A stretch of 64,000 nt of DNA, from contig NZ_CH672413.1 in NCBI RefSeq assembly GCF_000152705.1, positions 992,001-1,056,000 of the forward strand. Direction: 5' to 3'. The notes beneath the pieces were generated by a model, which was given only the letters and a program-made list of their open reading frames with translations, made no database searches and was not told the DNA's origin. The position numbers were made by a program, and so were the translations under genes. The stretch is from Janibacter sp. HTCC2649. Its GTDB lineage: Bacteria; Actinomycetota; Actinomycetes; Actinomycetales; Dermatophilaceae. Shown piece by piece: positions 1 to 64,000 of this stretch (positions are counted from its first letter, which is position 1; every line of letters starts with the position of its first letter).

Positions 1-120
1 GGCACGCCACCGCTCGCCCAGACGGGCGCCTCCCCCGCTGTGCCGCTTATCGTGGCCGGCGCCCTGCTCTTCATCGGCTTCGGCCTCCGTCGGCTCTCGG
101 GCTTGCGACACCGCGCATAG
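1..120 (+). CDS. C-terminal end of a LAXTG cell-wall-anchored surface protein (5' part outside window)
   Basis: Reading frame 1 is open from base 1 to a TAG stop at 118-120 and gives 39 residues. They contain LAQTG at residues 5-9, a hydrophobic segment of about 20 residues (ASPAVPLIVAGALLFIGFGL) and a basic tail rich in Arg. This is the three-part sorting signal of sortase substrates, and LAXTG is the form recognised by class E sortases of high-GC actinobacteria. The protein is therefore probably exported and linked to peptidoglycan after cleavage between T and G. Nothing can be said about its extracellular part, which lies upstream of the window. Confidence 0.75.
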   Translation, partial: GTPPLAQTGASPAVPLIVAGALLFIGFGLRRLSGLRHRA

Positions 121-190
121 CTCTCTCAGCGCGGAACGCGCTGGCGATTGCTCTGGACACAGACCTGCCCCCGGCTGGCAGGATCAGTCC

Positions 191-1024
191 GTGCAGGAGT
201 CGCGGACCCACGAGTCGGACACCCGGAAGCTCGACGTCCGGTTGCTCACGGCGATCGCCGAGATGCGCGAGGCCGACCTCCTCCTGCGGAAGGTCTGGGG
301 AGCCGGGCCCGGTGACGACGCCCCGTTCACCGTGGACACGATGCGGGCCCTCTCGCACACGGGCGGCTACGTCGCGGCGGCCTTCCTGGACGACGAGATG
401 GTCGGCGTCGCCGGAGGCTTCCACGCAATCTCCGGTCCGCTGCACTCGCACGTCGCCGGGGTGATCCCGGGCTTGCAGGGCAAGGGAATCGGCCTGGCGA
501 TGAAGCAGCACCAGCGCTCCTGGGCGGCCGGCCACGGCATTGCCTCGGTGTCCTGGACCTATGACCCCCTCATCCGCCGCAACGCCTACTTCAACCTTGC
601 CCGCCTCGGCGCACAGGCGGTCGAGTACCTACCGGAGTTCTACGGAGTCATCAACGACAGCATCAACGCGGGTGACCTCACTGACCGGTTGTATGTCGAC
701 TGGCCGGTGGCTGAGGGCGCGCCGGCCGAACTCCCGCCGCTGGAGTCCTTCGAGGCCGTCGTCGACGTCACCGGCACGCGACCCGTGACCCCCACGACTG
801 AGCCGACCGAGTGGGCGCCGCTCGTGCGATGCGCCGTCCCCGCCGACATCGAGGCGCTGCGCCGCACCGACCCGGATGCGGCGCGAGCGTGGCGCCTGGC
901 CGTACGTGCCGGACTGCACGGCGCCATGGCTGCCGGCTACCGGGTCGTCGGCTTCGACCGATCGGGCTGGTACCTCCTGCAACGCCCCGACTCCGACCAC
1001 ACCGACACCCCACGAGAACGCTGA
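191..1024 (+). CDS. GNAT-fold acetyltransferase, COG3375 type
   Basis: 277 residues from a GTG start. The acetyl-CoA loop is visible as GVIPGLQGKGIGLAMKQHQR (residues about 97-116), followed by VSWTYDPLIRRNAYFNLARL. That arrangement is typical of the COG3375 predicted acetyltransferases, which often sit next to MenC/N-succinylamino-acid racemase genes. Here the gene ends 7 bp before such a racemase, so the two are very likely cotranscribed. In N-succinylamino acid racemase systems a neighbouring GNAT enzyme supplies the N-succinyl group; transferring that role to this protein is inference. The substrate is unknown. No strong Shine-Dalgarno precedes the GTG. Confidence 0.7.
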   Translation: MQESRTHESDTRKLDVRLLTAIAEMREADLLLRKVWGAGPGDDAPFTVDTMRALSHTGGYVAAAFLDDEMVGVAGGFHAISGPLHSHVAGVIPGLQGKGIGLAMKQHQRSWAAGHGIASVSWTYDPLIRRNAYFNLARLGAQAVEYLPEFYGVINDSINAGDLTDRLYVDWPVAEGAPAELPPLESFEAVVDVTGTRPVTPTTEPTEWAPLVRCAVPADIEALRRTDPDAARAWRLAVRAGLHGAMAAGYRVVGFDRSGWYLLQRPDSDHTDTPRER

Positions 1025-1031
1025 GGCCACG

Positions 1032-2141
1032 ATGAAGATCGAGAGAGTCGAACTCCGCGAAGTCGCGCTGCCTCTGGTCACGCCGTTCCGCACATCGGTG
1101 GGCAGTCAGGACCACCGCAACGCATTGCTCGTGCAGATCACGACGGCCGACGGGGTCATCGGCTGGGGAGAGTGCGTCGCCGAGGACGATCCGTACTACT
1201 TCGCGGAGTACCTGTCCGGCGAGCAGGAGGTCCTGCGCCGCTGGCTGGTGCCGACACTCGCGGCCGAGTCGGACCTGCGCGCGGCCCACGTCCCGGGACT
1301 GCTGCGGTCCCTGCGCGGGCACACGATGGCGAAGGCCGCGATCGAGATGGCCGTGCTCGACGCGGAGCTGCGGGCCCTCGGGGTGTCGCTGGCGAGGCAT
1401 CTCGGCGCCGTTCACACGTCCGTCCCTGTCGGCGTCTCGGTCGGAATCATGGACACCCTCGACGCCCTGGTCGACGCTGTCGACGGCTACCTCGTCGAGG
1501 GCTATGTCCGGGTCAAGCTCAAGATCGAACCGGGCTGGGACCTCGAGCCGGTGCGCCTCATCCGCGAGACCTTCGGACCGGACCTCGACCTGCAGGTCGA
1601 CGCCAACACGGCCTACGGACCCAACGACATCCCCTACCTGCGTCGACTCGATGACTTCGGACTGGTCCTGATCGAGCAGCCCTTCGACCCCGATGACCTC
1701 GACAGCCACGTGCGACTGGCTGCCAGGGTCGACACCCCGATCTGCCTCGACGAGTCGATCCGGTCGGCGCGGGACGCCGCCACGGCGTTGCGGATCGGCG
1801 CCTGTTCGATCGTGAACATCAAGCCCGGACGAGTCGGTGGCTACCTCGAGTCCCGCCGGATCCATGACCTCTGCCAGGCAACGGGCGTGCCGGTGTGGTG
1901 TGGAGGGATGCTCGAGACCGGGATCGGCCGTGCAGCCAACCTGGCGCTTGCAGCGCTGCCCGGCTTCACGCTCCCGGGCGACATCTCCGCGACCGCTCGC
2001 TACTACGAGCGCGACATCACGGCGCCGTTCGTGCTCCACGAGGGCCGACTGGCAGTCCCCGACGGTCCGGGCATCGGCATCGAGCCCAACCCCGACGACC
2101 TCGAGGCAGCAACGACTTCGGTGGACGTCCTGACGTTCTGA
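1032..2141 (+). CDS. Enolase-superfamily racemase/dehydratase: o-succinylbenzoate synthase / N-acylamino acid racemase
   Basis: 369 residues; the ATG at 1032 is preceded by GAGG and gives the family N-terminus (MKIERVELREVALPL). The catalytic set of the MLE subgroup is complete: K162-L-K164, metal ligands D190 (VDANTAY), E215 (IEQPF) and D240 (CLDES), and the second base K264 (NIKPGR). Enzymes of this type either make o-succinylbenzoate for menaquinone (MenC) or racemise N-succinyl amino acids; some do both. No other men gene is nearby, and the upstream partner is an acetyltransferase, so the amino-acid racemase role seems more likely. That choice is inference from context. Confidence 0.8.
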   Translation: MKIERVELREVALPLVTPFRTSVGSQDHRNALLVQITTADGVIGWGECVAEDDPYYFAEYLSGEQEVLRRWLVPTLAAESDLRAAHVPGLLRSLRGHTMAKAAIEMAVLDAELRALGVSLARHLGAVHTSVPVGVSVGIMDTLDALVDAVDGYLVEGYVRVKLKIEPGWDLEPVRLIRETFGPDLDLQVDANTAYGPNDIPYLRRLDDFGLVLIEQPFDPDDLDSHVRLAARVDTPICLDESIRSARDAATALRIGACSIVNIKPGRVGGYLESRRIHDLCQATGVPVWCGGMLETGIGRAANLALAALPGFTLPGDISATARYYERDITAPFVLHEGRLAVPDGPGIGIEPNPDDLEAATTSVDVLTF

Positions 2142-2245
2142 GCGGCGCGCCACGAGGACTCATGGCATTTCGCTCGCCGCGCGCTGGGGCGCACTCAGTG
2201 CCAGACTCATCGTGTGAACAAGTTACGTTTGCCGGCTATTCATCG

Positions 2246-2258
2246 GGAAATTGTTTCC
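2246..2258. promoter_or_regulatory. Candidate operator, GGAAA-TTG-TTTCC
   Basis: A perfect 5-bp inverted repeat around a 3-bp centre, within an unusually AT-rich stretch about 30 bp upstream of the preferred start of the secreted glycosidase gene. The RpiR regulator encoded at 5778-6626 is a possible binder, but no clear second copy was found in the promoter region at 7445-7567. Confidence 0.3.
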
Positions 2259-2288
2259 ACCACACTCCGCCGCGGTGGACTTCTCGAC

Positions 2289-5200
2289 ATGCCCGCCTCC
2301 TCGCGATCGACCCGCTCTCGCACCTGGAAGGGCCTCGTCGCTGCGACGATCGCCCTCCCCCTCGGCCTCCTCGCTCCGACCGGAGCCCAGGCTTCCCCCA
2401 CTGGCCCTGACGGCGATGGCAACGCCCCCGTCACGGCCGGCGTTGATCCGTCAGCCGGGCGAATCGCCGCTGGCAGCTCCAACGTCAGCGAGCCGAGAAT
2501 CGTTGCGCCGCAGGCGAATCAGACCAACGATCGCCTCTGGCTGAGCGACGTGACCAGGCCGGTTGCACCCGCGGTGTCGCTGCGCTCCTTCGAGTGGCTC
2601 GATGCGGGCGGGTTCATGCGTGGCGACCTGCTCAAGGTCGACCTGGCCGCGGGTTCGGTGAAGCCGGACTACATCAACTCCGGCAAGGTGGCGTTGGCGA
2701 CCCCACTGACGGAGCAGGCCGAACCTCGCCGCGCCGTGGCGGCTGTCAACGGCGACTACTTCGACATCAACAACTCGAGCGCCCCCGAGGGCGGCGCCAA
2801 GCAACTCGACGGCACGGTCGTCAAGGGCCCGAACCCGGGCCACAACTACGCGCTCGGGGTGGGCGACACCAATCTCGGCCAGATCACCTCGATGTTCCTG
2901 CAGGGCAGCATCTCCCTTCCGACTGGATCCATCCCACTGGACGGCCTCAACCAGACCACCATCCCCACCAACGGAGTCACCGTCTTCACTCCCCTCTGGG
3001 GTGACTACACCCGAACCCGTGTCACCGGCGGAGCGACGAAGGTCCGCGAGGTCGTGACCCGCGGCGGCGTGGTCGAGTCCGTCGCCACGGTCGCCGGTGA
3101 AGGACAGCTCGACAAGGACCAGCTCGCCATCGTCGGACGCGGCGCCGGAGCGGACACACTGGCTGCCCTCAATGTCGGCGACAAGGTGTCCGTGGACTAC
3201 GCCCTGCGCAACGAGGGCGCCAACCTCAAGATGGCGATCTCCGGCAACACGATGCTGCTCAAGGACAACGTCGTCCTCCCCCAGACCGACAAGGCCATCC
3301 ATCCGCGCACCGCCATCGGTTTCGACGCGGACGGTTCCACGATGTTCGTTCTCACGGTCGACGGCCGCATGGCCGCCTCTCGGGGCATGACCTACGCAGA
3401 GACGGGCGCGTTCCTCAAGGAGGTCGGCGCCACCTCCGGCATCAACCTCGACGGCGGCGGGTCCTCGACGATGCTCGCCCGAGAGGCTGGCGAGACCGAC
3501 CTCGACGTCGAGAACCAGCCGTCCGACGGGCACCTGCGTCCCGTCCCCGATGGCGTCGGGCTGTTCGCCGCCGCCGGCTCCGGACAGGTGCGCGGCCTGC
3601 GTCTCATCACCACGTCCGACGAGGAGAACGTCGACCTCCTTCGCGTCTTCCCCGGCTTCACTCGGCAGCTCTCTGCCCTGGGACACGACGAGACGTACGC
3701 ACCCGTGGCGGCCTCACCGGCATACCGGGCGCAGGGGAACGCGACCATCTCGACAACGGGACTGCTGCGCGCGAGCGCACCAGGCGACGTCGTCGCCACC
3801 GCGGAGATCAAGGCCCTCAAGGAGACCCTCACGCTCACCGTGCTGGGACCGCTGGCACGCTTGCGGCCCAGCGTTGACAGGGTCTCGATCCTCGACCCCG
3901 CCGAGGCCTCGACCTTCCGCGTCGTCGGGGCTGATGCCAACGGTTTCGAGACTCCGCTGGAGACCGGCAACGTCACGCTGGACTACGACAAGGCACTGGT
4001 CGACGTCACGAGCGAGGGTGTCGACTTCACCGTCAGGGCCAAGCCGGGTGTCACCACCGGCGCCGTCGTCATCAAGGCCACCGCCAAGGGCGTCGTCACT
4101 CACATCCCGGTCGCGATCGGCTCGGTCAGCACGACCCTGAGCACCTTCGATGACGCCGCGACGTGGCGCTTCACCCAGGCCCGCGCGGCTGGCTCGGTCG
4201 AGCCAGCACCGGGTCGCGAGGGCGGCACCGGCCTGAAGATGAACTACGACTTCACCCTGTCGACGGCCACGCGGGTCGGCTACGCCCGACCGGCCACGCC
4301 GATCACGATCACCCAGGGCCAACCGCTCGCGCTGGGCGTCTGGGTCCTCGGTGACGGCAAGGGTGCGTGGACGTCGTTCGGCATCAGCGACGGCGAGGGC
4401 AAGGCCGCGTCGCTCTACGGGCCCTACATCACCTGGACCGGTTGGAAGTACATGGAAGTGCCCGTCCCGCAGACCCTCCCCGGACCGGTCACACTCAATT
4501 TCGTGGCGGCCATCGAGACGGGCGCGGCCCGCTCCTACACGGGCGCCATCGTCTTCGACGACCTGGTCGTCAAGACCGCTCCGCCCGTGAGCGGGCCTGA
4601 CGTCCCGGTCGTTCAGGACCCGGTGGTGCAGCAGCACACCGCCCTCAGCACGACCGGTGAGCAGTTCAGCTACGCAGTGATGTCGGACGGTCAGTTCACG
4701 GCAGACAACCAGTCGCTCGTGCCGGCCGTGCGTCGCACGATGCGCGAAATCGTCGCCAGCACACCGGATTTCGTCGTCATCACCGGTGACCTCGTCGACA
4801 CGGGCTACCCCGCCGACTTCGCGCTGGCCAAGAAAGTCATCGACGAGGAGCTCACCGCCAAGGGGGTGAAGTGGTACTACCTCCCGGGCAACCATGAGAT
4901 CTACGGCCCCGGGTCGACGAGCAACTTCAGCGCCGTCTTCGGGGCGACGCACCACAGCTTCGTCCACAAGGGCACGCGCTTCGTCCTGCTCGACTCCTCC
5001 ACGGGCACACTGCGCGGCGGCGGGTTCGACCAGTGGCAGATGCTGCGGTCGGCCCTCGATGACGCCACGACCAACGACGCCGTCAACGGTGTTGTCGTCG
5101 GCTGGCACCACCCGCCGCGCGACCCCAGCCCCGTCAAGGCATCGCAGATGCTCGACCGGGTCGAGGCCCAGACCGTGGAGAACTGGCTGTCCGACTTCCG

Positions 5201-5744
5201 CGCCAGGACCGGCAAGGGTGCGCTCTTCGTCGGTGGCCACGTCGGTGCCTTCTCCGCAGGGCGCGTCAACGCCGTGCCCTACGTCATCAACGGCAACTCG
5301 GGCAAGGCTCCATCGACCTCACCCGACGAGGGCGGCTTCTCCGGGTGGACCACCGTTCGCATCGACCCCGAGGCGCCTCGCACCCCAGCGCCCAAGCTCT
5401 ATCGCGTCGACCCGGCCGACCCCGGCCCTCACCCGTGGGCACGCGTCCAGATCCGTCCGCACGTCGACGAACTCACGGTGAGTATGCCGCCCCTCACCGT
5501 GGGTGCCTCGGTGCCCGTCACGACCACGGTCACCCAGGGCACGCGCACCTTCCCGCTCGCCTATCCGGTGAGTGCGTCGTGGAGCGGTGAACGGGTCCAC
5601 GTCGGAACGGGACCGGCCCCCGCAACTGCTGTCGCGGCATACTCCCCCGCGACCGGGAAGGTGACCGGCCTGCGGGCCGGAACGGGCACGCTCACGGTGA
5701 CCGTCAATGGCGTGAGCCGGACGGCCACGGTGACCGTCGGCTGA
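2289..5744 (+). CDS. Secreted phosphodiester glycosidase (NAGPA/DUF2233) fused to a calcineurin-like metallophosphatase with Ig-like C-terminus
   Basis: 1151 residues from the ATG at 2289, which follows GGTGG. A GTG at 2214 would add 25 residues before a clear signal peptide: basic start, hydrophobic core, AQA cleavage site near residue 35. The NAGPA-like domain shows AAVNGDYFD (about residue 152) and GINLDGGGSST (about 386). A middle beta-rich region follows, then a metallophosphatase with GDLVD (about 831), GNHE (866), GWHH (937) and GGHVG (981). The usual D-x-H is D-G-Q at about 798, and the last GHxH lacks its second His. The end resembles a Big2 Ig-like repeat. The family hydrolyses sugar-phosphodiester linkages in walls or teichoic-type polymers; the exact substrate is unknown. 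The protein is probably extracellular. Confidence 0.8.
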   Translation: MPASSRSTRSRTWKGLVAATIALPLGLLAPTGAQASPTGPDGDGNAPVTAGVDPSAGRIAAGSSNVSEPRIVAPQANQTNDRLWLSDVTRPVAPAVSLRSFEWLDAGGFMRGDLLKVDLAAGSVKPDYINSGKVALATPLTEQAEPRRAVAAVNGDYFDINNSSAPEGGAKQLDGTVVKGPNPGHNYALGVGDTNLGQITSMFLQGSISLPTGSIPLDGLNQTTIPTNGVTVFTPLWGDYTRTRVTGGATKVREVVTRGGVVESVATVAGEGQLDKDQLAIVGRGAGADTLAALNVGDKVSVDYALRNEGANLKMAISGNTMLLKDNVVLPQTDKAIHPRTAIGFDADGSTMFVLTVDGRMAASRGMTYAETGAFLKEVGATSGINLDGGGSSTMLAREAGETDLDVENQPSDGHLRPVPDGVGLFAAAGSGQVRGLRLITTSDEENVDLLRVFPGFTRQLSALGHDETYAPVAASPAYRAQGNATISTTGLLRASAPGDVVATAEIKALKETLTLTVLGPLARLRPSVDRVSILDPAEASTFRVVGADANGFETPLETGNVTLDYDKALVDVTSEGVDFTVRAKPGVTTGAVVIKATAKGVVTHIPVAIGSVSTTLSTFDDAATWRFTQARAAGSVEPAPGREGGTGLKMNYDFTLSTATRVGYARPATPITITQGQPLALGVWVLGDGKGAWTSFGISDGEGKAASLYGPYITWTGWKYMEVPVPQTLPGPVTLNFVAAIETGAARSYTGAIVFDDLVVKTAPPVSGPDVPVVQDPVVQQHTALSTTGEQFSYAVMSDGQFTADNQSLVPAVRRTMREIVASTPDFVVITGDLVDTGYPADFALAKKVIDEELTAKGVKWYYLPGNHEIYGPGSTSNFSAVFGATHHSFVHKGTRFVLLDSSTGTLRGGGFDQWQMLRSALDDATTNDAVNGVVVGWHHPPRDPSPVKASQMLDRVEAQTVENWLSDFRARTGKGALFVGGHVGAFSAGRVNAVPYVINGNSGKAPSTSPDEGGFSGWTTVRIDPEAPRTPAPKLYRVDPADPGPHPWARVQIRPHVDELTVSMPPLTVGASVPVTTTVTQGTRTFPLAYPVSASWSGERVHVGTGPAPATAVAAYSPATGKVTGLRAGTGTLTVTVNGVSRTATVTVG

Positions 5745-5777
5745 GTGGTGGCGGTCCGGGCAGTGCTCGGGGCAACC

Positions 5778-6626
5778 TCAGGTGAGGACGTCTTCGCCAG
5801 AGGACTGTTCCCACTTCTCCATCCGACGCAGGGCCTTCTGCCCCAGAGACTGCAGCACACCGTCCACCAAGAGCTCAGCGAGCACGAAGGCGGCGGCAGC
5901 CGAGTCGAACGGACCCACTGACGCCACCGATGTCGTGAGGGTGACCGTGGCGACGTCGGCAACGGGAGAGAGCCACTCGTCCGTGACACAGATGATGGTC
6001 GTGCCCTTCGCGGACAGCGCCACGGCAGCTTCGACGGTCGATGACTGGTAGCGACGCAGATCGAAGATCACCGCAACGTCTCGACGGCGGGCGTCAATGG
6101 CCAGCGACGAGCCCGTGTTCATGGCGTCGTCGAGCGTGCTCACACCGGGTCGGACCTGCTGCAGGTGGAAGGCGAGGTAGCGCGCGATGAACCCCGAATA
6201 GCGCCCACCAAGAACGCAGACGCGTCGCTTCGGGTCGGAGAGGAGGGCGACGGCGGCGTCGATGTCCGCCTTGGGAATCGCCTCCAATGAACGCGCCGCC
6301 TCGCCCACGGTGACGGCGACGGCGTCGTCGAACCAGTGACGGGAACCGGTGCGACGATCCGTGCTCTCGCCGTACTGGCTGACCGGCGAGGCCGCCCTCT
6401 CGGACAGTTCAGCAACGAGTCCGGCCTGAAGTTCGGAGAATCCGCCGTAACCCAGAGAACGGGCAAAACGCACCACGGTGGCGGCGCTGACATTGGCAGC
6501 CCGCCCGAAATCCGAACTCGTCCCGAGGGCTGCCGATGGGTAGTCGGACAGGAGCGCGCGCGCCAGCAGCTTCTCCCTCGGGGAGAGGCTGCTCATGTCG
6601 CGACGAACGCGATCCGCGACGGTCAT
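5778..6626 (-). CDS. RpiR/MurR-family transcriptional regulator
   Basis: 282 residues. The N-terminal helix-turn-helix (residues about 1-77) has the family phrases LSPREKLLARALL and NVSAATVVRFARSLGYGGF. A SIS sugar-phosphate-type domain follows (about 125-255; VCVLGGRYSGFIARYLA and TIICVTDEWLSPVA). These proteins bind promoter DNA and sense a small metabolite through the SIS domain. The ATG overlaps the stop of the upstream amidotransferase gene by 4 bp (ATGA), so the two are translationally coupled. Its position beside a divergent amine-utilisation operon suggests it controls that operon. The ligand is not evident. Confidence 0.88.
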   Translation of the reverse strand: MTVADRVRRDMSSLSPREKLLARALLSDYPSAALGTSSDFGRAANVSAATVVRFARSLGYGGFSELQAGLVAELSERAASPVSQYGESTDRRTGSRHWFDDAVAVTVGEAARSLEAIPKADIDAAVALLSDPKRRVCVLGGRYSGFIARYLAFHLQQVRPGVSTLDDAMNTGSSLAIDARRRDVAVIFDLRRYQSSTVEAAVALSAKGTTIICVTDEWLSPVADVATVTLTTSVASVGPFDSAAAAFVLAELLVDGVLQSLGQKALRRMEKWEQSSGEDVLT

Positions 6627-7444
6627 GCGTGTGCGGGCGACGATGCGTCGCTGGAGGTGACGGCCACGAGTTCACGCTCGAGGGTCTCGGTGTCGACCAT
6701 CAGGATCGTGTTGTCCGGCAGGGGCTCCCAGCCGGCCCCACGGATCCCGCTCGACGCGATGAGGACCCGCTCCTCGTCGGCGCGCATGGCCATCGTGAAG
6801 TAGCGGTCGAGATGGCCCTGCGGCGCCGTCGAGGCATCCGGGTAGAGCGCCAGGATGTCGTCGGTTGGCCCGGAGGCCAGGGCGTTGACGTGAACGGCAG
6901 CGAGACGGTGTGGCGCGAGGATGATCGCGTTGAGGCTCGAGTTCGGGAACTGGGCATGAAGGCGCGTCACCGCATCGATGATGCCCGAGTCGACGTCTTC
7001 GGCGTCCGCGACGCACTGCGCGACAAAACGAAAGTAGCGCTCACTGTCGGTGTCGCCTCGCAGGCCCTGGGCGAACTCGGGCCGCAGCAGTGCCTGCAGG
7101 GCGGAGATCGGCGCGATGCTGCCGTTGTGTGCCAGCGCCAGTTCGCCGCGCACAAAGGGGTGAGTGTTGCCGTCGGCGACGTCGAGCCCGTCGGTCGCCC
7201 ACCGAAGGTGCACCAGCCCACTCCCGGCCAGAGCCGTGTCGGCAAGTTGCCGGTATGCCGGGTCGTTGGCGGCGCTGTCCGGCGACGTTGCGCTGTGGAT
7301 CGCCTCAGAGTCTGCCTGCCATGCCATGCCCCACCCGTCTGCGTGCAGCTGCGAGAGCGAGGTGAACTCCGTGAACAACTCAGTGCCCAGGGACGTGGCC
7401 ACTGGTTCGGCCCGGCGGCCGGCGTATCCGAGCAAGCGACACAT
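6623..7444 (-). CDS. Class II glutamine amidotransferase-fold hydrolase (EgtC/YafJ-like)
   Basis: 273 residues when started at the ATG at 7444, which follows AAAGGTG and exposes the catalytic Cys2 (MCRLLGYAG). Longer starts would bury this nucleophile. Other family marks are HADGWGMAW, LVHLRWAT, NTHPF and ALAHNGSI. The best-known relative, EgtC, does not transfer ammonia but cleaves a gamma-glutamyl amide in ergothioneine synthesis. Beside a glutamine-synthetase-like ligase and an aminotransferase, the likely job is release of glutamate from a gamma-glutamylated intermediate, analogous to PuuD in putrescine degradation. That role is inference. The gene is upstream of and coupled to the RpiR regulator, and divergent from the ligase operon. 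Confidence 0.8.
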   Translation of the reverse strand: MCRLLGYAGRRAEPVATSLGTELFTEFTSLSQLHADGWGMAWQADSEAIHSATSPDSAANDPAYRQLADTALAGSGLVHLRWATDGLDVADGNTHPFVRGELALAHNGSIAPISALQALLRPEFAQGLRGDTDSERYFRFVAQCVADAEDVDSGIIDAVTRLHAQFPNSSLNAIILAPHRLAAVHVNALASGPTDDILALYPDASTAPQGHLDRYFTMAMRADEERVLIASSGIRGAGWEPLPDNTILMVDTETLERELVAVTSSDASSPAHA

Positions 7445-7576
7445 GGTGTTGCACCTTTCAGACAGATCGAGATGTGAGCAATCCCTAGGCAAGACCAGCG
7501 CGATCGGCTATACATGGGGATGAAACGACCATAGCAAATTCCTCACTATCTGCCCATAACGAAATGGATGATTCAC

Positions 7577-8917
7577 ATGGTCACGCAGTCCACCCTCACG
7601 GATCGGGCCGAACACCTGCGCGGTCTCGGTGCCCGCACCCTCACCGGCGTGGTCAGCGACACCGGTGGGGTTCTTCGCGCGAAGACTGTGCCGGCAGCCC
7701 GCATCGAGAGCTTCGCGCGCTCGGGCATGGGCGCGTCCCTGACCTGGCCCGTGTTCTGCGTCGACAACGCCGTCGCGGTCACCGAGGCGCTGGGAGTCGT
7801 CGGTGACCTGCGGCTTGCGGCCGACCTCGACGCCGCCGTCGTCCTGGACCAAGGATTCGGTTGGGCGCCCTGCGACGTCCGGGACCAGGAAGGTGCACGA
7901 TCACCGCTGTGCTGGCGCGACGTGACGCGGCGATCGGTCAAGAGGCTCGCCGCCCTCGGGATCAGCGCGCTCGTCGGCCACGAGATGGAGTTCACCTTCT
8001 TCACCGAGGCCGGTGACGTCCTGGGTGCCAGCGGGTGGGCAGCGTATGGCCTCGCTCCCCACAGCGAGCTCTCCGAGGTCCTCACCCAGATCTGCGAACG
8101 TCTGTCCGCCGCGGGGGTGCCCGTCGAGCAGATTCACGCGGAGTATGGCCAAGGCCAGTACGAGCTCTCGCTTCCCCCTCTCGAGCCACTCCGGAGCGCG
8201 GACGCCGTCCTCCTCGCCCGCACGGTGATCGGGCGCGTCGGTCGTGAACACGGTCTGCGCGCGAGCTTCTCACCGGTTCCCTTCGAGGGCGCGGCGGGCA
8301 ACGGCGCACACCTCCACACGTCGTTCGCTCGCGACGGTTCGCCTTTGCTCGCGGGCGGACCCGGACCGCGAGGGATGCACCTGGAGGCAGCCTCTGCCAT
8401 CGCAGGCATCGTCGCCAACCTTCCCGGTGCCATGACTGTCATGGCTGGGACAGTGGTCTCCGGTGAGCGGATGGCGCCCGGGCACTGGTCCGGCGCTCAC
8501 GCCTGCTGGGGCCACGAGAACCGTGAGGCTGCGGTCCGGCTTCTCGCAGCCAACAACGGCAATCCACATGGTGCCAACGTCGAGGTGAAGTGCGTTGACG
8601 CCGGCGCCAACCCCTACCTGGCCACAGGCATCGTCCTCGGCCTCGCGGCCCACGGCATCGAGCGATCGCTCACCCTCTCGCCGGAGGTGACCGGGGATCC
8701 CGCAGCGCTCTCGGACGCCGACAAAGTGCGAGGTGGGGTCGTGCAACTCCAGGCCGATCGAGCTCTGCAGCTCAAGGACTTCCGCGCCTCTGGACCGGTG
8801 GGCGACATCCTGGGTCCCGAGCTGAGCGCTGCACTCGAAGCGGTGCGAACGCACGAGCTCACGGCCTACGAAGGCCAAGACGCGCGCACGCTCACCCGAT
8901 ACCTCTGGTCTGCCTGA
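7577..8917 (+). CDS. Glutamine synthetase-family gamma-glutamyl-amide ligase
   Basis: 446 residues from the ATG at 7577; another ATG at 7568 adds three residues. GS-type motifs include GHEMEFTFF, QIHAEYGQGQYELSLPP, NGAHLHTSF and NREAAVRLLAANNGN. The length and divergent N-terminus fit the GlnA3/GlnA4/PuuA/FluG group rather than housekeeping GlnA. Those enzymes use ATP to join glutamate to an amine (polyamine, ethanolamine, alkylamine). The following permease, aminotransferase and amidohydrolase support a catabolic ligase. The amine cannot be named from sequence. The 122-bp gap to the divergent amidotransferase gene carries both promoters and is comparatively AT-rich. Confidence 0.82.
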   Translation: MVTQSTLTDRAEHLRGLGARTLTGVVSDTGGVLRAKTVPAARIESFARSGMGASLTWPVFCVDNAVAVTEALGVVGDLRLAADLDAAVVLDQGFGWAPCDVRDQEGARSPLCWRDVTRRSVKRLAALGISALVGHEMEFTFFTEAGDVLGASGWAAYGLAPHSELSEVLTQICERLSAAGVPVEQIHAEYGQGQYELSLPPLEPLRSADAVLLARTVIGRVGREHGLRASFSPVPFEGAAGNGAHLHTSFARDGSPLLAGGPGPRGMHLEAASAIAGIVANLPGAMTVMAGTVVSGERMAPGHWSGAHACWGHENREAAVRLLAANNGNPHGANVEVKCVDAGANPYLATGIVLGLAAHGIERSLTLSPEVTGDPAALSDADKVRGGVVQLQADRALQLKDFRASGPVGDILGPELSAALEAVRTHELTAYEGQDARTLTRYLWSA

Positions 8918-8999
8918 TCCATCGCCCTGACAACGCCTTTCTGTCCCTTCCCAGCGCTCACTCAGCACCCTGGTCCACCCTGCCCCGAAGGAGTCACCA

Positions 9000-10454
9000 A
9001 TGACCCGCCGCAAACTCAAGTTGTGGGAGGCACTCGCCCTCTCACTCGGCCTCATGGGCCCCACCCTCGCCATGTCCGGCAACGGTCAGGGCATCATCGG
9101 CACGGTCGGCAAGGCCGTACCACTGGTGTTCCTTCTCGGCTTCTTCGGAGTGGCTCTCGTGGCGCACGGGTTCATTCGGCTCACGCAGCGCTACAACCAT
9201 GCGGGCAGCGCCTATGCCCTCGTCGGCGCCACCCTCGGGCCACGCCCCGGGTTCGTCGCGGGTTTCGCGCTGGTGGGCACTTACCTCTTCTTCACCATCT
9301 GCACCGCATCCATCTTCGGCGCGTTCGTCAATGCCCTGCTCGGAGTGGGCTCCGGGGACAACCCACCGGCCATCGGGTTCGGCATCTCCGCGCTCGTCTG
9401 CCTCGCCCTCAACGCCTACCTGAGCACGCGTGACACGACCACGGTCTCGCGACTCCTGCTGCTCATCGAGGGCCTCGGTATCGCGGGCATGATCGTGCTC
9501 GTCCTGGCCATCTTCGGTCAAGGAGGGGCCGATGCCACGGGCATCGACGTCAGCACGCTTTCCCCGTCAGGTGTCTCGTTGAGCGCCGTCATCGCCGCGG
9601 TCGTCGCTGCCTTCCTGTCATGGGCCGGCTTCGAAGGGTGCGCCGCCCTGGGCGAGGAGACCGACGATCCACGACGCAACATCCCCCGCGCCCTCTTCGG
9701 CTCGGTCCTGCTCACCGGAGTGCTCTTCGTCGTCGTGATGTTTGCGCAAACGATCGGCTTCGGCACGGACAAAGCAGGCCTCGAAGCATTCCAAACCTCG
9801 GGCAACACGTTGGGTGACCTCGGCGACAGCTACGTCGGGCAATGGTTCGGCGTCCTGCTCCTCGTCACCGCTGTGATGTCAGCGTTCGCGTCAAACCTGT
9901 CGTCGGTCGCTGCGGCCGGGCGACTGGTCATGGCACTGGCTCGCCACGGCTTCGGTCCGGCCAAGCTGGCGCAGGTCGATGCACGCCACCACTCCCCGCG
10001 CTTCGCGATCCTCGCCGTCGCCGCCGTGAGCGTGGTCGTCAACCTCATCTCGTGGCTGTCCGGCTGGCCCACCATGGGCACCGGTGACGCCGCCATCGAC
10101 TCGTACTTCTTTTTCGCGGTCGTGGGAGCGACCTGCCTGCTCTTCGTCTACTTGCTCGTCGAGGTTGCCGTCTTCGCGGCGTGGCGACGTGGACTTGTCA
10201 CCCTCAACCCGGTCGAACTCGTCATCCCGACCCTCGGCGGGTTGTTCATCCTGCTCGTCATCTGGTTCGGGGTGAAGGACGCGACCGGTCTCTCCCCGGC
10301 CTTCGTGGCACTGGCCTGGGTGGCTCTCGGCCTCATCATTGCGGTGGCCGCCAGCAAGCTCGCTGCGCGCATCGGCGCCTCGCTGCGTGACGAACTTGAC
10401 GCCGTCGACGAGGGCCACCCGCCCCTCGAGGAACCCCTGAGCATCACGCGGTGA
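9000..10454 (+). CDS. APC-superfamily amino acid/amine permease
   Basis: 484 residues, strongly hydrophobic throughout with about 12 predicted membrane spans by eye. The N-terminal helix phrase LWEALALSLGLMGPTLAMSGN and the GFEGCAALGEETDDPRRNIPRA loop are typical of APC permeases. The start is secured by AAGGAG 7 bp upstream of the ATG. It lies between the gamma-glutamyl ligase and an aminotransferase and overlaps the latter by 4 bp, so it probably imports the amine substrate of this pathway across the cytoplasmic membrane. Confidence 0.85.
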   Translation: MTRRKLKLWEALALSLGLMGPTLAMSGNGQGIIGTVGKAVPLVFLLGFFGVALVAHGFIRLTQRYNHAGSAYALVGATLGPRPGFVAGFALVGTYLFFTICTASIFGAFVNALLGVGSGDNPPAIGFGISALVCLALNAYLSTRDTTTVSRLLLLIEGLGIAGMIVLVLAIFGQGGADATGIDVSTLSPSGVSLSAVIAAVVAAFLSWAGFEGCAALGEETDDPRRNIPRALFGSVLLTGVLFVVVMFAQTIGFGTDKAGLEAFQTSGNTLGDLGDSYVGQWFGVLLLVTAVMSAFASNLSSVAAAGRLVMALARHGFGPAKLAQVDARHHSPRFAILAVAAVSVVVNLISWLSGWPTMGTGDAAIDSYFFFAVVGATCLLFVYLLVEVAVFAAWRRGLVTLNPVELVIPTLGGLFILLVIWFGVKDATGLSPAFVALAWVALGLIIAVAASKLAARIGASLRDELDAVDEGHPPLEEPLSITR

Positions 10455-11761
10455 CGCCTCCCGTGTCGGCCACGGGGCCGGAGGACCTCATCACTCGAGA
10501 CAACGTCGTCGCGGGGATCCAGAAGTTGCGCTTTTTCCCGCTCGCCTTGGTGGGCGGGAACGGCAGCCACCTGATCGAAGCTGGCGGACGCACCCTTCTG
10601 GACCTCTCGGCATCATGGACGGCGAGCGCCCTGGGTCACGGTCACCCGGTCGTGGCGAAGGCCCTGGCCAGGGTCGCCGCCTCCCCACCCGGAGCGAGCA
10701 TCCTCAGCGCGACCCACTCCGAGGCCGTCGGGTTGGCCGAGGAACTGCTGGCGGTCGTTCCGGGCGGCGGCGAGCGACGGGTCCATCTCGGCCTCTCGGG
10801 CTCCGACGTCAACGACGCTGCCCTGCGTGCTGCACGTCACGCGACAGGTCGGCCCGTCGTCGTCGCGTTCGAGGGTGGCTATCACGGTGGTTTCGGGGCC
10901 GGATTCATGGCCTCTGGACTGCACATCTCCGCAGGCTCAGCCCCTGTGCGGGCAGATGTGCGACTCGTGCCCTACCCACAACCTTTCCGCGAGAGCGACG
11001 CGATGGCACGCTCCCTGTCTGCATTGGAGAACGCCCTCGCGCCGGGTGATGTCGCCGTTGTGGCCGTCGAGGCAATCCAGTGCGATGGCGGACTGGTCGT
11101 CCCCCCGGACGGATTTCTCGCGGCTGTGGCACAGCGCAGTCGAGCCGCCGGTGCACTCCTCCTCCTCGATGAGGTCAAGGTGGGGCTTGGTCGCACGGGG
11201 TCAATGAACTCGTTCGACCACGAGGGTGTCGTCCCCGATCTCGTCACGATCGGCAAAGGACTCGGCGGAGGACTACCGGCGGCCGCTCTCATCGGACCGG
11301 CATCCGTCCTCGACGAACGCCGGGCTTCGGCCCTGCTCACGACCGCTGGCAACCCCTACTCCTGTGCCGTCGCGCGCGCCGTCCTCGGGCACATCGTGGA
11401 GAGCGACCTCCCAGGCCGCAGCCGCATCGCCGGCGATCGTCTGCGTTCTGGGCTGTCCGAGGCCCTCGCCGACGAACCCTGCGTCGGAGAGGTCCGCGGC
11501 CGCGGCCTTCTGGTCGGGGTGGACTTGGTCACGGACCGCGACACTCGCGGCGGCGATGCGGCCTTCGCCCGGCGCGTGGTCTACCGGCTGTGGCAACTCG
11601 GGGCCATTGCCTACTACGTGGGCGGTCACGTCATCGAACTGACTCCTCCCCTCACGATCTCCGACACTGAGATCGACGAGGCCATAGCCCTCGTCTCGCG
11701 CGCCGTGCGCGAGGCCCACCTCGTCGACGACGAGACGATCGCCCCTTGGGCAGGATGGTGA
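10451..11761 (+). CDS. Class III PLP-dependent aminotransferase
   Basis: 436 residues; the GTG start overlaps the permease stop (GTGA). Family features include ALGHGHPVV, FEGGYHGGF, LLLDEVKVGLGRTG and the PLP-lysine K269 in TIGKGLGGGLP. Class III enzymes move the amino group from an omega-amine or 4-aminobutyrate-like substrate to 2-oxoglutarate or pyruvate. In the proposed pathway it would act on the free amine end of a gamma-glutamylated diamine or amino alcohol product, like PuuE/GabT-type steps. Which step it catalyses is inference. Confidence 0.85.
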   Translation: MTPPVSATGPEDLITRDNVVAGIQKLRFFPLALVGGNGSHLIEAGGRTLLDLSASWTASALGHGHPVVAKALARVAASPPGASILSATHSEAVGLAEELLAVVPGGGERRVHLGLSGSDVNDAALRAARHATGRPVVVAFEGGYHGGFGAGFMASGLHISAGSAPVRADVRLVPYPQPFRESDAMARSLSALENALAPGDVAVVAVEAIQCDGGLVVPPDGFLAAVAQRSRAAGALLLLDEVKVGLGRTGSMNSFDHEGVVPDLVTIGKGLGGGLPAAALIGPASVLDERRASALLTTAGNPYSCAVARAVLGHIVESDLPGRSRIAGDRLRSGLSEALADEPCVGEVRGRGLLVGVDLVTDRDTRGGDAAFARRVVYRLWQLGAIAYYVGGHVIELTPPLTISDTEIDEAIALVSRAVREAHLVDDETIAPWAGW

Positions 11762-11763
11762 AC

Positions 11764-12906
11764 ATGAACCTGGACCCCTCCCTCGTCGACGGCCCTCTGG
11801 CCGAGGCCCTCGCGCACGTCGGCCTCATCGACCACCACGTTCACGGCGCCCTGCGCGCGACACCCGAGCGGCGCGACTGGGAAGCCCTCGTCACCGAGGC
11901 TCCGGCAGCCCCAGCGGTGGGGTCCATCTTCGACAGCCAGGTCGGGTTGGCCATGCGTCGCTGGTGTGCGCCGCTCCTCGACCTCGAGCCCCATGCGCCA
12001 GCTGACGACTACTGGGCGCGGCGGACCGAACTCGGTGAACAAGAGGTCACCAGAAGGCTCCTGACCGCGACGGGCGTCGACACCTGGCTCGTGGAGACCG
12101 GTTTCCAAGGAGACCTCGTGCTCGGCCCCGCCGAGATGGCGGCCGTGACCGGCACCGCCCGCGAGATCGTCCGTCTGGAGACGGTCGCCGAGGGCATCCT
12201 GCGCGACACGGGAGCGGACGGCTTCCATGCGGCATACGCTCCGGCCTTGGCGCAGGCGACGCAGGGCGCCGTGGGCACCAAGTCCGTGATCGCCTATCGG
12301 CACGGTTTCGACATTCCTGCCGAGCGACCGTCGGCGAGCGAGGTGACTCGGGCCGCGGGGCGGACCCTCGCCACCGATGCGACGCTCCCCCGCATCTCCG
12401 ACCCTGTCCTGCTGCGTCACCTTCTGTGGTGCGCCGTCGACCTCGGCCTGCCCATCCAGATGCACAGCGGCTACGGCGACCCGGACCTCGACCTGCACCG
12501 CGCCAATCCCCTGCTCCTCATGCCCTGGCTTCGCGCGGTTGAGCCCACCGGCGTTCCCGTCCTCCTGCTCCACAACTACCCGTTCCACCGCGAGGCCGGC
12601 TACCTCGCTCAGGTCTTCGACGTGGTCCACTGCGACGTTGGCCTGGCGATCAACTACACCGGCGCCCGGAGCCCGGCCATCATCGCCGAGTCCCTCGAAC
12701 TCACTCCGTTCCACAAACAGCTGTACTCGTCCGACGCCTGGGGTCCGGCCGAACTCCACTTGCTCGGCTCATGGCTGTGGCGACGTGGGATGGCGCGAGT
12801 TCTGGGAACCTTCGTCGACGACGGCGACTGGTCGATCGCCGACGCCCAACGCGTCGTGCACCTGGTGGCGTACGAGAACGCCCGCAGGGTCTATCGCCTG
12901 GGCTGA
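11764..12906 (+). CDS. Amidohydrolase-family protein (FluG N-terminal type)
   Basis: 380 residues from the ATG at 11764, chosen because AGGA sits 8 bp upstream; in-frame starts at 11746 (TTG) and 11755 are possible. Metal-site motifs of the TIM-barrel amidohydrolase family are seen: LIDHHVHGALR near the start, IQMHSGYGDPDLDLHRANP, VLLLHNYPFHREAGYLA and YSSDAWG. In fungal FluG and plant nodulin-type proteins this domain is fused in front of a glutamine-synthetase-like domain; here the two are separate genes of one operon. It may hydrolyse a gamma-glutamyl or related amide. The stop codon coincides with the start of a repeated scar sequence (12904-12948). Confidence 0.8.
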   Translation: MNLDPSLVDGPLAEALAHVGLIDHHVHGALRATPERRDWEALVTEAPAAPAVGSIFDSQVGLAMRRWCAPLLDLEPHAPADDYWARRTELGEQEVTRRLLTATGVDTWLVETGFQGDLVLGPAEMAAVTGTAREIVRLETVAEGILRDTGADGFHAAYAPALAQATQGAVGTKSVIAYRHGFDIPAERPSASEVTRAAGRTLATDATLPRISDPVLLRHLLWCAVDLGLPIQMHSGYGDPDLDLHRANPLLLMPWLRAVEPTGVPVLLLHNYPFHREAGYLAQVFDVVHCDVGLAINYTGARSPAIIAESLELTPFHKQLYSSDAWGPAELHLLGSWLWRRGMARVLGTFVDDGDWSIADAQRVVHLVAYENARRVYRLG

Positions 12907-12948
12907 CCGGCCTGCACTCCGGAACGCTCACGGTGACCGTCGGTTAGC
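12904..12948 (+). pseudogene. Remnant copy of the 3' end of the secreted glycosidase gene
   Basis: Starting at the TGA of the amidohydrolase gene, the sequence matches 5662-5744: TGACCGGCCTGC is identical, a 3-base change follows, CCGGAACG is identical, 6 bases are missing, then CTCACGGTGACCGTC is identical. It ends GG(T)TAG where the intact gene ends GGCTGA. In frame it reads TGLHSGTLTVTVG-stop, the end of a Big2-like repeat. It has no start or body, so it is a scar and not a gene. Confidence 0.7.
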
Positions 12949-12998
12949 CAATGTGCATTTCTTCCGCACGTCGAGTCGCCGTTGGCACCACCAATCCG

Positions 12999-13004
12999 TA
13001 GGGT
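12999..13004 (+). promoter_or_regulatory. -10 box of a leaderless promoter (MHS transporter)
   Basis: TAGGGT lies 7 nt before the ATG at 13012, with no Shine-Dalgarno between. Transcription would begin at or next to the start codon. Confidence 0.55.
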
Positions 13005-13011
13005 CGCACGT

Positions 13012-14343
13012 ATGTCTTCAACCACCGTCGGTCGACCGGACAACACCACGAGGCGCGCAGTCCTCAACACGCTGAAGGGGTCGTCCGGCAACCTTGTCGA
13101 GTGGTACGACGTCTACGTCTACACGGTGTTCTCAACGTACTTCGAGCCCGAGTTCTTCGGTGGAGACGAGCCCAACGCCGGCATCTTCACGATGGCCATC
13201 TTCGCGGTGACGTTCATCATGCGACCTGTCGGCTCGTGGTTCTTCGGACGCTATGCCGACCGCCGCGGACGTCGACCGGCCCTCGTCCTCAGCATCTCGA
13301 TGATGGCGGCGGCGTCGATGGTGATCGCCCTCCTTCCCACCCACGACCGCATCGGGTCGCTCGCGATCGTCCTGCTGGTGATGTGTCGCCTGCTCCAGGG
13401 CTTCGCGACAGGCGGCGAGTACGGCACGTCGGCCACCTACATGTCGGAGGCGGCGACTGCCGAACGGCGCGGCTTCTTCTCGTCCTTCCAGTACGTCACC
13501 CTGATCGGTGGGCACGCACTGGCGCAGCTGATGCTGCTCGTCCTGCAGGTCTTCCTCGACGACGACCAGATGTCTGCGTTCGGCTGGCGCATCGCCTTCG
13601 CCGTCGGCGGCATCGCGGCAGTCACGGTGTTCTGGCTGCGCTCGACGATGGACGAGTCCATGTCGGCCTCCGATCTGGACTCCGTCGACAAGCAGTCGGG
13701 CTCGCTGCGGGCACTGTTCACCACTCACCGCAAGGCCCTGATCACCTGCTTCCTCATCACCATGGGCGGCACCATCGCGTTCTACACCTACAGCGTCAAC
13801 GCTCCCTCCACGATCAAGGCCACCTACAAGGGTGAGGGCCTGACGGCGAGCTGGATCAACCTCACCCTGCTGCTCTTCCTCATGGCGCTGCAGCCGATCG
13901 GCGGCCTCATCAGCGACCGGATCGGCCGCAAGCCGATGCTCGTCTTCTTCGGCATCGGCGGCGTCATCTGGACGTACTTCCTGATCACCTACCTGCCCCA
14001 GATCCACAGTCCGCTGGGGTCCTGGGCACTCGTCGCCGTCGGCTACGTCATCCTCACCGGTTACACGTCGATCAACGCGATCGTCAAGGCCGAGCTGTTC
14101 CCCGTCCGTGTGCGTGCCCTGGGTGTCGGCGTCGGCTATGCACTGGCCAACTCGGTCTTCGGTGGCACGGCTCCGGTCATCTACGAAGCCGCGAAGAAGA
14201 GCGACCACGTCACGGCGTTCATCGTCTACGTCACGCTCTGCATCGCTGCGTCCCTGCTCGTCTACATCTTCGTGCTGCGCAACAAGAGCGAGACCGAGCT
14301 CGACCGCGAGCAGGGTCACGCCTACGCCTCCCAGAAGGCCTGA
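13012..14343 (+). CDS. MFS transporter, metabolite:H+ symporter (MHS/KgtP) family
   Basis: 443 residues with about 12 hydrophobic spans. Family signatures are NLVEWYDVYVYTVFS at the N-terminus, GRYADRRGRRPAL between TM2 and TM3, and RLLQGFATGGEYGTSATYMSE after TM4, all typical of the KgtP/ProP/ShiA group that imports dicarboxylates, betaine/proline or shikimate with protons. The substrate cannot be chosen from sequence. A TTG at 12982 is in frame, but the ATG at 13012 fits both the family start and the leaderless promoter. The gene ends facing leuA, with a hairpin repeat between them. Confidence 0.85.
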   Translation: MSSTTVGRPDNTTRRAVLNTLKGSSGNLVEWYDVYVYTVFSTYFEPEFFGGDEPNAGIFTMAIFAVTFIMRPVGSWFFGRYADRRGRRPALVLSISMMAAASMVIALLPTHDRIGSLAIVLLVMCRLLQGFATGGEYGTSATYMSEAATAERRGFFSSFQYVTLIGGHALAQLMLLVLQVFLDDDQMSAFGWRIAFAVGGIAAVTVFWLRSTMDESMSASDLDSVDKQSGSLRALFTTHRKALITCFLITMGGTIAFYTYSVNAPSTIKATYKGEGLTASWINLTLLLFLMALQPIGGLISDRIGRKPMLVFFGIGGVIWTYFLITYLPQIHSPLGSWALVAVGYVILTGYTSINAIVKAELFPVRVRALGVGVGYALANSVFGGTAPVIYEAAKKSDHVTAFIVYVTLCIAASLLVYIFVLRNKSETELDREQGHAYASQKA

Positions 14344-14352
14344 CCCCTCCCT

Positions 14353-14414
14353 CGACTTCGTGCACCGCACGGACGGCGAGCGCCAGCGAGTTGTCCGTGC
14401 GGGGCACGAAGTCG
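14353..14414. repeat. Dispersed hairpin element, family A, copy 1
   Basis: Arms 14353-14374 and 14393-14414 are 22-bp inverted repeats with one mismatch, around an 18-base loop containing GCGAGCGCCAGCGAG. The same arms and a similar loop recur at 31539-31603. It lies between the convergent MFS gene and leuA and can serve as a bidirectional terminator. Confidence 0.8.
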
Positions 14415-14429
14415 AAGTGGGATGAAGGG

Positions 14430-16178
<1,749 letters not shown>

Positions 16179-16375
16179 CTACTCACTGCTCGTCGTGTGC
16201 TCAGCCATGGGCACAGCGAACTCCGCGACGAGGAGGGCCGATTCAGGCCTCGCCGCGGCAGAGAAGGAGGAGACGGTGCTGCACGACATCGAGTATGCCG
16301 CCCGCACCTGTTCCCGTCCATCGGCAGTCCCGATTCGCCCACGTTCCAAGACGGCGGAGCCGACATACTTCACCC

Positions 16376-17059
16376 ATGAAGGTGATCCTGTTTGGTGGAA
16401 CCGGCATGGTCGGTCAGGCGGTCCTCGCGCAGTGCCTGGTGGATGCACGGGTCGAGGAAGTGCTGGCCGTGGGGCGCAGCCCGATCCCGGTGACGCACGC
16501 CAAGCTCCGACAGGTTCTCCATCCCGACATGTCCGACCTCTCCCCCATCGCGGACGAGATCCGTTCCTACGACACGGTTTTCGACGCCTTGGGTGTGTCT
16601 TCGTTCCGCATGAGCGAGGACGAGTACACCCGCTTGACCTACGACCTGACTCTGGGCCTCGCCCAGTCCGTGCGCGACGCGTGCGGGCCCGAGACGACGT
16701 TCATCTATGTGTCCGGAGCCAGCACCGACAGCACCGAGTCGGGTCGCGTCATGTGGGCCCGAGTCAAGGGCCGCACCGAGAATGCCCTGCTTGCCATGTT
16801 CCCCAACGCCTCCATGTTCCGACCGGGCGCCATTGCCCCACTCCCAGGGGTGAAGTCGAAGACGCGCTGGGTCGCGGTGACCTACGCCCTCACTGGCCCG
16901 CTCTTCAGGGGGCTGGCCAAGGTCGCTCCGGGGATTGCCACCGACTCCGTCACCATCGGACGCGCGATGATCAACGTCGCCGACGGTGATGTCCTTCCGG
17001 CCGCGGCGACCTCCCGGATTTTCGAGAACCGCGACATCGTGGCGGCCGGAGGAGCCTGA
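16376..17059 (+). CDS. NAD(P)-binding Rossmann-fold protein (NAD(P)H-binding / HTATIP2-like SDR)
   Basis: 227 residues. The dinucleotide motif GGTGMVGQAVL is at residues 7-17. Later TFIYVSGASTDST and WARVKGRTENALLAMFPNASMFRPGAI match the extended-atypical SDR group, where the YxxxK pair is replaced by a conserved K-x-x-x-E segment. These proteins are oxidoreductases or sensors of unknown substrate. CATACT lies 6 nt upstream of the ATG, a weak leaderless -10. It is divergent from leuA, whose start is 206 bp away. Confidence 0.75.
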   Translation: MKVILFGGTGMVGQAVLAQCLVDARVEEVLAVGRSPIPVTHAKLRQVLHPDMSDLSPIADEIRSYDTVFDALGVSSFRMSEDEYTRLTYDLTLGLAQSVRDACGPETTFIYVSGASTDSTESGRVMWARVKGRTENALLAMFPNASMFRPGAIAPLPGVKSKTRWVAVTYALTGPLFRGLAKVAPGIATDSVTIGRAMINVADGDVLPAAATSRIFENRDIVAAGGA

Positions 17060-17077
17060 ACCAGGCCCGGGCGAAGG

Positions 17078-17083
17078 TAGGTT
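17078..17083 (+). promoter_or_regulatory. -10 box of a leaderless promoter (ASCH-HhH protein)
   Basis: TAGGTT ends 7 nt before the ATG at 17091. A partial Shine-Dalgarno (GAAGG) is farther upstream and would not be on a leaderless transcript. Confidence 0.45.
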
Positions 17084-17090
17084 GCCGAGC

Positions 17091-17885
17091 ATGATGATCC
17101 GCCCGGACACCTTGGCCGCGATCAAGGTGGGCGAGGTCGATCTCGCCTTCCGACGATGGGACCGACCCCGTGTCCTCGTGGGGACCCGACTGCGCACGCG
17201 CGTCGGCCTGATCGAGGTCACCAGCGTCGAGCAGGTCGCCCCGAGTCGCATCACGGCGGCCGAAGCAAAGCGTGCCGGAGCGGCATCCCTCGTCGAGCTC
17301 CGGCGGATGCTCGAGGGCAAGGCCGACCGCCCGGCGTGGCGAGTCGGCCTGACGTATGCCGGCGCGGACCCCCGCGAAACCCTCCGCGCGACCGCGCCCG
17401 ACGCGGACGAGGTGGCCACCATCCGGGCGCGCCTCGACCGACTCGACGCGGCCTCGTCGATCGGGCCCTGGACCCGCACGACGTTGGGCATCATCGACCG
17501 CTCCCCCACAGTGCGGGCACCCGATCTGGCCGCAGAGCTGGGTCGGGACACTCCGAGCTTCAAACGGGACGTGCGCAAGCTCAAGGAGTTGGGGCTCACC
17601 GAGTCCCTCGACATCGGCTACCGCCTCTCGCCCCGCGGTGTGGCTGTCGTCGATGCCGAGGCCAGCACACCTCGGCTCGACCGTGAGGTCGCCCCAGAGG
17701 GCACGCCCCTCCCGCGCATCGGCGCTCCCGCCACCCGCGCCCTGCGCGCGCAGGGAATCTGGACCCTGGAACAGGTGCGGGACCTGGGCGAAGCCCAGCT
17801 CACGGCGCTCCACGGCGTCGGCCCGGTAGCCGTTCGCTTCCTGCACGAGGCCCTGGCCGACCGAGGCTGGGCTTTCGCCGACTGA
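17091..17885 (+). CDS. ASCH-like / winged-helix / helix-hairpin-helix multidomain protein
   Basis: 264 residues. Residues about 1-85 look like an ASCH domain (IKVGEVDLAFRRWDRPRVLVG, then a beta strand LIEVTSVEQV), a PUA-like fold usually binding RNA. A winged-helix segment follows (TTLGIIDRSPTVRAPDLAAE to LTESLDIGYRLSPRG). The C-terminus has a helix-hairpin-helix (LTALHGVGPVAVRFLHEAL). The combination suggests nucleic-acid binding, perhaps linking RNA to DNA or ribosome function. No catalytic motif is obvious. It ends 11 bp from the convergent dimethylargininase gene. Domain calls are by eye. Confidence 0.6.
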   Translation: MMIRPDTLAAIKVGEVDLAFRRWDRPRVLVGTRLRTRVGLIEVTSVEQVAPSRITAAEAKRAGAASLVELRRMLEGKADRPAWRVGLTYAGADPRETLRATAPDADEVATIRARLDRLDAASSIGPWTRTTLGIIDRSPTVRAPDLAAELGRDTPSFKRDVRKLKELGLTESLDIGYRLSPRGVAVVDAEASTPRLDREVAPEGTPLPRIGAPATRALRAQGIWTLEQVRDLGEAQLTALHGVGPVAVRFLHEALADRGWAFAD

Positions 17886-17896
17886 GCTTCGAGCGA

Positions 17897-18664
17897 TCAG
17901 CCGCGGCAGCGCACCGACAAGCAGGTGACGCAGCCCTCGAGCTTCTCGAACTCGCTGATGTCGACGGTGACGACCTCGTGGCCGCGACCACGCAGCAGTT
18001 CGGCCGTGCGCGGCGCACTGGCGGCCATGAGCAGCAGGTTGTCGTCGAGGAGGACGACGTGCGCCCCGGGCTCCTCGGGCATCCCCTCATAGATCGGGAA
18101 CGCTCCGGGCCAGTCCACGACCGGGTCCCAGCCGATGACGGTGCCGTCGGGCAACGCGGTCACGGCCGACTTCAGGTGGAGCGCACGCTCAACCGTCACA
18201 GCCTGCGTACGCATGCCGACGGTGGCCAGGTGATCGGCGAGCTGCTGGATCCCCGCACCGTTGGTGCGACCGCCCAGACCGACGTATGCCGTGTCGCCCA
18301 CCTTGAGCACGTCTCCCCCATCGAGTGTCCCCGGGTCCTCGATCCGCACGACGCGATATCCCAGATCGCGCACCACCGACTCGACGCCCGCCACCTCCGG
18401 CTTGCGTTCTGCCGCACCGGGATTCGTCAGGACGGCCACACTGCCGCAGACCACGACGGCGTCCTCGATGAACACCGCGTCGGGGCAGTCGTCAGCAGGA
18501 GAGACCTCGACAGTCTCCCAACCTGCGGAACGCAGGCACGCGGCATACGCATCCCATTGTTCGACTGCGAGGTCAAGGTCGATGCTCGACTTCTCGAGGT
18601 GGGTGACGAGCCCGTCGGCGAGACGCGGGCCGGGGCGGCGAATGAGGGCGGCTTTGCGAGTCAC
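17897..18664 (-). CDS. ddaH: Dimethylargininase (N(G),N(G)-dimethylarginine dimethylaminohydrolase)
   Basis: 255 residues from a GTG at 18664. It hydrolyses methylated arginine to citrulline and methylamines. Substrate and catalytic features of the DDAH/amidinotransferase fold are present: PDAVFIEDAVVV, TLDGGDVLKVG, catalytic His in RALHLKSAVTAL, and the nucleophilic Cys near the C-terminus in EGCVTCLSVRC. Related arginine deiminases are longer, and the short C-terminus favours DDAH. A leaderless -10 (TAGGGT) precedes the start. It may produce methylamines, but a link with the gamma-glutamyl module is speculative. Confidence 0.85.
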   Translation of the reverse strand: MTRKAALIRRPGPRLADGLVTHLEKSSIDLDLAVEQWDAYAACLRSAGWETVEVSPADDCPDAVFIEDAVVVCGSVAVLTNPGAAERKPEVAGVESVVRDLGYRVVRIEDPGTLDGGDVLKVGDTAYVGLGGRTNGAGIQQLADHLATVGMRTQAVTVERALHLKSAVTALPDGTVIGWDPVVDWPGAFPIYEGMPEEPGAHVVLLDDNLLLMAASAPRTAELLRGRGHEVVTVDISEFEKLEGCVTCLSVRCRG

Positions 18665-18671
18665 GGAACCG

Positions 18672-18677
18672 ACCCTA
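18672..18677 (-). promoter_or_regulatory. -10 box of a leaderless promoter (ddaH)
   Basis: On the minus strand TAGGGT ends 7 nt before the GTG at 18664. Confidence 0.55.
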
Positions 18678-18684
18678 TGTCCGG

Positions 18685-19965
18685 TCAGGCCGATCGGGGC
18701 GCGAGGTCCGGGAAGACCTCGTCGAGCTCCTCGATCGTGCGAGTGCCAGGGATCGGCGACTCGACGAGCCACAGGATCGACAGCGTTCCGCCGACGGCCG
18801 CAACCACCATCGTCGGTCCGATCCCGAACCACTCCCCCATGAACCCACCGAGGATGGCGCCCACGGGGCGGATCCCGAAGTTGATCGAGCTGAACGCTCC
18901 CACGACCCGGCTCCGCACGGCGTCGGGGGTGACTGCGGTCTGCAACGCGTTGAGCGGCACGTCCAGGAGCATGACCCCGAACCCCGCGATGAACTCCACG
19001 AGCCCGAGCACGCCCATCCGCATCCACAGCGGCCCGCCGGCCAACGGGAGCAGCGCGAAGGGTGCCGAGAAGAGCACCGCCCCGACACAGATCGTGCGAC
19101 CGACGCCGAGCCAGCGGGTGATCCGGCCGGCGAGTACGGCACCGAGAACTCCGCCCGTGGCACCGATGCCCAGGGCCAGACCGATCGCGCCGGCGGAGAG
19201 GCCCAGCTGCCGACTGGCGAAGAGGATGAGCAGGGCGGCAGCCACGAAGTTGAAGAAGTTGATGGTCGTGACGCAGGCGAGGGACGCGCGCAGATAGGGG
19301 TGCCGCAGGACGAGACCCATGCCCTCCTTGGCCCGTCGCCACAGGCTTCCCTCGGGCTCGGCCACCGGGCGGTCCTCGACCTTCACCCGGCCGATGAGGA
19401 GCGCCGAGGCCATGAACGAGAGGGCATCGACAAGGAGGGCCACCGGGGCGGTCAGCGCCTGGATGAGCCCGCCGGCCAGTGCCGGTCCGCCGACGAAGGA
19501 GATCGACCGCGTCGAGCTGAGCAGCCCGTTCGCTTCCACGAACTGGTCCCGACGGACGAGGGAGACGAAGAAGCTCGGGTATGCCGTTTGGTACAGCACC
19601 TGCCCCAGTCCGGCCACCAGCGCCACGGCGATCAGCTGCCCCATCGTGACGACGCCGAACCAGTGCGCGAGCGGGAGGCTGAGCAGGACGACGGCCCGGA
19701 GGACATCGGCCATCACGAGCAGGCGACGCTTGCGATTCTGGTGGTCGACCCACGAACCGATGAACAGCGACAGGAGGTTGGGCGCCCACACGGCAGCGGT
19801 GAGGAGCCCCACGGTGGGTGCACTGGCGTGGAGGGTGGTGACCGCGATGAAGGGCAGTGCCAACTCGGTGATCCGGTCACCGAACTGCGAGATGCCCTGC
19901 CCTGCCCAATAGGTCGCGAACCGGCGGTCGCGCCACAGGGCTGGGCGCGTCGTCGCCTCGCTCAC
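18685..19965 (-). CDS. MFS exporter, EntS/MFS_3 type
   Basis: 426 residues with about 12 hydrophobic spans. It starts with FATYWAGQGISQFGDRITELALPF, the N-terminal signature of the MFS_3 efflux group (enterobactin exporter EntS and macrolide exporter relatives). The loop WVDHQNRKRRLL follows TM2. Its start overlaps the stop of the upstream ArsR-type regulator by 4 bp, so it is probably induced when the regulator meets its ligand. The substrate is not predictable; drug or metabolite export is likely. Confidence 0.82.
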   Translation of the reverse strand: MSEATTRPALWRDRRFATYWAGQGISQFGDRITELALPFIAVTTLHASAPTVGLLTAAVWAPNLLSLFIGSWVDHQNRKRRLLVMADVLRAVVLLSLPLAHWFGVVTMGQLIAVALVAGLGQVLYQTAYPSFFVSLVRRDQFVEANGLLSSTRSISFVGGPALAGGLIQALTAPVALLVDALSFMASALLIGRVKVEDRPVAEPEGSLWRRAKEGMGLVLRHPYLRASLACVTTINFFNFVAAALLILFASRQLGLSAGAIGLALGIGATGGVLGAVLAGRITRWLGVGRTICVGAVLFSAPFALLPLAGGPLWMRMGVLGLVEFIAGFGVMLLDVPLNALQTAVTPDAVRSRVVGAFSSINFGIRPVGAILGGFMGEWFGIGPTMVVAAVGGTLSILWLVESPIPGTRTIEELDEVFPDLAPRSA

Positions 19966-20585
19966 GACGTCTCCACCTCCGCGCTGGTCTCGTCGACAGG
20001 CGCGGTGTCGTCGGGCGGCGCGGTGGGCAGGACGTAGCGCAGCATCCGGACCCTGCGTGCACCCGCTGCTGGTTTGGCAGTCGCGTCAGCCTTGCGCAGA
20101 ACGTAGGGGGCCAGCACCTCCTCGATGGCAGCCTCGATCTCGCCCAGCTCGTCGGCGCTCACGAGAACCGTCGTGTTGGACAGTCCCGCGGAGCGCCGCC
20201 ATTGCGGCTCGAGCAATGGCTCGGCGTCGCGGGCCCATTGCGCCGGGAGGTGCTCCGCCTGGTCGATCAGCACGCGGGTGAGCAGGCTCGCGGCATCCTG
20301 GCTCTCGTCGTCGGTGGCGGCGAATCGGAAGCCACCTCCCACCGCCTCCCACCACCTCTGCCGCCCGTCCGCCTCGACGTCGGCATCGCGCACGAGACCG
20401 TGCTCGGCGAGGTGGCGCAGGTGCCAGCTCGTGACCGAGGGCGTGGCCCCGACCAGCGGCGCGAGTGCCGTGGCGGTGCTCGGACCGTAGCCCTGCAACC
20501 TGCTGAGGATCGCGAGACGCACAGGATGGGCGAGCGCCCGCATGCTCCTGGGTTCGAGCTCGACATCGCCGTACGGGTTGCTCAT
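19962..20585 (-). CDS. ArsR-family winged-helix regulator
   Basis: 207 residues from the ATG at 20585. The winged helix covers about residues 12-85, with RALAHPVRLAILSRLQ and ATPSVTSWHLRHLAEHGLV as recognition region, then a basic wing (ADGRQRWWEAV). The C-terminal half is helical, without a clear Cys metal site, so a non-metal ligand is likely. An inverted repeat at 20603-20638 overlaps its promoter region, consistent with autoregulation. It is coupled by an ATGA overlap to the MFS exporter. Confidence 0.82.
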   Translation of the reverse strand: MSNPYGDVELEPRSMRALAHPVRLAILSRLQGYGPSTATALAPLVGATPSVTSWHLRHLAEHGLVRDADVEADGRQRWWEAVGGGFRFAATDDESQDAASLLTRVLIDQAEHLPAQWARDAEPLLEPQWRRSAGLSNTTVLVSADELGEIEAAIEEVLAPYVLRKADATAKPAAGARRVRMLRYVLPTAPPDDTAPVDETSAEVETS

Positions 20586-20602
20586 CGCCGACTCCTCGCC
20601 AA

Positions 20603-20638
20603 TTGTGAGAGAACTGTATCGAGAGAACTCTCTCACAA
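20603..20638. promoter_or_regulatory. Operator of the ArsR-MFS operon
   Basis: TTGTGAGAG (20603-20611) and CTCTCACAA (20630-20638) are a perfect 9-bp inverted repeat. Inside, GAGAGAACT occurs twice 15 bp apart as a direct repeat. The block is AT-richer than its surroundings and begins 18 bp upstream of the regulator start, where RNA polymerase should bind. Confidence 0.6.
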
Positions 20639-20709
20639 CTGGCCGACGAGGCCAAGGGCACGTCAAAAGTCAGGCGACAGTGCGGCATACCCTCCGGCAT
20701 CCTGCTGCC

Positions 20710-21606
20710 ATGGCACTTCCCGATGGCTACAGCGCACGCCCGCACGTCCCGACGGATGCCCAGGCCGTGTGCGACCTCGTCGCGGCCACCGAGGTCGTGG
20801 ATGCCGGCGAGGCGGCCATCGAGGTCGAGGACATCCAGGGCGACTGGGCCCGGGGCAGCTTCGACCTCGAGACCGAGAGCATCGGCATCTGGGATGGCGA
20901 GCGCCTCGTTGCGGCCGGGGAGGTCTTCAAGGGGCGCCGGGCGGACGCAGGGGTCCATCCGGAGCACCGCGGTCGGGGCCTCGGCACGTGGCTGGCGGAC
21001 TGGATCGAGGAGACCGCCCGCGCCAGGGGCTCGAAGCTCGTTGGCCAGACGGTCCCGGGCAACAGCGGCCCCGAGGCGTTCTTCCGGGGTCGCGGCTACC
21101 GCGAGGGGTGGACCTCGTGGGTGCTCCAGCTTCCGCGCGGATCGGCCATCGAACCGCAGCCCCTCCCCCGCGGTTACGCGCTGCGCGAGTTCGTCGGTGG
21201 ACGGGATGGGCGCATCGCCTTCCAGCTCATCGAGGACGCCTTCAACGAATGGCCGGACCGCGAGCCGTCGACCTATGACGACTGGGCGCCGCGCGGACCC
21301 TTGCGCCCCGGCTTCGAGCCGTGGCAGATCCGGTTCGTCAGTGACGAGAGCGGGACCGAGATCGGGATCTGTTACACGATCCACGCCGGCGCCACGGGCT
21401 ACGTCGACGCCATCGCCGTTCGGCGCGACCAGCGCGGATTGGGCCTTGCCAGAGCCCTGCTCGTCGATGCGTTCGCCCGGGCCCGCGACCACGGCGCCAG
21501 CGTCAGCGAGCTCTCGACGGACTCACGAACCGGAGCGCTGGGTCTCTACGAACACGTCGGCATGCAGGTCACCCAGACCTGGCGCCACTGGATGACCGAC
21601 CTCTGA
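20710..21606 (+). CDS. Tandem-GNAT acetyltransferase
   Basis: 298 residues with two GNAT domains. The first is about 1-145 with its acetyl-CoA loop in VHPEHRGRGLGTWLADWI. The second is about 160-298 with AVRRDQRGLGLARALLVDAF. Mycothiol synthase MshD has the same double arrangement, but this protein lacks enough specific identity to call it so. The substrate is unknown. It is divergent from the ArsR regulator and ends before a long bidirectional hairpin. The longer in-frame extension back to 20542 runs through the operator and is not credible. Confidence 0.75.
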   Translation: MALPDGYSARPHVPTDAQAVCDLVAATEVVDAGEAAIEVEDIQGDWARGSFDLETESIGIWDGERLVAAGEVFKGRRADAGVHPEHRGRGLGTWLADWIEETARARGSKLVGQTVPGNSGPEAFFRGRGYREGWTSWVLQLPRGSAIEPQPLPRGYALREFVGGRDGRIAFQLIEDAFNEWPDREPSTYDDWAPRGPLRPGFEPWQIRFVSDESGTEIGICYTIHAGATGYVDAIAVRRDQRGLGLARALLVDAFARARDHGASVSELSTDSRTGALGLYEHVGMQVTQTWRHWMTDL

Positions 21607-21638
21607 CACCGACCTCTGACACCGGCCACGTCCCCCGA

Positions 21639-21700
21639 CAACATTCGACCAATAGGTCACGAACTGCTCGAGCGATTCGTGACCTATTGGTCGAAGGTTG
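21639..21700. repeat. Dispersed hairpin element, family B, copy 1
   Basis: Arms 21639-21663 and 21676-21700 are inverted repeats with one mismatch around the loop CTGCTCGAGCGA. The core GACCAATAGG-T-CACGAA recurs at 51794-51864. It sits between the convergent GNAT gene and asd and should act as a bidirectional terminator. Confidence 0.8.
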
Positions 21701-21720
21701 GGCAGATCCGGGCGTCGGGC

Positions 21721-22767
<1,047 letters not shown>

Positions 22768-22798
22768 GGAGCCATGCGAGTTGGGTTGCTTCAGGCGT

Positions 22799-24664
22799 TC
22801 AGGACGTGGGCGAGCTGAGCACCTTGTCGTCCTCGCGCGCCCCGAGAGGAGCATCATCCTCGACTGCGTCGACCGCGGTCGACCCACCAGCCAGGGTGAC
22901 GTGGTCGCCGACACCCTCGCCGGGTGCTGACTCCTCATAGGTGAGGGTGAAGTCGTCACCGTGCTCGGTCACTCCGGCGACGATGGCCTGCTCGACGGCC
23001 GCCACGGCATACGCCCGACGGACGACGAGCGGGTCGCTCGAGAGGTCCTTCACGAGAGCAACCGCCAGCCCGATCATCACGAGGAGGAACGGCAGTGCCG
23101 CCACGATCGTGATGTTCTGCAGGCCGGACAACGCATCCTCGCCACCGACGACGAGCATCACGGCACCGACGGCGCCAGTGGCCGCACCCCAGAAGATCAC
23201 CGTGGGGCGGCTGGGCGCGAGGGTCCCGCGCTCCGACAACGTGCCCATGACGATCGAGGCAGCATCGGCGCCCGAGACGAAGAAGATCGCGACGAGCAGC
23301 ATCACGACGATCGAGGTGACCGTCGACAGCGGCATGGTCTCGAGCATGCTGAACAGCGTCGCCTCGGGCGACTCGGCGCCGGCAAGGTCCACGCCGCCAC
23401 GCTGGGTCGCGATTCCCGCGCCGCCGAAGATGGCGAACCACACGAGCGAGACCAGGCTCGGGACGAGCAGGACACCGGTGACGAACTGGCGAATGGTGCG
23501 ACCACGCGAGATGCGCGCAATGAACATGCCGACGAACGGCGTCCAGGAGACCCACCACGCCCAGTAGAAGATCGTCCAGCCCGAGAGCCAGGTCTGCATC
23601 GCATCGCCACCAGCGGCGTCGGTGCGCGCCGACATCATCGCGAGGTCCTGGAAGTAGGACCCGACAGCGGTCGGCACCAGGTTGAGGATGAAGACGGTCG
23701 GCCCGACGACGAAGACGAAGACGGCGAGCACGAGCGCCAACACCATGTTGGTGTTCGAGAGCCACTGGATGCCCTTGGAGACACCCGAGACGGCAGACAG
23801 GATGAAGCAGAGCGTCAGCACGACGATGATCGCGACGAGCACGCCGTTGCCGGCACGCCCCACACCACCGACGATCTCGAGGCCGGAGCCGATCTGCAGG
23901 GCACCGAGACCGAGCGAGGCAGCCGACCCGAAGAGGGTGGCAAAAATCGCGAGGATGTCGATGACGCGACCGGCGGGACCGTTGGCCCGACGCTCACCGA
24001 TGAGCGGCGCGAAGGCCGAGCTGATGAGGAGCGAGCGACCGCGGCGGAAGACGCCGTACGCAACGGCCAGTCCGACGACTGCGTAGATCGCCCACGGGTG
24101 CAGGGTCCAGTGGAAGAGCGTGGTCGCCATGGCCGTCTGGACGGCTGCGGGGTTGCCGGCCTCGCCGGTGCCGGGCGGCGGGGTGACGAAGTGCGACACG
24201 GGCTCGGAGACGCCGTAGAACATCAGGCCGATGCCCATGCCGGCGGAGAACATCATCGCGATCCACGAGACGGTCTTGAACTCGGGCTGCTCGTCGTCGC
24301 GTCCGAGCGGGATGCGCCCGAACTTCCCGGCCGCGAGCCAGATCACGAAGATGACGAAGCCGGACGCCACGAGCGAGAACAGCCAGCCCATGTTGTGCAC
24401 GACCCAGGAGAGGCCGTTGTCCGAGGCCGTGCCGAGGGTCTCGGTGCTGACAAAGCCCCAGATGACGAATCCGATGGCGATGGCCGCCGTGACTCCGAAG
24501 ACGATCGTGTCGAGCTTCTGCGGGGCGTCCGCCTGGTGCTCCTCGACCGCGTGGTCTAGTGCCGGGTGGGGGGTCTCCTCGAGGAGCGGTCCGTCAAGGA
24601 TCTCGCGCTCCCCTGCTGCGTCCCCAGGGGCTGTTGGTCCGGTGTTCATGAGTTTTTGATTCAC
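22799..24664 (-). CDS. BCCT-family betaine/carnitine/choline transporter
   Basis: 621 residues from a GTG at 24664; an ATG at 24649 is equally possible and neither has a Shine-Dalgarno. About 12 hydrophobic spans lie between acidic N- and C-terminal tails. The BCCT signatures are present: SAGMGIGLMFYGVSEPVSHF (TM3) and the Trp-rich GWTIFYWAWWVSWTPFVGMF (TM8). The family takes up trimethylammonium osmolytes, usually with Na+ or H+. The 200 bp upstream (24665-24865), shared with the end of era, carry AT-rich patches and one GTATGCCG copy but no clear promoter. Confidence 0.9.
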   Translation of the reverse strand: MNQKLMNTGPTAPGDAAGEREILDGPLLEETPHPALDHAVEEHQADAPQKLDTIVFGVTAAIAIGFVIWGFVSTETLGTASDNGLSWVVHNMGWLFSLVASGFVIFVIWLAAGKFGRIPLGRDDEQPEFKTVSWIAMMFSAGMGIGLMFYGVSEPVSHFVTPPPGTGEAGNPAAVQTAMATTLFHWTLHPWAIYAVVGLAVAYGVFRRGRSLLISSAFAPLIGERRANGPAGRVIDILAIFATLFGSAASLGLGALQIGSGLEIVGGVGRAGNGVLVAIIVVLTLCFILSAVSGVSKGIQWLSNTNMVLALVLAVFVFVVGPTVFILNLVPTAVGSYFQDLAMMSARTDAAGGDAMQTWLSGWTIFYWAWWVSWTPFVGMFIARISRGRTIRQFVTGVLLVPSLVSLVWFAIFGGAGIATQRGGVDLAGAESPEATLFSMLETMPLSTVTSIVVMLLVAIFFVSGADAASIVMGTLSERGTLAPSRPTVIFWGAATGAVGAVMLVVGGEDALSGLQNITIVAALPFLLVMIGLAVALVKDLSSDPLVVRRAYAVAAVEQAIVAGVTEHGDDFTLTYEESAPGEGVGDHVTLAGGSTAVDAVEDDAPLGAREDDKVLSSPTS

Positions 24665-24865
24665 GGGTGATTCGGCGCGCGATGGCGCCGCTCCTTCGCT
24701 GTTCTCGTCAGTTACGTATCAATGTCAGTTCTCGTTCCAACCCTCAACCTTGCCTTCACGAACCTGTGAGTTCAAATTGGCAGCGGCGACCCACCGGTGT
24801 CGCGCCCCCTTCTCGAGGGCACGCCGAACACACCTCGGGTATGCCGGGTGCGCACCTTCGTGGGG

Positions 24866-25819
24866 TCAGAAACCCAAGCGCTGCAACTGTTTCGGGTCGC
24901 GCTGCCAGTCCTTGGCCACCTTGACGTGGAGGTCGAGGTGGACGCGCTGACCCAGCAGCTTCTCGATGCCTTCGCGGGCGTTGGTCCCGACCTCGCGCAG
25001 TCGTGATCCGCCTCGGCCGATGATGATGGCCTTCTGCGAGGACCGCTCGACGAAGACGTTGACCCGCACGTCCATCATCGGCTTGCCCTCGGGGCGGTCC
25101 TCGCGCGGAAGCATCTCCTCGACGACGACGGCCAGTGAGTGGGGCAACTCGTCGCGCACGCCTTCGAGGGCGGCTTCGCGGACGAGCTCGGCGATCATGA
25201 TGGCGTGCGGCTCGTCGGTGAGGACGTCGTCGGGGTAGAGCGGTCCGGGCGAGGGCGGGAGGTACTTCGCGATGACTGCGGCGACGGTGTCGACCTGGTC
25301 GCCCTTGGTCGCCGAACACGGCACGATCTCGGCCCACTCACCGAGCTGGTCGATGGAGATCAGGTGCTCGGCCAGACGCTGGCGGTCGACCTTGTCGGAC
25401 TTGGTGGCCAGCGCGATGATCGGCGTGCGCTTGGCCTGCCGCAGCTCGGCGAGCTCACGCGCGATCCACTGGTCGCCCGGGCCGATGCGCTGGTCGGCCG
25501 GGAGGCAGAAGCCCACGACGTCGACGTTGAGCAGGGTCTCGCGGACGAGGTCGTTGAGACGCTCCCCCAGCAGGGTCCGGGGCTTGTGCAGGCCAGGGGT
25601 GTCGACGAGGACGATCTGGCTCATCGGAGAGGTGACGATGCCGCGAATCGTGTGGCGCGTCGTCTGCGGCTTGCTCGACGTGATCGCGACCTTCTCGCCG
25701 ACGAGCGCGTTGGTCAGCGTCGACTTCCCCGCGTTGGGGCGGCCGATGAGGCAGGCGAAACCCGCGACATAACCGGGCTTGGCGGGCTGGCCGAACTCGT
25801 CGTTGGCGTCTTCAGTCAT
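24866..25819 (-). CDS. era: GTPase Era
   Basis: 317 residues. Era assists 30S maturation and binds the 3' end of 16S rRNA. G-domain motifs are GRPNAGKST (G1), VDTPGLHKP (G3) and ATKSDKVD (G4). The C-terminal KH domain ends in the expected VFVERSSQKAIIIGRGGSRL (about residues 240-275). Its start overlaps the end of the upstream corC-like gene by 8 bp. It is the last gene of the phoH-ybeY-corC-era run. The usual recO neighbour is not downstream. Confidence 0.95.
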   Translation of the reverse strand: MTEDANDEFGQPAKPGYVAGFACLIGRPNAGKSTLTNALVGEKVAITSSKPQTTRHTIRGIVTSPMSQIVLVDTPGLHKPRTLLGERLNDLVRETLLNVDVVGFCLPADQRIGPGDQWIARELAELRQAKRTPIIALATKSDKVDRQRLAEHLISIDQLGEWAEIVPCSATKGDQVDTVAAVIAKYLPPSPGPLYPDDVLTDEPHAIMIAELVREAALEGVRDELPHSLAVVVEEMLPREDRPEGKPMMDVRVNVFVERSSQKAIIIGRGGSRLREVGTNAREGIEKLLGQRVHLDLHVKVAKDWQRDPKQLQRLGF

Positions 25820-27116
25820 GGAAACTCCCGGTCTCGGCTGTGTGCATCATCTCGCGGTCCGTTGTCGCTGCAACGCGTTCGACGATGACGGTGGCAATGC
25901 GGTGCCGGCGTCCGGCCATGCGTTCGGCGGTCAGGCGCAGACCGGCCACCTCACAGGTGGAGCCCAGGATCGGCACCCGTCCAAGGGTCTTGCCGATGAG
26001 GCCGCCGACGGTGTCGACCTCGTCCTCCTCGATCGTCACCCCGAGCTCTTCGGCGAGGTCGTCGATGTCCATCGTCGCGTCGACGCGCCAGCGGCCGTCC
26101 TCGAGCTCCTCGAGGTCGGGCGTCTCGCGGTCGTACTCGTCGGCGATCTCGCCCACGATCTCCTCGATGATGTCCTCGATCGTCACGAGGCCTGCCGTGC
26201 CGCCCCACTCGTCGATGACGAGGGCGAAGTGGGTCTGGTCGCGCTGCATCTCGCGCAGGAGCGCGTCGACGGGCTTGGACTCGGGGATGAACGGCATCGG
26301 CCGCATGAGGTCGATGACGGGTGTCACCGCGCTGGCGGGGTCGGCCGTGATGCGACGCACGACGTCCTTGAAGTAGAGGAGGCCGAGCACGTCGTCGGAG
26401 TCCTCGCCGGTCACCGGGATGCGCGAATAGCCGCTGCGGAGAAAGAGATTCATCGCCTTGCGGGCTTCGCGGTCGGAGTCGATCGTCACCATGTCGGTGC
26501 GCGGGACCATGACCTCGCGGGCCAGGGTGTCGCCGAGCTCGAAGACCGAGTGGATCATCTGGCGCTCACCCGCCTCGATGAGCGAGGACTCCCCCGCCAT
26601 GTCGACGAGGTCACGCAGCTCGGACTCGCTGTCGAACGGTCCGTCGCGATACCCCTGTCCCGGAGTGACGGCGTTGGCGAAGAGGACGAGGAGCCGCGAG
26701 AGCGGGCCGAGGACCCGGCGCACCCAGATGGCCACAGGTGCCGCGAAGAGCGAGACCTTCGTGGCGTGCTGACCACCGAGGGTGCGCGGCGAGACGCCCA
26801 CGAGGGCGAACGAGACCACGGCCATGATCGCGATCGCCGTGAGCAGCGGCAGCCAGGTGCCGTCGACGACGCGGTGGACCGCAACGGTCACGAGGACTGC
26901 CGTGGTCATCTCGGCGATGACCCGCACGAACGACAGGACCGACAGGTATGCCGCGCTGTCGGCCACGACCGTGGCCAGCGCCTTCGAGCCGGGTCGGCCG
27001 TCGTCGTGGAGTTCCTGGGCGCGCACCCGCGACACCCGTGACAGAGCGGCTTCGGCCGCCGACAGGGCAAAGGCCAGGACGAGCCCGAGGATGCTGATGA
27101 CGACGAGCCGGGTCAT
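25812..27116 (-). CDS. CNNM/CorC-type membrane protein with CBS pair
   Basis: 434 residues. The N-terminal DUF21 membrane domain has about four spans (ISILGLVLAFALSAAEAALSR first). A CBS pair follows (about residues 205-330; REVMVPRTDMVTID and VIDEWGGTAGLVTIEDIIEEI), then the CorC_HlyC domain (about 345-425). Members are linked to Mg2+/Co2+ export or homeostasis; older annotations call them hemolysins. It lies in the conserved ybeY-corC-era order. Confidence 0.9.
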   Translation of the reverse strand: MTRLVVISILGLVLAFALSAAEAALSRVSRVRAQELHDDGRPGSKALATVVADSAAYLSVLSFVRVIAEMTTAVLVTVAVHRVVDGTWLPLLTAIAIMAVVSFALVGVSPRTLGGQHATKVSLFAAPVAIWVRRVLGPLSRLLVLFANAVTPGQGYRDGPFDSESELRDLVDMAGESSLIEAGERQMIHSVFELGDTLAREVMVPRTDMVTIDSDREARKAMNLFLRSGYSRIPVTGEDSDDVLGLLYFKDVVRRITADPASAVTPVIDLMRPMPFIPESKPVDALLREMQRDQTHFALVIDEWGGTAGLVTIEDIIEEIVGEIADEYDRETPDLEELEDGRWRVDATMDIDDLAEELGVTIEEDEVDTVGGLIGKTLGRVPILGSTCEVAGLRLTAERMAGRRHRIATVIVERVAATTDREMMHTAETGSFHD

Positions 27117-27167
27117 GCGGCCACCGTCCGGGTTCCCGACGCCGAGCGGGCGTCGGGACTGGCTGGG

Positions 27168-27635
27168 TCAGGCACCGGGTCGACCCCTCGTCGCAAGGAA
27201 GGTGAGCAGGAGCTGGCGCTGCAGCTCGAACATCTCACGCTCTTCCTCGGGCTCGGCGTGGTCGTAGCCGAGCAGATGGAGGATGCCGTGCGTCGTGAGG
27301 AGCAGCAGCTCCTCCTCGGTGGCGTGACCGGCCTCGGCGGCCTGCTTCTGAGCCACGCTCGGACAGAGGACGATGTCGCCGAGGACACCTTCCTCCGGGT
27401 CGTCGTCGTCGCTGCCGGGGCGCAGCTCGTCCATGGGAAAGCTCATGACGTCGGTCGGCCCGGGCAGGTCCATCCACTGCACGTGGAGGGTCTCCATGGC
27501 AGCCTCGTCGACAAGGCGCAGGCACAGGTCGGCCTGGGGGTGGACCTTCATCTCGCCCATGACGTAGCGCGCGCAGGCCACGAGCTCGAGCTCGTCGAGC
27601 GCGAAATCCGTCTCGTTGAGGACGTCGATGCTCAT
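27168..27635 (-). CDS. ybeY: Endoribonuclease YbeY
   Basis: 155 residues. It is a zinc-dependent RNase for 16S rRNA 3'-end maturation and ribosome quality control. The zinc site [11 protein letters not shown] is at about residues 115-125, preceded by the family phrase [14 protein letters not shown]. The ATG at 27635 overlaps the phoH stop (ATGA), which supports this start over the longer frame to 27716. Confidence 0.95.
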
Positions 27636-28711
27636 GCGCCACCGTCCCGGTCCGCGGCGCGAGTGGTTCGACGGGCGCGCGAAGGCGTGGAACGTCCGTC
27701 CTGGTCGGCATCCCACCGGCCGTAGGCGTCGACGATCTCGCCGACGAGTCGGTGACGCACGACGTCCTGGGCGGTGAGTTCGGCGAAGTGGATGTCGTCG
27801 AGGTCGGTGAGGATGTCGCGCACGATCCGCAGCCCGCTCGTCGTGCCCCCCGGCAGGTCGACCTGGGTGATGTCGCCGGTCACGACCATCTTGGAGCCGA
27901 AGCCCAGACGGGTGAGGAACATCTTCATCTGCTCGGGCGTGGTGTTCTGCGCCTCGTCGAGGATGACGAACGAGTCGTTGATCGAGCGACCGCGCATGAA
28001 CGCCAGAGGAGCCACCTCGATCGTTCCGGCGGCCATGAGGCGTGGGATCGACTCGGGGTCGACCATGTCGTGGAGGGCGTCGTAGAGCGGACGCAGGTAG
28101 GGGTCGATCTTGTCGTTGAGCGTGCCCGGAAGGAAGCCCAGCCGCTCCCCCGCCTCGACGGCCGGTCGGGTGAGGATGATCCGGTTGACCAGCTTGGCCT
28201 GGAGCGCGGCCACGGCCTTGGCCATCGCCAGATAGGTCTTGCCGGTGCCAGCGGGGCCGATGCCGAAGGTGATGGTGTGCTCGTCGATCGCCTCGACGTA
28301 GCGCTTCTGCCCCAGCGTCTTGGGTCGGATCGTGCGACCGCGCGAGGACACGATGTTCATCGTGAGGACGTCGGCCGGCCGCTCGGTCGTTTGGGCCCGC
28401 ATCATCGCGATGGAGCGCTCGACCGAGTCACGGTTGAGCGCCTGCCCGCCCTCGATGACCGCCAGCAGCTCGTCGATGACGCGCTCGACGAGGGCGACCT
28501 CGGGGCTCGTACCGGAGATGTGGAACTCGTTGCCCCGCACGTGGATCGAGGTCATCGGGAACTGGCGCTCGATCGTGCGGAGCACCTCGTCCCGCGGGCC
28601 GAGGAGGGAGACCATGGGCACGTCAGCGGGGATCGTGACCGTGTGGACGGGGAGGTGCGTCGACGTCTCGGTGGGCGTGGACGGGCGGGGTGCATCTGTC
28701 ATGTCACCCAT
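27632..28711 (-). CDS. phoH: PhoH-family ATPase
   Basis: 359 residues from the ATG at 28711; a second ATG at 28702 shortens it by three. The P-loop [15 protein letters not shown] and the Walker B segment [21 protein letters not shown] are clear, as is [18 protein letters not shown]. PhoH proteins are predicted RNA-linked ATPases or helicases and are constantly paired with YbeY, suggesting a shared role in RNA processing. It follows the HIT gene by 17 bp. Confidence 0.93.
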
Positions 28712-28727
28712 GAGTCTACGGTTCGGT

Positions 28728-29075
28728 TCAGCCCGGAGGCCATTGCATTGACCGGCCACCCAGCAGGTGCAGGTGAGCGTGGAACACGCTCTGCCCCGCG
28801 CCGGCACCTGTGTTGAAGACGAGCCGGTAGTCGCCAGCCAGCCCTTCGCCCCCCGCGACGGAGCGGGCCAACAAGACCACGTCCTGCAGTTCCTCCGCCG
28901 ATGCTTCTGCCAGTTCTCCCGCGTTGGCGACGTGCCGCTTGGGCACGACGAGGACGTGCGTCGGCGCCTGTGCGTTGATGTCACGGAACGCGAGGCTGTG
29001 CTCGGTCTCGCCCACGACGTCTGGCTCGATGTCGCGGGAGACGAACTTGCAGAAGAGACAGTCGGCTGAAGACAT
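28728..29075 (-). CDS. HIT-family (histidine triad) nucleotide hydrolase
   Basis: 115 residues. The catalytic triad motif FHAHLHLLGG (H-x-H-x-H) is near the C-terminus. The N-terminal CLFCKFVSRDIEPDVV carries the C-x-x-C often binding zinc in the bacterial HIT/HinT group. It hydrolyses purine nucleoside phosphoramidates or adenylated compounds. TACTGT 6 nt upstream of the ATG indicates a leaderless transcript that probably runs on into phoH-ybeY-corC-era. Confidence 0.92.
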   Translation of the reverse strand: MSSADCLFCKFVSRDIEPDVVGETEHSLAFRDINAQAPTHVLVVPKRHVANAGELAEASAEELQDVVLLARSVAGGEGLAGDYRLVFNTGAGAGQSVFHAHLHLLGGRSMQWPPG

Positions 29076-29081
29076 GCCCCG

Positions 29082-29087
29082 ACAGTA
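29082..29087 (-). promoter_or_regulatory. -10 box of a leaderless promoter (HIT-phoH operon)
   Basis: On the minus strand TACTGT ends 6 nt before the ATG at 29075. Confidence 0.5.
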
Positions 29088-29125
29088 AACCGATCGGGCC
29101 TGCTGTGCGTCTCACCAGCGTGACA

Positions 29126-29662
29126 ATGACACTCGTGGGCCCACGACGTGACGCAGCAGCGCGCGCGGCCGCCGATGATGGCGTGTCGAGCCTGTATGCC
29201 GTGCACTGGGGTCCCATGGTCCGCCTCGCCTGGCTCTTCGTGCACGACGACCTCCTCGCCGAGGAGATCGCCCAGGACGCCTTCGTCTCGCTCCATCGCA
29301 AGTGGCACGACGTCCAGGAAGGGCGCGGGGCGGCATACCTGCGTCAATGTGTCGTCAACGGTGCGCGCTCAGCGCTGCGGCACCACAAGGTCGAGCAGCG
29401 CTACCTCGACTCGAACCGGGCCCACGCCCGACTCCACGTCGCGAGCGCCGAGGAGTCAGCGATGTCCGCGGCCGGCGCGGCCGACCTCTTCGCCCGCCTC
29501 CAGCGCCTCCCGGCACGCCAGCGAGAGGTCCTCGTGCTGCGCTACTACCTTGACCTCAGCGAGGCCCAGATCGCCGAAGCGCTGGGCATCGCGCCCGGAT
29601 CGGTCAAGGCCCACGCCCACAGGGGCCTCGCCGCCCTGCGCACCCAGATGGAGGATCGATGA
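29126..29662 (+). CDS. ECF-type RNA polymerase sigma factor (SigE-like)
   Basis: 178 residues from the ATG at 29126; GTG codons at 29105 and 29120 are also possible. Sigma region 2 is YAVHWGPMVRLAWLFVHDDL and AEEIAQDAFVSLHRKW. Region 4 is LPARQREVLVLRYYLDLSEA and APGSVKAHAHRGLAALR. It should direct polymerase to a small stress regulon. It overlaps the next gene by 4 bp, and that gene's membrane protein is the likely partner. The pair is inserted, in opposite orientation, inside an otherwise conserved minus-strand block. Confidence 0.88.
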   Translation: MTLVGPRRDAAARAAADDGVSSLYAVHWGPMVRLAWLFVHDDLLAEEIAQDAFVSLHRKWHDVQEGRGAAYLRQCVVNGARSALRHHKVEQRYLDSNRAHARLHVASAEESAMSAAGAADLFARLQRLPARQREVLVLRYYLDLSEAQIAEALGIAPGSVKAHAHRGLAALRTQMEDR

Positions 29663-30759
29663 CCACCCACGTGGATCCATCAGACACGGAGCGCGAACTT
29701 CGAGAGGCCCTGGCGACCCGAGCACGCGAGATCCGGCCTGCCGACCGGCTCGACGCAATCCTCGCGCAGGCGCACGAGCCCGAGGCCGGTGGGTTTCGTC
29801 ACCGGTGGCTCGCAGGCGTTGCCGTCGCTGCGTCGGCGGCCGTCGTCGCGGGCACGGTCTGGGCCACCCGCCCGGAGACGGAAGGCACCCTCCCGGTCGC
29901 GCCGTCGTCCCTGACCCCGACGCCGACGAGCACGTCGCCCTCGCCGACGGTGAGCCCGTCCCCCAACTCGTCGAGCAGCGCCTCCACGACGCGCCCGCCC
30001 TCGTCGTCGCCGTCATCCTCGACCGCGCCGCAGCCCCCGACCAGCCCCACCGGGGCACTCGCCATCTATCGGGTCGGCACCAACGGTGGGGCGACGAACC
30101 GCCCGGGCCTGGTCCGCGAGTTCTGGTCGCCGTCGCTGGGCCGCACGACCGAGTCGCAGAAGGCCACGGCCGCGGTCGCCGAGGCGCTCAAGCGCACTGA
30201 GCTCTGGAGTGGTGTGACGCTGCGCGACGTGACCGTCGAGAAGAGCCGCATCTCATTGCGTCTGTCGGGGCCAGGTGCGAGCGCACCCTCTGCGGGCTCG
30301 GCCCAACTGGGGGTGTCGGCCCTCGTCTGGACCGCTCAGGGAGCGGTCGGTCGCGGGGACGTGCCGGTGCGGATCACTGCCGACGGCGGCGGCCAGCTCT
30401 TGGGCCAGGTCGGGACCGGTGGGAGTTTCACGAGGTCGTCCACACCTCTGGACGACCTGTGCGACATCTGGATCGACACCCCATCGCCAGGTGCCTCGAT
30501 GCGCCCTTCTGACCCACTCGTCGTGCGCGGGCAGGCCGTCGCGTGGGAGGCGACCGTCGAGTGGGAGCTGCAGTCAGGGACGGCAACCGTGCAGGACGGG
30601 GTCGCCACGGCCTCGATCGGAGCACCCGGTCGCGGCACCTTCACTGTTGACCTGGGGCGTCTCGATGCCGGGACCTACACGTTCCGGGCCTTCACGACGT
30701 CGGCGGAGGACGGAGCCAGGGTCATCGCCGACCGGCAGGTGACCTTCACGGTGACGTAG
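29659..30759 (+). CDS. Membrane protein with GerMN-like and Gmad2 domains, partner of the sigma factor
   Basis: 366 residues. A short cytoplasmic part (1-48) precedes a single membrane span (about 50-68, LAGVAVAASAAVVAGTVWA). A Ser/Thr/Pro-rich linker follows (about 75-133), then a GerMN-like domain (about 135-245; AIYRVGTNGGATNRPGLVRE) and a C-terminal Gmad2 Ig-like domain (about 265-366; LVVRGQAVAWEATVEWEL). Such proteins sit outside the membrane, and the cytoplasmic part may bind the sigma factor; an anti-sigma role is inference. It ends directly against the convergent rsmE stop, with no base between. Confidence 0.78.
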   Translation: MTTHVDPSDTERELREALATRAREIRPADRLDAILAQAHEPEAGGFRHRWLAGVAVAASAAVVAGTVWATRPETEGTLPVAPSSLTPTPTSTSPSPTVSPSPNSSSSASTTRPPSSSPSSSTAPQPPTSPTGALAIYRVGTNGGATNRPGLVREFWSPSLGRTTESQKATAAVAEALKRTELWSGVTLRDVTVEKSRISLRLSGPGASAPSAGSAQLGVSALVWTAQGAVGRGDVPVRITADGGGQLLGQVGTGGSFTRSSTPLDDLCDIWIDTPSPGASMRPSDPLVVRGQAVAWEATVEWELQSGTATVQDGVATASIGAPGRGTFTVDLGRLDAGTYTFRAFTTSAEDGARVIADRQVTFTVT

Positions 30760-31503
30760 TCAGCGCCACCGGGACGCGGCACTGAGGACGGCGAGTGCTG
30801 CGGGTCCGGCGCTCGACGAGCGGAGCACCGTGTCGCCCAGTCGGACGATCGAGGCACCCGCTGCCTTCAGGGTGTCGAGCTCGTCGGGGGCGATGCCACC
30901 CTCCGGTCCGACGATGACGAGGACGTCACCGTCGCTCGGCAGGGTGATCGCGGCGAGCGGTGCGTCGGCGTCCTCGTGCAGGACGTATGCCGTGGCGCCG
31001 GTCGCGATGCGATCCGCCAGTGCCGCTGTGGTCGCTGCAGGCGCAAGGAGCGGACGTCGTGGACGACGCGACTGCTTGGTCGCGGCCACGAGCACGGCGT
31101 CCCACTTGGCCCAGGCCTTGGCACCACGGTCACCTCGCCACTGGACGATGCTCCGACTGGCCTGCCACGGGACGACCTCGTCGACACCGAGCTCGGTCGC
31201 GGCCTCGATGGCCTGGTCGTCGCGGTCGCCCTTGGCGAGAGCCTGGACGAGGACGAACCGCGGACTGGGTTCGGGCACGACCTCGACCGACTCGGTGCGC
31301 AGGGTGAGCCGGTCCCGGTCGACCGACGCGACCTCACCCGTGACGACCCGACCGACGCCATCGGACAGCCGGAGGCGCTCGCCGATCCTGGTGCGCTTCA
31401 CCGTGGCCGCGTGACGACCCTCGGTTCCGTCGAGGACGACGATGTCACCCGCCCGAGTCGCGTCGAGCGCCCCGGGAGCCACGAGATAGAGAGCCAGCGT
31501 CAT
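30760..31503 (-). CDS. rsmE: 16S rRNA (uracil1498-N3)-methyltransferase RsmE
   Basis: 247 residues from the ATG at 31503, which follows GGGGGAC. It methylates U1498 of 16S rRNA. The SPOUT-fold knot is seen in LVIVGPEGGIAPDELDTL and VRLGDTVLRSSSAGPAALAVL; the PUA-like N-terminus covers about 1-70. It normally follows dnaJ, as here, but a family A hairpin element lies between them and may cut readthrough. Confidence 0.94.
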   Translation of the reverse strand: MTLALYLVAPGALDATRAGDIVVLDGTEGRHAATVKRTRIGERLRLSDGVGRVVTGEVASVDRDRLTLRTESVEVVPEPSPRFVLVQALAKGDRDDQAIEAATELGVDEVVPWQASRSIVQWRGDRGAKAWAKWDAVLVAATKQSRRPRRPLLAPAATTAALADRIATGATAYVLHEDADAPLAAITLPSDGDVLVIVGPEGGIAPDELDTLKAAGASIVRLGDTVLRSSSAGPAALAVLSAASRWR

Positions 31504-31538
31504 CGCGTCCCCCGACCTGCACGCCGACTCTCCGGATT

Positions 31539-31603
31539 CGACTTCGTGCCCCGCACGGACACACCGAGCGCAGCGAGGGGTGTCCGTGCGGGGCACGAAG
31601 TCG
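31539..31603. repeat. Dispersed hairpin element, family A, copy 2
   Basis: Arms 31539-31562 and 31580-31603 are perfect 24-bp inverted repeats around the loop ACCGAGCGCAGCGAGGG. Arms and loop match the element at 14353-14414 almost base for base. It lies between the dnaJ stop and the rsmE start, so it probably ends the hrcA-dnaJ transcript. Confidence 0.82.
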
Positions 31604-31620
31604 GTGGGTGGGGCATGGGA

Positions 31621-32751
31621 TCAGCGAGCCTTGAACGCGTCGCGGAGCTTGCCGAAGAGGGAGCCTTCGGAGGGGTTGGTGATGCGGCCGGTGGGCTTCT
31701 CCTCCTCACGCAGCCTGGCGAGCTGGCGGAGCAGATCCTCCTGCTCGTGACTGAGCTTGGTCGGGGTCTGCACCATCGCGTGGATGATGATGTCGCCGCG
31801 GCCGGAACCGCGAAGGTGAGTCACGCCGAGGCCGCGCAGGCGGATCTGCTCACCGGACTGGATGCCGGTGCGCACGTCGAGGTCACTCACGCCGTCAAAG
31901 GTCTCGAACGGCACGCTGGCCCCGAGCGCAGCAGCCGTCATCGGGAGCTCGAGCGTGGCGTGGAGGTCATCGCCCTGGCGCTGGAAGCGCTTGTCGCGAC
32001 GCACCGCCACCTCGACATAGAGGTCACCGGGCGGACCGTCGCCGGGGCCGACCTCGCCCTCGCCTGCCAACTGGATGCGGGTGCCCGTGTCGACACCAGC
32101 AGGGACGCGGATCGTCATGGTGCGGCGAGTGCGGACCCGACCGTCGCCGGAGCACTCGTAGCAAGGTGCCTCGATGACCTGACCAGTGGCCTGGCAGTTC
32201 ACGCACGGACGCGAGGTCATGACCTGACCGAGGAAGCTGCGCTGCACCTGCTGGATCGAGCCGGAGCCCTTGCAGACGTCACAGGTACGGGTGCCGGTGC
32301 CGGGCTGGGTGCCGGCGCCGTGGCAGGTCGAGCAACCGACGGCGGTGTCGATGACGAGTTCCTTCTCGGCACCGAAGACGGCGTCGACGAGGTCGAGGTC
32401 GAGGCGCACCAGGGCGTCCTGGCCACGCGACTGCCGCGAGCGCGGCCCGCGGCCCTGCGCCTGGCCGGCGCCCTGGCCGAAGAAGGCGTCCATGATGTCG
32501 CTGAACGCGAAGCCCTGGCCGAAGCCGGCCGCGCCGCCGGCATACGGGTCGGAGCCCATGTCGTAGCTGCGACGCTTCTCGGCGTCGGACAGCACGTCGT
32601 AGGCCTGCGAGACCTTCTTGAACTGCTCTTCTGCCTCCGGCCCCGAGTTCACGTCGGGGTGGAGCTTGCGGGCCGCGCGACGGTAGGCCTTCTTGATGTC
32701 GTCGGCGGTTGCGTCGCGGGCCACGCCGAGGTCGGCGTAGTAGTCGTTCAC
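31621..32751 (-). CDS. dnaJ: Molecular chaperone DnaJ (second, HrcA-linked type)
   Basis: 376 residues from a GTG at 32751, preceded by GAAGGAC. It stimulates DnaK ATPase. The J domain has the HPD motif ([14 protein letters not shown]), followed by a short Gly-rich region. The zinc domain has four repeats [24 protein letters not shown] and CYECSGDG. Linkage to hrcA identifies it as the DnaJ2 copy found in many actinobacteria beside the dnaK-linked DnaJ1. Confidence 0.95.
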
Positions 32752-32842
32752 TGTGGTGGACGTCCTTCGCTGGGTGCTGATCGGGTGAAGTGGAAAGCCT
32801 GTGGGGCCAAGCCTTCAGGTGCAAAGGCGTGAAGTGCGCGGG

Positions 32843-33874
32843 TCATTCCGCAAGGATCCGGCTGACGTACGTGGCCACGGCTCGCACCGCTGCCATCGTC
32901 GTCGGATAGTCCATGCGGGTCGGGCCGACGACACCGAGTCCGGCCACGAGGTCGGATCCTGCGCCGTAGCCCGAGGTGACGAGCGACGTGGACTGCAGCC
33001 CGGCATACGGGTTCTCGGCACCGATGCGCACGGCGACGGCATCGCCCTGCTCGGTCACCGTGCCGAGGAGCTTGAGGAGGACAACGTGCTCCTCGAGGGC
33101 TTCGAGGACCGGCCCGATCGAGGTGGGGAAGTCCTCACCGGCGCGCACGAGATGCGATGCGCCGGCCATGACGACGCGCTCCTCCCGCTGCTCGACGAGA
33201 ACCTCGGTCAGTTCGGCTGCGATGGCCGCGAGGAGCCCGCGGGCACCAGGGTCAACCTGCATCGGCAGTTCACCCAGCCCGCCAGCGGCATCGGCAAGGG
33301 TCTTGCCGACCGTGGCACCGTTGACGTCGGAACGCAGCGTCGCGAGCATCCGCTCGGCTGCGGGTTCGGCGAGCTCCAGGCCCGTCTCAAGGACACGCTG
33401 CTCGACCCGGCCGGTCGTGGTGATGAGGACCACGAGGAGGCGCGAACCGCCGATGGGGACGAGCTCGATGTGTCGCACGGAGGAGCGCGTGAGTGAGGGG
33501 TACTGGACGACCGCGACCTGACGGGTCAGCGAGGCCAGGAGCCGCACCGTGCGGTCGACGACGTCGTCAAGGTCGATCGCGCCGTCGAGCAGGGTGCTGA
33601 TCGCGCGCTTCTCGGCTCCGCTCAGGGGCTTGACCCCGCTGATCCGGTCGACGAAGAAGCGGTAGCCCGCATCGGTCGGGATGCGACCGGCGCTCGTGTG
33701 CGGCGCGGCAATGAGGCCATCCTCCTCGAGGGCGGCCATGTCGTTGCGCACCGTCGCGGCCGAGACCCCCAGGCGGTGGCGTTCGAGCAGCGCCTTGGAA
33801 CCCACGGGCTCGGACGTCTCGACGTAGTCCTGCACGATGGCGCGCAGCACTGCGAGCCGACGTTCGTCACTCAT
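32843..33874 (-). CDS. hrcA: Heat-inducible transcription repressor HrcA
   Basis: 343 residues. It represses heat-shock genes by binding CIRCE elements. The winged helix at the N-terminus shows [20 protein letters not shown] and [20 protein letters not shown], followed by [19 protein letters not shown]. The ATG at 33874 has a perfect GGGAGG 7 bp upstream, which decides it over the GTG at 33883. A CIRCE element lies 23 bp upstream, so the gene is autoregulated. dnaJ follows after 91 bp. Confidence 0.96.
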
Positions 33875-33896
33875 CCCCGACACCTCCCGTCCTCAC

Positions 33897-33921
33897 TGGC
33901 ACTCATGCTTGGTGAGTGCCA
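33897..33921. promoter_or_regulatory. CIRCE element
   Basis: TGGCACTC-N9-GAGTGCCA, a perfect 8-bp inverted repeat with the diagnostic 9-bp spacer; the consensus is TTAGCACTC-N9-GAGTGCTAA. It lies between hrcA and the divergent DUF3097 gene and ends 11 bp before the latter's -10 box, so HrcA may control both directions. Confidence 0.92.
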
Positions 33922-33931
33922 ATTCTACGTC

Positions 33932-33937
33932 TACCCT
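33932..33937 (+). promoter_or_regulatory. -10 box of a leaderless promoter (DUF3097 gene)
   Basis: TACCCT ends 7 nt before the GTG at 33945 and starts 11 bp after CIRCE. Confidence 0.45.
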
Positions 33938-33944
33938 CGCGCAG

Positions 33945-34817
33945 GTGACTGATCGCTACGGACCGGACGTGCTCTCCGGCGACTGGAAGGCCCCTCGCGG
34001 TGGCCGCTCCACGCCCCTCGCTGCCGAGATCGGTGTCGTCGTGGAGGACGTCGAGACGGGCTGGGTCGGTGCCGTGGTCCGCGTCGAGAAGGCGGGCGGC
34101 ATCCACGTCGTCCACCTCGAGGACCGGCGCGGCAAGACCAAGGCCTTCCCGCTCGGACCCGGCTTCCACGTCGACGGCAGCCCCGTGACGCTCACCAAGC
34201 CCGCTGCGGCTGCGGACGCCAGGCTGGCGGCCGCACGCCAGACGGCGTCACGCACGGCGAGCGGGTCGCGGACTGTCGCCAACGCACCGGCCAAGGTTGC
34301 GAGCGCCTCACGGATCTTCGTCGAGGGCACGCACGACGCCGAACTCGTCGAGAAGGTCTGGGGCCATGACCTCCGCGTCGAGGGTGTCGTCGTCGAGCCC
34401 CTCGGCGGCGTCGACGACCTCGAGGCCGCGATCCGTGACTTCCGCCCCGGCCCCGGCAAGCGCATGGGCGTCCTCGTCGACCACCTCGTGGCCGGCACCA
34501 AGGAGACGCGCGTCGTCGACGCCGCATCCCGCCTCAAGCCCTACGCGCCGCACGTCCTCATCGTCGGCCACCCCTATGTCGACGTGTGGCAGTCCGTGCG
34601 ACCCGAGCGCCTCGGCATGGAGCAGTGGCCGGTCATCCCGCGGGGCACCTCGTGGAAGCACGGCATCTGCGCCCACCTCGGCTGGCCGCATGACGACCAG
34701 GCCGACATCGCGCGCGCCTGGAAGCAGATCCTCGGCACCGTGCGGTCCTACGCCGACCTCGAGCCCTCACTTCTGGGTCGCGTCGAGGAGCTCATCGACT
34801 TCGTCACGGTGCACTGA
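33945..34817 (+). CDS. DUF3097-family protein
   Basis: 290 residues from a GTG at 33945. It has an N-terminal beta-rich part (about 1-70), a variable Ala-rich linker, and a conserved C-terminal core: RIFVEGTHDAELVEKVWGHD, MGVLVDHLVAGTKETRV and VLIVGHPYVDVWQ. The E in VEG-x-x-D and the acidic VDH segment recall a TOPRIM fold, which would imply nucleic-acid chemistry; this is a by-eye inference. The family is almost confined to actinobacteria and its function is not established. Sharing the CIRCE intergenic region suggests a heat-shock link. Confidence 0.8.
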   Translation: MTDRYGPDVLSGDWKAPRGGRSTPLAAEIGVVVEDVETGWVGAVVRVEKAGGIHVVHLEDRRGKTKAFPLGPGFHVDGSPVTLTKPAAAADARLAAARQTASRTASGSRTVANAPAKVASASRIFVEGTHDAELVEKVWGHDLRVEGVVVEPLGGVDDLEAAIRDFRPGPGKRMGVLVDHLVAGTKETRVVDAASRLKPYAPHVLIVGHPYVDVWQSVRPERLGMEQWPVIPRGTSWKHGICAHLGWPHDDQADIARAWKQILGTVRSYADLEPSLLGRVEELIDFVTVH

Positions 34818-34826
34818 GACTTGGCA

Positions 34827-34846
34827 GTGCCCTTCGGGCCTTTCGG
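34827..34846 (+). terminator. Weak hairpin after the DUF3097 gene
   Basis: GCCC-TTC-GGGC followed by CCTTT, 9 bases after the stop codon. The stem is short and confidence is low. The rest of the gap to 34980 shows one GTATGCCG copy and no other clear signal. Confidence 0.3.
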
Positions 34847-34980
34847 CGTATGCCGGGTGCTCACCTCCCGCGGCAGGGTCACCCCTGACCTCACCCTGAT
34901 CTGACCCCGAAGTGGGGATCATTCGGCCTCTGGATGGGTTTGACTGGGTGACAGCACCCCGTCCCCTGAAGGAGGACACC

Positions 34981-35547
34981 ATGACCACCACCCCGCACCC
35001 CGAGGTTCCGCAGGGGCCAGAATCCCAGCAGCCCCGGGTCGAGCAGCCGCAGCCGTCCTACGGTGAGCAGCCGCCGCCCCCTCCCCCGCAGCAGCCCTAC
35101 GAGCCGACGTTCCAGCAGCCGCAGCAGTCTGCCTACCAGCAGCCTGCTTCCGGTCAGGCCTACCCGGGTCAGCCCGTCACCTATGCCCAGCAGCAGGTCC
35201 TGGACCCGGCCCAGCAGCGCCAGTGGGGGATGTTCGTGCACCTCATCCCGCTCATCGCCATGGTTCTGAGTGCTGGACTCCTCGGCTTCGTCGGGTCGCT
35301 CGTCATCTACGTGATGTACAAGGAGCGCGGCGACTTCGTGCGGCAGCACGCCGCCAACTCGCTCAACATCCAGATCATCACCGGGATCGTCCTGCTCGTC
35401 TCGTTCCCGTTGATGCTCATCCTCGTAGGCTTCGGGACGTACTTCCTCGCCCTCGCGTTCGCTTTCGTGCTCCACATCATCGGAGCCCTTCGCGCGAACG
35501 AGGGGAAGCAGTGGACGCCCCCGTTCACCCCGCAGTTCGTCAAGTGA
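34981..35547 (+). CDS. DUF4870-domain small membrane protein
   Basis: 188 residues; AAGGAGG 6 bp upstream fixes the ATG at 34981. The N-terminal 80 residues are a Pro/Gln-rich disordered tail. The DUF4870 core has three to four hydrophobic spans: WGMFVHLIPLIAMVLSAGLLGF, then the amphipathic YVMYKERGDFVRQHAANSLN, then two spans. Members are small integral membrane proteins of unknown role. The conserved loop FVRQHAANSLNIQ is intact. A clear terminator follows. Confidence 0.85.
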   Translation: MTTTPHPEVPQGPESQQPRVEQPQPSYGEQPPPPPPQQPYEPTFQQPQQSAYQQPASGQAYPGQPVTYAQQQVLDPAQQRQWGMFVHLIPLIAMVLSAGLLGFVGSLVIYVMYKERGDFVRQHAANSLNIQIITGIVLLVSFPLMLILVGFGTYFLALAFAFVLHIIGALRANEGKQWTPPFTPQFVK

Positions 35548-35577
35548 TCTCCTAGGGCGCCCGCCTGCAGACGCTCG

Positions 35578-35612
35578 TCAGCCCCACCTGGAACGTCTCC
35601 GGGTGGGGCTGA
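35578..35612. terminator. Bidirectional hairpin terminator
   Basis: 14-bp arms 35578-35591 and 35599-35612 with one G-T-type mismatch and a 7-base loop, between the convergent DUF4870 and SDR genes. Confidence 0.7.
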
Positions 35613-35634
35613 TGTCATTGTGGGACAGGGGTTT

Positions 35635-36402
35635 TCAGACGCCGCCCTTGAGGAGTAGTCCCCCGTCGACGACGACCAGCTGGCCAGTCATCCAGGCAGC
35701 ATCGTCCGAGAGCAGGAACGCGACCACGGCGGCAATTTCCTCGGGCACGCCGAGACGGCCGAGTGGATAACCCGCAGCGACCTTCTCCTCACGCCCTTCG
35801 TAGAGCGCGGTCGCGAACTGGGTCTTGACGACTGCAGGAGCCACGGCGTTGACGCGCACGGTGGGCCCCAGCTCGACGGCGAGCTCCTCGGTGAGGTGGG
35901 TGAGCATCGCCTTGCTCGCGCCATAGAAGCCGATCCCCGGTGCCGGGCGCACGCCCGCGACCGACGACACGTTGACGATCGCCCCACCGCGCGTCTCGAG
36001 CCCGCCCGCGACCGCCTTCTGGATCCACGAGAGGGCGGCGATGCAGTTGACCTCGACGATCTTGCGGGCGGCGTCGAGATCGAGATCGACGAGCCGTCCG
36101 TAGGCCGGGTTGATACCCGTGTTGTTGACGAGCAGGTCGACGGGTCCGAAGGTCTCGGCCACCTTCGCGAGGACCTCGTCCTGGTGCGCTGCGTCATCCG
36201 CACGCCCAGCGACCGCCATGGCGACATCAGGTCCGCCGAGGGATGCGACGGCCTCGTCGAGTGCCTCCTGCTTGCGGGCCGTGATGCAGACACGTGCACC
36301 CTCGGCGATGAGCCGCTCAGCGATCGCGAGGCCGATCCCCCGGCTCGCTCCGGTGACGATGGCGGTGCGGCCCTCGAGCCGGCGCAGATTCATGGAAGTC
36401 AT
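35635..36402 (-). CDS. Short-chain dehydrogenase/reductase
   Basis: 255 residues from the ATG at 36402. Classical SDR marks are present: TGASRGIGLA (cofactor loop), NNTGINPA, catalytic Ser in VNVSSVAG, and YGASKAM (Y-x-x-x-K). The C-terminal LLSDDAAWMTGQLVVVDGG is typical of FabG-like 3-oxoacyl reductases. The substrate is unknown. TAGGGT 7 nt upstream of this ATG marks a leaderless promoter, so the GTG at 36411 and ATG at 36393 are less likely starts. Confidence 0.85.
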   Translation of the reverse strand: MTSMNLRRLEGRTAIVTGASRGIGLAIAERLIAEGARVCITARKQEALDEAVASLGGPDVAMAVAGRADDAAHQDEVLAKVAETFGPVDLLVNNTGINPAYGRLVDLDLDAARKIVEVNCIAALSWIQKAVAGGLETRGGAIVNVSSVAGVRPAPGIGFYGASKAMLTHLTEELAVELGPTVRVNAVAPAVVKTQFATALYEGREEKVAAGYPLGRLGVPEEIAAVVAFLLSDDAAWMTGQLVVVDGGLLLKGGV

Positions 36403-36409
36403 GAGCGCC

Positions 36410-36415
36410 ACCCTA
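36410..36415 (-). promoter_or_regulatory. -10 box of a leaderless promoter (SDR)
   Basis: On the minus strand TAGGGT ends 7 nt before the ATG at 36402. Confidence 0.55.
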
Positions 36416-36432
36416 GGACGCGCCCAAGGGCG

Positions 36433-37707
36433 TCAGGGAAGAACAGTCCCGTCGCCAGTGAGGGCCGATCCCCCATGTCCTCCGGAGTCGACGCCAAGCA
36501 GTCGGCGAACCACCGTGTCGGCGAGCAGCCGGCCGCGAAGCGTGAGCACGACGCGGCGGTCGCGGACGGCGGCGGTTCCGTCCACGAGACCGTCAGCGAC
36601 CAACCCCGCCACGGCGCGCCGTCCGATGTCGTCGAGGTCATCCACCACCAAGCCGTCGCGGACCCTGACCTGAAGCAGCACCTGCTCGTCGCGGACCTGC
36701 TCGGCTGTCAACGTCTCGCGCCCGGCACCCGGCGAGAGACCGTCGGTCAGCCGACCGGCATACGCCCTGGGGTGCTTGACGTTCCACCAACGCACGCCGC
36801 CCACGTGACTGTGGGCACCGGGACCGACGCCCCACCAGTCGCCACCGGTCCAGTAGCCGTCGTTGTGCCGGCATCGCCCCGCCGGGGTGCGCGTCCAGTT
36901 GCTCACTTCGTACCAGCCGAAACCGGCGGCGGACAGGACCTCGTCGGCGATCTCGTACTTCGTCGCCTCGTCGTCATCGTCCGGCCTCGCGACCTCGCCG
37001 CGACGGACCTGAGCAGCGAGCTTCGTCCCCTCCTCGACGACGAGCGCATAGGCCGAAACATGTTCTGACTCAAGGGAAATCGCTTGGTCGAGGCTGCGTC
37101 GCCAGTCGTCGACGGACTCCCCCGGCGTGCCATAGATGAGATCGACACTCGTCACCATCCCTGCGTCCTGGGCAGCGCGTACGGCCTTCTCCACCCCCGC
37201 AGGATCGTGGGTCCGGTCCAGAGTTGCGAGGACGTGTGGGACGGCCGACTGCATGCCGAGCGAGATGCGGGTGAACCCGCCGTCGGCCAGCTCGCGCAGC
37301 GAGTCCGGAGTGACGGAGTCCGGGTTGGCCTCGGTCGTCACCTCGACGTCGTCGGCCAGTCCAAACCGGTCGCGTATGCCGTCCACAGCCTTCACGAGAT
37401 CGGCTGCGGCAAGCATCGTGGGCGTCCCACCGCCGACGAAGATCGTGTCGACGCGGGGGGCCGAATCCCCGAGCACCGCCTGGGCGAGGTCGAGCTCGGC
37501 CAGGGTGGTGTCGATGAACGTCGAGGTACTCGCGCCCGGCCCCAGCTCGGTGAGGGTGTAGGTGTTGAAGTCGCAGTAGCCGCAGCGCACCCGACAGAAC
37601 GGCACGTGCAGGTAGATCCCGAAGGGGCGCTTGCCGAGGGTCTGCAGGGCCGTGGCCGGGAGCTCCCCCGAGTCCGGTGCAGGGTCTCCATCAGGCAGGC
37701 GGGGCAT
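36433..37707 (-). CDS. hemW: Radical SAM heme chaperone HemW
   Basis: 424 residues. The radical-SAM cluster motif CRVRCGYCDFNTYT lies at about residues 38-51, followed by VDTIFVGGGTPTML and EANPDSV. The CxxxCxxC with an extra Cys-Asp-Phe is the HemW/HemN-like pattern. HemW inserts heme into respiratory enzymes; older annotation calls it oxygen-independent coproporphyrinogen oxidase. Its neighbourhood near lepA and hrcA is conserved in actinobacteria. Confidence 0.92.
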   Translation of the reverse strand: MPRLPDGDPAPDSGELPATALQTLGKRPFGIYLHVPFCRVRCGYCDFNTYTLTELGPGASTSTFIDTTLAELDLAQAVLGDSAPRVDTIFVGGGTPTMLAAADLVKAVDGIRDRFGLADDVEVTTEANPDSVTPDSLRELADGGFTRISLGMQSAVPHVLATLDRTHDPAGVEKAVRAAQDAGMVTSVDLIYGTPGESVDDWRRSLDQAISLESEHVSAYALVVEEGTKLAAQVRRGEVARPDDDDEATKYEIADEVLSAAGFGWYEVSNWTRTPAGRCRHNDGYWTGGDWWGVGPGAHSHVGGVRWWNVKHPRAYAGRLTDGLSPGAGRETLTAEQVRDEQVLLQVRVRDGLVVDDLDDIGRRAVAGLVADGLVDGTAAVRDRRVVLTLRGRLLADTVVRRLLGVDSGGHGGSALTGDGTVLP

Positions 37708-37785
37708 GGCGACGATTCTCCCACCCCGATCGGAACCGGCTCCCGCCGGTCACGGGACCGCCCGATCAAACGTCGACGGATGCCA

Positions 37786-37815
37786 TGACGGCGTGTCCAG
37801 CGTGACACGCCGTCA
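37786..37815. repeat. Inverted repeat upstream of hemW
   Basis: TGACGGCGTGTC and GACACGCCGTCA, perfect 12-bp arms with a 6-base loop, 78 bp upstream of the hemW start. It could be an operator or a terminator for an unseen transcript. Confidence 0.55.
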
Positions 37816-37851
37816 CGTCCGAAAAAGTTGGCGAAAGTTCGCGGTGAGGGG

Positions 37852-37880
37852 TTGTGTCCTCTCCGGTCGCGGACTAGAAC
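37852..37880 (+). promoter_or_regulatory. Putative sigma70-type promoter of a small RNA
   Basis: TTGTGT (-35), 17-bp spacer, TAGAAC (-10). It precedes the hairpin-rich segment 37887-37973, which has no open reading frame of note. Confidence 0.45.
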
Positions 37881-37886
37881 TGTCCT

Positions 37887-37973
37887 TACGCACTCACCTC
37901 GGTGAGAGCGTCAGAGGAAGAACTTCGGTTCTGAATCTGCGAGGCCTCGGAAACTCATACTTTCCGAGGCCTC
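37887..37973 (+). ncRNA. Candidate structured small RNA (about 87 nt)
   Basis: Three hairpins follow one another. Hairpin 1 is CTCACC-TC-GGTGAG (37893-37906). Hairpin 2 is AGAAC-TTCG-GTTCT (37919-37932), extended by CAGA/TCTG across a symmetric internal loop (37912-37939). Hairpin 3 is a perfect 13-bp stem with a 7-base loop (37941-37973) that would end the transcript. A promoter-like TTGTGT-N17-TAGAAC is placed correctly upstream. No known RNA family was recognised. It may instead be the leader of the downstream gene, but that gene has its own leaderless promoter at 37989. Confidence 0.5.
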
Positions 37974-37988
37974 ACCTATGTGCCGCAC

Positions 37989-37994
37989 TAGGTT
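37989..37994 (+). promoter_or_regulatory. -10 box of a leaderless promoter (ornithine cyclodeaminase family)
   Basis: TAGGTT ends 6 nt before the GTG at 38001. Confidence 0.5.
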
Positions 37995-38000
37995 GGCGTC

Positions 38001-38939
38001 GTGCGCATCCTCACCGACGCCGATGTCCTGGCCTGCCTCCCACCCCTGGTCGAGGTGGTCGACCTCGTCGCCGACGCACTCTCCGCCCTGGCCGAGGGCC
38101 GCGCCGACGTCCCGCCCAAGCCGACCGTCCGGACCTCCCCGGGTATGTTCGCCAACGCCATGCCCGCGGCCTACCCGGAGCGAAACCTGTTGGGCTGCAA
38201 GTGGATCAGTGTCGTTCCGGACAATCCGGTGCACGGTTTGCCCACGGCCAGCGGCGTCATGGTCATCAACGACGGAACCACCGGTGTGCCCCGCGCCCTC
38301 CTCCCCGCGCACGAGCTGACGGCAATCCGAACAGCCGCCGTGACTGGTGCCTGCATCCGCGCGCTCGTTCGCGACGAGGGGCCGATCGCCTACCTCGGAG
38401 CCGGCGTCCAGGCCCGCTCCCACCTCCGCATCCTCGAAGCCCTCGGCCACACCGAGGTGCATGTCTGGGCGCGCCGCCGCGAGGCGATCGACGCATTGGT
38501 GAGCGACACCGCGAAGGTCGCACCCGGCATACGCGTCGTCGTCTCTCCGTCGCGGGAGGCGGCGGTGCGTGACAAGGCCGTCGTCATCACCGGGCTGTCG
38601 ATCGGACTCACGGACATGACCATCCCCGTGACGTGGCCGCGCGACGACGCGCTCCTCCTGCCGATCGACTACGCCAGCTCGGTGGGGGCAGAGCTCGCCG
38701 ACAGCGCCGTCCTCGCCGCCGACGACCCGCAACAGTTCGCCGCCGTCAGGGCCGTGCGCGGCAAGCTGGACGGCTACCCGACGCCCACGTCCTGGACGGG
38801 GCACCTTCTCCACGCGCCGCGTCCCGAAGGTCGGCTCGTCGTCCAGAACCTCGGCACGGGGATCACCGACCTCGTCGTCGCGAGCGCCATCGCAGACGGC
38901 GCCGAGGCGTCAGGAACTGGTCAGCTCGTCGACATCTGA
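38001..38939 (+). CDS. Ornithine cyclodeaminase / mu-crystallin family protein
   Basis: 312 residues from a GTG. Family marks: LLGCKWISVVPDNPVHGLPTA with the substrate-site Lys, VMVINDGTTGVPRALL, the NAD-binding AYLGAGVQARSHLRIL, and ITDLVVASAIADG at the end. Relatives are ornithine cyclodeaminase, alanine dehydrogenase, ketimine reductase or 2,3-diaminopropionate-pathway enzymes. Which reaction applies cannot be decided here. It stands 18 bp before a protein phosphatase gene that has its own promoter. Confidence 0.85.
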   Translation: MRILTDADVLACLPPLVEVVDLVADALSALAEGRADVPPKPTVRTSPGMFANAMPAAYPERNLLGCKWISVVPDNPVHGLPTASGVMVINDGTTGVPRALLPAHELTAIRTAAVTGACIRALVRDEGPIAYLGAGVQARSHLRILEALGHTEVHVWARRREAIDALVSDTAKVAPGIRVVVSPSREAAVRDKAVVITGLSIGLTDMTIPVTWPRDDALLLPIDYASSVGAELADSAVLAADDPQQFAAVRAVRGKLDGYPTPTSWTGHLLHAPRPEGRLVVQNLGTGITDLVVASAIADGAEASGTGQLVDI

Positions 38940-38945
38940 GCCACC

Positions 38946-38951
38946 TACGAT
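38946..38951 (+). promoter_or_regulatory. -10 box of a leaderless promoter (tyrosine phosphatase)
   Basis: TACGAT ends 6 nt before the GTG at 38958. Confidence 0.55.
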
Positions 38952-38957
38952 GGCGAG

Positions 38958-39779
38958 GTGAGCGACGCGAGCGAGCATCCCGTGACCGACGAGCCGACCG
39001 ACGAGAGCCGGCCCGACCGCTGGATCGAGCTCGAGGGCGTCGTCAACATGCGCGACTCGGGCGGGCTCCCCACCCGGGACGGTGGCGCGATCCAGCCGCA
39101 CCGGTTGTTGCGCTCCGACAACCTCCAGGACCTCAGCGAGGATGACGTCCGTCAGATCGTCGAGGACCTCGGCGTGAGCGACATCGTCGACCTGCGCAGT
39201 GACACCGAGGTGAGCACCGAGGGTCCCGGGCCGCTCTGGCACGTCGAGGCCCTGACCCATCACCACCACTCGCTCTTCGGCGACGGGCGATCCGTGACGG
39301 CCGAGCAGGCTCTGGCCATGCCGGAGCACTCGAAGCGTGCCACCCGCGACGCCGGATTCTGGTCCGACCACTACCTCGGCTACCTCGCCGCGCGCCCCGA
39401 CTCCATCTCGGCGGCGCTCGACGTCGTGTCGCGCAGCACGGGCGCGACGGTGATCCACTGCGCCGCGGGCAAGGACCGCACGGGCACCGTCATTGCGCTC
39501 GCCCTGGACGCGGCCGGCGTCCCGCACGAGGCGATCGTCGAGGACTACGCCCTGACCGGTGAGCGCATCGAGAAGATCATCGCCCGCCTCATGCCCCGCG
39601 AGCTCTATGGCAACGCCCTGCGTCACCAGAGCGTCGCCGACCAGCTCCCCCGCCCCGAGACGATGCGCACCATCCTCGCCACGGTGCAGAGCGAGTTCGG
39701 CGGCGCACAGGGATGGCTGCGCGAGCAGGGCTGGAGCGACGCCGACATCGAGCGACTCGTCGCCAGGCTGACGTCGTGA
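38958..39779 (+). CDS. Tyrosine-protein phosphatase, MptpB/Y_phosphatase3 type
   Basis: 273 residues from a GTG. The P-loop HCAAGKDRTG (residues about 168-177) carries the catalytic Cys, and the K-D-R form is diagnostic of the MptpB/lipid-and-tyrosine phosphatase group. The N-terminal VVNMRDSGGLPTRDGG and LRSDNLQDLSEDD are also conserved there. Some members act on phosphoinositides as well as phosphotyrosine. No signal peptide is seen. The Nudix gene overlaps its stop codon. Confidence 0.9.
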   Translation: MSDASEHPVTDEPTDESRPDRWIELEGVVNMRDSGGLPTRDGGAIQPHRLLRSDNLQDLSEDDVRQIVEDLGVSDIVDLRSDTEVSTEGPGPLWHVEALTHHHHSLFGDGRSVTAEQALAMPEHSKRATRDAGFWSDHYLGYLAARPDSISAALDVVSRSTGATVIHCAAGKDRTGTVIALALDAAGVPHEAIVEDYALTGERIEKIIARLMPRELYGNALRHQSVADQLPRPETMRTILATVQSEFGGAQGWLREQGWSDADIERLVARLTS

Positions 39780-40339
39780 CCACTCCCCGGCCGGTGCTGC
39801 CGGCACCCGTCCCGGACTCACGTCGCCGCAACCGGCGCCGGGCGATGCGGGTCCTCCTGGTCGACACCGAGGACCGCCTGCTGCTCTTTCGCGACAGCGA
39901 TCCGGGGATCGTGCCGGTGCCGACGTTCTGGATCACCGCAGGCGGTGGAGTCGACCCCGGCGAGACCGACCTCGAGGCCGCTGTGCGCGAAGTCGCCGAG
40001 GAGACCGGTCTGGCGATCACCCGGTCCGACCTCGTCGGACCCTTGGCCGAGCGCGTGGTCGTGCACGGCTACAGCGACGTCGTCACGACCCAGGACGAGG
40101 CGTTCTGGTTCGTGCGGTGCGCACCGTTCGAGATCTCGACCGAGGGCCACACCGAGGACGAGATCGCGACGATGACCTCACACCACTGGTGGACCCGCGC
40201 GGAGCTCGAGGCGAGCGATGAGGACATCTGGCCGCGCGACCTGCTGGCCGTGTGGGATCAGGTCGACCGCGATGGCACCTTCGGCGGCGCGCCCCTCGAG
40301 CTCGGCGAGGTCGATGAGTCCACGGTCGCACCAGCCTGA
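39776..40339 (+). CDS. Nudix hydrolase
   Basis: 187 residues; the GTG start overlaps the phosphatase stop (GTGA), giving translational coupling. The Nudix box is intact: G-x5-E-x7-REVAEE-x-G-L (about residues 59-81). An Arg-rich N-terminus precedes MRVLLVDTEDRLLLF. The substrate (nucleoside diphosphate derivative) is unknown. The upstream in-frame extension to 39713 is inside the phosphatase gene and unlikely. Confidence 0.9.
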   Translation: MTTPRPVLPAPVPDSRRRNRRRAMRVLLVDTEDRLLLFRDSDPGIVPVPTFWITAGGGVDPGETDLEAAVREVAEETGLAITRSDLVGPLAERVVVHGYSDVVTTQDEAFWFVRCAPFEISTEGHTEDEIATMTSHHWWTRAELEASDEDIWPRDLLAVWDQVDRDGTFGGAPLELGEVDESTVAPA

Positions 40340-40345
40340 CCACGC

Positions 40346-40413
40346 CCAGTCGAGAGGAGAGAACCCGCCGTGCCCAAGACGGCATACGCGGCGTGTTCTC
40401 TCCTCTCGACTGG
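40346..40413. terminator. Long bidirectional hairpin terminator carrying a CGGCATAC octamer
   Basis: Perfect 19-bp arms 40346-40364 and 40395-40413 between the convergent Nudix and nitroreductase-like genes. The loop holds a nested pairing and one CGGCATAC copy (40380-40387). Confidence 0.8.
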
Positions 40414-40424
40414 TTCCGGAGAGG

Positions 40425-40865
40425 TCAGGGCTGGTCGACGGGCTCGAGCGCGAAGACCGGGATGAGTCGCTCGGTGTTGACCTGGTACTCCGCGTAGTTC
40501 GGGAACGCCGCCACGCAACGCGTCCACCACGTCTCGCGCTCGGCGCCTTCGAGTTCGCGCGCCTTCGCGACCCACGTGCGGGTCCCGTCCTGGAGCTCAA
40601 GGGTCGGGTTCCTGCGGAGGTTGGCGTACCACTTCGGATGCTCTGGCGCGCCACCCTTGCTGGCCACTGCGGCATACACGCCATCGTGCTCGACCCGCAT
40701 GAGCGGAACCTTGCGCACGGTGCCCGTCACGCCGTTCATCGTCAGGAGCACGACGGGTCGCCCCTGGATGTCCACGGATTCGGTGGTGCCGGACGCCTCG
40801 ATGGTGTCGACCTGCTTGCGCACCCAGTCGCTGGGGCTCGGGACATATTCGCCGGTGATCGTCAT
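40425..40865 (-). CDS. F420-dependent nitroreductase/quinone reductase (Ddn) family protein
   Basis: 146 residues. It has the split beta-barrel pattern of the DUF385/Ddn family: VVLLTMNGVTGTVRKVPLMR, GVYAAVASKGGAPEHPKWYAN and NPTLELQDGTRTWVAKAREL. Relatives use deazaflavin F420H2 to reduce quinones or nitro compounds. Pairing of K and G residues in SKGGAPEHPKW is the cofactor phosphate region in the family. No SD-like site stands out before the ATG. Confidence 0.85.
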   Translation of the reverse strand: MTITGEYVPSPSDWVRKQVDTIEASGTTESVDIQGRPVVLLTMNGVTGTVRKVPLMRVEHDGVYAAVASKGGAPEHPKWYANLRRNPTLELQDGTRTWVAKARELEGAERETWWTRCVAAFPNYAEYQVNTERLIPVFALEPVDQP

Positions 40866-40900
40866 GCCCACCACAACACCACAGTTGGTCGAACTATTCG

Positions 40901-41362
40901 CTACTTCTTCTTGTCGCTCACATAGATCGTGATGACGCCCTCGACGACGGGGGTGCCGTCCTCGCGGATCGCCCTGACCCGCACCTTGACGTCGCCGGTC
41001 TGCTCCCAGTCGGCCGGGTCGGTGTCCGCGGTGCAGAGCAGGTCGGTCGTCGACTTGGCCGTGTAGGCGACCTCCATGCCCTTGGGGATCCAGCGGCGGT
41101 CTTGGGGCACGGTGGCCTCGGCGAGCAACCCCATCGCGGCCTCGAGCCCGTTGCACACGGCGATCGCGTGGACCGTGCCGATGTGGTTCTGCACCGCGCG
41201 CCGCTTCCTGATCGTGAGCTCGGCGTGGTTGGGGCGCACCTCACGAACCTGGGGCCGCACGGTCCAGAAGTACGGCGCCTTCTGCGCGAACAGGAACGAG
41301 AACGCCTGCTTCCCGAGGGGCAGGGCGGTGAGCTTGCGATACAAGGCGAAGGTGTCCGGCAT
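40901..41362 (-). CDS. DUF4442 hotdog-fold protein (thioesterase-like)
   Basis: 153 residues from the ATG at 41362, which itself lies inside a GTATGCCG octamer. The hotdog-fold segment NHIGTVHAIAVCNGLEAAMGLLAE is clear, with paired beta strands such as MEVAYTAKSTTDLLCTAD. Members are believed to bind or cleave acyl-thioesters; the reaction is unproven. TAGCAT 7 nt upstream marks a leaderless promoter beside a palindrome shared with the divergent gene. Confidence 0.82.
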   Translation of the reverse strand: MPDTFALYRKLTALPLGKQAFSFLFAQKAPYFWTVRPQVREVRPNHAELTIRKRRAVQNHIGTVHAIAVCNGLEAAMGLLAEATVPQDRRWIPKGMEVAYTAKSTTDLLCTADTDPADWEQTGDVKVRVRAIREDGTPVVEGVITIYVSDKKK

Positions 41363-41369
41363 ACGACAC

Positions 41370-41375
41370 ATGCTA
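41370..41375 (-). promoter_or_regulatory. -10 box of a leaderless promoter (DUF4442 gene)
   Basis: On the minus strand TAGCAT ends 7 nt before the ATG at 41362; its upstream part overlaps the palindrome at 41373-41386. Confidence 0.5.
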
Positions 41376-41386
41376 CTGATCAGTAG
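41373..41386. promoter_or_regulatory. Palindromic operator candidate CTACTGATCAGTAG
   Basis: A perfect 14-bp palindrome overlapping the -10 box of the DUF4442 gene, in the region divergent to the ferritin-like gene. TetR- or MarR-type repressors bind sites of this kind. No regulator gene is adjacent. Confidence 0.5.
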
Positions 41387-41473
41387 ATGGGTCGGCCGTG
41401 GACGTGGCCGATGTCGCAGCGGCACACTGCTGTCGACCCCATCCGCCGACATCGAGGGCAACGAACACCCGCC

Positions 41474-42325
41474 ATGACCACCACCCAACGGCTCCTCGAG
41501 CACGTCGACAGGATCGGCGCCGAGCACCCGCCCATCGACCTCGCCACGGTCGACTTCACGGTGCGCGACCCGGCCCTGGTGCGCGAGCGGTTCGGGCACG
41601 TCCTCGACTACATGGCGCGGGTCGAGCTCGAGGTGGACCGCAACGTCCTGGAGCTCGGCGCCATGATGCCCGACCCGCCCGAGGTGGACCTGCAGTTCTA
41701 CCGGGACGTGTGGCGCGACCAGGAGGTGGCCCACGGACAGGTGCTGGACCGCCTCCAGCAGGTCATCGGACGGCCCGCTGCCGTGACCGACACCGAGACG
41801 GTGTCGGTCAGGCTGCGTCTCCTCGGTGTCCTCGCACGGGTCACCCCGATCCAGGACATGGTGCGGATGCTCTACTACCTCACCGGAATGGCGACCGAAC
41901 GCAGTGCTGTCATCGCCTACAACCGCCTCCACTCGGGCCTCCTGGAAGCCGGCGAGCTCGCCATCGCCGAGACCGCCATCGCACCGATCCGTCGGCAGGA
42001 GCCGCCGCACTACGCGTTCTACAAGCTCTCGGCCCGTGGCCTCGCACCGACGCTGTCGGCCTGGCAGAAGTGGCTGGTTCGTCGGCTGCGTGCCACGACG
42101 TTCGCCCCGGTGGGGGCCAACACACCCTCGCAACGAGCCGACTTCGGCGGAGTCCTCGTCACGCTGGGGTTCGCCCGTGACACCGACTCCTTCGCCCACG
42201 AGATCAGCCGGGTCGAGCACGACCTGCTGCGAGCACGCAGGGCTGGGTTGCGGGTGCCGACGTATGTCGTGGACGCCCTGCGTGACGCCGTCGCACTGCA
42301 CGAGGCTCGCGCCGGCCGCTCCTGA
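41474..42325 (+). CDS. Ferritin-like (di-iron) protein of unknown function next to lepA
   Basis: 283 residues, mostly helical, from the ATG at 41474. Two E-x-x-H motifs, QEVAHG (about residue 80) and QEPPHYAFY (about 175), with acidic helix residues (VELEVDRN, GLLEAGELAIAETA), resemble the iron-binding pattern of ferritin-like and fatty-acid-desaturase-type four-helix bundles. This is a by-eye inference. Homologues in this position are sometimes misnamed LepA-related GTP-binding protein; there is no P-loop here. It is convergent with lepA (16-bp gap, no hairpin). Confidence 0.65.
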   Translation: MTTTQRLLEHVDRIGAEHPPIDLATVDFTVRDPALVRERFGHVLDYMARVELEVDRNVLELGAMMPDPPEVDLQFYRDVWRDQEVAHGQVLDRLQQVIGRPAAVTDTETVSVRLRLLGVLARVTPIQDMVRMLYYLTGMATERSAVIAYNRLHSGLLEAGELAIAETAIAPIRRQEPPHYAFYKLSARGLAPTLSAWQKWLVRRLRATTFAPVGANTPSQRADFGGVLVTLGFARDTDSFAHEISRVEHDLLRARRAGLRVPTYVVDALRDAVALHEARAGRS

Positions 42326-42341
42326 CCGAGGGCGACCGCTC

Positions 42342-44210
42342 CTACTTCTTCTTGGTGTCGCCGCCGTCGTCGGACGACAGGGCTGCGATGAAGGCCTCCG
42401 GCGGGACCTCGACGGTGCCGATGTTCTTCATCCGCTTCTTGCCGGCCTTCTGCTTCTCGAGCAGCTTGCGCTTGCGGCTGATGTCACCGCCGTAGCACTT
42501 GGCGAGGACGTCCTTGCGGATGGCGCGGATGTTCTCGCGGGCGATGACCCGGGCACCGATGGCGGCCTGGATCGGCACCTCGAACTGCTGGCGCGGGATG
42601 AGCTCCTTGAGCTTGCCGGCCATCATGTTGCCGTAGGCGTAGGCCTTGTCCTTGTGGACGACGGAACTGAAGGCGTCGACGTTCTCGCCCTGCAGGAGGA
42701 TGTCGACCTTGACGAGATCGGCGGCCTGCTCCCCCGCCTCCTGGTAGTCGAGCGAGGCGTAGCCACGCGTGCGCGACTTGAGCTGGTCGAAGAAGTCGAA
42801 GACGACCTCGGCCAGCGGCACGGTGTAGCGCAGTTCGACGCGGTCCTCGGAGAGGTAGTCCATGCCCTGGAGCTGGCCACGCTTGCTCTGGCAGAGCTCC
42901 ATGATCGCGCCGATGAACTCGCTCGGCGCGAGGATCGTCGCCTTGACGACGGGCTCGCGCACCTCGGCGATCTTGCCGTAGGGGAACTCGCTCGGGTTGG
43001 TCACGACGATGACCGACCCGTCGTCCATGGTGACGTCGTAGATGACGTTGGGCTGGGTCGAGATGAGGTCGAGGTCGAACTCGCGCTCGAGGCGTTCGCG
43101 CACGATCTCGAGGTGCAGCAGGCCGAGGAACCCACAACGGAACCCGAACCCGAGCGCGACCGACGTCTCCGGCTCGTAGACCAGAGCCGCGTCGTTGAGC
43201 TTCAGCTTGTCGAGCGCGTCGCGCAGCAGCGGGTAGTCCGAACCGTCGATCGGGAAGAGCCCCGAGAAGACCATCGGCTTGGGATCGCGGTAGCCGCCGA
43301 GGTCCTGCTCGGCGGGCTTGCGCTCGTTGGTGACGGTGTCGCCGACGCGCGACTGGCGCACGTCCTTCACGCCGGTGATGAGGTAGCCGACCTCGCCGAC
43401 GCCGAGCCCCTTGCCGGGCACCGGTTCGGGCGAGATGACGCCGATCTCGAGCAGCTCGTGCGTCGCCCGCGTCGACATCATGATGATCTTCTCGCGCGGG
43501 TTGAGGTTGCCATCGACCACGCGGACGTAGGTGACGACACCTCGGTAGGTGTCATAGACGGAGTCGAAGATCATGGCGCGCGCCGGGGCGTCGGGGTCGC
43601 CGACGGGATGCGGGATCTGCCGCACGATCGCGTCGAGGAGGTCCTCGACGCCGGCACCGGTCTTGCCGGAGACCCGGAAGCAGTCGTCGGGCTCGCACCC
43701 GATGAGGTGGGCGAGCTCCTCGGCATACTTCTCGGGCTGCGCGGCCGGAAGGTCGATCTTGTTGAGGACCGGGACGATCGTGAGGTCGTTCTCCATCGCG
43801 AGGTACAGGTTCGCGAGGGTCTGGGCCTCGATGCCCTGGGCGGCGTCGACGAGGAGCACCGCCCCCTCGGACGCCGCGAGCGAGCGGGACACCTCGTAGG
43901 TGAAGTCGACGTGCCCCGGCGTGTCGATCATGTTGAGGATGTAGTCGCCCGAGGTGCCGTCGGCAGCAACGCTCTCCCACGGCATACGCACCGCTTGGCT
44001 CTTGATCGTGATGCCGCGCTCGCGCTCGATGTCCATGCGGTCGAGGTACTGCGCGCGGGCCGCGCGGTCGTCGACGACGCCGGTGATCCCGAGCATGCGG
44101 TCAGCGAGGGTCGACTTGCCATGGTCGATGTGGGCGATGATGCAAAAGTTGCGGATCGCCTCCGGCGGCGTGGCGTGCGGCTGCAGCACGGTGCGGGCGC
44201 GGGGAGACAC
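42342..44210 (-). CDS. lepA: Elongation factor 4 (LepA), ribosomal back-translocase GTPase
   Basis: 622 residues from the GTG at 44210. G motifs: [32 protein letters not shown] and NKIDLP. Domain II/III follow, and the LepA-specific C-terminal domain ends with [20 protein letters not shown]. The long frame back to 44480 overlaps the promoter region of the divergent gene and is not credible. LepA remodels stalled or mistranslocated ribosomes. Its location near rpsT, holA and hemW is conserved in actinobacteria. Confidence 0.96.
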
Positions 44211-44283
44211 AGTCGGTTTAGTCCTCGAGGTGGTGGAACGGGAGTCGGGACAGTCTCCCACGTCACAGACCCTCACCAGAGAC

Positions 44284-44311
44284 ACCAAGGCTACTCGTTG
44301 GTAGCCTTGGT
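44284..44311. promoter_or_regulatory. Inverted repeat between lepA and the secreted-protein gene
   Basis: ACCAAGGCTAC-TCGTTG-GTAGCCTTGGT, a perfect 11-bp inverted repeat 47 bp before the ATG at 44359 and 73 bp before lepA. Its location between divergent genes favours an operator or 5'-UTR hairpin over a terminator. Confidence 0.5.
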
Positions 44312-44358
44312 CCGACGCGGTCGTTCGACCGCCCACACTTCTTCCTGGAGGACCGACA

Positions 44359-44988
44359 ATGACGTCACGCCGCACATCGTTCCGACGCACCGCCATCGCC
44401 ACCGCCGTCACCGCCGCAGCCACCGCACTCGTCGTGGGCTCGGCGCCGTCCGCCAGCGCTGACACCATCTGGAACTTCAACTACAACGCCGACGTGACGT
44501 CGACGATCAAGAAGCTCAACCAGACCGTGAACTTCCCCCGCGGGTCGGCCAAGACCTCGATCAACCTCAGCACCCGACAGATCACGGGTTCGGTCACCCT
44601 CCCCCCGGCGAGCACGACGATGGCGATCGCGGGCCTGCCCCTCGTCAAGGTCACCCAGCAGGTCGAGCAGGTCGGCAGCGTGACCGGCAGCCTCGGCGAC
44701 GCCAGCGCCATCACGGTCACGCAGCGGTTCAACATTCGCATCACCCGGGTCGAGGCCCTCGGCATCCCCATCAACCTGGTCCCGTCGACCTGCATCACGT
44801 CCACGCCGGTGAGCGCAGTCCTCACCGGCAAGCTCGGCGGCTTCTACGACCCGTACACGCTGAGCGGCACCTACACGATCCCGAAGTTCAAGGACTGCGG
44901 CATCAACACCCTGCTGCTCAACCTCGCGATCCCCGGGCCGGACAACACGCTCAAGGCAACCTTCAGCCTCAAGCCGGGCAACGTCTGA
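44359..44988 (+). CDS. Secreted protein of unknown function
   Basis: 209 residues; TGGAGGA 7 bp upstream fixes the ATG. The first 34 residues are a signal peptide ([11 protein letters not shown], hydrophobic core, ASA cleavage site before DTIW). The mature part is Thr/Val-rich and probably all beta. Two Cys residues, in STCITST and FKDCGINT, may form a disulfide outside the cell. No enzyme motif is visible. A strong hairpin terminator follows. I do not recognise the family. Confidence 0.75.
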
Positions 44989-45026
44989 CCCAGACGAGCG
45001 GCTGACCCCAGCCCCGCAGAACACAG

Positions 45027-45071
45027 ACGAGAGGCGTATGCCGTGCAGACCCCACGGCATACGCCTCTCGT
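45027..45071. terminator. Hairpin terminator built from two opposed GTATGCCG octamers
   Basis: Perfect 19-bp arms 45027-45045 and 45053-45071 with a 7-base loop. The stem includes GTATGCCG (45036-45043) facing CGGCATAC (45055-45062). Confidence 0.85.
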
Positions 45072-45113
45072 TCAGTTGTGCTCGGGTGGCCATCCGGCGA
45101 CCATTGCTGTGCC

Positions 45114-46403
45114 ATGACACGCCCACGCGACCCTGAATCGAACCTGGTCACCTCGCCGCCCGGTCCGTTGCTCACCCGATCGGGCCAGGAGGCCAGCAGT
45201 CTCTTCGCCCTTGACCCTGCCCTGCGCCACCTCAACCACGGGTCCTTCGGTGCGCCCCTCGTCGCCATCCTCGAGGAACAGGAACGCCTGCGGCGCGAGG
45301 CCGCGGCCGCGCCGGTGCGGTGGTTCCCGGCTGCGGCCACACGAGTGGGACGGGCGCGCGCAGCCATCGCGCCCCATCTCGGTGTCAGCCCCGATCAGCT
45401 TGCTCTCGTCGTCAACGCAAGCGCCGGCGCGAGTGCGGTCTACGGCTCGCTCGACCTCCCCCGCGGCTGCGAGATCGTCGTGACCGACCACGGCTACGGA
45501 GCCGTGACGATGGGCGCCGATCGGCTGGCGCGACGATTGGGCGGACGGGTGGTCGTCGCCGAGGTGGCTCTCGATGACTCCCCCGAACGGGCCCTGGCCG
45601 CAGTGCTGGGCGCCTTCACCGACCGCACCGCGATGGTGGTCGTCGACCACGTCACGAGCCCCACTGCCCGCGAGCTCCCCGTGGCCGAGATCTGCGCCGC
45701 TGCCCGCACTCGCGGGGTGGTGTCACTCGTCGACGCCGCGCATGCACCGATGCTCATCGAGCGTGCCGCGACCCTGGCCGATGCCGACTACTGGGTGGGC
45801 AACCTGCACAAGTTCGGCTGCGCCTCCCCCGGCGCTGCGGTCCTCGTGACTCGCCCCGGTCTCGAGGAGGGGTTGTGGCCGCTCATCGACTCCTGGGGTG
45901 GGTCGCTGCCCTTCCCCGAACGCTTCGACCACCAGGGAACGCTCGACATCACCCCCTTGATCACGGCGGGCTCGGCACTTGATCTTGTTGAGGACGAGCT
46001 CGGTTGGGATCGAGTTCGAGCGCACACCGCCGCCCTGGCCGATGCCGGGCAGGCGCTCGTTGCCGCCGCCATGAGCCGGGCCACCGGAGTCGACTGTCTC
46101 GCCCGCGTGGCCTCCCCCGCCACCGCCATGCGACTCGTCACGCTGCCCGCGGGGCTGGGCACGACCGTGGACGCGGCCAACGCGCTGCGCGAACGCGTCC
46201 TGGCGGATCTCGGCATTGAAGCGGCATTCACGAGCTGTCGGGGGCGGGGCTACGTCCGCCTGTCCTTCCACGCCTACAACGTCCTCGACGACTACGCCGA
46301 CTTCGCCGATCGCGCCGTGCCCCACCTCGTCGACCTGGCCCGTCGCGAAGGCGACGCGGTCACGTCGACGGGAGCACACGGCATACCCGTCGTCGGGTTG
46401 TGA
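45114..46403 (+). CDS. Class V PLP-dependent aminotransferase (isopenicillin-N epimerase/cysteine desulfurase-like)
   Basis: 429 residues. Class V features: LRHLNHGSFGAPLVAILEEQ near the N-terminus, VVVDHVTSPTARELPV, SLVDAAHAP with the PLP-binding Asp and His, and the Schiff-base Lys in VGNLHKFGCASPGAAVL. The N-terminal HLNHGSFG is typical of isopenicillin-N-epimerase-like proteins of uncertain substrate. There are no beta-lactam genes nearby. The gene is monocistronic between a terminator and a leaderless promoter. Confidence 0.85.
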   Translation: MTRPRDPESNLVTSPPGPLLTRSGQEASSLFALDPALRHLNHGSFGAPLVAILEEQERLRREAAAAPVRWFPAAATRVGRARAAIAPHLGVSPDQLALVVNASAGASAVYGSLDLPRGCEIVVTDHGYGAVTMGADRLARRLGGRVVVAEVALDDSPERALAAVLGAFTDRTAMVVVDHVTSPTARELPVAEICAAARTRGVVSLVDAAHAPMLIERAATLADADYWVGNLHKFGCASPGAAVLVTRPGLEEGLWPLIDSWGGSLPFPERFDHQGTLDITPLITAGSALDLVEDELGWDRVRAHTAALADAGQALVAAAMSRATGVDCLARVASPATAMRLVTLPAGLGTTVDAANALRERVLADLGIEAAFTSCRGRGYVRLSFHAYNVLDDYADFADRAVPHLVDLARREGDAVTSTGAHGIPVVGL

Positions 46404-46417
46404 TCCACTGCCGCGGA

Positions 46418-46423
46418 TAGCCT
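46418..46423 (+). promoter_or_regulatory. -10 box of a leaderless promoter (PemK-like gene)
   Basis: TAGCCT ends 6 nt before the ATG at 46430. Confidence 0.5.
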
Positions 46424-46429
46424 CGAACC

Positions 46430-46873
46430 ATGCCTGCCTACCCCGGAGACTTCGACGGACAGCTGGACCCGAGCTACCACCCCGAGCCCGATGGCGCCCC
46501 GGATCCCGGTGAGGTCGTGTGGGCGCGCGTCCCCTACGAGGAGGACGCGACGCAGGGCAAGGACCGCCCGGTGCTGGTGCTCGGCTGGGACGGCGACTGG
46601 GTGCTCGGCCTCTATCTCACGAGCAAGGACCACGACCGCGACCACGAGCAGGAGCGTCGTGCCGGTCGCATCTGGGTCGATGTCGGCGCGGGCGGCTGGG
46701 ACAGCAAGGGTCGCCCCTCCGAGGCGCGAGTCAACCGCGTCGTCCGGATCGACCCCGCGACGATCCGACGCGAAGGGGCCGTGCTCGAGCGGGCCCGCTG
46801 GGACGACGTCATGGCGGCACGTCACACCCTGAGCGCACCCGGGCCGGGAGACCGGGGAGACCTCCCCGGTTAA
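46430..46873 (+). CDS. PemK/MazF-like protein (orphan toxin-fold)
   Basis: 147 residues. The PemK/MazF fold is indicated by GEVVWARVPYEEDATQGKDRPVLVLG (strand 1 and the RPVL strand), LYLTSKDHDRDHEQE and VNRVVRIDPATI. Classic MazF toxins are mRNA interferases and need an adjacent antitoxin; none is present upstream or downstream here. Stand-alone members of this actinobacterial subgroup may have another role. The N-terminal acidic/Pro extension (about 30 residues) is unusual for MazF. Confidence 0.78.
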   Translation: MPAYPGDFDGQLDPSYHPEPDGAPDPGEVVWARVPYEEDATQGKDRPVLVLGWDGDWVLGLYLTSKDHDRDHEQERRAGRIWVDVGAGGWDSKGRPSEARVNRVVRIDPATIRREGAVLERARWDDVMAARHTLSAPGPGDRGDLPG

Positions 46874-46890
46874 AGACTTGGTCAGTTCCG

Positions 46891-46914
46891 GCTCCCCCGG
46901 TTGCGGGGGCCAGC
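46891..46914 (+). terminator. Hairpin in the PemK-lysozyme gap
   Basis: CCCCCG-GTTG-CGGGGG, extended by GCT/AGC across a bulge. It may end the PemK transcript or lie in the leader of the lysozyme gene. The surrounding 100 bp do not match a riboswitch that I know. Confidence 0.45.
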
Positions 46915-46973
46915 TCGTACCCCTTGGCTGGAGAAGCGCTCGGACTTCCCGCGTGCCAACCCAAGGAGCGCTC

Positions 46974-47723
46974 ATGATCAGGCTTCCCCGTCGCGCCGCC
47001 GGCCTCACCGTTGCGGCCGCCCTCGCTCTCACTCCGCTCGCGGCAACGTCCGCCAGCGCGAAGCCGTCCCCACATGGCTTCCGGCAGGCCTCGACAGCCG
47101 CCGTGACCCAGACGCTCGGCATGGACGTGTCCTCGCACCAGGGCAACGTCGACTGGGCCTATTGGTGGGGGCAAGGCCGAAAGTTCGCCTACGTCAAGGC
47201 CACCGAGGGCACGAGCTACACCAACCCCTACTTCGCGCAGCAGTACAACGGGTCCTACAACGTTGGGATGATCCGCGGCGCCTACCACTTCGCCCTGCCC
47301 TCGAACTCGACCGGGACCGCCCAGGCCGACTGGTTCGTCAACCACGGTGGCGGCTGGTCGGGCGACGGCAAGACGCTCCCCGGCGTCCTCGACATCGAGT
47401 ACGCCCCCTCAGGGGCCACGTGCTACGGACTGTCCCAGGCCAGCATGCGCAGCTGGATCGCGGCGTTCACCTCCCGCTACAAGGCCCGCACCGGGCGCGA
47501 CGCCGTGATCTACACGACGACCGACTGGTGGACCCAGTGCACGGGGAACACCAGCCAGTTCGCCTCACTGAACCCGTTGTGGATCGCGCGCTACAGCAGC
47601 ACGGTCGGGACGCTGCCGGCGGGCTGGTCCTACTACACGTTCTGGCAGTACACCGACAGCCCGCTCGACACCAACCGCTTCAACGGTGACCTCACCCGAC
47701 TCAAGGCGCTTGCCCTGGGGTGA
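46974..47723 (+). CDS. Secreted glycoside hydrolase family 25 lysozyme
   Basis: 249 residues; AAGGAG 6 bp upstream fixes the ATG at 46974 over the longer frame. Signal peptide about 1-30 (ATSASA). GH25 features in order: TLGMDVSSHQGNVDWAYWW (catalytic Asp strand), FAYVKATEGTSYTNPYF, RGAYHFALP, the catalytic LDIEYAP, and YYTFWQYTDS near the end. It cleaves the MurNAc-GlcNAc bond of peptidoglycan, outside the membrane. No separate wall-binding domain is fused, so it is probably a freely secreted remodelling or predatory lysozyme. Confidence 0.93.
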   Translation: MIRLPRRAAGLTVAAALALTPLAATSASAKPSPHGFRQASTAAVTQTLGMDVSSHQGNVDWAYWWGQGRKFAYVKATEGTSYTNPYFAQQYNGSYNVGMIRGAYHFALPSNSTGTAQADWFVNHGGGWSGDGKTLPGVLDIEYAPSGATCYGLSQASMRSWIAAFTSRYKARTGRDAVIYTTTDWWTQCTGNTSQFASLNPLWIARYSSTVGTLPAGWSYYTFWQYTDSPLDTNRFNGDLTRLKALALG

Positions 47724-47736
47724 CACCGGACATGCG

Positions 47737-47771
47737 CGAGGGCCCGTCACCGTGATGGTGACGGGCCCTCG
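47737..47771. terminator. Bidirectional hairpin terminator between lysozyme gene and rpsT
   Basis: Perfect 15-bp arms 47737-47751 and 47757-47771 with loop GTGAT, between convergent genes. Confidence 0.85.
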
Positions 47772-47811
47772 TGCGTTGAGTCGCTCAGCGCGGCTCAGTT
47801 GTCAATCAAAC

Positions 47812-48072
47812 TCAGAGGCTGGCGGCCTTCTTGGCCATGGCCGACTTCTTGTTGGCCGCGTTGTTCTTGTGAAGAACACCCTTGCTGACGGCCTTGTCGA
47901 GCTTGGTCGACGCAACCTTGAGCGCGTCCTTGGCCTCGTCGACCTTGCCGGCCTCCGCGAGGTCGCGGAACTTGCGGGCAGCGGTGCGGACGTCGGACTT
48001 GACGGCCTTGTTGCGCTCGGTCGCGACCTTGTTGGTCTTGATGCGCTTGAGCTGGGACTTGATGTTTGCCAC
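47812..48072 (-). CDS. rpsT: 30S ribosomal protein S20
   Basis: 86 residues from a GTG at 48072 ([15 protein letters not shown]), preceded by AGAGAG. It is highly basic and helical, ending [18 protein letters not shown] as expected for S20. The long frame to 48204 would place non-S20 residues in front and cross the leader. S20 binds 16S rRNA early in 30S assembly. rpsT divergent or adjacent to holA is the normal actinobacterial order. Confidence 0.96.
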
Positions 48073-48244
48073 GAAGAAATCTCTCTGGTGAGGTCGGTAA
48101 TTGCCGTAGAGGGCGGCAGACGCGGTTCGGGACCGGGAGTGGGGACGCCCTTGCGTGAACCGCTTCTGGGTGAAGCAACGTGCGCGCACGACCTGAGCGC
48201 GCACGCAAGGGGCAAATCTACCAGCGGGTCAGCGTGACAAGCAA
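48073..48244 (-). promoter_or_regulatory. rpsT promoter and structured leader
   Basis: On the minus strand TTGCTT (48239-48244), an 18-bp spacer and TAGATT (48215-48220) form a sigma70-type promoter. The roughly 135-nt leader that follows holds hairpins CGTGCGCG/CGCGCACG (48179-48205) and GCTTC-TGGGT-GAAGC (48162-48176). A long folded leader before a ribosomal-protein gene suggests translational autoregulation. The 42 bp left to holA contain one GTATGCCG. Confidence 0.5.
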
Positions 48245-48286
48245 AACGACGAAACCGCTGGGGTATGCCGCGTGCTCGCCTTCCGC

Positions 48287-49273
48287 TCAGCCGTCGCCGT
48301 TCGCCTTCTCCCGGGTGATCGTCAGGACGGCCCGCTCGACGGCGTAGACGGGGTCGCGTCCGCCGCCCTTGACCTCGAAGTCCGCGGCCGCAACGGCTTG
48401 GAGCGAGCGCGCAAGGGCCTCGGCGGTCCAGCCCTGGAGCGAGCGCCGCGCCTTGTCGACCTGCCACGGGGCCATGCCGAGGTCGCGGGCGAGGTCGTTG
48501 GATCGTCCGCGACCGGCTGAGCCGACCTTGATGAGCTGACGGATCTGCTGGGCGAGAACGGCGACGATCGGCACCGGGTCGACGCCGACGGCGAGGGCGT
48601 GGCGCAGCAGGCGCAGGGCCTCCCCTGCATCGCCGGCGACGGCCGCGTCCGCCACCTTGAAACCGGTGGCCTCGACCTTGCCACCGTGATAGGTCAGGAC
48701 GACCTGCTCGTCGATGGTGCCGGTCGTGTCGGCGATGAGCTGCTGGCAGGCGGACGCGAGCTCGCGCAGGTCCTTGCCGATGGCGTCGACGAGGGCCTGG
48801 ACTGCTTCGCCGGTGGCGCGTCGCTTGGCCCGGCGGAACTCGTTCATGGCGAAGTCGGCCTTGTCGCGGTCGGTCTTGATCGCGGGGGCGTCGATGAGTC
48901 GAGCCCGGGCCTTCTTGAGGGTGTCGAGGACCTTCTTGCCACGGTTGCCGCCCTTGTGGGTGACGACGAGGGTCACGTCCTCGGGAGGCGCAGCCAGGTA
49001 GGCGAGGAGGTCCTGCTGGAGCTCATCGGTGGCCTCGTCGAGGTCGTGCACCACGACGGCCTTGTCTCCACCGAACAGGGAGGGGCTCGAGTGGACCATG
49101 AGCTCGCCCGGCTCGTAGGCGCTGGCGTAGAGCCGGATCACCTCGACGTCGGGGTTGTGCTCCTTGATCAGCTGGACCGTCTCGGCGAGACCTCGCTCGG
49201 CGAGGACCTGCTCGGGCCCGGAGATGAGCACGAGCGGCGGAATCCGGCGCTGCACCTCGACAAGATCACTCAC
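48287..49273 (-). CDS. holA: DNA polymerase III delta subunit
   Basis: 328 residues from a GTG at 49273, which has GGCAGAG 8 bp upstream; a GTG at 49282 is the alternative. Delta opens the sliding clamp within the clamp loader. Typical segments are PLVLISGPEQVLAERGLAE, YEPGELMVHSSPSLFGGDKAVVV and the C-terminal DPVPIVAVLAQQIRQLIKV. In many actinobacteria comEC precedes holA; here a DinG-type helicase gene and a hairpin do. Confidence 0.93.
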   Translation of the reverse strand: MSDLVEVQRRIPPLVLISGPEQVLAERGLAETVQLIKEHNPDVEVIRLYASAYEPGELMVHSSPSLFGGDKAVVVHDLDEATDELQQDLLAYLAAPPEDVTLVVTHKGGNRGKKVLDTLKKARARLIDAPAIKTDRDKADFAMNEFRRAKRRATGEAVQALVDAIGKDLRELASACQQLIADTTGTIDEQVVLTYHGGKVEATGFKVADAAVAGDAGEALRLLRHALAVGVDPVPIVAVLAQQIRQLIKVGSAGRGRSNDLARDLGMAPWQVDKARRSLQGWTAEALARSLQAVAAADFEVKGGGRDPVYAVERAVLTITREKANGDG

Positions 49274-49310
49274 GGCGGTCACTCTGCCACGGACCCCCGA
49301 CGGCCATCGT

Positions 49311-49356
49311 TGCGTCTGCGGATGCGGTGGCTGGAGCAGCCGGATCCGCAGACGCA
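49311..49356. terminator. Hairpin terminator after the DinG-like helicase gene
   Basis: TGCGTCTGCGGAT and ATCCGCAGACGCA, perfect 13-bp arms around a 20-base loop with its own GGCT/AGCC pairing. Confidence 0.75.
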
Positions 49357-49366
49357 CTGGAATGAG

Positions 49367-51652
49367 TCAGTCGAAGCTGAGGGTGGAGCCGGCGCCGGCC
49401 TTGAGGCCGAGCCCTTCGAGGCGGGCAGCGATGACCTCGGTGGGGAGCTCGATGGACTCGCTGAGCTCGTCGAGGTCGAGGCCCAGCTCGACGCCGTCGC
49501 GCAGCTCCTCGTCCTCCTGGTCGGTCCAGGCGTGGCCCTGGGTCACCGCCGTGCGGGCCGCGGGTGCCGGCGGTGGGGCCGTGGCGACGGGACGGGTGTC
49601 GGTGGCGTCGACCTCACCCTTGACCTCGGCATCGCCCATCGTGGTGCCCTTGACGGCGCCGGTGAGGCCGCGCAGGGCCGGGTCGGCGACCTCGAGCGGC
49701 GGCGGCGCCGTCTCGTCGAGCCGCTTCAACGCATTGAGGACGAGCGCCCGGTCGGACGTCGGCCAGAAGGGCGGGAGCGAACGCTGGAGGAACCCGGCAT
49801 ACCGAGCACTCATCATCCGGGAGTCGAGGAAGGCGACGACCCCACGGTCGTCTCCACGACGGATGAGACGACCGGCGCCCTGCGCCAGCCGCAGCGCCGC
49901 GTGGGTGGCGCTCACCGCCATGAAGCCGTTGCCACCCATCCGCGCGATGGCCTGCGAGCGCGCGGAGGCGAGCGGGTCGTCGGGTCGGGGGAACGGGATG
50001 CGGTCGATGATGACGAGCTGGCATGACGAGCCGGGCACGTCGACGCCCTGCCAGAGGCTGAGCGTGCCGAAGAGGCAGGTGCGCGGGTCGCGCGCGAACT
50101 GACGAACGAGGGTCGAGATCTGGTCCTCGCCCTGGCAGAGCACCGCGATCTCACCGTCTGTTGTGGGATCGTCCTTGAGCCGCTCGCGCATCTCGTCGGT
50201 CGCTGCGCGGGCGGCGCGCATCGACGAGAAGAGGCCGAGGGTGCGCCCACCGGCGGCACGCACCAGCGCCTCGATCTCGTCCATGGTCTCGGGCGCGGCC
50301 CCGTCACGGCCCGGAGCCGGCAACTGCTTGGCGACATAGGCGATGCCCTGCTGCGGGTAGTCGAAGGGGCTACCGACATCAAGGCCGGTCCACTTCGGGG
50401 CGCCCTCGCCGCGCAGCCCGATCGTGCCGGCCACCGCATCGAAGGTGCCACCGAGCTCGAGTGTCGCCGAGGTGAGGACGACCGTGCGGTCCTCGAAGAT
50501 CTTGTCGCGCACGAGCATCGCCACGCTCATCGGCGCGACGCGCAGCACACTCCCCCGCCGCGGGTCCTTGCTCACCCACACGACGTCAAGGTCGCGCTGC
50601 TCGAGGACGCGTGAGGCGTTGTCGTTCAGCTCGTCGATGGCGGCGCGGGCGATCTGGCGCGCGCCGTCGACCTCCTGACCGGCCGGCGGCTTGAGCTCGG
50701 TCTGCACCTGACGGGTCGTGTCCCTCAGGCGTGCGAGTGCAAGACCGAGATTGTCGGGGATGCCGGTGAGTCGCCCCTCCGGGATCTCGTCCAGGACCGA
50801 TTCGAGGAACGTCCCCGCGTCGTCGACCGTCTCGCTCGAATCCGCCTGTCTCCCAGCACGTTTGGCCGCATTGCGCACCATGGCGGGAGTGACTTCGTCG
50901 GTGATCGTCGCGGTGACGCGGTCGACGAGCTCGTGGGCCTCGTCGATGACGAGGACGTCGTGCTCGGGCAGCATCTGCCGGCCCTCGAACGCGTCGATGG
51001 CCATGAACGAGTGGTTGGTGACGATGACGTCGACGCCCTTGGCGGCCTCGCGCGAGCGCTCGACGAAGCACTCGGCGACCATCGGGCACTTGCTGCCGAG
51101 GCACTCGTGCGCGCTCACCGACACCTGCCGCCAGGCGCGCTCGGAGACTCCGGGGACGAGCTCGTCGCGGTCGCCGGACTCGGTCTCGTCGGCCCACTCG
51201 CGCAGGCGCACGACCTCCTTGCCGAGCCAACCGGCCTGCTGGTCGACGTCGCCGACACCGAACAGGCCTTCTTCGTCGTCGGGAAAGCCACCCTCGAGCT
51301 TGTGGGCGCACAGGTAGTTGCGGCGGCCCTTGACGATCGCGTAGGTCGGGCGGCGGCCGAGCAGCGGCTCGAGCGAGTCGGCGACGCGAGGCATGTCGCG
51401 GTCGACGATCTGTGCCTGGAGCGCCAGGGTCGCTGTCGCGACGACGGCGGGCTTGCCTGCGTCGATGGCGTGCTGGACGGCCGGGACGAGGTAGGCGAGC
51501 GACTTGCCCGTGCCCGTACCCGCCTGCACGAGGAGGTGCTCGCCGGTGTCGATGGAGTGGGCGACGGCCTTGGCCATGCTCACCTGCCCGGGGCGTTCGC
51601 TGCCCTTGACGCCGCTGACCGCTGCGGCGAGGAGGTCGTCGAGGGTCGGCAC
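49367..51652 (-). CDS. dinG: DinG/XPD-type ATP-dependent DNA helicase with Fe-S cluster
   Basis: 761 residues from a GTG at 51652. Walker A is VQAGTGTGKSLAYL (about residue 44). Motif II is VIDEAHELVD. Cysteines in NYLCAHKL, ECLGSKCPMVAECF (four in all) form the XPD-type 4Fe-4S site. Motif VI is QGAGRLIRRGDDRG. The last 80 residues (after the helicase core) form an acidic helical tail ending with DELSESIELPTEVIAARLEG, not usual for E. coli DinG. It unwinds 5'-3' DNA, often R-loops or damaged forks. A leaderless -10 precedes it. Confidence 0.92.
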   Translation of the reverse strand: MPTLDDLLAAAVSGVKGSERPGQVSMAKAVAHSIDTGEHLLVQAGTGTGKSLAYLVPAVQHAIDAGKPAVVATATLALQAQIVDRDMPRVADSLEPLLGRRPTYAIVKGRRNYLCAHKLEGGFPDDEEGLFGVGDVDQQAGWLGKEVVRLREWADETESGDRDELVPGVSERAWRQVSVSAHECLGSKCPMVAECFVERSREAAKGVDVIVTNHSFMAIDAFEGRQMLPEHDVLVIDEAHELVDRVTATITDEVTPAMVRNAAKRAGRQADSSETVDDAGTFLESVLDEIPEGRLTGIPDNLGLALARLRDTTRQVQTELKPPAGQEVDGARQIARAAIDELNDNASRVLEQRDLDVVWVSKDPRRGSVLRVAPMSVAMLVRDKIFEDRTVVLTSATLELGGTFDAVAGTIGLRGEGAPKWTGLDVGSPFDYPQQGIAYVAKQLPAPGRDGAAPETMDEIEALVRAAGGRTLGLFSSMRAARAATDEMRERLKDDPTTDGEIAVLCQGEDQISTLVRQFARDPRTCLFGTLSLWQGVDVPGSSCQLVIIDRIPFPRPDDPLASARSQAIARMGGNGFMAVSATHAALRLAQGAGRLIRRGDDRGVVAFLDSRMMSARYAGFLQRSLPPFWPTSDRALVLNALKRLDETAPPPLEVADPALRGLTGAVKGTTMGDAEVKGEVDATDTRPVATAPPPAPAARTAVTQGHAWTDQEDEELRDGVELGLDLDELSESIELPTEVIAARLEGLGLKAGAGSTLSFD

Positions 51653-51658
51653 CGAGTC

Positions 51659-51664
51659 AGCCTA
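51659..51664 (-). promoter_or_regulatory. -10 box of a leaderless promoter (dinG)
   Basis: On the minus strand TAGGCT ends 6 nt before the GTG at 51652. Confidence 0.5.
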
Positions 51665-51793
51665 TGCGCAGCCACGGACAGCTCCGACCCCCCATCCACA
51701 GGCGAGTCGCCCGCAAGGTGACCCGACGGCGAGGCGAGTCCAACGGAACGGGAGATGTCTGCGGACGCGAGCGGGCGGCATACCCGGTTGACG

Positions 51794-51864
51794 CACTTAT
51801 TGACCAATAGGGCACGAATGGCGGCGCAGTGCTCAACCATTCGTGCCCTATTGGTCAGAAAGTG
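51794..51864. repeat. Dispersed hairpin element, family B, copy 2
   Basis: Arms 51794-51821 and 51837-51864 pair over 28 bp with two mismatches; the inner 21 bp are perfect. The core GACCAATAGG-G-CACGAA matches the element at 21639-21700. It directly follows the SDR stop codon on the minus strand. Confidence 0.8.
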
Positions 51865-51868
51865 TCGG

Positions 51869-52660
51869 TCAGACGGCGCCGGGCTTCTGCATGAGCCCGC
51901 CGTCGGCGATGATCGTCGTCGCCGTGATGTAGGACGCGGCTTCACTCGCGGCGAAGCAGACGACCTTGCCCATCTCCTGTGGCGAACCGATGTACGACAA
52001 CGGGATCGCCTTCTCGAGAGCTGTGGTCTCGGCAGGAGTGTCGTCGGCGTTGATGGGCGTGTTGATCGCGCCGGGTCCCACGCCGACCATGCGGATCTTG
52101 TCGGCGCCGAGCTCGACTCCGGCGGTGCGGGTGAGCATGCGCATGCCGCCCTTGGAGATGCAGTAGGCGAGGTCGCTCGGCATCGGCCAGTCCTCGTGGG
52201 TCGAGGTGATGTTGACGATGACCCCACCGTCGCCCTGTTTGCGCATCTGCTCGGCGGCGAGCTTGGAGCCGAACACCGCCCCCTTGAGGTTGATGTTCAT
52301 GAGGAGGTCGTACTTCTCCTCGGTGAGGGTCGCGAGGGTCTCGCCGAACTCGACGCCCGCGTTGTTGACCATGACGTCGACGCGACCGTAGGCCCCGACC
52401 GCTGCCGCGATGAGCTTCTCGAGGTCGGCGACCTTGGAGACGTCCGCCTGGCACCCGATGGCCTCTCCCCCGGCGGCCTCGACGTCCTTGATGATCGCGT
52501 CGGTGGCCTCGGGGTGTGACACGAAGTCGATGACGACCTTCGCACCCTGGGCCGCGGCCTCGCGCACGATGCCTTCGCCGATGCCGCTGTTGCCACCGGT
52601 GACGATGACGACCCTGTCCTCCAGAGGGCGGGAGGTGCTGCTCTTGCTGGTCGGGCTCAT
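51869..52660 (-). CDS. SDR oxidoreductase, glucose 1-dehydrogenase-like
   Basis: 263 residues from the ATG at 52660, which overlaps the stop of the upstream glucosidase gene (ATGA). SDR marks: TGGNSGIGEGI, NNAGVEFGE, and the YCISKGG active-site Y-x-x-x-K. EDWPMPSDLAYCISKGG and the ending TATTIIADGGLM are shared with bacterial glucose 1-dehydrogenases. It may oxidise the glucose released by the neighbouring GH63/MGH1-like enzyme to gluconolactone; this link is inference from the operon. Confidence 0.85.
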   Translation of the reverse strand: MSPTSKSSTSRPLEDRVVIVTGGNSGIGEGIVREAAAQGAKVVIDFVSHPEATDAIIKDVEAAGGEAIGCQADVSKVADLEKLIAAAVGAYGRVDVMVNNAGVEFGETLATLTEEKYDLLMNINLKGAVFGSKLAAEQMRKQGDGGVIVNITSTHEDWPMPSDLAYCISKGGMRMLTRTAGVELGADKIRMVGVGPGAINTPINADDTPAETTALEKAIPLSYIGSPQEMGKVVCFAASEAASYITATTIIADGGLMQKPGAV

Positions 52661-55392
52661 GAGTCGATCTCCTCGCGCAGGGTGTCGGGCGTGGTGCAGA
52701 TGAGGTGGGCCACGAGCGCGGTCCACCCGGTCTGGTGGGAGGCGCCGAGACCGACACCGTTGTCGCCGTTGAAGTGCTCGCTGAACGTCGGGTGGGCATC
52801 CCAGAGCGGACCCGGCGGATGCTCACGGGGAGTGCCCGGCCGGCGGCCACCATCGCCGGGCAGGAAGAGCGAGATGAGCCGCTCACGAACGCCGAAAGCG
52901 GCTTCCTCGAGCGGAACCTTATGGCCAGAGCCAGTCGGGAACTCGACCTCGACGTCGCCGTCGGCGCCGTCCGCGATGACGAGCAGCGCGTCGAGGATGA
53001 GGACGTTGGTCGGGAACCAGACCGGGCCACGCCAGTTCGAGTTGCCGCCGAACATCCCGGTCGAGGACTCGCCCGGGTCGTACTGGATGTGCACCGACGT
53101 GTCGCCCACGGCGATCTCGGCTCCACCTCGATAGGCCGCCGACAACGAACGTATGCCGTGCGGCGAGAGGAACTCGTCCTCGTCGAAGAGCCTGCGCAGC
53201 AACGCCTCCAGCCGTGAACGCACCACAGGGGTGAGGCTGTTGTGCACGACGTCGCCGTCCTGGCTGTGCAGCAGTGAGTCGGTGAGATCCGGGCGGCGGT
53301 CCTGCAGCCACTGCAACCGGGACCGGAAGTCGGTGAGCTCGTTGAAGGCCCACGCCGGCACGTTGGCGACGGCGATGAGCGGGAGCAACCCGACGAGGGA
53401 GCGCACCCGCACCGGCGAGCCGTTGTCGTGCTCGTCGACGAGGACGTCATAGAAGAACTCGTCCGTGTCGTCCCACAGCGAGACGCCCTCGGTGCCGAAC
53501 GTCTCCATGGCCTCGGCGATGGAGAAGAAGTGCTCGAGGAAGGTTGTCGCGAGGCCGTCCCAGTCGCGGTCGATGCGACTCAGCTCGAGCGCGATCCGCA
53601 ACATCTGGAGGCAGGTGAACGCCATCCAGCTCGTCGCGTCGGACTGCTCCAGCCGCCATCCGGGCGGCACCTCGCGCGACCGGTCGAAGACGCTGATGTT
53701 GTCCATCCCGAGGAAGCCGCCCTCGAAGAGGTTGGACCCGTCGGAGTCCTTGCGATTGAGCCACCAGGAGAAGTTGAAGAGCAGCTTGGTGAAGACGCGG
53801 ACGAGGAAGCCGTGGTCCTGCGCGCCGTCGAGGACATAGACGTGCCACGCCGCCCATGCGTGCACGGGCGGGTTCACGTCGCTGAACTGCCATTCGTATG
53901 CCGGGAGCTGGCCGTTGGGATTCTGGCTCCACTCCCGACACATCAACATGAGCTGGTTCTTGGCGAAGGCCGGGTCCATGTGGGCAATCGCCACGGTGTG
54001 GAAGGCGAGGTCCCAGGCGGCGAACCAGGGGTACTCCCACTCGTCGGGCATCGAGATGACGTCGGCGAGGGCGACGTGGGTCCACGAGGTGTTGCGGGCG
54101 TAGGGCTCGCGGGCGCGGCGTGCCTCGGGAGGCGGCGGACCGGCGGGGTCGCCCTCGAGCCACTCGCGCACGTTGTAGCGATAGAGCTGTTTGCCCCAGT
54201 TGAGCCCGGCAAACGCGCGGCGTGCGACGAGGCGCTCCTCGTCCGCGGTGTGCTCCGGGATGATCGCCCCATAGAACGCGTCCGCGTCGCTGCGACGGGC
54301 AGTGAGGACGTCGTCGAAACCCTGCCCGAACGCGTCGGCCAGTCGTGGCTGCGCACTGGTGCTGTCGTCGGTGGGAACACCGGCCCACGCGTCGTCGTTG
54401 AGCCGCAACCGCACTCGCACCGTCTCACCGGGGGCGACCGCATCGAAGTGGTAGCGCAGGGCCACCTTGGTCCCCCGCCCATCGGTGGCGAGCAGGCTGG
54501 GGTCGGCATGGACGATCGCACGGTCGACAGCGTTCTTGGGGTGCGGGCTGAGACTCTCGCCATCGCCGAAGACCTCGGTCACGTTGGTCTCGTTGTCACA
54601 GACCAGCGTCTCGGGAACACCCTCGGCGATGAGCGTGACGACACCGATGTGCGCGTGCGTGGCCCGCAGGACGACCGTGCCCTCCGGCGCGTCACCCAGC
54701 ACCTCGATGACCGGCTTGCGGTCGTCACGACCCCACGCCCACGTGTTGCGGAACCAGAACTGCGGGACGAGGTCGAGCGGCGCCGCCTCAGGGCCGTGGT
54801 TGGTCGCCTCGAAGGTCACGCAGATGTCGCCGGGAGTGCCCTTCGCATGGGTCGTGACGACGTCGAAGAAGCGGTCCTCGTCGAGGACCCCGGTGTCGAC
54901 GAGCTGGATCTCGGGCACATCGCGACCGGACGACGCATTGTTGGCGCGCAAAGCGGCATACGGGAAGGCTTTGTGCGGGTAGCGGTAGAGGTGCTGCGCC
55001 CAGCTGTGGGTGGGGGTGGCGTCGAGGTGCCACCAGTACTCCTTGGCGTCCTCGCCGTGGTTGCCCTCGCTGTTGGTGAGGCCGAAGTAGCGCTCCTTGA
55101 GGCGGTCGTCCTGCCCGTTCCACACCGCGATGGCGAGGTTGAGGAAGCCGTAGCGGTCGCAGAGGCCGGCGATCCCGTCCTCACCCCAGCGGTAGGTGCG
55201 GGCGTGCGCGTGGTCGAACGGGAAGAAGGACCAGGCCTCGCCGTCGGCCGAGTAGTCCTCGCGGACCGTTCCCCACTGGCGCCCGGACACATAGGGACCC
55301 CACGCGCGCCAGGCGTCGCCGTCGTGGGGCGAGGCGTCGAGTCGGAGGTGCTCCTCGGTCTGGGGGCGCCCCTCGGGCTCGACAGACGTCAT
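52657..55392 (-). CDS. MGH1-like glycoside hydrolase (GH63-type glucosidase)
   Basis: 911 residues from the ATG at 55392, with GGAG 4 bp upstream. No signal peptide is seen. The (alpha/alpha)6 barrel catalytic part (about residues 380-880) includes WEYPWFAAWDLAFHTVAIAH, NFSWWLNRKDSDGSNLFEGG, and MFGGNSNWRGPVWFPTNVL, typical of the MGH1-like family in GH63. An N-terminal beta-sandwich precedes it (SFFPFDHAHARTYRWGEDGI). Members hydrolyse alpha-glucosyl or mannosylglycerate-type substrates. The 38-bp gap to the divergent helicase gene must hold both promoters. Confidence 0.85.
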   Translation of the reverse strand: MTSVEPEGRPQTEEHLRLDASPHDGDAWRAWGPYVSGRQWGTVREDYSADGEAWSFFPFDHAHARTYRWGEDGIAGLCDRYGFLNLAIAVWNGQDDRLKERYFGLTNSEGNHGEDAKEYWWHLDATPTHSWAQHLYRYPHKAFPYAALRANNASSGRDVPEIQLVDTGVLDEDRFFDVVTTHAKGTPGDICVTFEATNHGPEAAPLDLVPQFWFRNTWAWGRDDRKPVIEVLGDAPEGTVVLRATHAHIGVVTLIAEGVPETLVCDNETNVTEVFGDGESLSPHPKNAVDRAIVHADPSLLATDGRGTKVALRYHFDAVAPGETVRVRLRLNDDAWAGVPTDDSTSAQPRLADAFGQGFDDVLTARRSDADAFYGAIIPEHTADEERLVARRAFAGLNWGKQLYRYNVREWLEGDPAGPPPPEARRAREPYARNTSWTHVALADVISMPDEWEYPWFAAWDLAFHTVAIAHMDPAFAKNQLMLMCREWSQNPNGQLPAYEWQFSDVNPPVHAWAAWHVYVLDGAQDHGFLVRVFTKLLFNFSWWLNRKDSDGSNLFEGGFLGMDNISVFDRSREVPPGWRLEQSDATSWMAFTCLQMLRIALELSRIDRDWDGLATTFLEHFFSIAEAMETFGTEGVSLWDDTDEFFYDVLVDEHDNGSPVRVRSLVGLLPLIAVANVPAWAFNELTDFRSRLQWLQDRRPDLTDSLLHSQDGDVVHNSLTPVVRSRLEALLRRLFDEDEFLSPHGIRSLSAAYRGGAEIAVGDTSVHIQYDPGESSTGMFGGNSNWRGPVWFPTNVLILDALLVIADGADGDVEVEFPTGSGHKVPLEEAAFGVRERLISLFLPGDGGRRPGTPREHPPGPLWDAHPTFSEHFNGDNGVGLGASHQTGWTALVAHLICTTPDTLREEIDS

Positions 55393-55430
55393 GGACTCCA
55401 CTTTTGCATGCGGATGCGAGGATCTAGCCA

Positions 55431-58025
55431 ATGACTTCGCATCCGTTGGCCGAACGCGCACTGTCGTCCGTGACAACGGACGCCGACGAGTTGTATGCCG
55501 TGTTCTCGGCCTGGGCGGTCGAGTCCGGGATCGAGCTCTATCCCCACCAGGACGAGGCCGTCATCGAGGTGGTGTCGGGGCGGCACGTGGTGCTGGCGAC
55601 TCCGACCGGGTCCGGCAAGTCGTTGGTGGGTGTGGCGGCGCACTTTGCTGCGCTGGCTGGCGACCGGGTGAGCTTCTACACGGCGCCGATCAAGGCTTTG
55701 GTGAACGAGAAGTTCTTTGCGCTGTGCGACGTGTTCGGCGCGGAGAACGTGGGTTTGCTGACGGGTGATGCCGCGGTGAACGCGGACGCGCCCATCATCT
55801 GCTGCACTGCTGAGGTCTTGGCCAACATCGCTCTGCGAGAGGGCAGTTCGGCTGATGTCGGATTCGTCGTCATGGACGAGTTCCACTACTACGCCGACGG
55901 TCAGCGCGGCTGGGCGTGGCAGGTGCCGCTGCTCGAGCTGCCCCAGGCGCAGTTCCTGTTGATGTCGGCGACGTTGGGCGAGATGACCGAGATCCGCGAG
56001 GACCTCGTGCGTCGGACCGGGCGTGAGGTCGCGGTCGTGACGACGGCCGAACGACCGGTGCCGCTGTCCTTCACCTGGTCGCTCACTCCTTTGCCGGAGA
56101 TGATGGAGGAGATCGTCACGACGCACCAGGCTCCGGTCTACGTCGTGCACCCCACGCAGCAGCTCGCGGCGGAGCACGCGGCGTCGCTCACGACCCTGAA
56201 GCTCCTCACGTCGGAGGAGAAGCTGGCGATCGCCGAGCGACTGGCCCCGGTGCGCTTCGCTGCTGGGTTCGGCAAGACGCTCTCCTCGCTGCTGCGCAAG
56301 GGAATCGGCGTGCACCACGCCGGCCTCCTCCCCCGCTACCGCCGGATCGTGGAGCAGCTCGCCCAGGCCGGGCTGCTCAAGGTCATCGCCGGGACCGACA
56401 CCCTGGGCGTCGGCATCAACGTGCCGATCCGCACCGTGCTGTTCACCGGACTGGCCAAGTTCGACGGCCAGCGCGACCGGGTCTTCCGCTCGCGCGAGTT
56501 CCACCAGATCGCCGGTCGGGCCGGGCGCGCGGGCTACGACACGAGCGGTTCGGTGGTCGTCCAGGCACCGCCGCACATCATCGAGAACGAACGCAACATC
56601 GCCAAGGCCGGGGACGACCCCAAGAAGCTGCGCAAGGTCCAGCGCCGCAAGCCACCCGAGGGCTCGATCGTGTGGACCGAGCAGACCTTCGACAAGCTCG
56701 TGTCCAGCGAACCCGAGGCCCTGACCTCCAAGATGCGCATCGACAACTCGATGATCCTCGCGCTCATGGCCCGCCCCGGCGACCCCGTGGCTGCCCTGAG
56801 CCGACTCGTGCGCGACAACCACGAGAGCCTTCCCGGTCAGGCACGTCTGGCGCGGCGTGCGATCCGGCTGGGCCGTTCGCTCCTCGACTCGGGCGTCGTG
56901 GTGCGGTTGCCCGAGCCTGCCGCCGACGGGCGCACCGTCGATCTCACCGTCGACCTGCCGGCGGACTTCGCTCTCAACCAGCCGCTGGCGCACTTCGCCC
57001 TGGCCGTCCTGGATCTGCTCGACCCCGACTCCCCCACGCATGCCCTCGACGTCGTCTCGATCATCGAGTCCGTGCTCGACTCCCCCCGGCCCGTGCTCAG
57101 GGCGCAGCAGTGGACCGCCCGGGGCGAGCGCATCGCCGAGCTCAAGTCCGAGGGCGTCGAGTACGACGAGCGAACCGCCATCGTCGAGGAGATCACCTGG
57201 CCGCGCCCACTCCTCGAGATGTTGGAACCCGCCTACGAGACCTACCGGCAGACGCACCCCTGGCTCCCCGACGAGGCGCTCGACCCCAAGAGCATCGTCC
57301 GCGAGATGTGGGAGCAGGCGATGAGCTTTGGCGACCTCATCCGCCGCTACGGCCTGACCCGCTCCGAGGGCGTGGTGCTGCGCTACCTCTCAGACGCCTA
57401 CCGGACCTTGCGCCAAACCGTGCCCGAGGCACACCGCGACGAGGAGCTCGACACCCTCATCGAGTGGCTCGGCGAGACCATCCGCCAGACCGACTCCTCG
57501 CTCATCGACGAGTGGGCCGCACTGACTGATCCCGAGTCCGTGCGCAACGCCGCCGCCACGCACGGCGAAGCCCCGCCGCCTCCGCGCCCGATCACCGCCA
57601 ACGAGAGGGCCTTCCGCGCGATGGTCCGCCAGGCGATGTGGCGTCGGGTCGAGCTGGCCGACCGCGACAACGTCAACGCCCTGGCCCTGTTCGAGGCCGC
57701 GGCCGCCGCCATCCCCGAGGACGGCCGCGCTGCGGTCATGACCTATGGGGCCTGGGACGAGGCGCTCGCCGCCTACTGGGACGAGCACGGCTCCATAGGC
57801 CTCGACGGAGACGCCCGAAGCCCACAGCTCCTCCAGATCGAACCGGACAAGGCCGAAGTTCCCGGCCTCGACGACGAGACCGAGCACCGCATCTGGCGCG
57901 TCCGTCAGGTGCTTGCCGATCCGGCGGACGACCGCGACTGGGTCATCGAGGCCATCGCCGACCTGGACGCCAGCGACGCGGCTGGCGAGCTCGTCATGAC
58001 CGCCACCGCCCTCCGCCGCCTTTAG
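55431..58025 (+). CDS. Ski2-like DEAD/DEAH-box helicase with DUF3516
   Basis: 864 residues. Walker A is LATPTGSGKSLVG (about residue 55); motif II is VMDEFHYYADG, i.e. D-E-F-H; motif III LLMSATLGEM; motif VI QIAGRAGRAGYDT. The 400-residue C-terminal part is the DUF3516 region (PLLEMLEPAYETYRQTHPWL), as in actinobacterial Ski2/HelY-like helicases. The likely role is RNA or DNA unwinding in turnover or repair; the substrate is not established. GAGGAT precedes the ATG. Confidence 0.9.
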   Translation: MTSHPLAERALSSVTTDADELYAVFSAWAVESGIELYPHQDEAVIEVVSGRHVVLATPTGSGKSLVGVAAHFAALAGDRVSFYTAPIKALVNEKFFALCDVFGAENVGLLTGDAAVNADAPIICCTAEVLANIALREGSSADVGFVVMDEFHYYADGQRGWAWQVPLLELPQAQFLLMSATLGEMTEIREDLVRRTGREVAVVTTAERPVPLSFTWSLTPLPEMMEEIVTTHQAPVYVVHPTQQLAAEHAASLTTLKLLTSEEKLAIAERLAPVRFAAGFGKTLSSLLRKGIGVHHAGLLPRYRRIVEQLAQAGLLKVIAGTDTLGVGINVPIRTVLFTGLAKFDGQRDRVFRSREFHQIAGRAGRAGYDTSGSVVVQAPPHIIENERNIAKAGDDPKKLRKVQRRKPPEGSIVWTEQTFDKLVSSEPEALTSKMRIDNSMILALMARPGDPVAALSRLVRDNHESLPGQARLARRAIRLGRSLLDSGVVVRLPEPAADGRTVDLTVDLPADFALNQPLAHFALAVLDLLDPDSPTHALDVVSIIESVLDSPRPVLRAQQWTARGERIAELKSEGVEYDERTAIVEEITWPRPLLEMLEPAYETYRQTHPWLPDEALDPKSIVREMWEQAMSFGDLIRRYGLTRSEGVVLRYLSDAYRTLRQTVPEAHRDEELDTLIEWLGETIRQTDSSLIDEWAALTDPESVRNAAATHGEAPPPPRPITANERAFRAMVRQAMWRRVELADRDNVNALALFEAAAAAIPEDGRAAVMTYGAWDEALAAYWDEHGSIGLDGDARSPQLLQIEPDKAEVPGLDDETEHRIWRVRQVLADPADDRDWVIEAIADLDASDAAGELVMTATALRRL

Positions 58026-58054
58026 GCCCCAACCGCCCTGGTCTCCGCGGCTCA

Positions 58055-58155
58055 CGCAACTACGTCGATTCGCCACCATCCCATCCGCGCTACGCGCGCT
58101 GAGCGCGCTTCGCGCTCCCGCCAGGCCCAGCCAGCGGCGAATCGACGTAGTTGCG
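58055..58155. terminator. Large composite hairpin between convergent helicase and GNAT genes
   Basis: Perfect 20-bp arms 58055-58074 and 58136-58155 enclose a 61-base loop. Inside is a second hairpin GAGCGCG-CTT-CGCGCTC (58101-58117). It is larger than a normal terminator. Confidence 0.75.
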
Positions 58156-58187
58156 GTCGCTCTCGCGCGCCACTTTGCGGGTCGTCC

Positions 58188-59255
58188 CTAATTGCGGGGG
58201 TCGGGCTTCCGCACCAGGTTGTCGAGGCGTCTTGTCATGGTGATGTCGTCGCGCTCGTCGCCGTGGGCCACGCGGATGGCTCCGAGGACTCGACCGGACT
58301 CGTGGTAGCCGCAGGCCTCGTAGAACTTGGTCGTGCCGGTGCCGCTGCGCACGCCGAGGGTGAGGATCTCGACGCCGAGGTCGCGGGCCACGCGGTGCGT
58401 TCCGGCCATCAGGAGGCGACCGAGGTTGCGGCCCCGGGCCTCCGGGTCTGTCATGACCGTGTAGACCCAGCGGCCGTGCGAGAGAATGGGATTGGGACCC
58501 TCGGACAGGAAGGCGAGACCCAGGACGCGGTTGTTGGCGGCTGAGCGCTGGAGGACTGCGACCCGCATGCCGGCGGACATGTCCTGCTCGGCCGCAGAGA
58601 GTCGGGCGTCCACGGCGGCGCGGGGTGCGCCCGGCGTGAAGCCCACCGCTCCCCCGGCATCGTTGGTGCGGATCCACAGGTCGAGGATCTGCTCGCGGGT
58701 GGCGTCGTCGAACGACGTCACGGACTCCATCCGGGGAGCCTCGAAGACCGTCGACGGTGGCTCGTCCGGGAGGTCGTCATGCAGCACCCGCGTCCCCACC
58801 CGCTCGAAGCCGGAGCCCATCGCCGTCTTCACCGAGGGGGTGTTGATCTCCTTGACGAGCGCCCGGACGGGCAGCTCGGGCAGGTGCTCAACGGCGTGAG
58901 CTGCGGACGCCCGCGACATCTCCTTGCCGAACCCCCGCCCCTGGTGGTCGAACCCGAGCCGGTAGTAGAGATTGAGGAAGTGCGCATCCCCGTCGATCTG
59001 CTTTAGGCCGCACACCCCGACGACCGAGCCCGCCTCGCGATCCTGCGCCACCCAGAAGCCGAATTCCCGCTCGTCCCAATGCGTTCGGGTCGCCTCGAAG
59101 AACTCCTCGGCCGCTTCATCGGTGCTGGCCATGGCGTGCGGTGCGTGCCAGTACGTGCGCGAATCCCGGTGGAGGGCAACCCACTGGTCGCGGTCAGCGA
59201 CGGTCGGTGGACGGAGCGTCAGGCGAGCGGTCTCGACAACAGGAGCGAACGGCAT
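58188..59255 (-). CDS. Tandem-GNAT acetyltransferase
   Basis: 355 residues. Domain 1 (about 1-165) resembles RimJ/RimL type (ETARLTLRPPTVADRDQWVA, YRLGFDHQGRGFGKEMSRAS). Domain 2 (about 185-355) has MTDPEARGRNLGRLLMAG as acetyl-CoA loop. No substrate can be named. The ATG lies inside a GTATGCCG octamer and TAAGAT is 6 nt upstream. The upstream GNAT gene ends 10 bp away, so the promoter overlaps its last codons. Confidence 0.78.
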   Translation of the reverse strand: MPFAPVVETARLTLRPPTVADRDQWVALHRDSRTYWHAPHAMASTDEAAEEFFEATRTHWDEREFGFWVAQDREAGSVVGVCGLKQIDGDAHFLNLYYRLGFDHQGRGFGKEMSRASAAHAVEHLPELPVRALVKEINTPSVKTAMGSGFERVGTRVLHDDLPDEPPSTVFEAPRMESVTSFDDATREQILDLWIRTNDAGGAVGFTPGAPRAAVDARLSAAEQDMSAGMRVAVLQRSAANNRVLGLAFLSEGPNPILSHGRWVYTVMTDPEARGRNLGRLLMAGTHRVARDLGVEILTLGVRSGTGTTKFYEACGYHESGRVLGAIRVAHGDERDDITMTRRLDNLVRKPDPRN

Positions 59256-59261
59256 ACCCAG

Positions 59262-59267
59262 ATCTTA
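59262..59267 (-). promoter_or_regulatory. -10 box of a leaderless promoter (tandem GNAT)
   Basis: On the minus strand TAAGAT ends 6 nt before the ATG at 59255; it includes the stop region of the upstream GNAT gene. Confidence 0.5.
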
Positions 59268-59849
59268 TTGCAAACTATTCGCAATACGGCTGGGGACTTC
59301 CCAGTCAGAGGCGAGCAGGCCGTAGACCCACGAGTCGGACACGTCACCGTTGACGATGCAGTCCTGACGCAACGTCCCCTCACGCACGAATCCGAGCTTC
59401 TCCAGGACCCTCGCGGAGGCAACGTTGCGCGTGTCGGTCTCGGACTGGACCCGGTTGAGGTCCATCGTCGCGTAGGCCCACCGCAGGACAGCGCGGGCCG
59501 TCTCGGTTGCGTAGCCCTGCCCCCACGCCACCTCGGCGAAGCAGTAGCCCAACCCCGCACTCCGGAAGTCCGGGTTCCACCCGGTCAGGCCGCACCAGCC
59601 GAGGAAGGCCCCGTCGTCAAGCCGGTCGACGGCCAAACGCACCCCCGTGCCGTCCTCGGCCAGCTCGCGACATCTCTCGATGAACGCCTGCGCCCGATCG
59701 CGTTCGGTCCACGGCGGCGAATCCCAGAAGCGCAGGACGTGGGCATTGCTCTGCAGGGCGAACAGGGCCTCGGCGTCGTCGTCACGAAATGGGCGCAGCC
59801 GCAACCGTTCGGTGTGCAACGTGGGAGTGCGCAGGACGGTGCCAGCCAT
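59265..59849 (-). CDS. RimJ/RimL-type GNAT acetyltransferase
   Basis: 194 residues. The start TLHTERLRLRPFRDDDAEAL, the acetyl-CoA site GLGYCFAEVAWGQGYATETA and the end NVASARVLEKLGFVREGTLR are textbook RimJ/RimL-family features. These enzymes acetylate N-termini of proteins, antibiotics or small molecules; the target is unknown. It starts 3 bp after the hflX stop, so it is probably cotranscribed with hflX. Confidence 0.88.
   Translation of the reverse strand: MAGTVLRTPTLHTERLRLRPFRDDDAEALFALQSNAHVLRFWDSPPWTERDRAQAFIERCRELAEDGTGVRLAVDRLDDGAFLGWCGLTGWNPDFRSAGLGYCFAEVAWGQGYATETARAVLRWAYATMDLNRVQSETDTRNVASARVLEKLGFVREGTLRQDCIVNGDVSDSWVYGLLASDWEVPSRIANSLQ
59266..59286. promoter_or_regulatory. 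Inverted repeat TATTGC-N9-GCAATA overlapping the tandem-GNAT promoter
   Basis: A perfect 6-bp inverted repeat in a locally AT-rich stretch that also encodes the last residues of the upstream GNAT protein. It touches the -10 box and could be an operator. Confidence 0.4.
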
Positions 59850-59852
59850 CGA

Positions 59853-61334
59853 TCAGACCCGGTATGCCGCCAGCTCGGCTGCGAGGTCGGCGTTCACCCG
59901 AGCGGTGACGTGCGTTCCCTCGCTCACGTGCTCGCTCGCGAGGATCTCGCCCTCTTCGTGAAGCCGGCTGACGAGGTCACCGCGGTCATAAGGGACCAAC
60001 ACGTCGACGGAGATGTCCGGCTGGGGCAACTCGTCGGCGATGAGCGCCACCAGGGCGTCCATGCCAGCGCCCGTACGCGCCGAGACCACGATCACATGCT
60101 TCTCGTTGCGGCGCAGACGGTCGATCACCTCCGAGTCGGCGATGTCGGCCTTGTTGACGACGATGACCTCTTTGACGTCGGTCGCGTCGACATCGGCGAG
60201 CACGGAGCGCACGGCCGAGATCTGGCCCTCGGGGTCGGGGTGCGAGCCGTCGACGACGTGGAGGAGCAGGTCGGACTCGGCCACCTCCTCGAGGGTGGAC
60301 CGGAAGGCCTCGACGAGCTGGTGCGGCAGGTGACGGACGAAGCCGACGGTGTCGGTGAACGTGAACTCGCGCCCATCAGGGGTCTCGCTGCGACGCACCG
60401 TCGGGTCGAGGGTGGCGAAGAGCTGGTTCTGCACCAGCACGCCAGCACCGGTGAGCCGGTTGAGGATTGAGGACTTGCCGGCATTGGTGTAGCCGGCGAT
60501 CGCGACGCTGGGGATGGCGTTCGCGCGGCGCGAACCGCGTTTGGTGTCGCGGTGCGTCTTCATGCCGGCGATGTCGCGCTTGAGCTTCGCGACGCGCGTG
60601 TTGATGCGGCGGCGGTCGAGCTCGATCTTGGTCTCACCCGGACCACGCGAACCCATGCCCTGACCGCCGGCGGCCTGGCCACCGGCCTGACGGGACATCG
60701 ACTCACCCCAACCACGCAGACGCGGCAGGAGGTACTGCAACTGGGCCAGCTCAACCTGGGCCTTGCCCTCACGACTCTTGGCGTGCTGGGCGAAGATGTC
60801 GAGGATCAGGGCCGTGCGGTCGATGACCTTGACCTTGACGACGTCCTCGAGCGCACGGCGCTGCGATGGAGCCAGCTCGCTGTCGCAGATGACCGTGTCG
60901 GCACCCTCGTTGATGACGATCTCGCGCAGCTCCTCGGCCTTGCCCTTGCCGAGATAGGTCGCGGTGTCGGGCTTCTGCCGTCGCTGCATGACGCCCTCGA
61001 GCACCTCGGCCCCGGCCGTCTCGGCCAGGGCGGCGAGCTCGCGCAGGGAGTTCTCGGCGTCGACGATGGTGCCTTCGCACCAGACGCTCGCGAGGACGAC
61101 GCGCTCGAGCCGCAGCTGGCGGTACTCGACCTCGCTGATGTCCTCGAGCTCGGTCGAGAGGCCTTGGACGCGACGCAGCGCGGCGCGTTCCTCGCGCTCG
61201 AGCTGGTCCCCGTCGTAGAGGGCTGAAGGTGCGCTCTCGTCGCCATCGCCCTCGACCAGGAACCCGTCCTCGTCGAAGGCGTCGTCGGAGAGGGCGTCAG
61301 CTTGCCCAGAGAAGATGTGATGTCTCGCAGTCAT
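59853..61334 (-). CDS. hflX: Ribosome-associated GTPase HflX
   Basis: 493 residues. The HflX-specific N-terminal domain (about 70-270) includes GAEVLEGVMQRRQKPDTATYLGKGKAEEL and GMGSRGPGETKIELDRRRI. The G domain has IAGYTNAGKSSILNRLTGA, FTDTVGFVRHLPHQLVEAF and VVNKADIA. HflX splits stalled 70S ribosomes under heat or antibiotic stress. An acidic N-terminal extension of about 55 residues is actinobacterial in style. It is divergent from the methyltransferase gene with only 21 bp between start codons. Confidence 0.95.
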   Translation of the reverse strand: MTARHHIFSGQADALSDDAFDEDGFLVEGDGDESAPSALYDGDQLEREERAALRRVQGLSTELEDISEVEYRQLRLERVVLASVWCEGTIVDAENSLRELAALAETAGAEVLEGVMQRRQKPDTATYLGKGKAEELREIVINEGADTVICDSELAPSQRRALEDVVKVKVIDRTALILDIFAQHAKSREGKAQVELAQLQYLLPRLRGWGESMSRQAGGQAAGGQGMGSRGPGETKIELDRRRINTRVAKLKRDIAGMKTHRDTKRGSRRANAIPSVAIAGYTNAGKSSILNRLTGAGVLVQNQLFATLDPTVRRSETPDGREFTFTDTVGFVRHLPHQLVEAFRSTLEEVAESDLLLHVVDGSHPDPEGQISAVRSVLADVDATDVKEVIVVNKADIADSEVIDRLRRNEKHVIVVSARTGAGMDALVALIADELPQPDISVDVLVPYDRGDLVSRLHEEGEILASEHVSEGTHVTARVNADLAAELAAYRV

Positions 61335-61342
61335 GTTCCGTC

Positions 61343-61348
61343 TAGGGT
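61343..61348 (+). promoter_or_regulatory. -10 box of a leaderless promoter (methyltransferase)
   Basis: TAGGGT ends 7 nt before the ATG at 61356, and lies only 9 bp from the divergent hflX start. Confidence 0.55.
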
Positions 61349-61355
61349 CTCACCT

Positions 61356-61979
61356 ATGACCGACTCGGGGCGAACGGATTCGGGGGACCACTACTTCACG
61401 GCTTCTCCGGCGAGCCCGGATGAGCGCCGCCCACTGGCCGTCACGCTCGCCGGACGCAGCGTCACGGTCCAGGTTGCACCCGGGATCTTCAGCCCCGGCG
61501 GACTCGACAAGGGCACGGCCGTCCTCCTCGACGAGGTCCCCGATCCCCCACCTTCGGGCCGCTTCCTCGACATCGGCTGCGGCTGGGGCCCCATCGCCCT
61601 GACCCTCGGCCTGCTCTCCGAGCACGCCGAAGTCCTTGCGGTTGACGTCAACGAACGCAGTGTCGACCTCACCAACCGCAACGCCACCACCCTCGACCTC
61701 CCCCACGTCACGGCGGTGACCCCGGACGCGGTCGACAGCAACGCGACCTACGACCTCATCTGGTCCAACCCCCCGATCCGCATCGGCAAGGCCGCCCTCC
61801 ACGACCTCCTCCACCTCTGGCTCCCCCGCCTCGCCCCCGACGGCACGGCCTATCTCGTCGTCCAGCGCAACCTCGGGTCCGACAGCCTGCAGCGCTGGAT
61901 CGAGTCAGACCTGGGTATGCCGTGTGCCCGCTTCGCGACCAACAAGGGCTTCCGCGTCCTCAAGGTCGACAAGAGCTGA
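61356..61979 (+). CDS. RsmC/MTS-type class I methyltransferase
   Basis: 207 residues. SAM-binding motif I is FLDIGCGWGPIALTLGLL (about residues 64-81), motif II VLAVDVNERSVDLTNRNA, and the base-methylating motif IV is SNPPIRIGKAALHDLL. The length equals the catalytic half of RsmC, which methylates G1207 of 16S rRNA, so a small rRNA guanine-N2 methyltransferase is likely. It follows its start without a leader. A clear hairpin follows its stop. Confidence 0.88.
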   Translation: MTDSGRTDSGDHYFTASPASPDERRPLAVTLAGRSVTVQVAPGIFSPGGLDKGTAVLLDEVPDPPPSGRFLDIGCGWGPIALTLGLLSEHAEVLAVDVNERSVDLTNRNATTLDLPHVTAVTPDAVDSNATYDLIWSNPPIRIGKAALHDLLHLWLPRLAPDGTAYLVVQRNLGSDSLQRWIESDLGMPCARFATNKGFRVLKVDKS

Positions 61980-61986
61980 TCTCCTG

Positions 61987-62023
61987 TGTGCCTCGGAGCG
62001 GACATGGCCCGCTCCGAGGCACA
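61987..62023. terminator. Bidirectional hairpin terminator
   Basis: Perfect 15-bp arms 61987-62001 and 62009-62023 with a 7-base loop, between the convergent methyltransferase and gamma-glutamyltransferase genes. Confidence 0.85.
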
Positions 62024-62038
62024 CAAGAGACGGGTTGA

Positions 62039-63868
62039 TCACTCCTGCGGGTCGACGACCATCGCCGAGCCGCCACCGCGACGAGTCGGTTCGGCAGCCG
62101 CCGTCCACAGGGACGGGGTCAGGCTGCGGATGGCCGTTCCGTTGCCGATCACCGGAACGTCGCGCAACACGTGTCCCTTGGCCGTGAGTTCGGCACCGAT
62201 GGCGGTGCCGAAAATGGCGCGCTCCGCGTCCTCCGCGCCGTTGCGGGACGAGAGTCGCGGCGCGGCCACAGCGTCACCCACCGGCAGACCTCGGTCGACG
62301 ACGCCGGCGATGATCTGGGCGACGGTCGTGATGATCGTCGCGCCTCCGGGGCTGCCTGCGGTGAGCCAGGGCCTGCCGTCCTTGAGGATGATCGACGGGC
62401 TCATGGAGCTGCGCGGGCGCTTGCCAGCAGCTGGCAGGTTCGGGTCCGGCACTCCGGCCATGGTGGGCGCGAAGTTGAAGTCCGTGAGCTCATTGTTGAG
62501 CAGGAAGCCCCAGCCCGGCACCACCATGCCGGAGCCGCCGTACTGCTCGATCGTCAGCGTGTAGGTGACGACGTCGCCCCACTTGTCGGTGACGGTGAGC
62601 GACGTCGTCGAGTGTCCATCCCCGGGCAGGAGGGTGGTGCCAGCGGGCGTGCACTCGCCGTTGTAGCTGCCGTCGGGCGAGCCGAAGGGCACCGGTCGTG
62701 TCTGGGCCCTGTCCGGGTTGAACACGCACGAGCGCTCATCGGCGAACTCCTGTGAGGTGAGCTCACCTGTCGGCACGCCCGCGACGTCACCGACATAGCG
62801 GTTGCGGTCGGCGAAGGCCATGGCCGACGCCTCGCTGAACCAGTGCAGGTACTCCGCCTCCGAGAGGTCCGCCACGGCCGTGCCGGTGCGCTCCTCGAAC
62901 GCCTCGAGGAGGTTGAGGATCTCCGAGACGGCGATGCCGCCACTGCTCGGGGTGTCCATGCCGTAGACGTCGAGACCCTTGTGCTCGCTGTGCGTCGGTG
63001 CCTTGTGATTGACCTTGTATGCCGCGAGGTCGGCTGCCGTCAGCTGCCCCTTCGGGACCGTCACCCCGGGCGCCGTGGTGGGGTTCTGGACCTCCTTCAC
63101 GACGGCCGCACCCAAGCGACCCGTGTGCAAGGAGGCGATGCCGTGGGTGCGCAGTTCGCGATAGGCCTTGGCAAGGTCCGGGTTGCGCTGAACGCCGCCG
63201 ACGGGCACGGGCGCCCCACCCGGCAGGTAGATCGCGGCCGTCGCCGGGAACATCGCGAACCGCTTGGCGTTGCCGAGCGTGTCTGCGTAGAAGGTGTCGT
63301 CGACGACGAATCCCTTGCGGGCGATCTCCTCGGCCGGCTTGAGGATCTGGTTGAGACTCATCGTCCCGTAGGTCTTGAGGGCTTCGTCCCACGTCGCAGC
63401 CGTGCCCGGCGTACCCACGGACAGTCCGGAATTCACCACCGTGTCGAAGTTCATCGGCGAGCCATCCGGGTTGAGGAAGACCTTGTCGTGGAACGTCGCT
63501 GGTGCCGTCTCGCGCCCGTCCAACGTGCTGACCTTGCCCGTCTGCGCGTCGTAGTGGACGAAGAAACCACCCCCACCGATCCCCGAAGAGTACGGCTCCA
63601 CCGTCGCCACAGCCGCCGCCGTCGCCACCGCCGCATCAGCCGCCGTCCCACCTCTCTTGAGGATGTCGATGCCCACTTGCGACGCAATGGGATCCACGGA
63701 AGCAACTGCTCCCCCACCACCCGTCATCACCGGCACCTTGGGCAGCTCATGCCCCACAGGCGGCGGCCCGCTGAGCGTGGGTTGAGGAGCAGCCGTGGCA
63801 GGCACGGCAAGAGCCGCAGCCACACCACCTGCAGCAACAAGGGCGAGGACTGTCGTAGGAGTTCTCAT
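62039..63868 (-). CDS. ggt: Secreted gamma-glutamyltransferase
   Basis: 609 residues from the ATG at 63868, which exposes a signal peptide (about 1-28, ending ATAAP); an in-frame GTG/ATG upstream to 63943 would hide it. Ggt features: ASQVGIDILKRGGTAADAAVA, SSGIGGGGFFVHY, and the autocleavage/catalytic Thr in GDGHSTTSLTVTDKWGD (about residue 415), then SSMSPSIILKDGRPWLTAGSPGG. It hydrolyses or transfers gamma-glutamyl groups of glutathione-like or gamma-glutamyl compounds outside the membrane. Whether it feeds the gamma-glutamyl module at 6-13 kb is open. Confidence 0.94.
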   Translation of the reverse strand: MRTPTTVLALVAAGGVAAALAVPATAAPQPTLSGPPPVGHELPKVPVMTGGGGAVASVDPIASQVGIDILKRGGTAADAAVATAAAVATVEPYSSGIGGGGFFVHYDAQTGKVSTLDGRETAPATFHDKVFLNPDGSPMNFDTVVNSGLSVGTPGTAATWDEALKTYGTMSLNQILKPAEEIARKGFVVDDTFYADTLGNAKRFAMFPATAAIYLPGGAPVPVGGVQRNPDLAKAYRELRTHGIASLHTGRLGAAVVKEVQNPTTAPGVTVPKGQLTAADLAAYKVNHKAPTHSEHKGLDVYGMDTPSSGGIAVSEILNLLEAFEERTGTAVADLSEAEYLHWFSEASAMAFADRNRYVGDVAGVPTGELTSQEFADERSCVFNPDRAQTRPVPFGSPDGSYNGECTPAGTTLLPGDGHSTTSLTVTDKWGDVVTYTLTIEQYGGSGMVVPGWGFLLNNELTDFNFAPTMAGVPDPNLPAAGKRPRSSMSPSIILKDGRPWLTAGSPGGATIITTVAQIIAGVVDRGLPVGDAVAAPRLSSRNGAEDAERAIFGTAIGAELTAKGHVLRDVPVIGNGTAIRSLTPSLWTAAAEPTRRGGGSAMVVDPQE

Positions 63869-63875
63869 GTCATCG

Positions 63876-63881
63876 ACGCTA
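63876..63881 (-). promoter_or_regulatory. -10 box of a leaderless promoter (ggt)
   Basis: On the minus strand TAGCGT ends 7 nt before the ATG at 63868. Confidence 0.5.
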
Positions 63882-64000
63882 GGAGTGACCCGCCAGTACC
63901 GCATCCGGAGCAGGTGCGCGCCGGGACGACCAACCTTGCGCATGGCTGTGCGTGCTCAGTCGCCCTTCGGGCTTCGCGCGCCCAGTTCTTTGACTGCCGC
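63882..64000. other. Right end of window, no gene supported
   Basis: The 119 bases beyond the ggt promoter show a short GCCC-TTC-GGGC hairpin near 63961-63971 and no supported coding region. They may be the end of a gene that continues outside the window. Confidence 0.3.

Follow-up and report, generated by a model that had tools for sequence, protein, structure and literature searches.

The octamer GTATGCCG is the most frequent octamer of the window, the whole 64-kb stretch of DNA that was analysed. A search for exact matches on both strands returned 44 copies (20 +, 24 -), located in genes such as lepA, in intergenic regions, in hairpins and across one predicted gene start (Table 1). The preliminary description had estimated about 43 copies between 3718 and 63025, which agrees closely with the exact count, a first copy starting at 3718 and a last one at 63017-63024. 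The nearest named genome for the host LepA is Knoellia (95%).

Table 1. Exact matches to the octamer on both strands, in window positions.
Feature	Position	Strand	Context
GTATGCCG copy	3718..3725	-	
GTATGCCG copy	5482..5489	+	
GTATGCCG copy	5635..5642	-	
GTATGCCG copy	7253..7260	+	
GTATGCCG copy	12230..12237	-	
GTATGCCG copy	16293..16300	+	intergenic
GTATGCCG copy	17354..17361	+	
GTATGCCG copy	18284..18291	+	
GTATGCCG copy	18541..18548	-	
GTATGCCG copy	19579..19586	+	
GTATGCCG copy	20683..20690	-	
GTATGCCG copy	22158..22165	-	
GTATGCCG copy	22227..22234	-	
GTATGCCG copy	23005..23012	-	
GTATGCCG copy	24839..24846	+	intergenic
GTATGCCG copy	26946..26953	+	
GTATGCCG copy	29194..29201	+	
GTATGCCG copy	29331..29338	-	
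GTATGCCG copy	30985..30992	+	
GTATGCCG copy	32538..32545	-	
GTATGCCG copy	33001..33008	-	
GTATGCCG copy	34848..34855	+	intergenic
GTATGCCG copy	36756..36763	-	
GTATGCCG copy	37374..37381	+	
GTATGCCG copy	38525..38532	-	
GTATGCCG copy	40380..40387	-	intergenic, top of hairpin (about 40350-40409)
GTATGCCG copy	40670..40677	-	
GTATGCCG copy	41357..41364	-	
GTATGCCG copy	43721..43728	-	in lepA
GTATGCCG copy	43980..43987	-	in lepA
GTATGCCG copy	45036..45043	+	left arm of intergenic hairpin 45036/45055
GTATGCCG copy	45055..45062	-	right arm of intergenic hairpin 45036/45055
GTATGCCG copy	46379..46386	-	
GTATGCCG copy	48263..48270	+	intergenic
GTATGCCG copy	49795..49802	-	
GTATGCCG copy	51776..51783	-	intergenic
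GTATGCCG copy	53151..53158	+	
GTATGCCG copy	53896..53903	+	
GTATGCCG copy	54954..54961	-	
GTATGCCG copy	55493..55500	+	
GTATGCCG copy	59250..59257	-	spans predicted gene start, not fully genic
GTATGCCG copy	59862..59869	+	
GTATGCCG copy	61915..61922	+	
GTATGCCG copy	63017..63024	+	

Dinucleotide shuffles of the window gave an expectation of 0.85 copies, and 44 copies were reached in 0 of 100 shuffles. With a third-order Markov model fitted to the window itself, 1.6 copies are expected. The observed number is far higher, as the preliminary description had proposed, and chance was set aside as the source of the abundance by both models. The whole genome (4.24 Mb) contains 2,982 copies, while the reversed word, used as control, occurs 59 times (35 + 24). 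The genomic copies are distributed 1486 to 1496 over the strands, so the strand balance claimed for the window holds genome-wide. Words with one mismatch remain near background (315 against 296 expected). This counts against a copying drive, for which a halo of decayed copies might be expected. The base following the octamer is preferentially T and hardly ever A. Around the copies of the host genome (G000), weak preferences were detected for T at +18 and A at -8, and no conserved repeat beyond these was present in the flanks.

Codon usage at the octamer was counted in 364 kb of the host genome, excluding a mobile-looking island. TAT and TAC are found in a ratio of 82:16 within the octamer context and 299:1599 elsewhere. 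GCA precedes TAC in 54 of 87 cases in the octamer context versus 0 of 146 outside, and ATA accounts for 21/53 versus 36/4,281. The rare codons TAT, GCA and ATA are forced by the octamer, as first noticed in the window. Copies are about 2.6-fold denser in intergenic DNA than in genes of the same 364 kb (1.39 and 0.54 per kb, respectively). The preliminary description had them in different reading frames; several frames are indeed used, but unevenly. In 464 kb, genes hold 184 copies; 85 of them are read as xxG-TAT-GCC-Gxx and 57 as xCG-GCA-TAC, while the Val-Cys-Arg and Arg-His-Thr frames together hold six. Selection acts at the DNA level, and the copies reside in tolerant frames.

Neighbouring copies at most 60 bp apart are opposed in nine of ten pairs, and three opposed pairs folded as hairpins. 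The pair 45036/45055 forms a long hairpin of -41.7 kcal/mol, compared with -16.4 for shuffles. It had been described as the arms of a terminator; the opposed arms were recovered, whereas the hairpin lacks a T-run on its 3′ side, so that the label terminator is not supported. The copy at 40380, assigned earlier to a hairpin loop, lies at the top of a strong hairpin but is partly paired.

The octamer is scarce in foreign DNA, in a small sample of one putative island and one phage. The 90.7-kb mobile-looking stretch of the host genome carries six copies, with about 59 expected. Tetrasphaera phage TJE1 (49 kb, GC 57.7%) has two, the same number as for the reversed word.

High numbers of GTATGCCG were identified in 21 of 36 genomes of the host's family. 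The reversed word is less rare in the other bearers (54 to 454 copies) than in the host and the margin is accordingly smaller there, the smallest being 1,142 against 453 copies in G023. Unlike in this family, the octamer is not enriched in the other families of the order, never exceeding 177 copies in 229 genomes. Several members of the host's family use one-letter dialects, counted over whole genomes. GGATGCCG occurs in 3949, 3816 and 1336 copies in G033, G024 and G009, respectively, and GTATGCGG in 1204 copies in G027. GTATGACG is additionally present in G034 (1954) and G011 (1557). GTACGCC was first read as a dialect of G030 and G031. It is at most a possible one, because TAC-GCC is the default coding of Tyr-Ala at this GC content and control words are also frequent in G031. 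On the family tree, GTATGCCG is present in both large clades, with a parallel T-to-G switch from GTATGCCG to GGATGCCG and several losses. It is absent from the early pair G010/G014 and from the lines of G016 and G017. Some orthologous sites are common to several genera; at a few of them, the letter that distinguishes the dialects has been exchanged at the same position. Conservation in orthologues, proposed earlier as a check, is above chance in K. locipacati, which retained 11 of 16 aligned copies versus 35.5% of matched octamers. Two relatives without the motif kept 0/10 and 0/8. The octamer represents a family-wide system with lineage dialects following phylogeny, an addition to the preliminary description. 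A second family of the order (f19) has a related word of its own, GGATGCCT(C) or GGATGCCTC, which reaches 1,807 copies in the richest genome.

The competence protein ComEC, whose presence had been suggested for examination, was found in 57 of 58 genomes, motif-free ones included. The helicase-linked TadA family TIGR03819 was searched in 35 genomes, 23 of them from the host's family, and was found in 35/35, with 31/35 above the cut-off. G000 harbors genes of the ComEA/ComEC type as well as tad genes, among them those for minor pilins resembling TadE and PF13400. ComEC and the Tad cluster also occur in motif-free genomes, hence the machinery does not predict the motif. TadE is present in all nine motif-free genomes of the host's family. 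By presence or absence, Tad ATPases, ComEC and TadE do not distinguish genomes with the motif from those without it, and a reader gene defined in this way was rejected. A residue comparison covered TadE, the PF13400 pilin, Flp, ComEA and ComEC, some controls being without sequence. It revealed 0 or 1 private residues per protein in the lineages switched to GGATGCCG, compared with 0 to 4 in controls.

From its sequence pattern, GTATGCCG is probably a DNA-uptake or self-recognition sequence for natural transformation on the Tad/ComEA/ComEC route. It behaves like a DNA uptake sequence (DUS) and is a candidate member of that class. A surface DNA-binding protein of this route would prefer octamer-bearing DNA, and DNA imported from relatives would be integrated by recombination. 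Octamer-bearing alleles would be copied more often than those without, and copies would thereby build up where protein and RNA function tolerate them. A drift of the receptor preference, followed by the genomic octamer, may generate dialects; after loss of specificity or uptake, the octamer would decay. Within the helicase-linked Tad cluster, the candidate readers are two minor pilins, TadE and the PF13400 pilin; ComEA is a further candidate. The likeness to Neisseria and Pasteurellaceae uptake sequences, drawn in the preliminary description, is supported in part: it extends to enrichment, DNA-level selection, opposed intergenic pairs, absence of strand bias, the island gap and dialects, but no receptor was singled out. 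The two outcomes named there as refuting did not arise, since the counts lie far above the Markov expectation and the codons at the motif are abnormal.

Binding by a protein that shapes the nucleoid or organises the chromosome is an unlikely explanation, as is a genome-marking process other than uptake. Either would fit the retention of competence genes in motif-free relatives. The parallel dialect switch, multiple losses, opposed intergenic pairs and island gap rather suggest an uptake sequence, and we know of no chromatin precedent for a pattern of dialects, losses and opposed pairs. A methylation or restriction mark, kept as target of a conserved DNA methyltransferase, is likewise improbable. 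The model would be cyanobacterial HIP1, which like GTATGCCG is an octamer of high copy number that takes variant forms in certain genomes, and which is linked to orphan methyltransferases (PMC4390886). Unlike GTATGCCG, which is not its own reverse complement, HIP1 is palindromic. Usual readers of asymmetric words include type IIG/BREX-like methylases (PF07669), the methylase family that was searched. They are doubtful readers of GTATGCCG, as PF07669 went unmatched in 8 of the 25 genomes that bear the motif or a dialect, G000 among them. A signal that a translocating enzyme reads during recombination or segregation, of the Chi or KOPS kind or another AIMS, is very improbable. Such signals are oriented along the replication direction, but the strands are balanced in window and genome, without block-wise bias across 400 kb of the host genome, and this polarity was set aside. 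Neither the intergenic opposed pairs nor the island gap would be predicted. On the other side, over-represented oligomers include Chi sites as a class (PMC4390886), and Chi motifs evolve (PMC8022716). That the octamer merely follows from protein or codon usage (frequent Tyr-Ala dipeptides), or from a repeat element, is practically refuted: the Tyr-Ala and Ala-Tyr frames do hold 142 of the 184 genic copies, but with abnormal, rare codons, an intergenic excess and flanks free of a conserved repeat.

The broader reading of an uptake sequence is evenly poised between right and wrong. A Gram-positive actinobacterial family would possess sequence-specific uptake with at least four one-letter dialects, which would have arisen independently of those two Gram-negative systems, Neisseria and Pasteurellaceae, with a Tad minor pilin or ComEA as reader. 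With the own word of f19, self-marking may be widespread in the order. Two Gram-negative families are known to have uptake sequences. If uptake is confirmed, it would be notable in actinobacteria, a third case of independent origin, set in a Gram-positive phylum and combined with Tad-type machinery, and sequence-based self-recognition would have evolved repeatedly. It would also point to where a new class of DNA receptor may be sought. The right octamer on donor DNA would provide a genetic tool for hard-to-transform soil actinobacteria. The dialects GTATGCCG and GGATGCCG offer natural pairs for finding specificity residues. No competence study of the host's group was among the papers listed in PMC, which mostly excludes subscription journals. 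By their titles and opening lines of abstracts, no listed paper concerned an uptake sequence of an actinobacterium, and a full-text search for GTATGCCG and its complement gave one paper, with a single occurrence of the complement.

The DUS of Neisseriaceae occurs in about 940 to 5,900 copies per genome, with related dialects along the family tree and some members lacking it (PMC3630211). Its distribution in mobile elements is atypical (PMC7371117). Similarly, GTATGCCG is short and asymmetric, reaches about 3,000 copies, and has dialects and family members without it. It differs in sequence, in its actinobacterial hosts and in the Tad/Flp-type machinery, the DUS receptor in Neisseria being ComP. 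The function of the Pasteurellaceae uptake signal sequence (USS) has been demonstrated, while that of GTATGCCG is proposed from its sequence pattern. Weak flanking positions lie about one helix turn away from the USS and are resembled by those around GTATGCCG in G000. Haemophilus influenzae carries about 1,300 USS with the core AAGTGCGGT, and opposed copies form stem-loops (PMC5217627). Opposed copies in hairpins are shared by GTATGCCG, which has a different core and belongs to another phylum. For Micrococcus luteus, the words uptake sequence are absent from two papers, including the main text of PMC4322843. Its transformation by Flp pili requires ComEA/ComEC together with tad clusters whose minor pilins resemble TadE and PF13400 (PMC4322843), the same gene types as in G000.

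GTATGCCG is the most over-represented octamer of the window under a third-order Markov model, with 44 copies found and 1.6 expected. Shuffled sequences contain 0.85 copies on average, and 0 of 100 shuffles reached 44. The heptamer GTATGCC is followed by G in 44 of 44 cases in the window. The whole genome (4,235,068 bases, 7 contigs, chromosome contig 4.22 Mb) contains 2,982 copies versus 59 of the reversed control word. The abundance far above chance that the preliminary description claimed for the window is therefore present, and it extends to the genome. Among 263 copies, 48% have T and 1% have A as the ninth base; weak flank preferences are for T at +18 (40%) and for A at -8 (34%). Words with one mismatch are at background (315 observed, 296 expected), so the specificity of the octamer is sharp. 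Under a drive model, a larger remnant of decayed copies than seen might be expected.

Selection on GTATGCCG acts at the DNA level. Genes were predicted with a simple self-trained caller, and their borders are approximate. In 364 kb of the genome, with the putative island left out, 56 copies are located in 40.2 kb between genes (1.39/kb) and 175 copies in 323.8 kb within genes (0.54/kb), densities that leave out the 6 of 237 copies straddling gene borders. The codons TAT, GCA and ATA had been described as rare and forced by the octamer, and in these 364 kb codon usage is abnormal at the motif only. TAT:TAC is 82:16 in motif context versus 299:1599 elsewhere, GCA occurs in 54/87 versus 0/146 cases, and ATA in 21/53 versus 36/4,281. 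The different reading frames noticed before extend to all six, used unevenly by 184 genic copies in 464 kb: xxG-TAT-GCC-Gxx 85, xCG-GCA-TAC 57, and the remaining frames 22, 14, 5 and 1.

Spacing is near random (mean 1.54 kb, SD 1.74 kb). Ten neighbour pairs are at most 60 bp apart, nine of them in opposed orientation. Folding of three opposed pairs yielded hairpins of -37 to -45 kcal/mol. The opposed arms formerly taken for a terminator (Table) belong to one of these three pairs; they do form a hairpin and are named as such, because no T-run follows the pair.

Table. Positions of features in the window and on C1, a contig of the same genome
Feature	Window	C1	Remark
Opposed octamer pair	45036/45055		hairpin
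Strong hairpin	40350-40409		long GAGAGGAGAGAAC stem, octamer in top
GAGAGGAGAGAAC-like stretch		near 270,550	adjoins another GTATGCCG copy
Helicase-like protein	55431-58025		best NCBIfam matches Hel308-like helicases, far under cut-offs
comEA, comEC		7838-11157	
Octamer-poor, lower-GC stretch		30-50 kb	may be a defence island
Z1-domain protein		34-37 kb	inside the preceding stretch (locus L112:14001-16673)
Octamer-poor stretch		148,598-239,271	GC about equal to surroundings
Tad cluster		near 2.005-2.009 Mb	helicase-linked

The octamer is scarce in one putatively foreign stretch and in one phage. The longer octamer-poor stretch has 6 copies versus about 59 expected from the surrounding density. 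Nine of its proteins, three as cut pieces, were scanned against Pfam. Three P-type metal ATPases, a primase-like protein, a secretion ATPase, a LysM protein and a subtilase piece were identified; two proteins were without Pfam match. The stretch may be a mobile island. The same ~90 kb (loci L118-L122) contain a series of genes encoding ~480-510 aa; neither of the two examined has a Pfam match. Tetrasphaera phage TJE1 carries two GTATGCCG in 49 kb, the same count as for the reversed word.

The Intrasporangiaceae-type group is placed in Dermatophilaceae by GTDB. LepA of the window shares 95% identity with the Knoellia locipacati protein and 78-87% with those of the other genera of this group compared. 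GTATGCCG is abundant in 21 of 36 family genomes (939 to 4,724 copies; reversed word 54 to 454), comprising all nine genomes of the window's genus and G011, G012, G013, G015, G019, G020, G023, G025, G028, G029, G032 and G034. The margin is narrowest in G023 (1,142 versus 453), where a longer context, GCCGTATGCC, contains both words. Counts are intermediate in G024 (235), G026 (293) and G027 (196) and low in 12 genomes (11 to 95). In an order-wide draw of 248 genomes, 11 of the 19 family members are rich in GTATGCCG; none of the 229 others exceeds 177 copies, and the genome with 177 has 135 of the reversed word.

Dialect words were sought by 15-400-kb sample scans around the octamer and by whole-genome counts. 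GGATGCCG reaches 3,949 copies in G033, 3,816 in G024 and 1,336 in G009, with 260 to 976 in other family genomes (58 genomes searched). Among 18 genomes searched, GTATGCGG occurs 1,204 times in G027, 433 times in G019 and at most 96 times in the other 16; GTATGACG occurs 1,954 times in G034, 1,557 in G011, 834 in G012, 597 in G019 and at most 78 in the other 14. In a 40-kb sample of G020, GAATGCCG is the preferred form (27 copies, 1.6 expected), GTATGCCG being present too. In G023 (L161-L165) the octamer lies within a longer form, CGTATGCCGCTG, with further preferences out to +18 (T 74%), so that recognition in G023 and its lineage may extend over a longer site. Samples of 20-120 kb revealed no such word in nine of the 36 genomes (G010, G014, G016, G017, G018, G021, G022, G026, G035); G030 and G031 were counted neither as word-bearing nor as word-free. 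Named loci agree with this distribution: GTATGCCG is found in Knoellia, Terrabacter, Tetrasphaera australiensis, Humibacillus xanthopallidus, Arsenicicoccus and Ornithinimicrobium, GGATGCCG in a Humibacillus MAG, and neither GTATGCCG nor an enriched variant in 21.8-kb loci of Phycicoccus endophyticus, Janibacter sp. Soil728 and Kytococcus aerolatus.

In f19, another family of the order, GGATGCCT occurs in 65 to 1,807 copies (17 genomes), compared with 88 in the window's genome. Six genomes of one f19 genus, g48, have 540 to 1,807 versus 14-27 of the reversed word; outside this genus the lowest counts are at background. The family f19 thus possesses a related over-represented word, GGATGCCT(C), different from that of the window's family. 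In G055 of f19 (L249-L251), GGATGCCTC is the top 9-mer (33 versus 1.2 expected in 60 kb).

A FastTree phylogeny was built from LeuS, ComEC, DegV and PlsY of 41 genomes, genes missing in some. GTATGCCG is present in both large family clades and absent from the early pair G010/G014, G016 and G017; most of the family thus probably inherited it from a common ancestor. GGATGCCG has at least two origins (G009 beside Knoellia; G033 with G024, support 0.96). Several lineages have lost the word, e.g. G018 beside G012 (0.99) and G022 beside G019 (1.0). Of 48 sites in the four proteins, 32 are single-genome and 16 shared. At nine sites the word differs between genomes, in some cases involving the doubtful GTACGCCG. 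Clear in-place swaps concern two sites with GTATGCGG in G027 and one with GTATGACG in G034, where other genomes have GTATGCCG. Aligned window copies are kept at 11/16 sites in K. locipacati (matched octamers 35.5%), 4/8 in K. koreensis (21.5%), 3/6 in H. xanthopallidus (26.0%), 3/8 in Terrabacter aerolatus (22.4%) and 0/2 in Tetrasphaera australiensis (36.7%). Motif-free P. endophyticus keeps 0/10 (18.4%) and motif-free Janibacter 0/8 (20.3%). The GGATGCCG MAG keeps 0/5, with GGATGCCG at two of these five.

comEA (SLBB and HHH domains) and comEC, proposed earlier as genes to look for outside the window, are both present in the genome. The Tad cluster comprises CpaE-like, TadA, TadB and TadC proteins, a DUF4244 Flp-like pilin, TadE (match below the Pfam cut-off) and a PF13400 pilin. 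Genes of such types are described as needed for transformation in one report on Micrococcus luteus (PMC4322843). Competence and Tad genes occur in motif-bearing and motif-free genomes alike; all nine family genomes without the motif have TadE, and at least six of them have the PF13400 pilin. Comparison of pilin and ComEA sequences revealed no specificity residues. Two cysteines, read by eye in 28 aligned PF13400 pilins, make this pilin a first guess as candidate receptor. In the Tad cluster of G003 (L212), a genome of the window's genus, the Flp pilin frame diverges from its kin part-way. No good TadE was found in 20 kb of this Tad stretch, yet the genome has 2,805 octamers.

Transformation biased toward octamer-bearing DNA would let the octamer accumulate. 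Such putative uptake bias would jointly account for abundance, codon cost, intergenic excess, island gap, dialects and losses, and is considered the probable explanation. A site for a nucleoid or chromosome-organising protein, or another genome marking unrelated to uptake, appears unlikely. A methylation or restriction mark is rather unlikely; the methylase family PF07669 had no match in the window's genome and seven others of the 25 bearers. A Chi- or KOPS-like or other AIMS role is highly improbable given the strand balance, which bears out the lack of strong bias noted earlier (20:24 in the window, even in 20-kb blocks; 1,486 forward and 1,496 reverse copies genome-wide).

Under uptake-biased transformation, GTATGCCG appears to work like the DNA uptake sequence (DUS) of Neisseriaceae and, by this analogy, is a putative DUS. 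An account of Neisseriaceae describes eight dialects of the DUS, present in about 940 to 5,900 copies per genome, and family members that have none (PMC3630211). DUS distribution is reported to mark conjugative islands there (PMC7371117). The octamer system differs from the DUS in sequence, phylum and machinery, but agrees with it in the computed respects.
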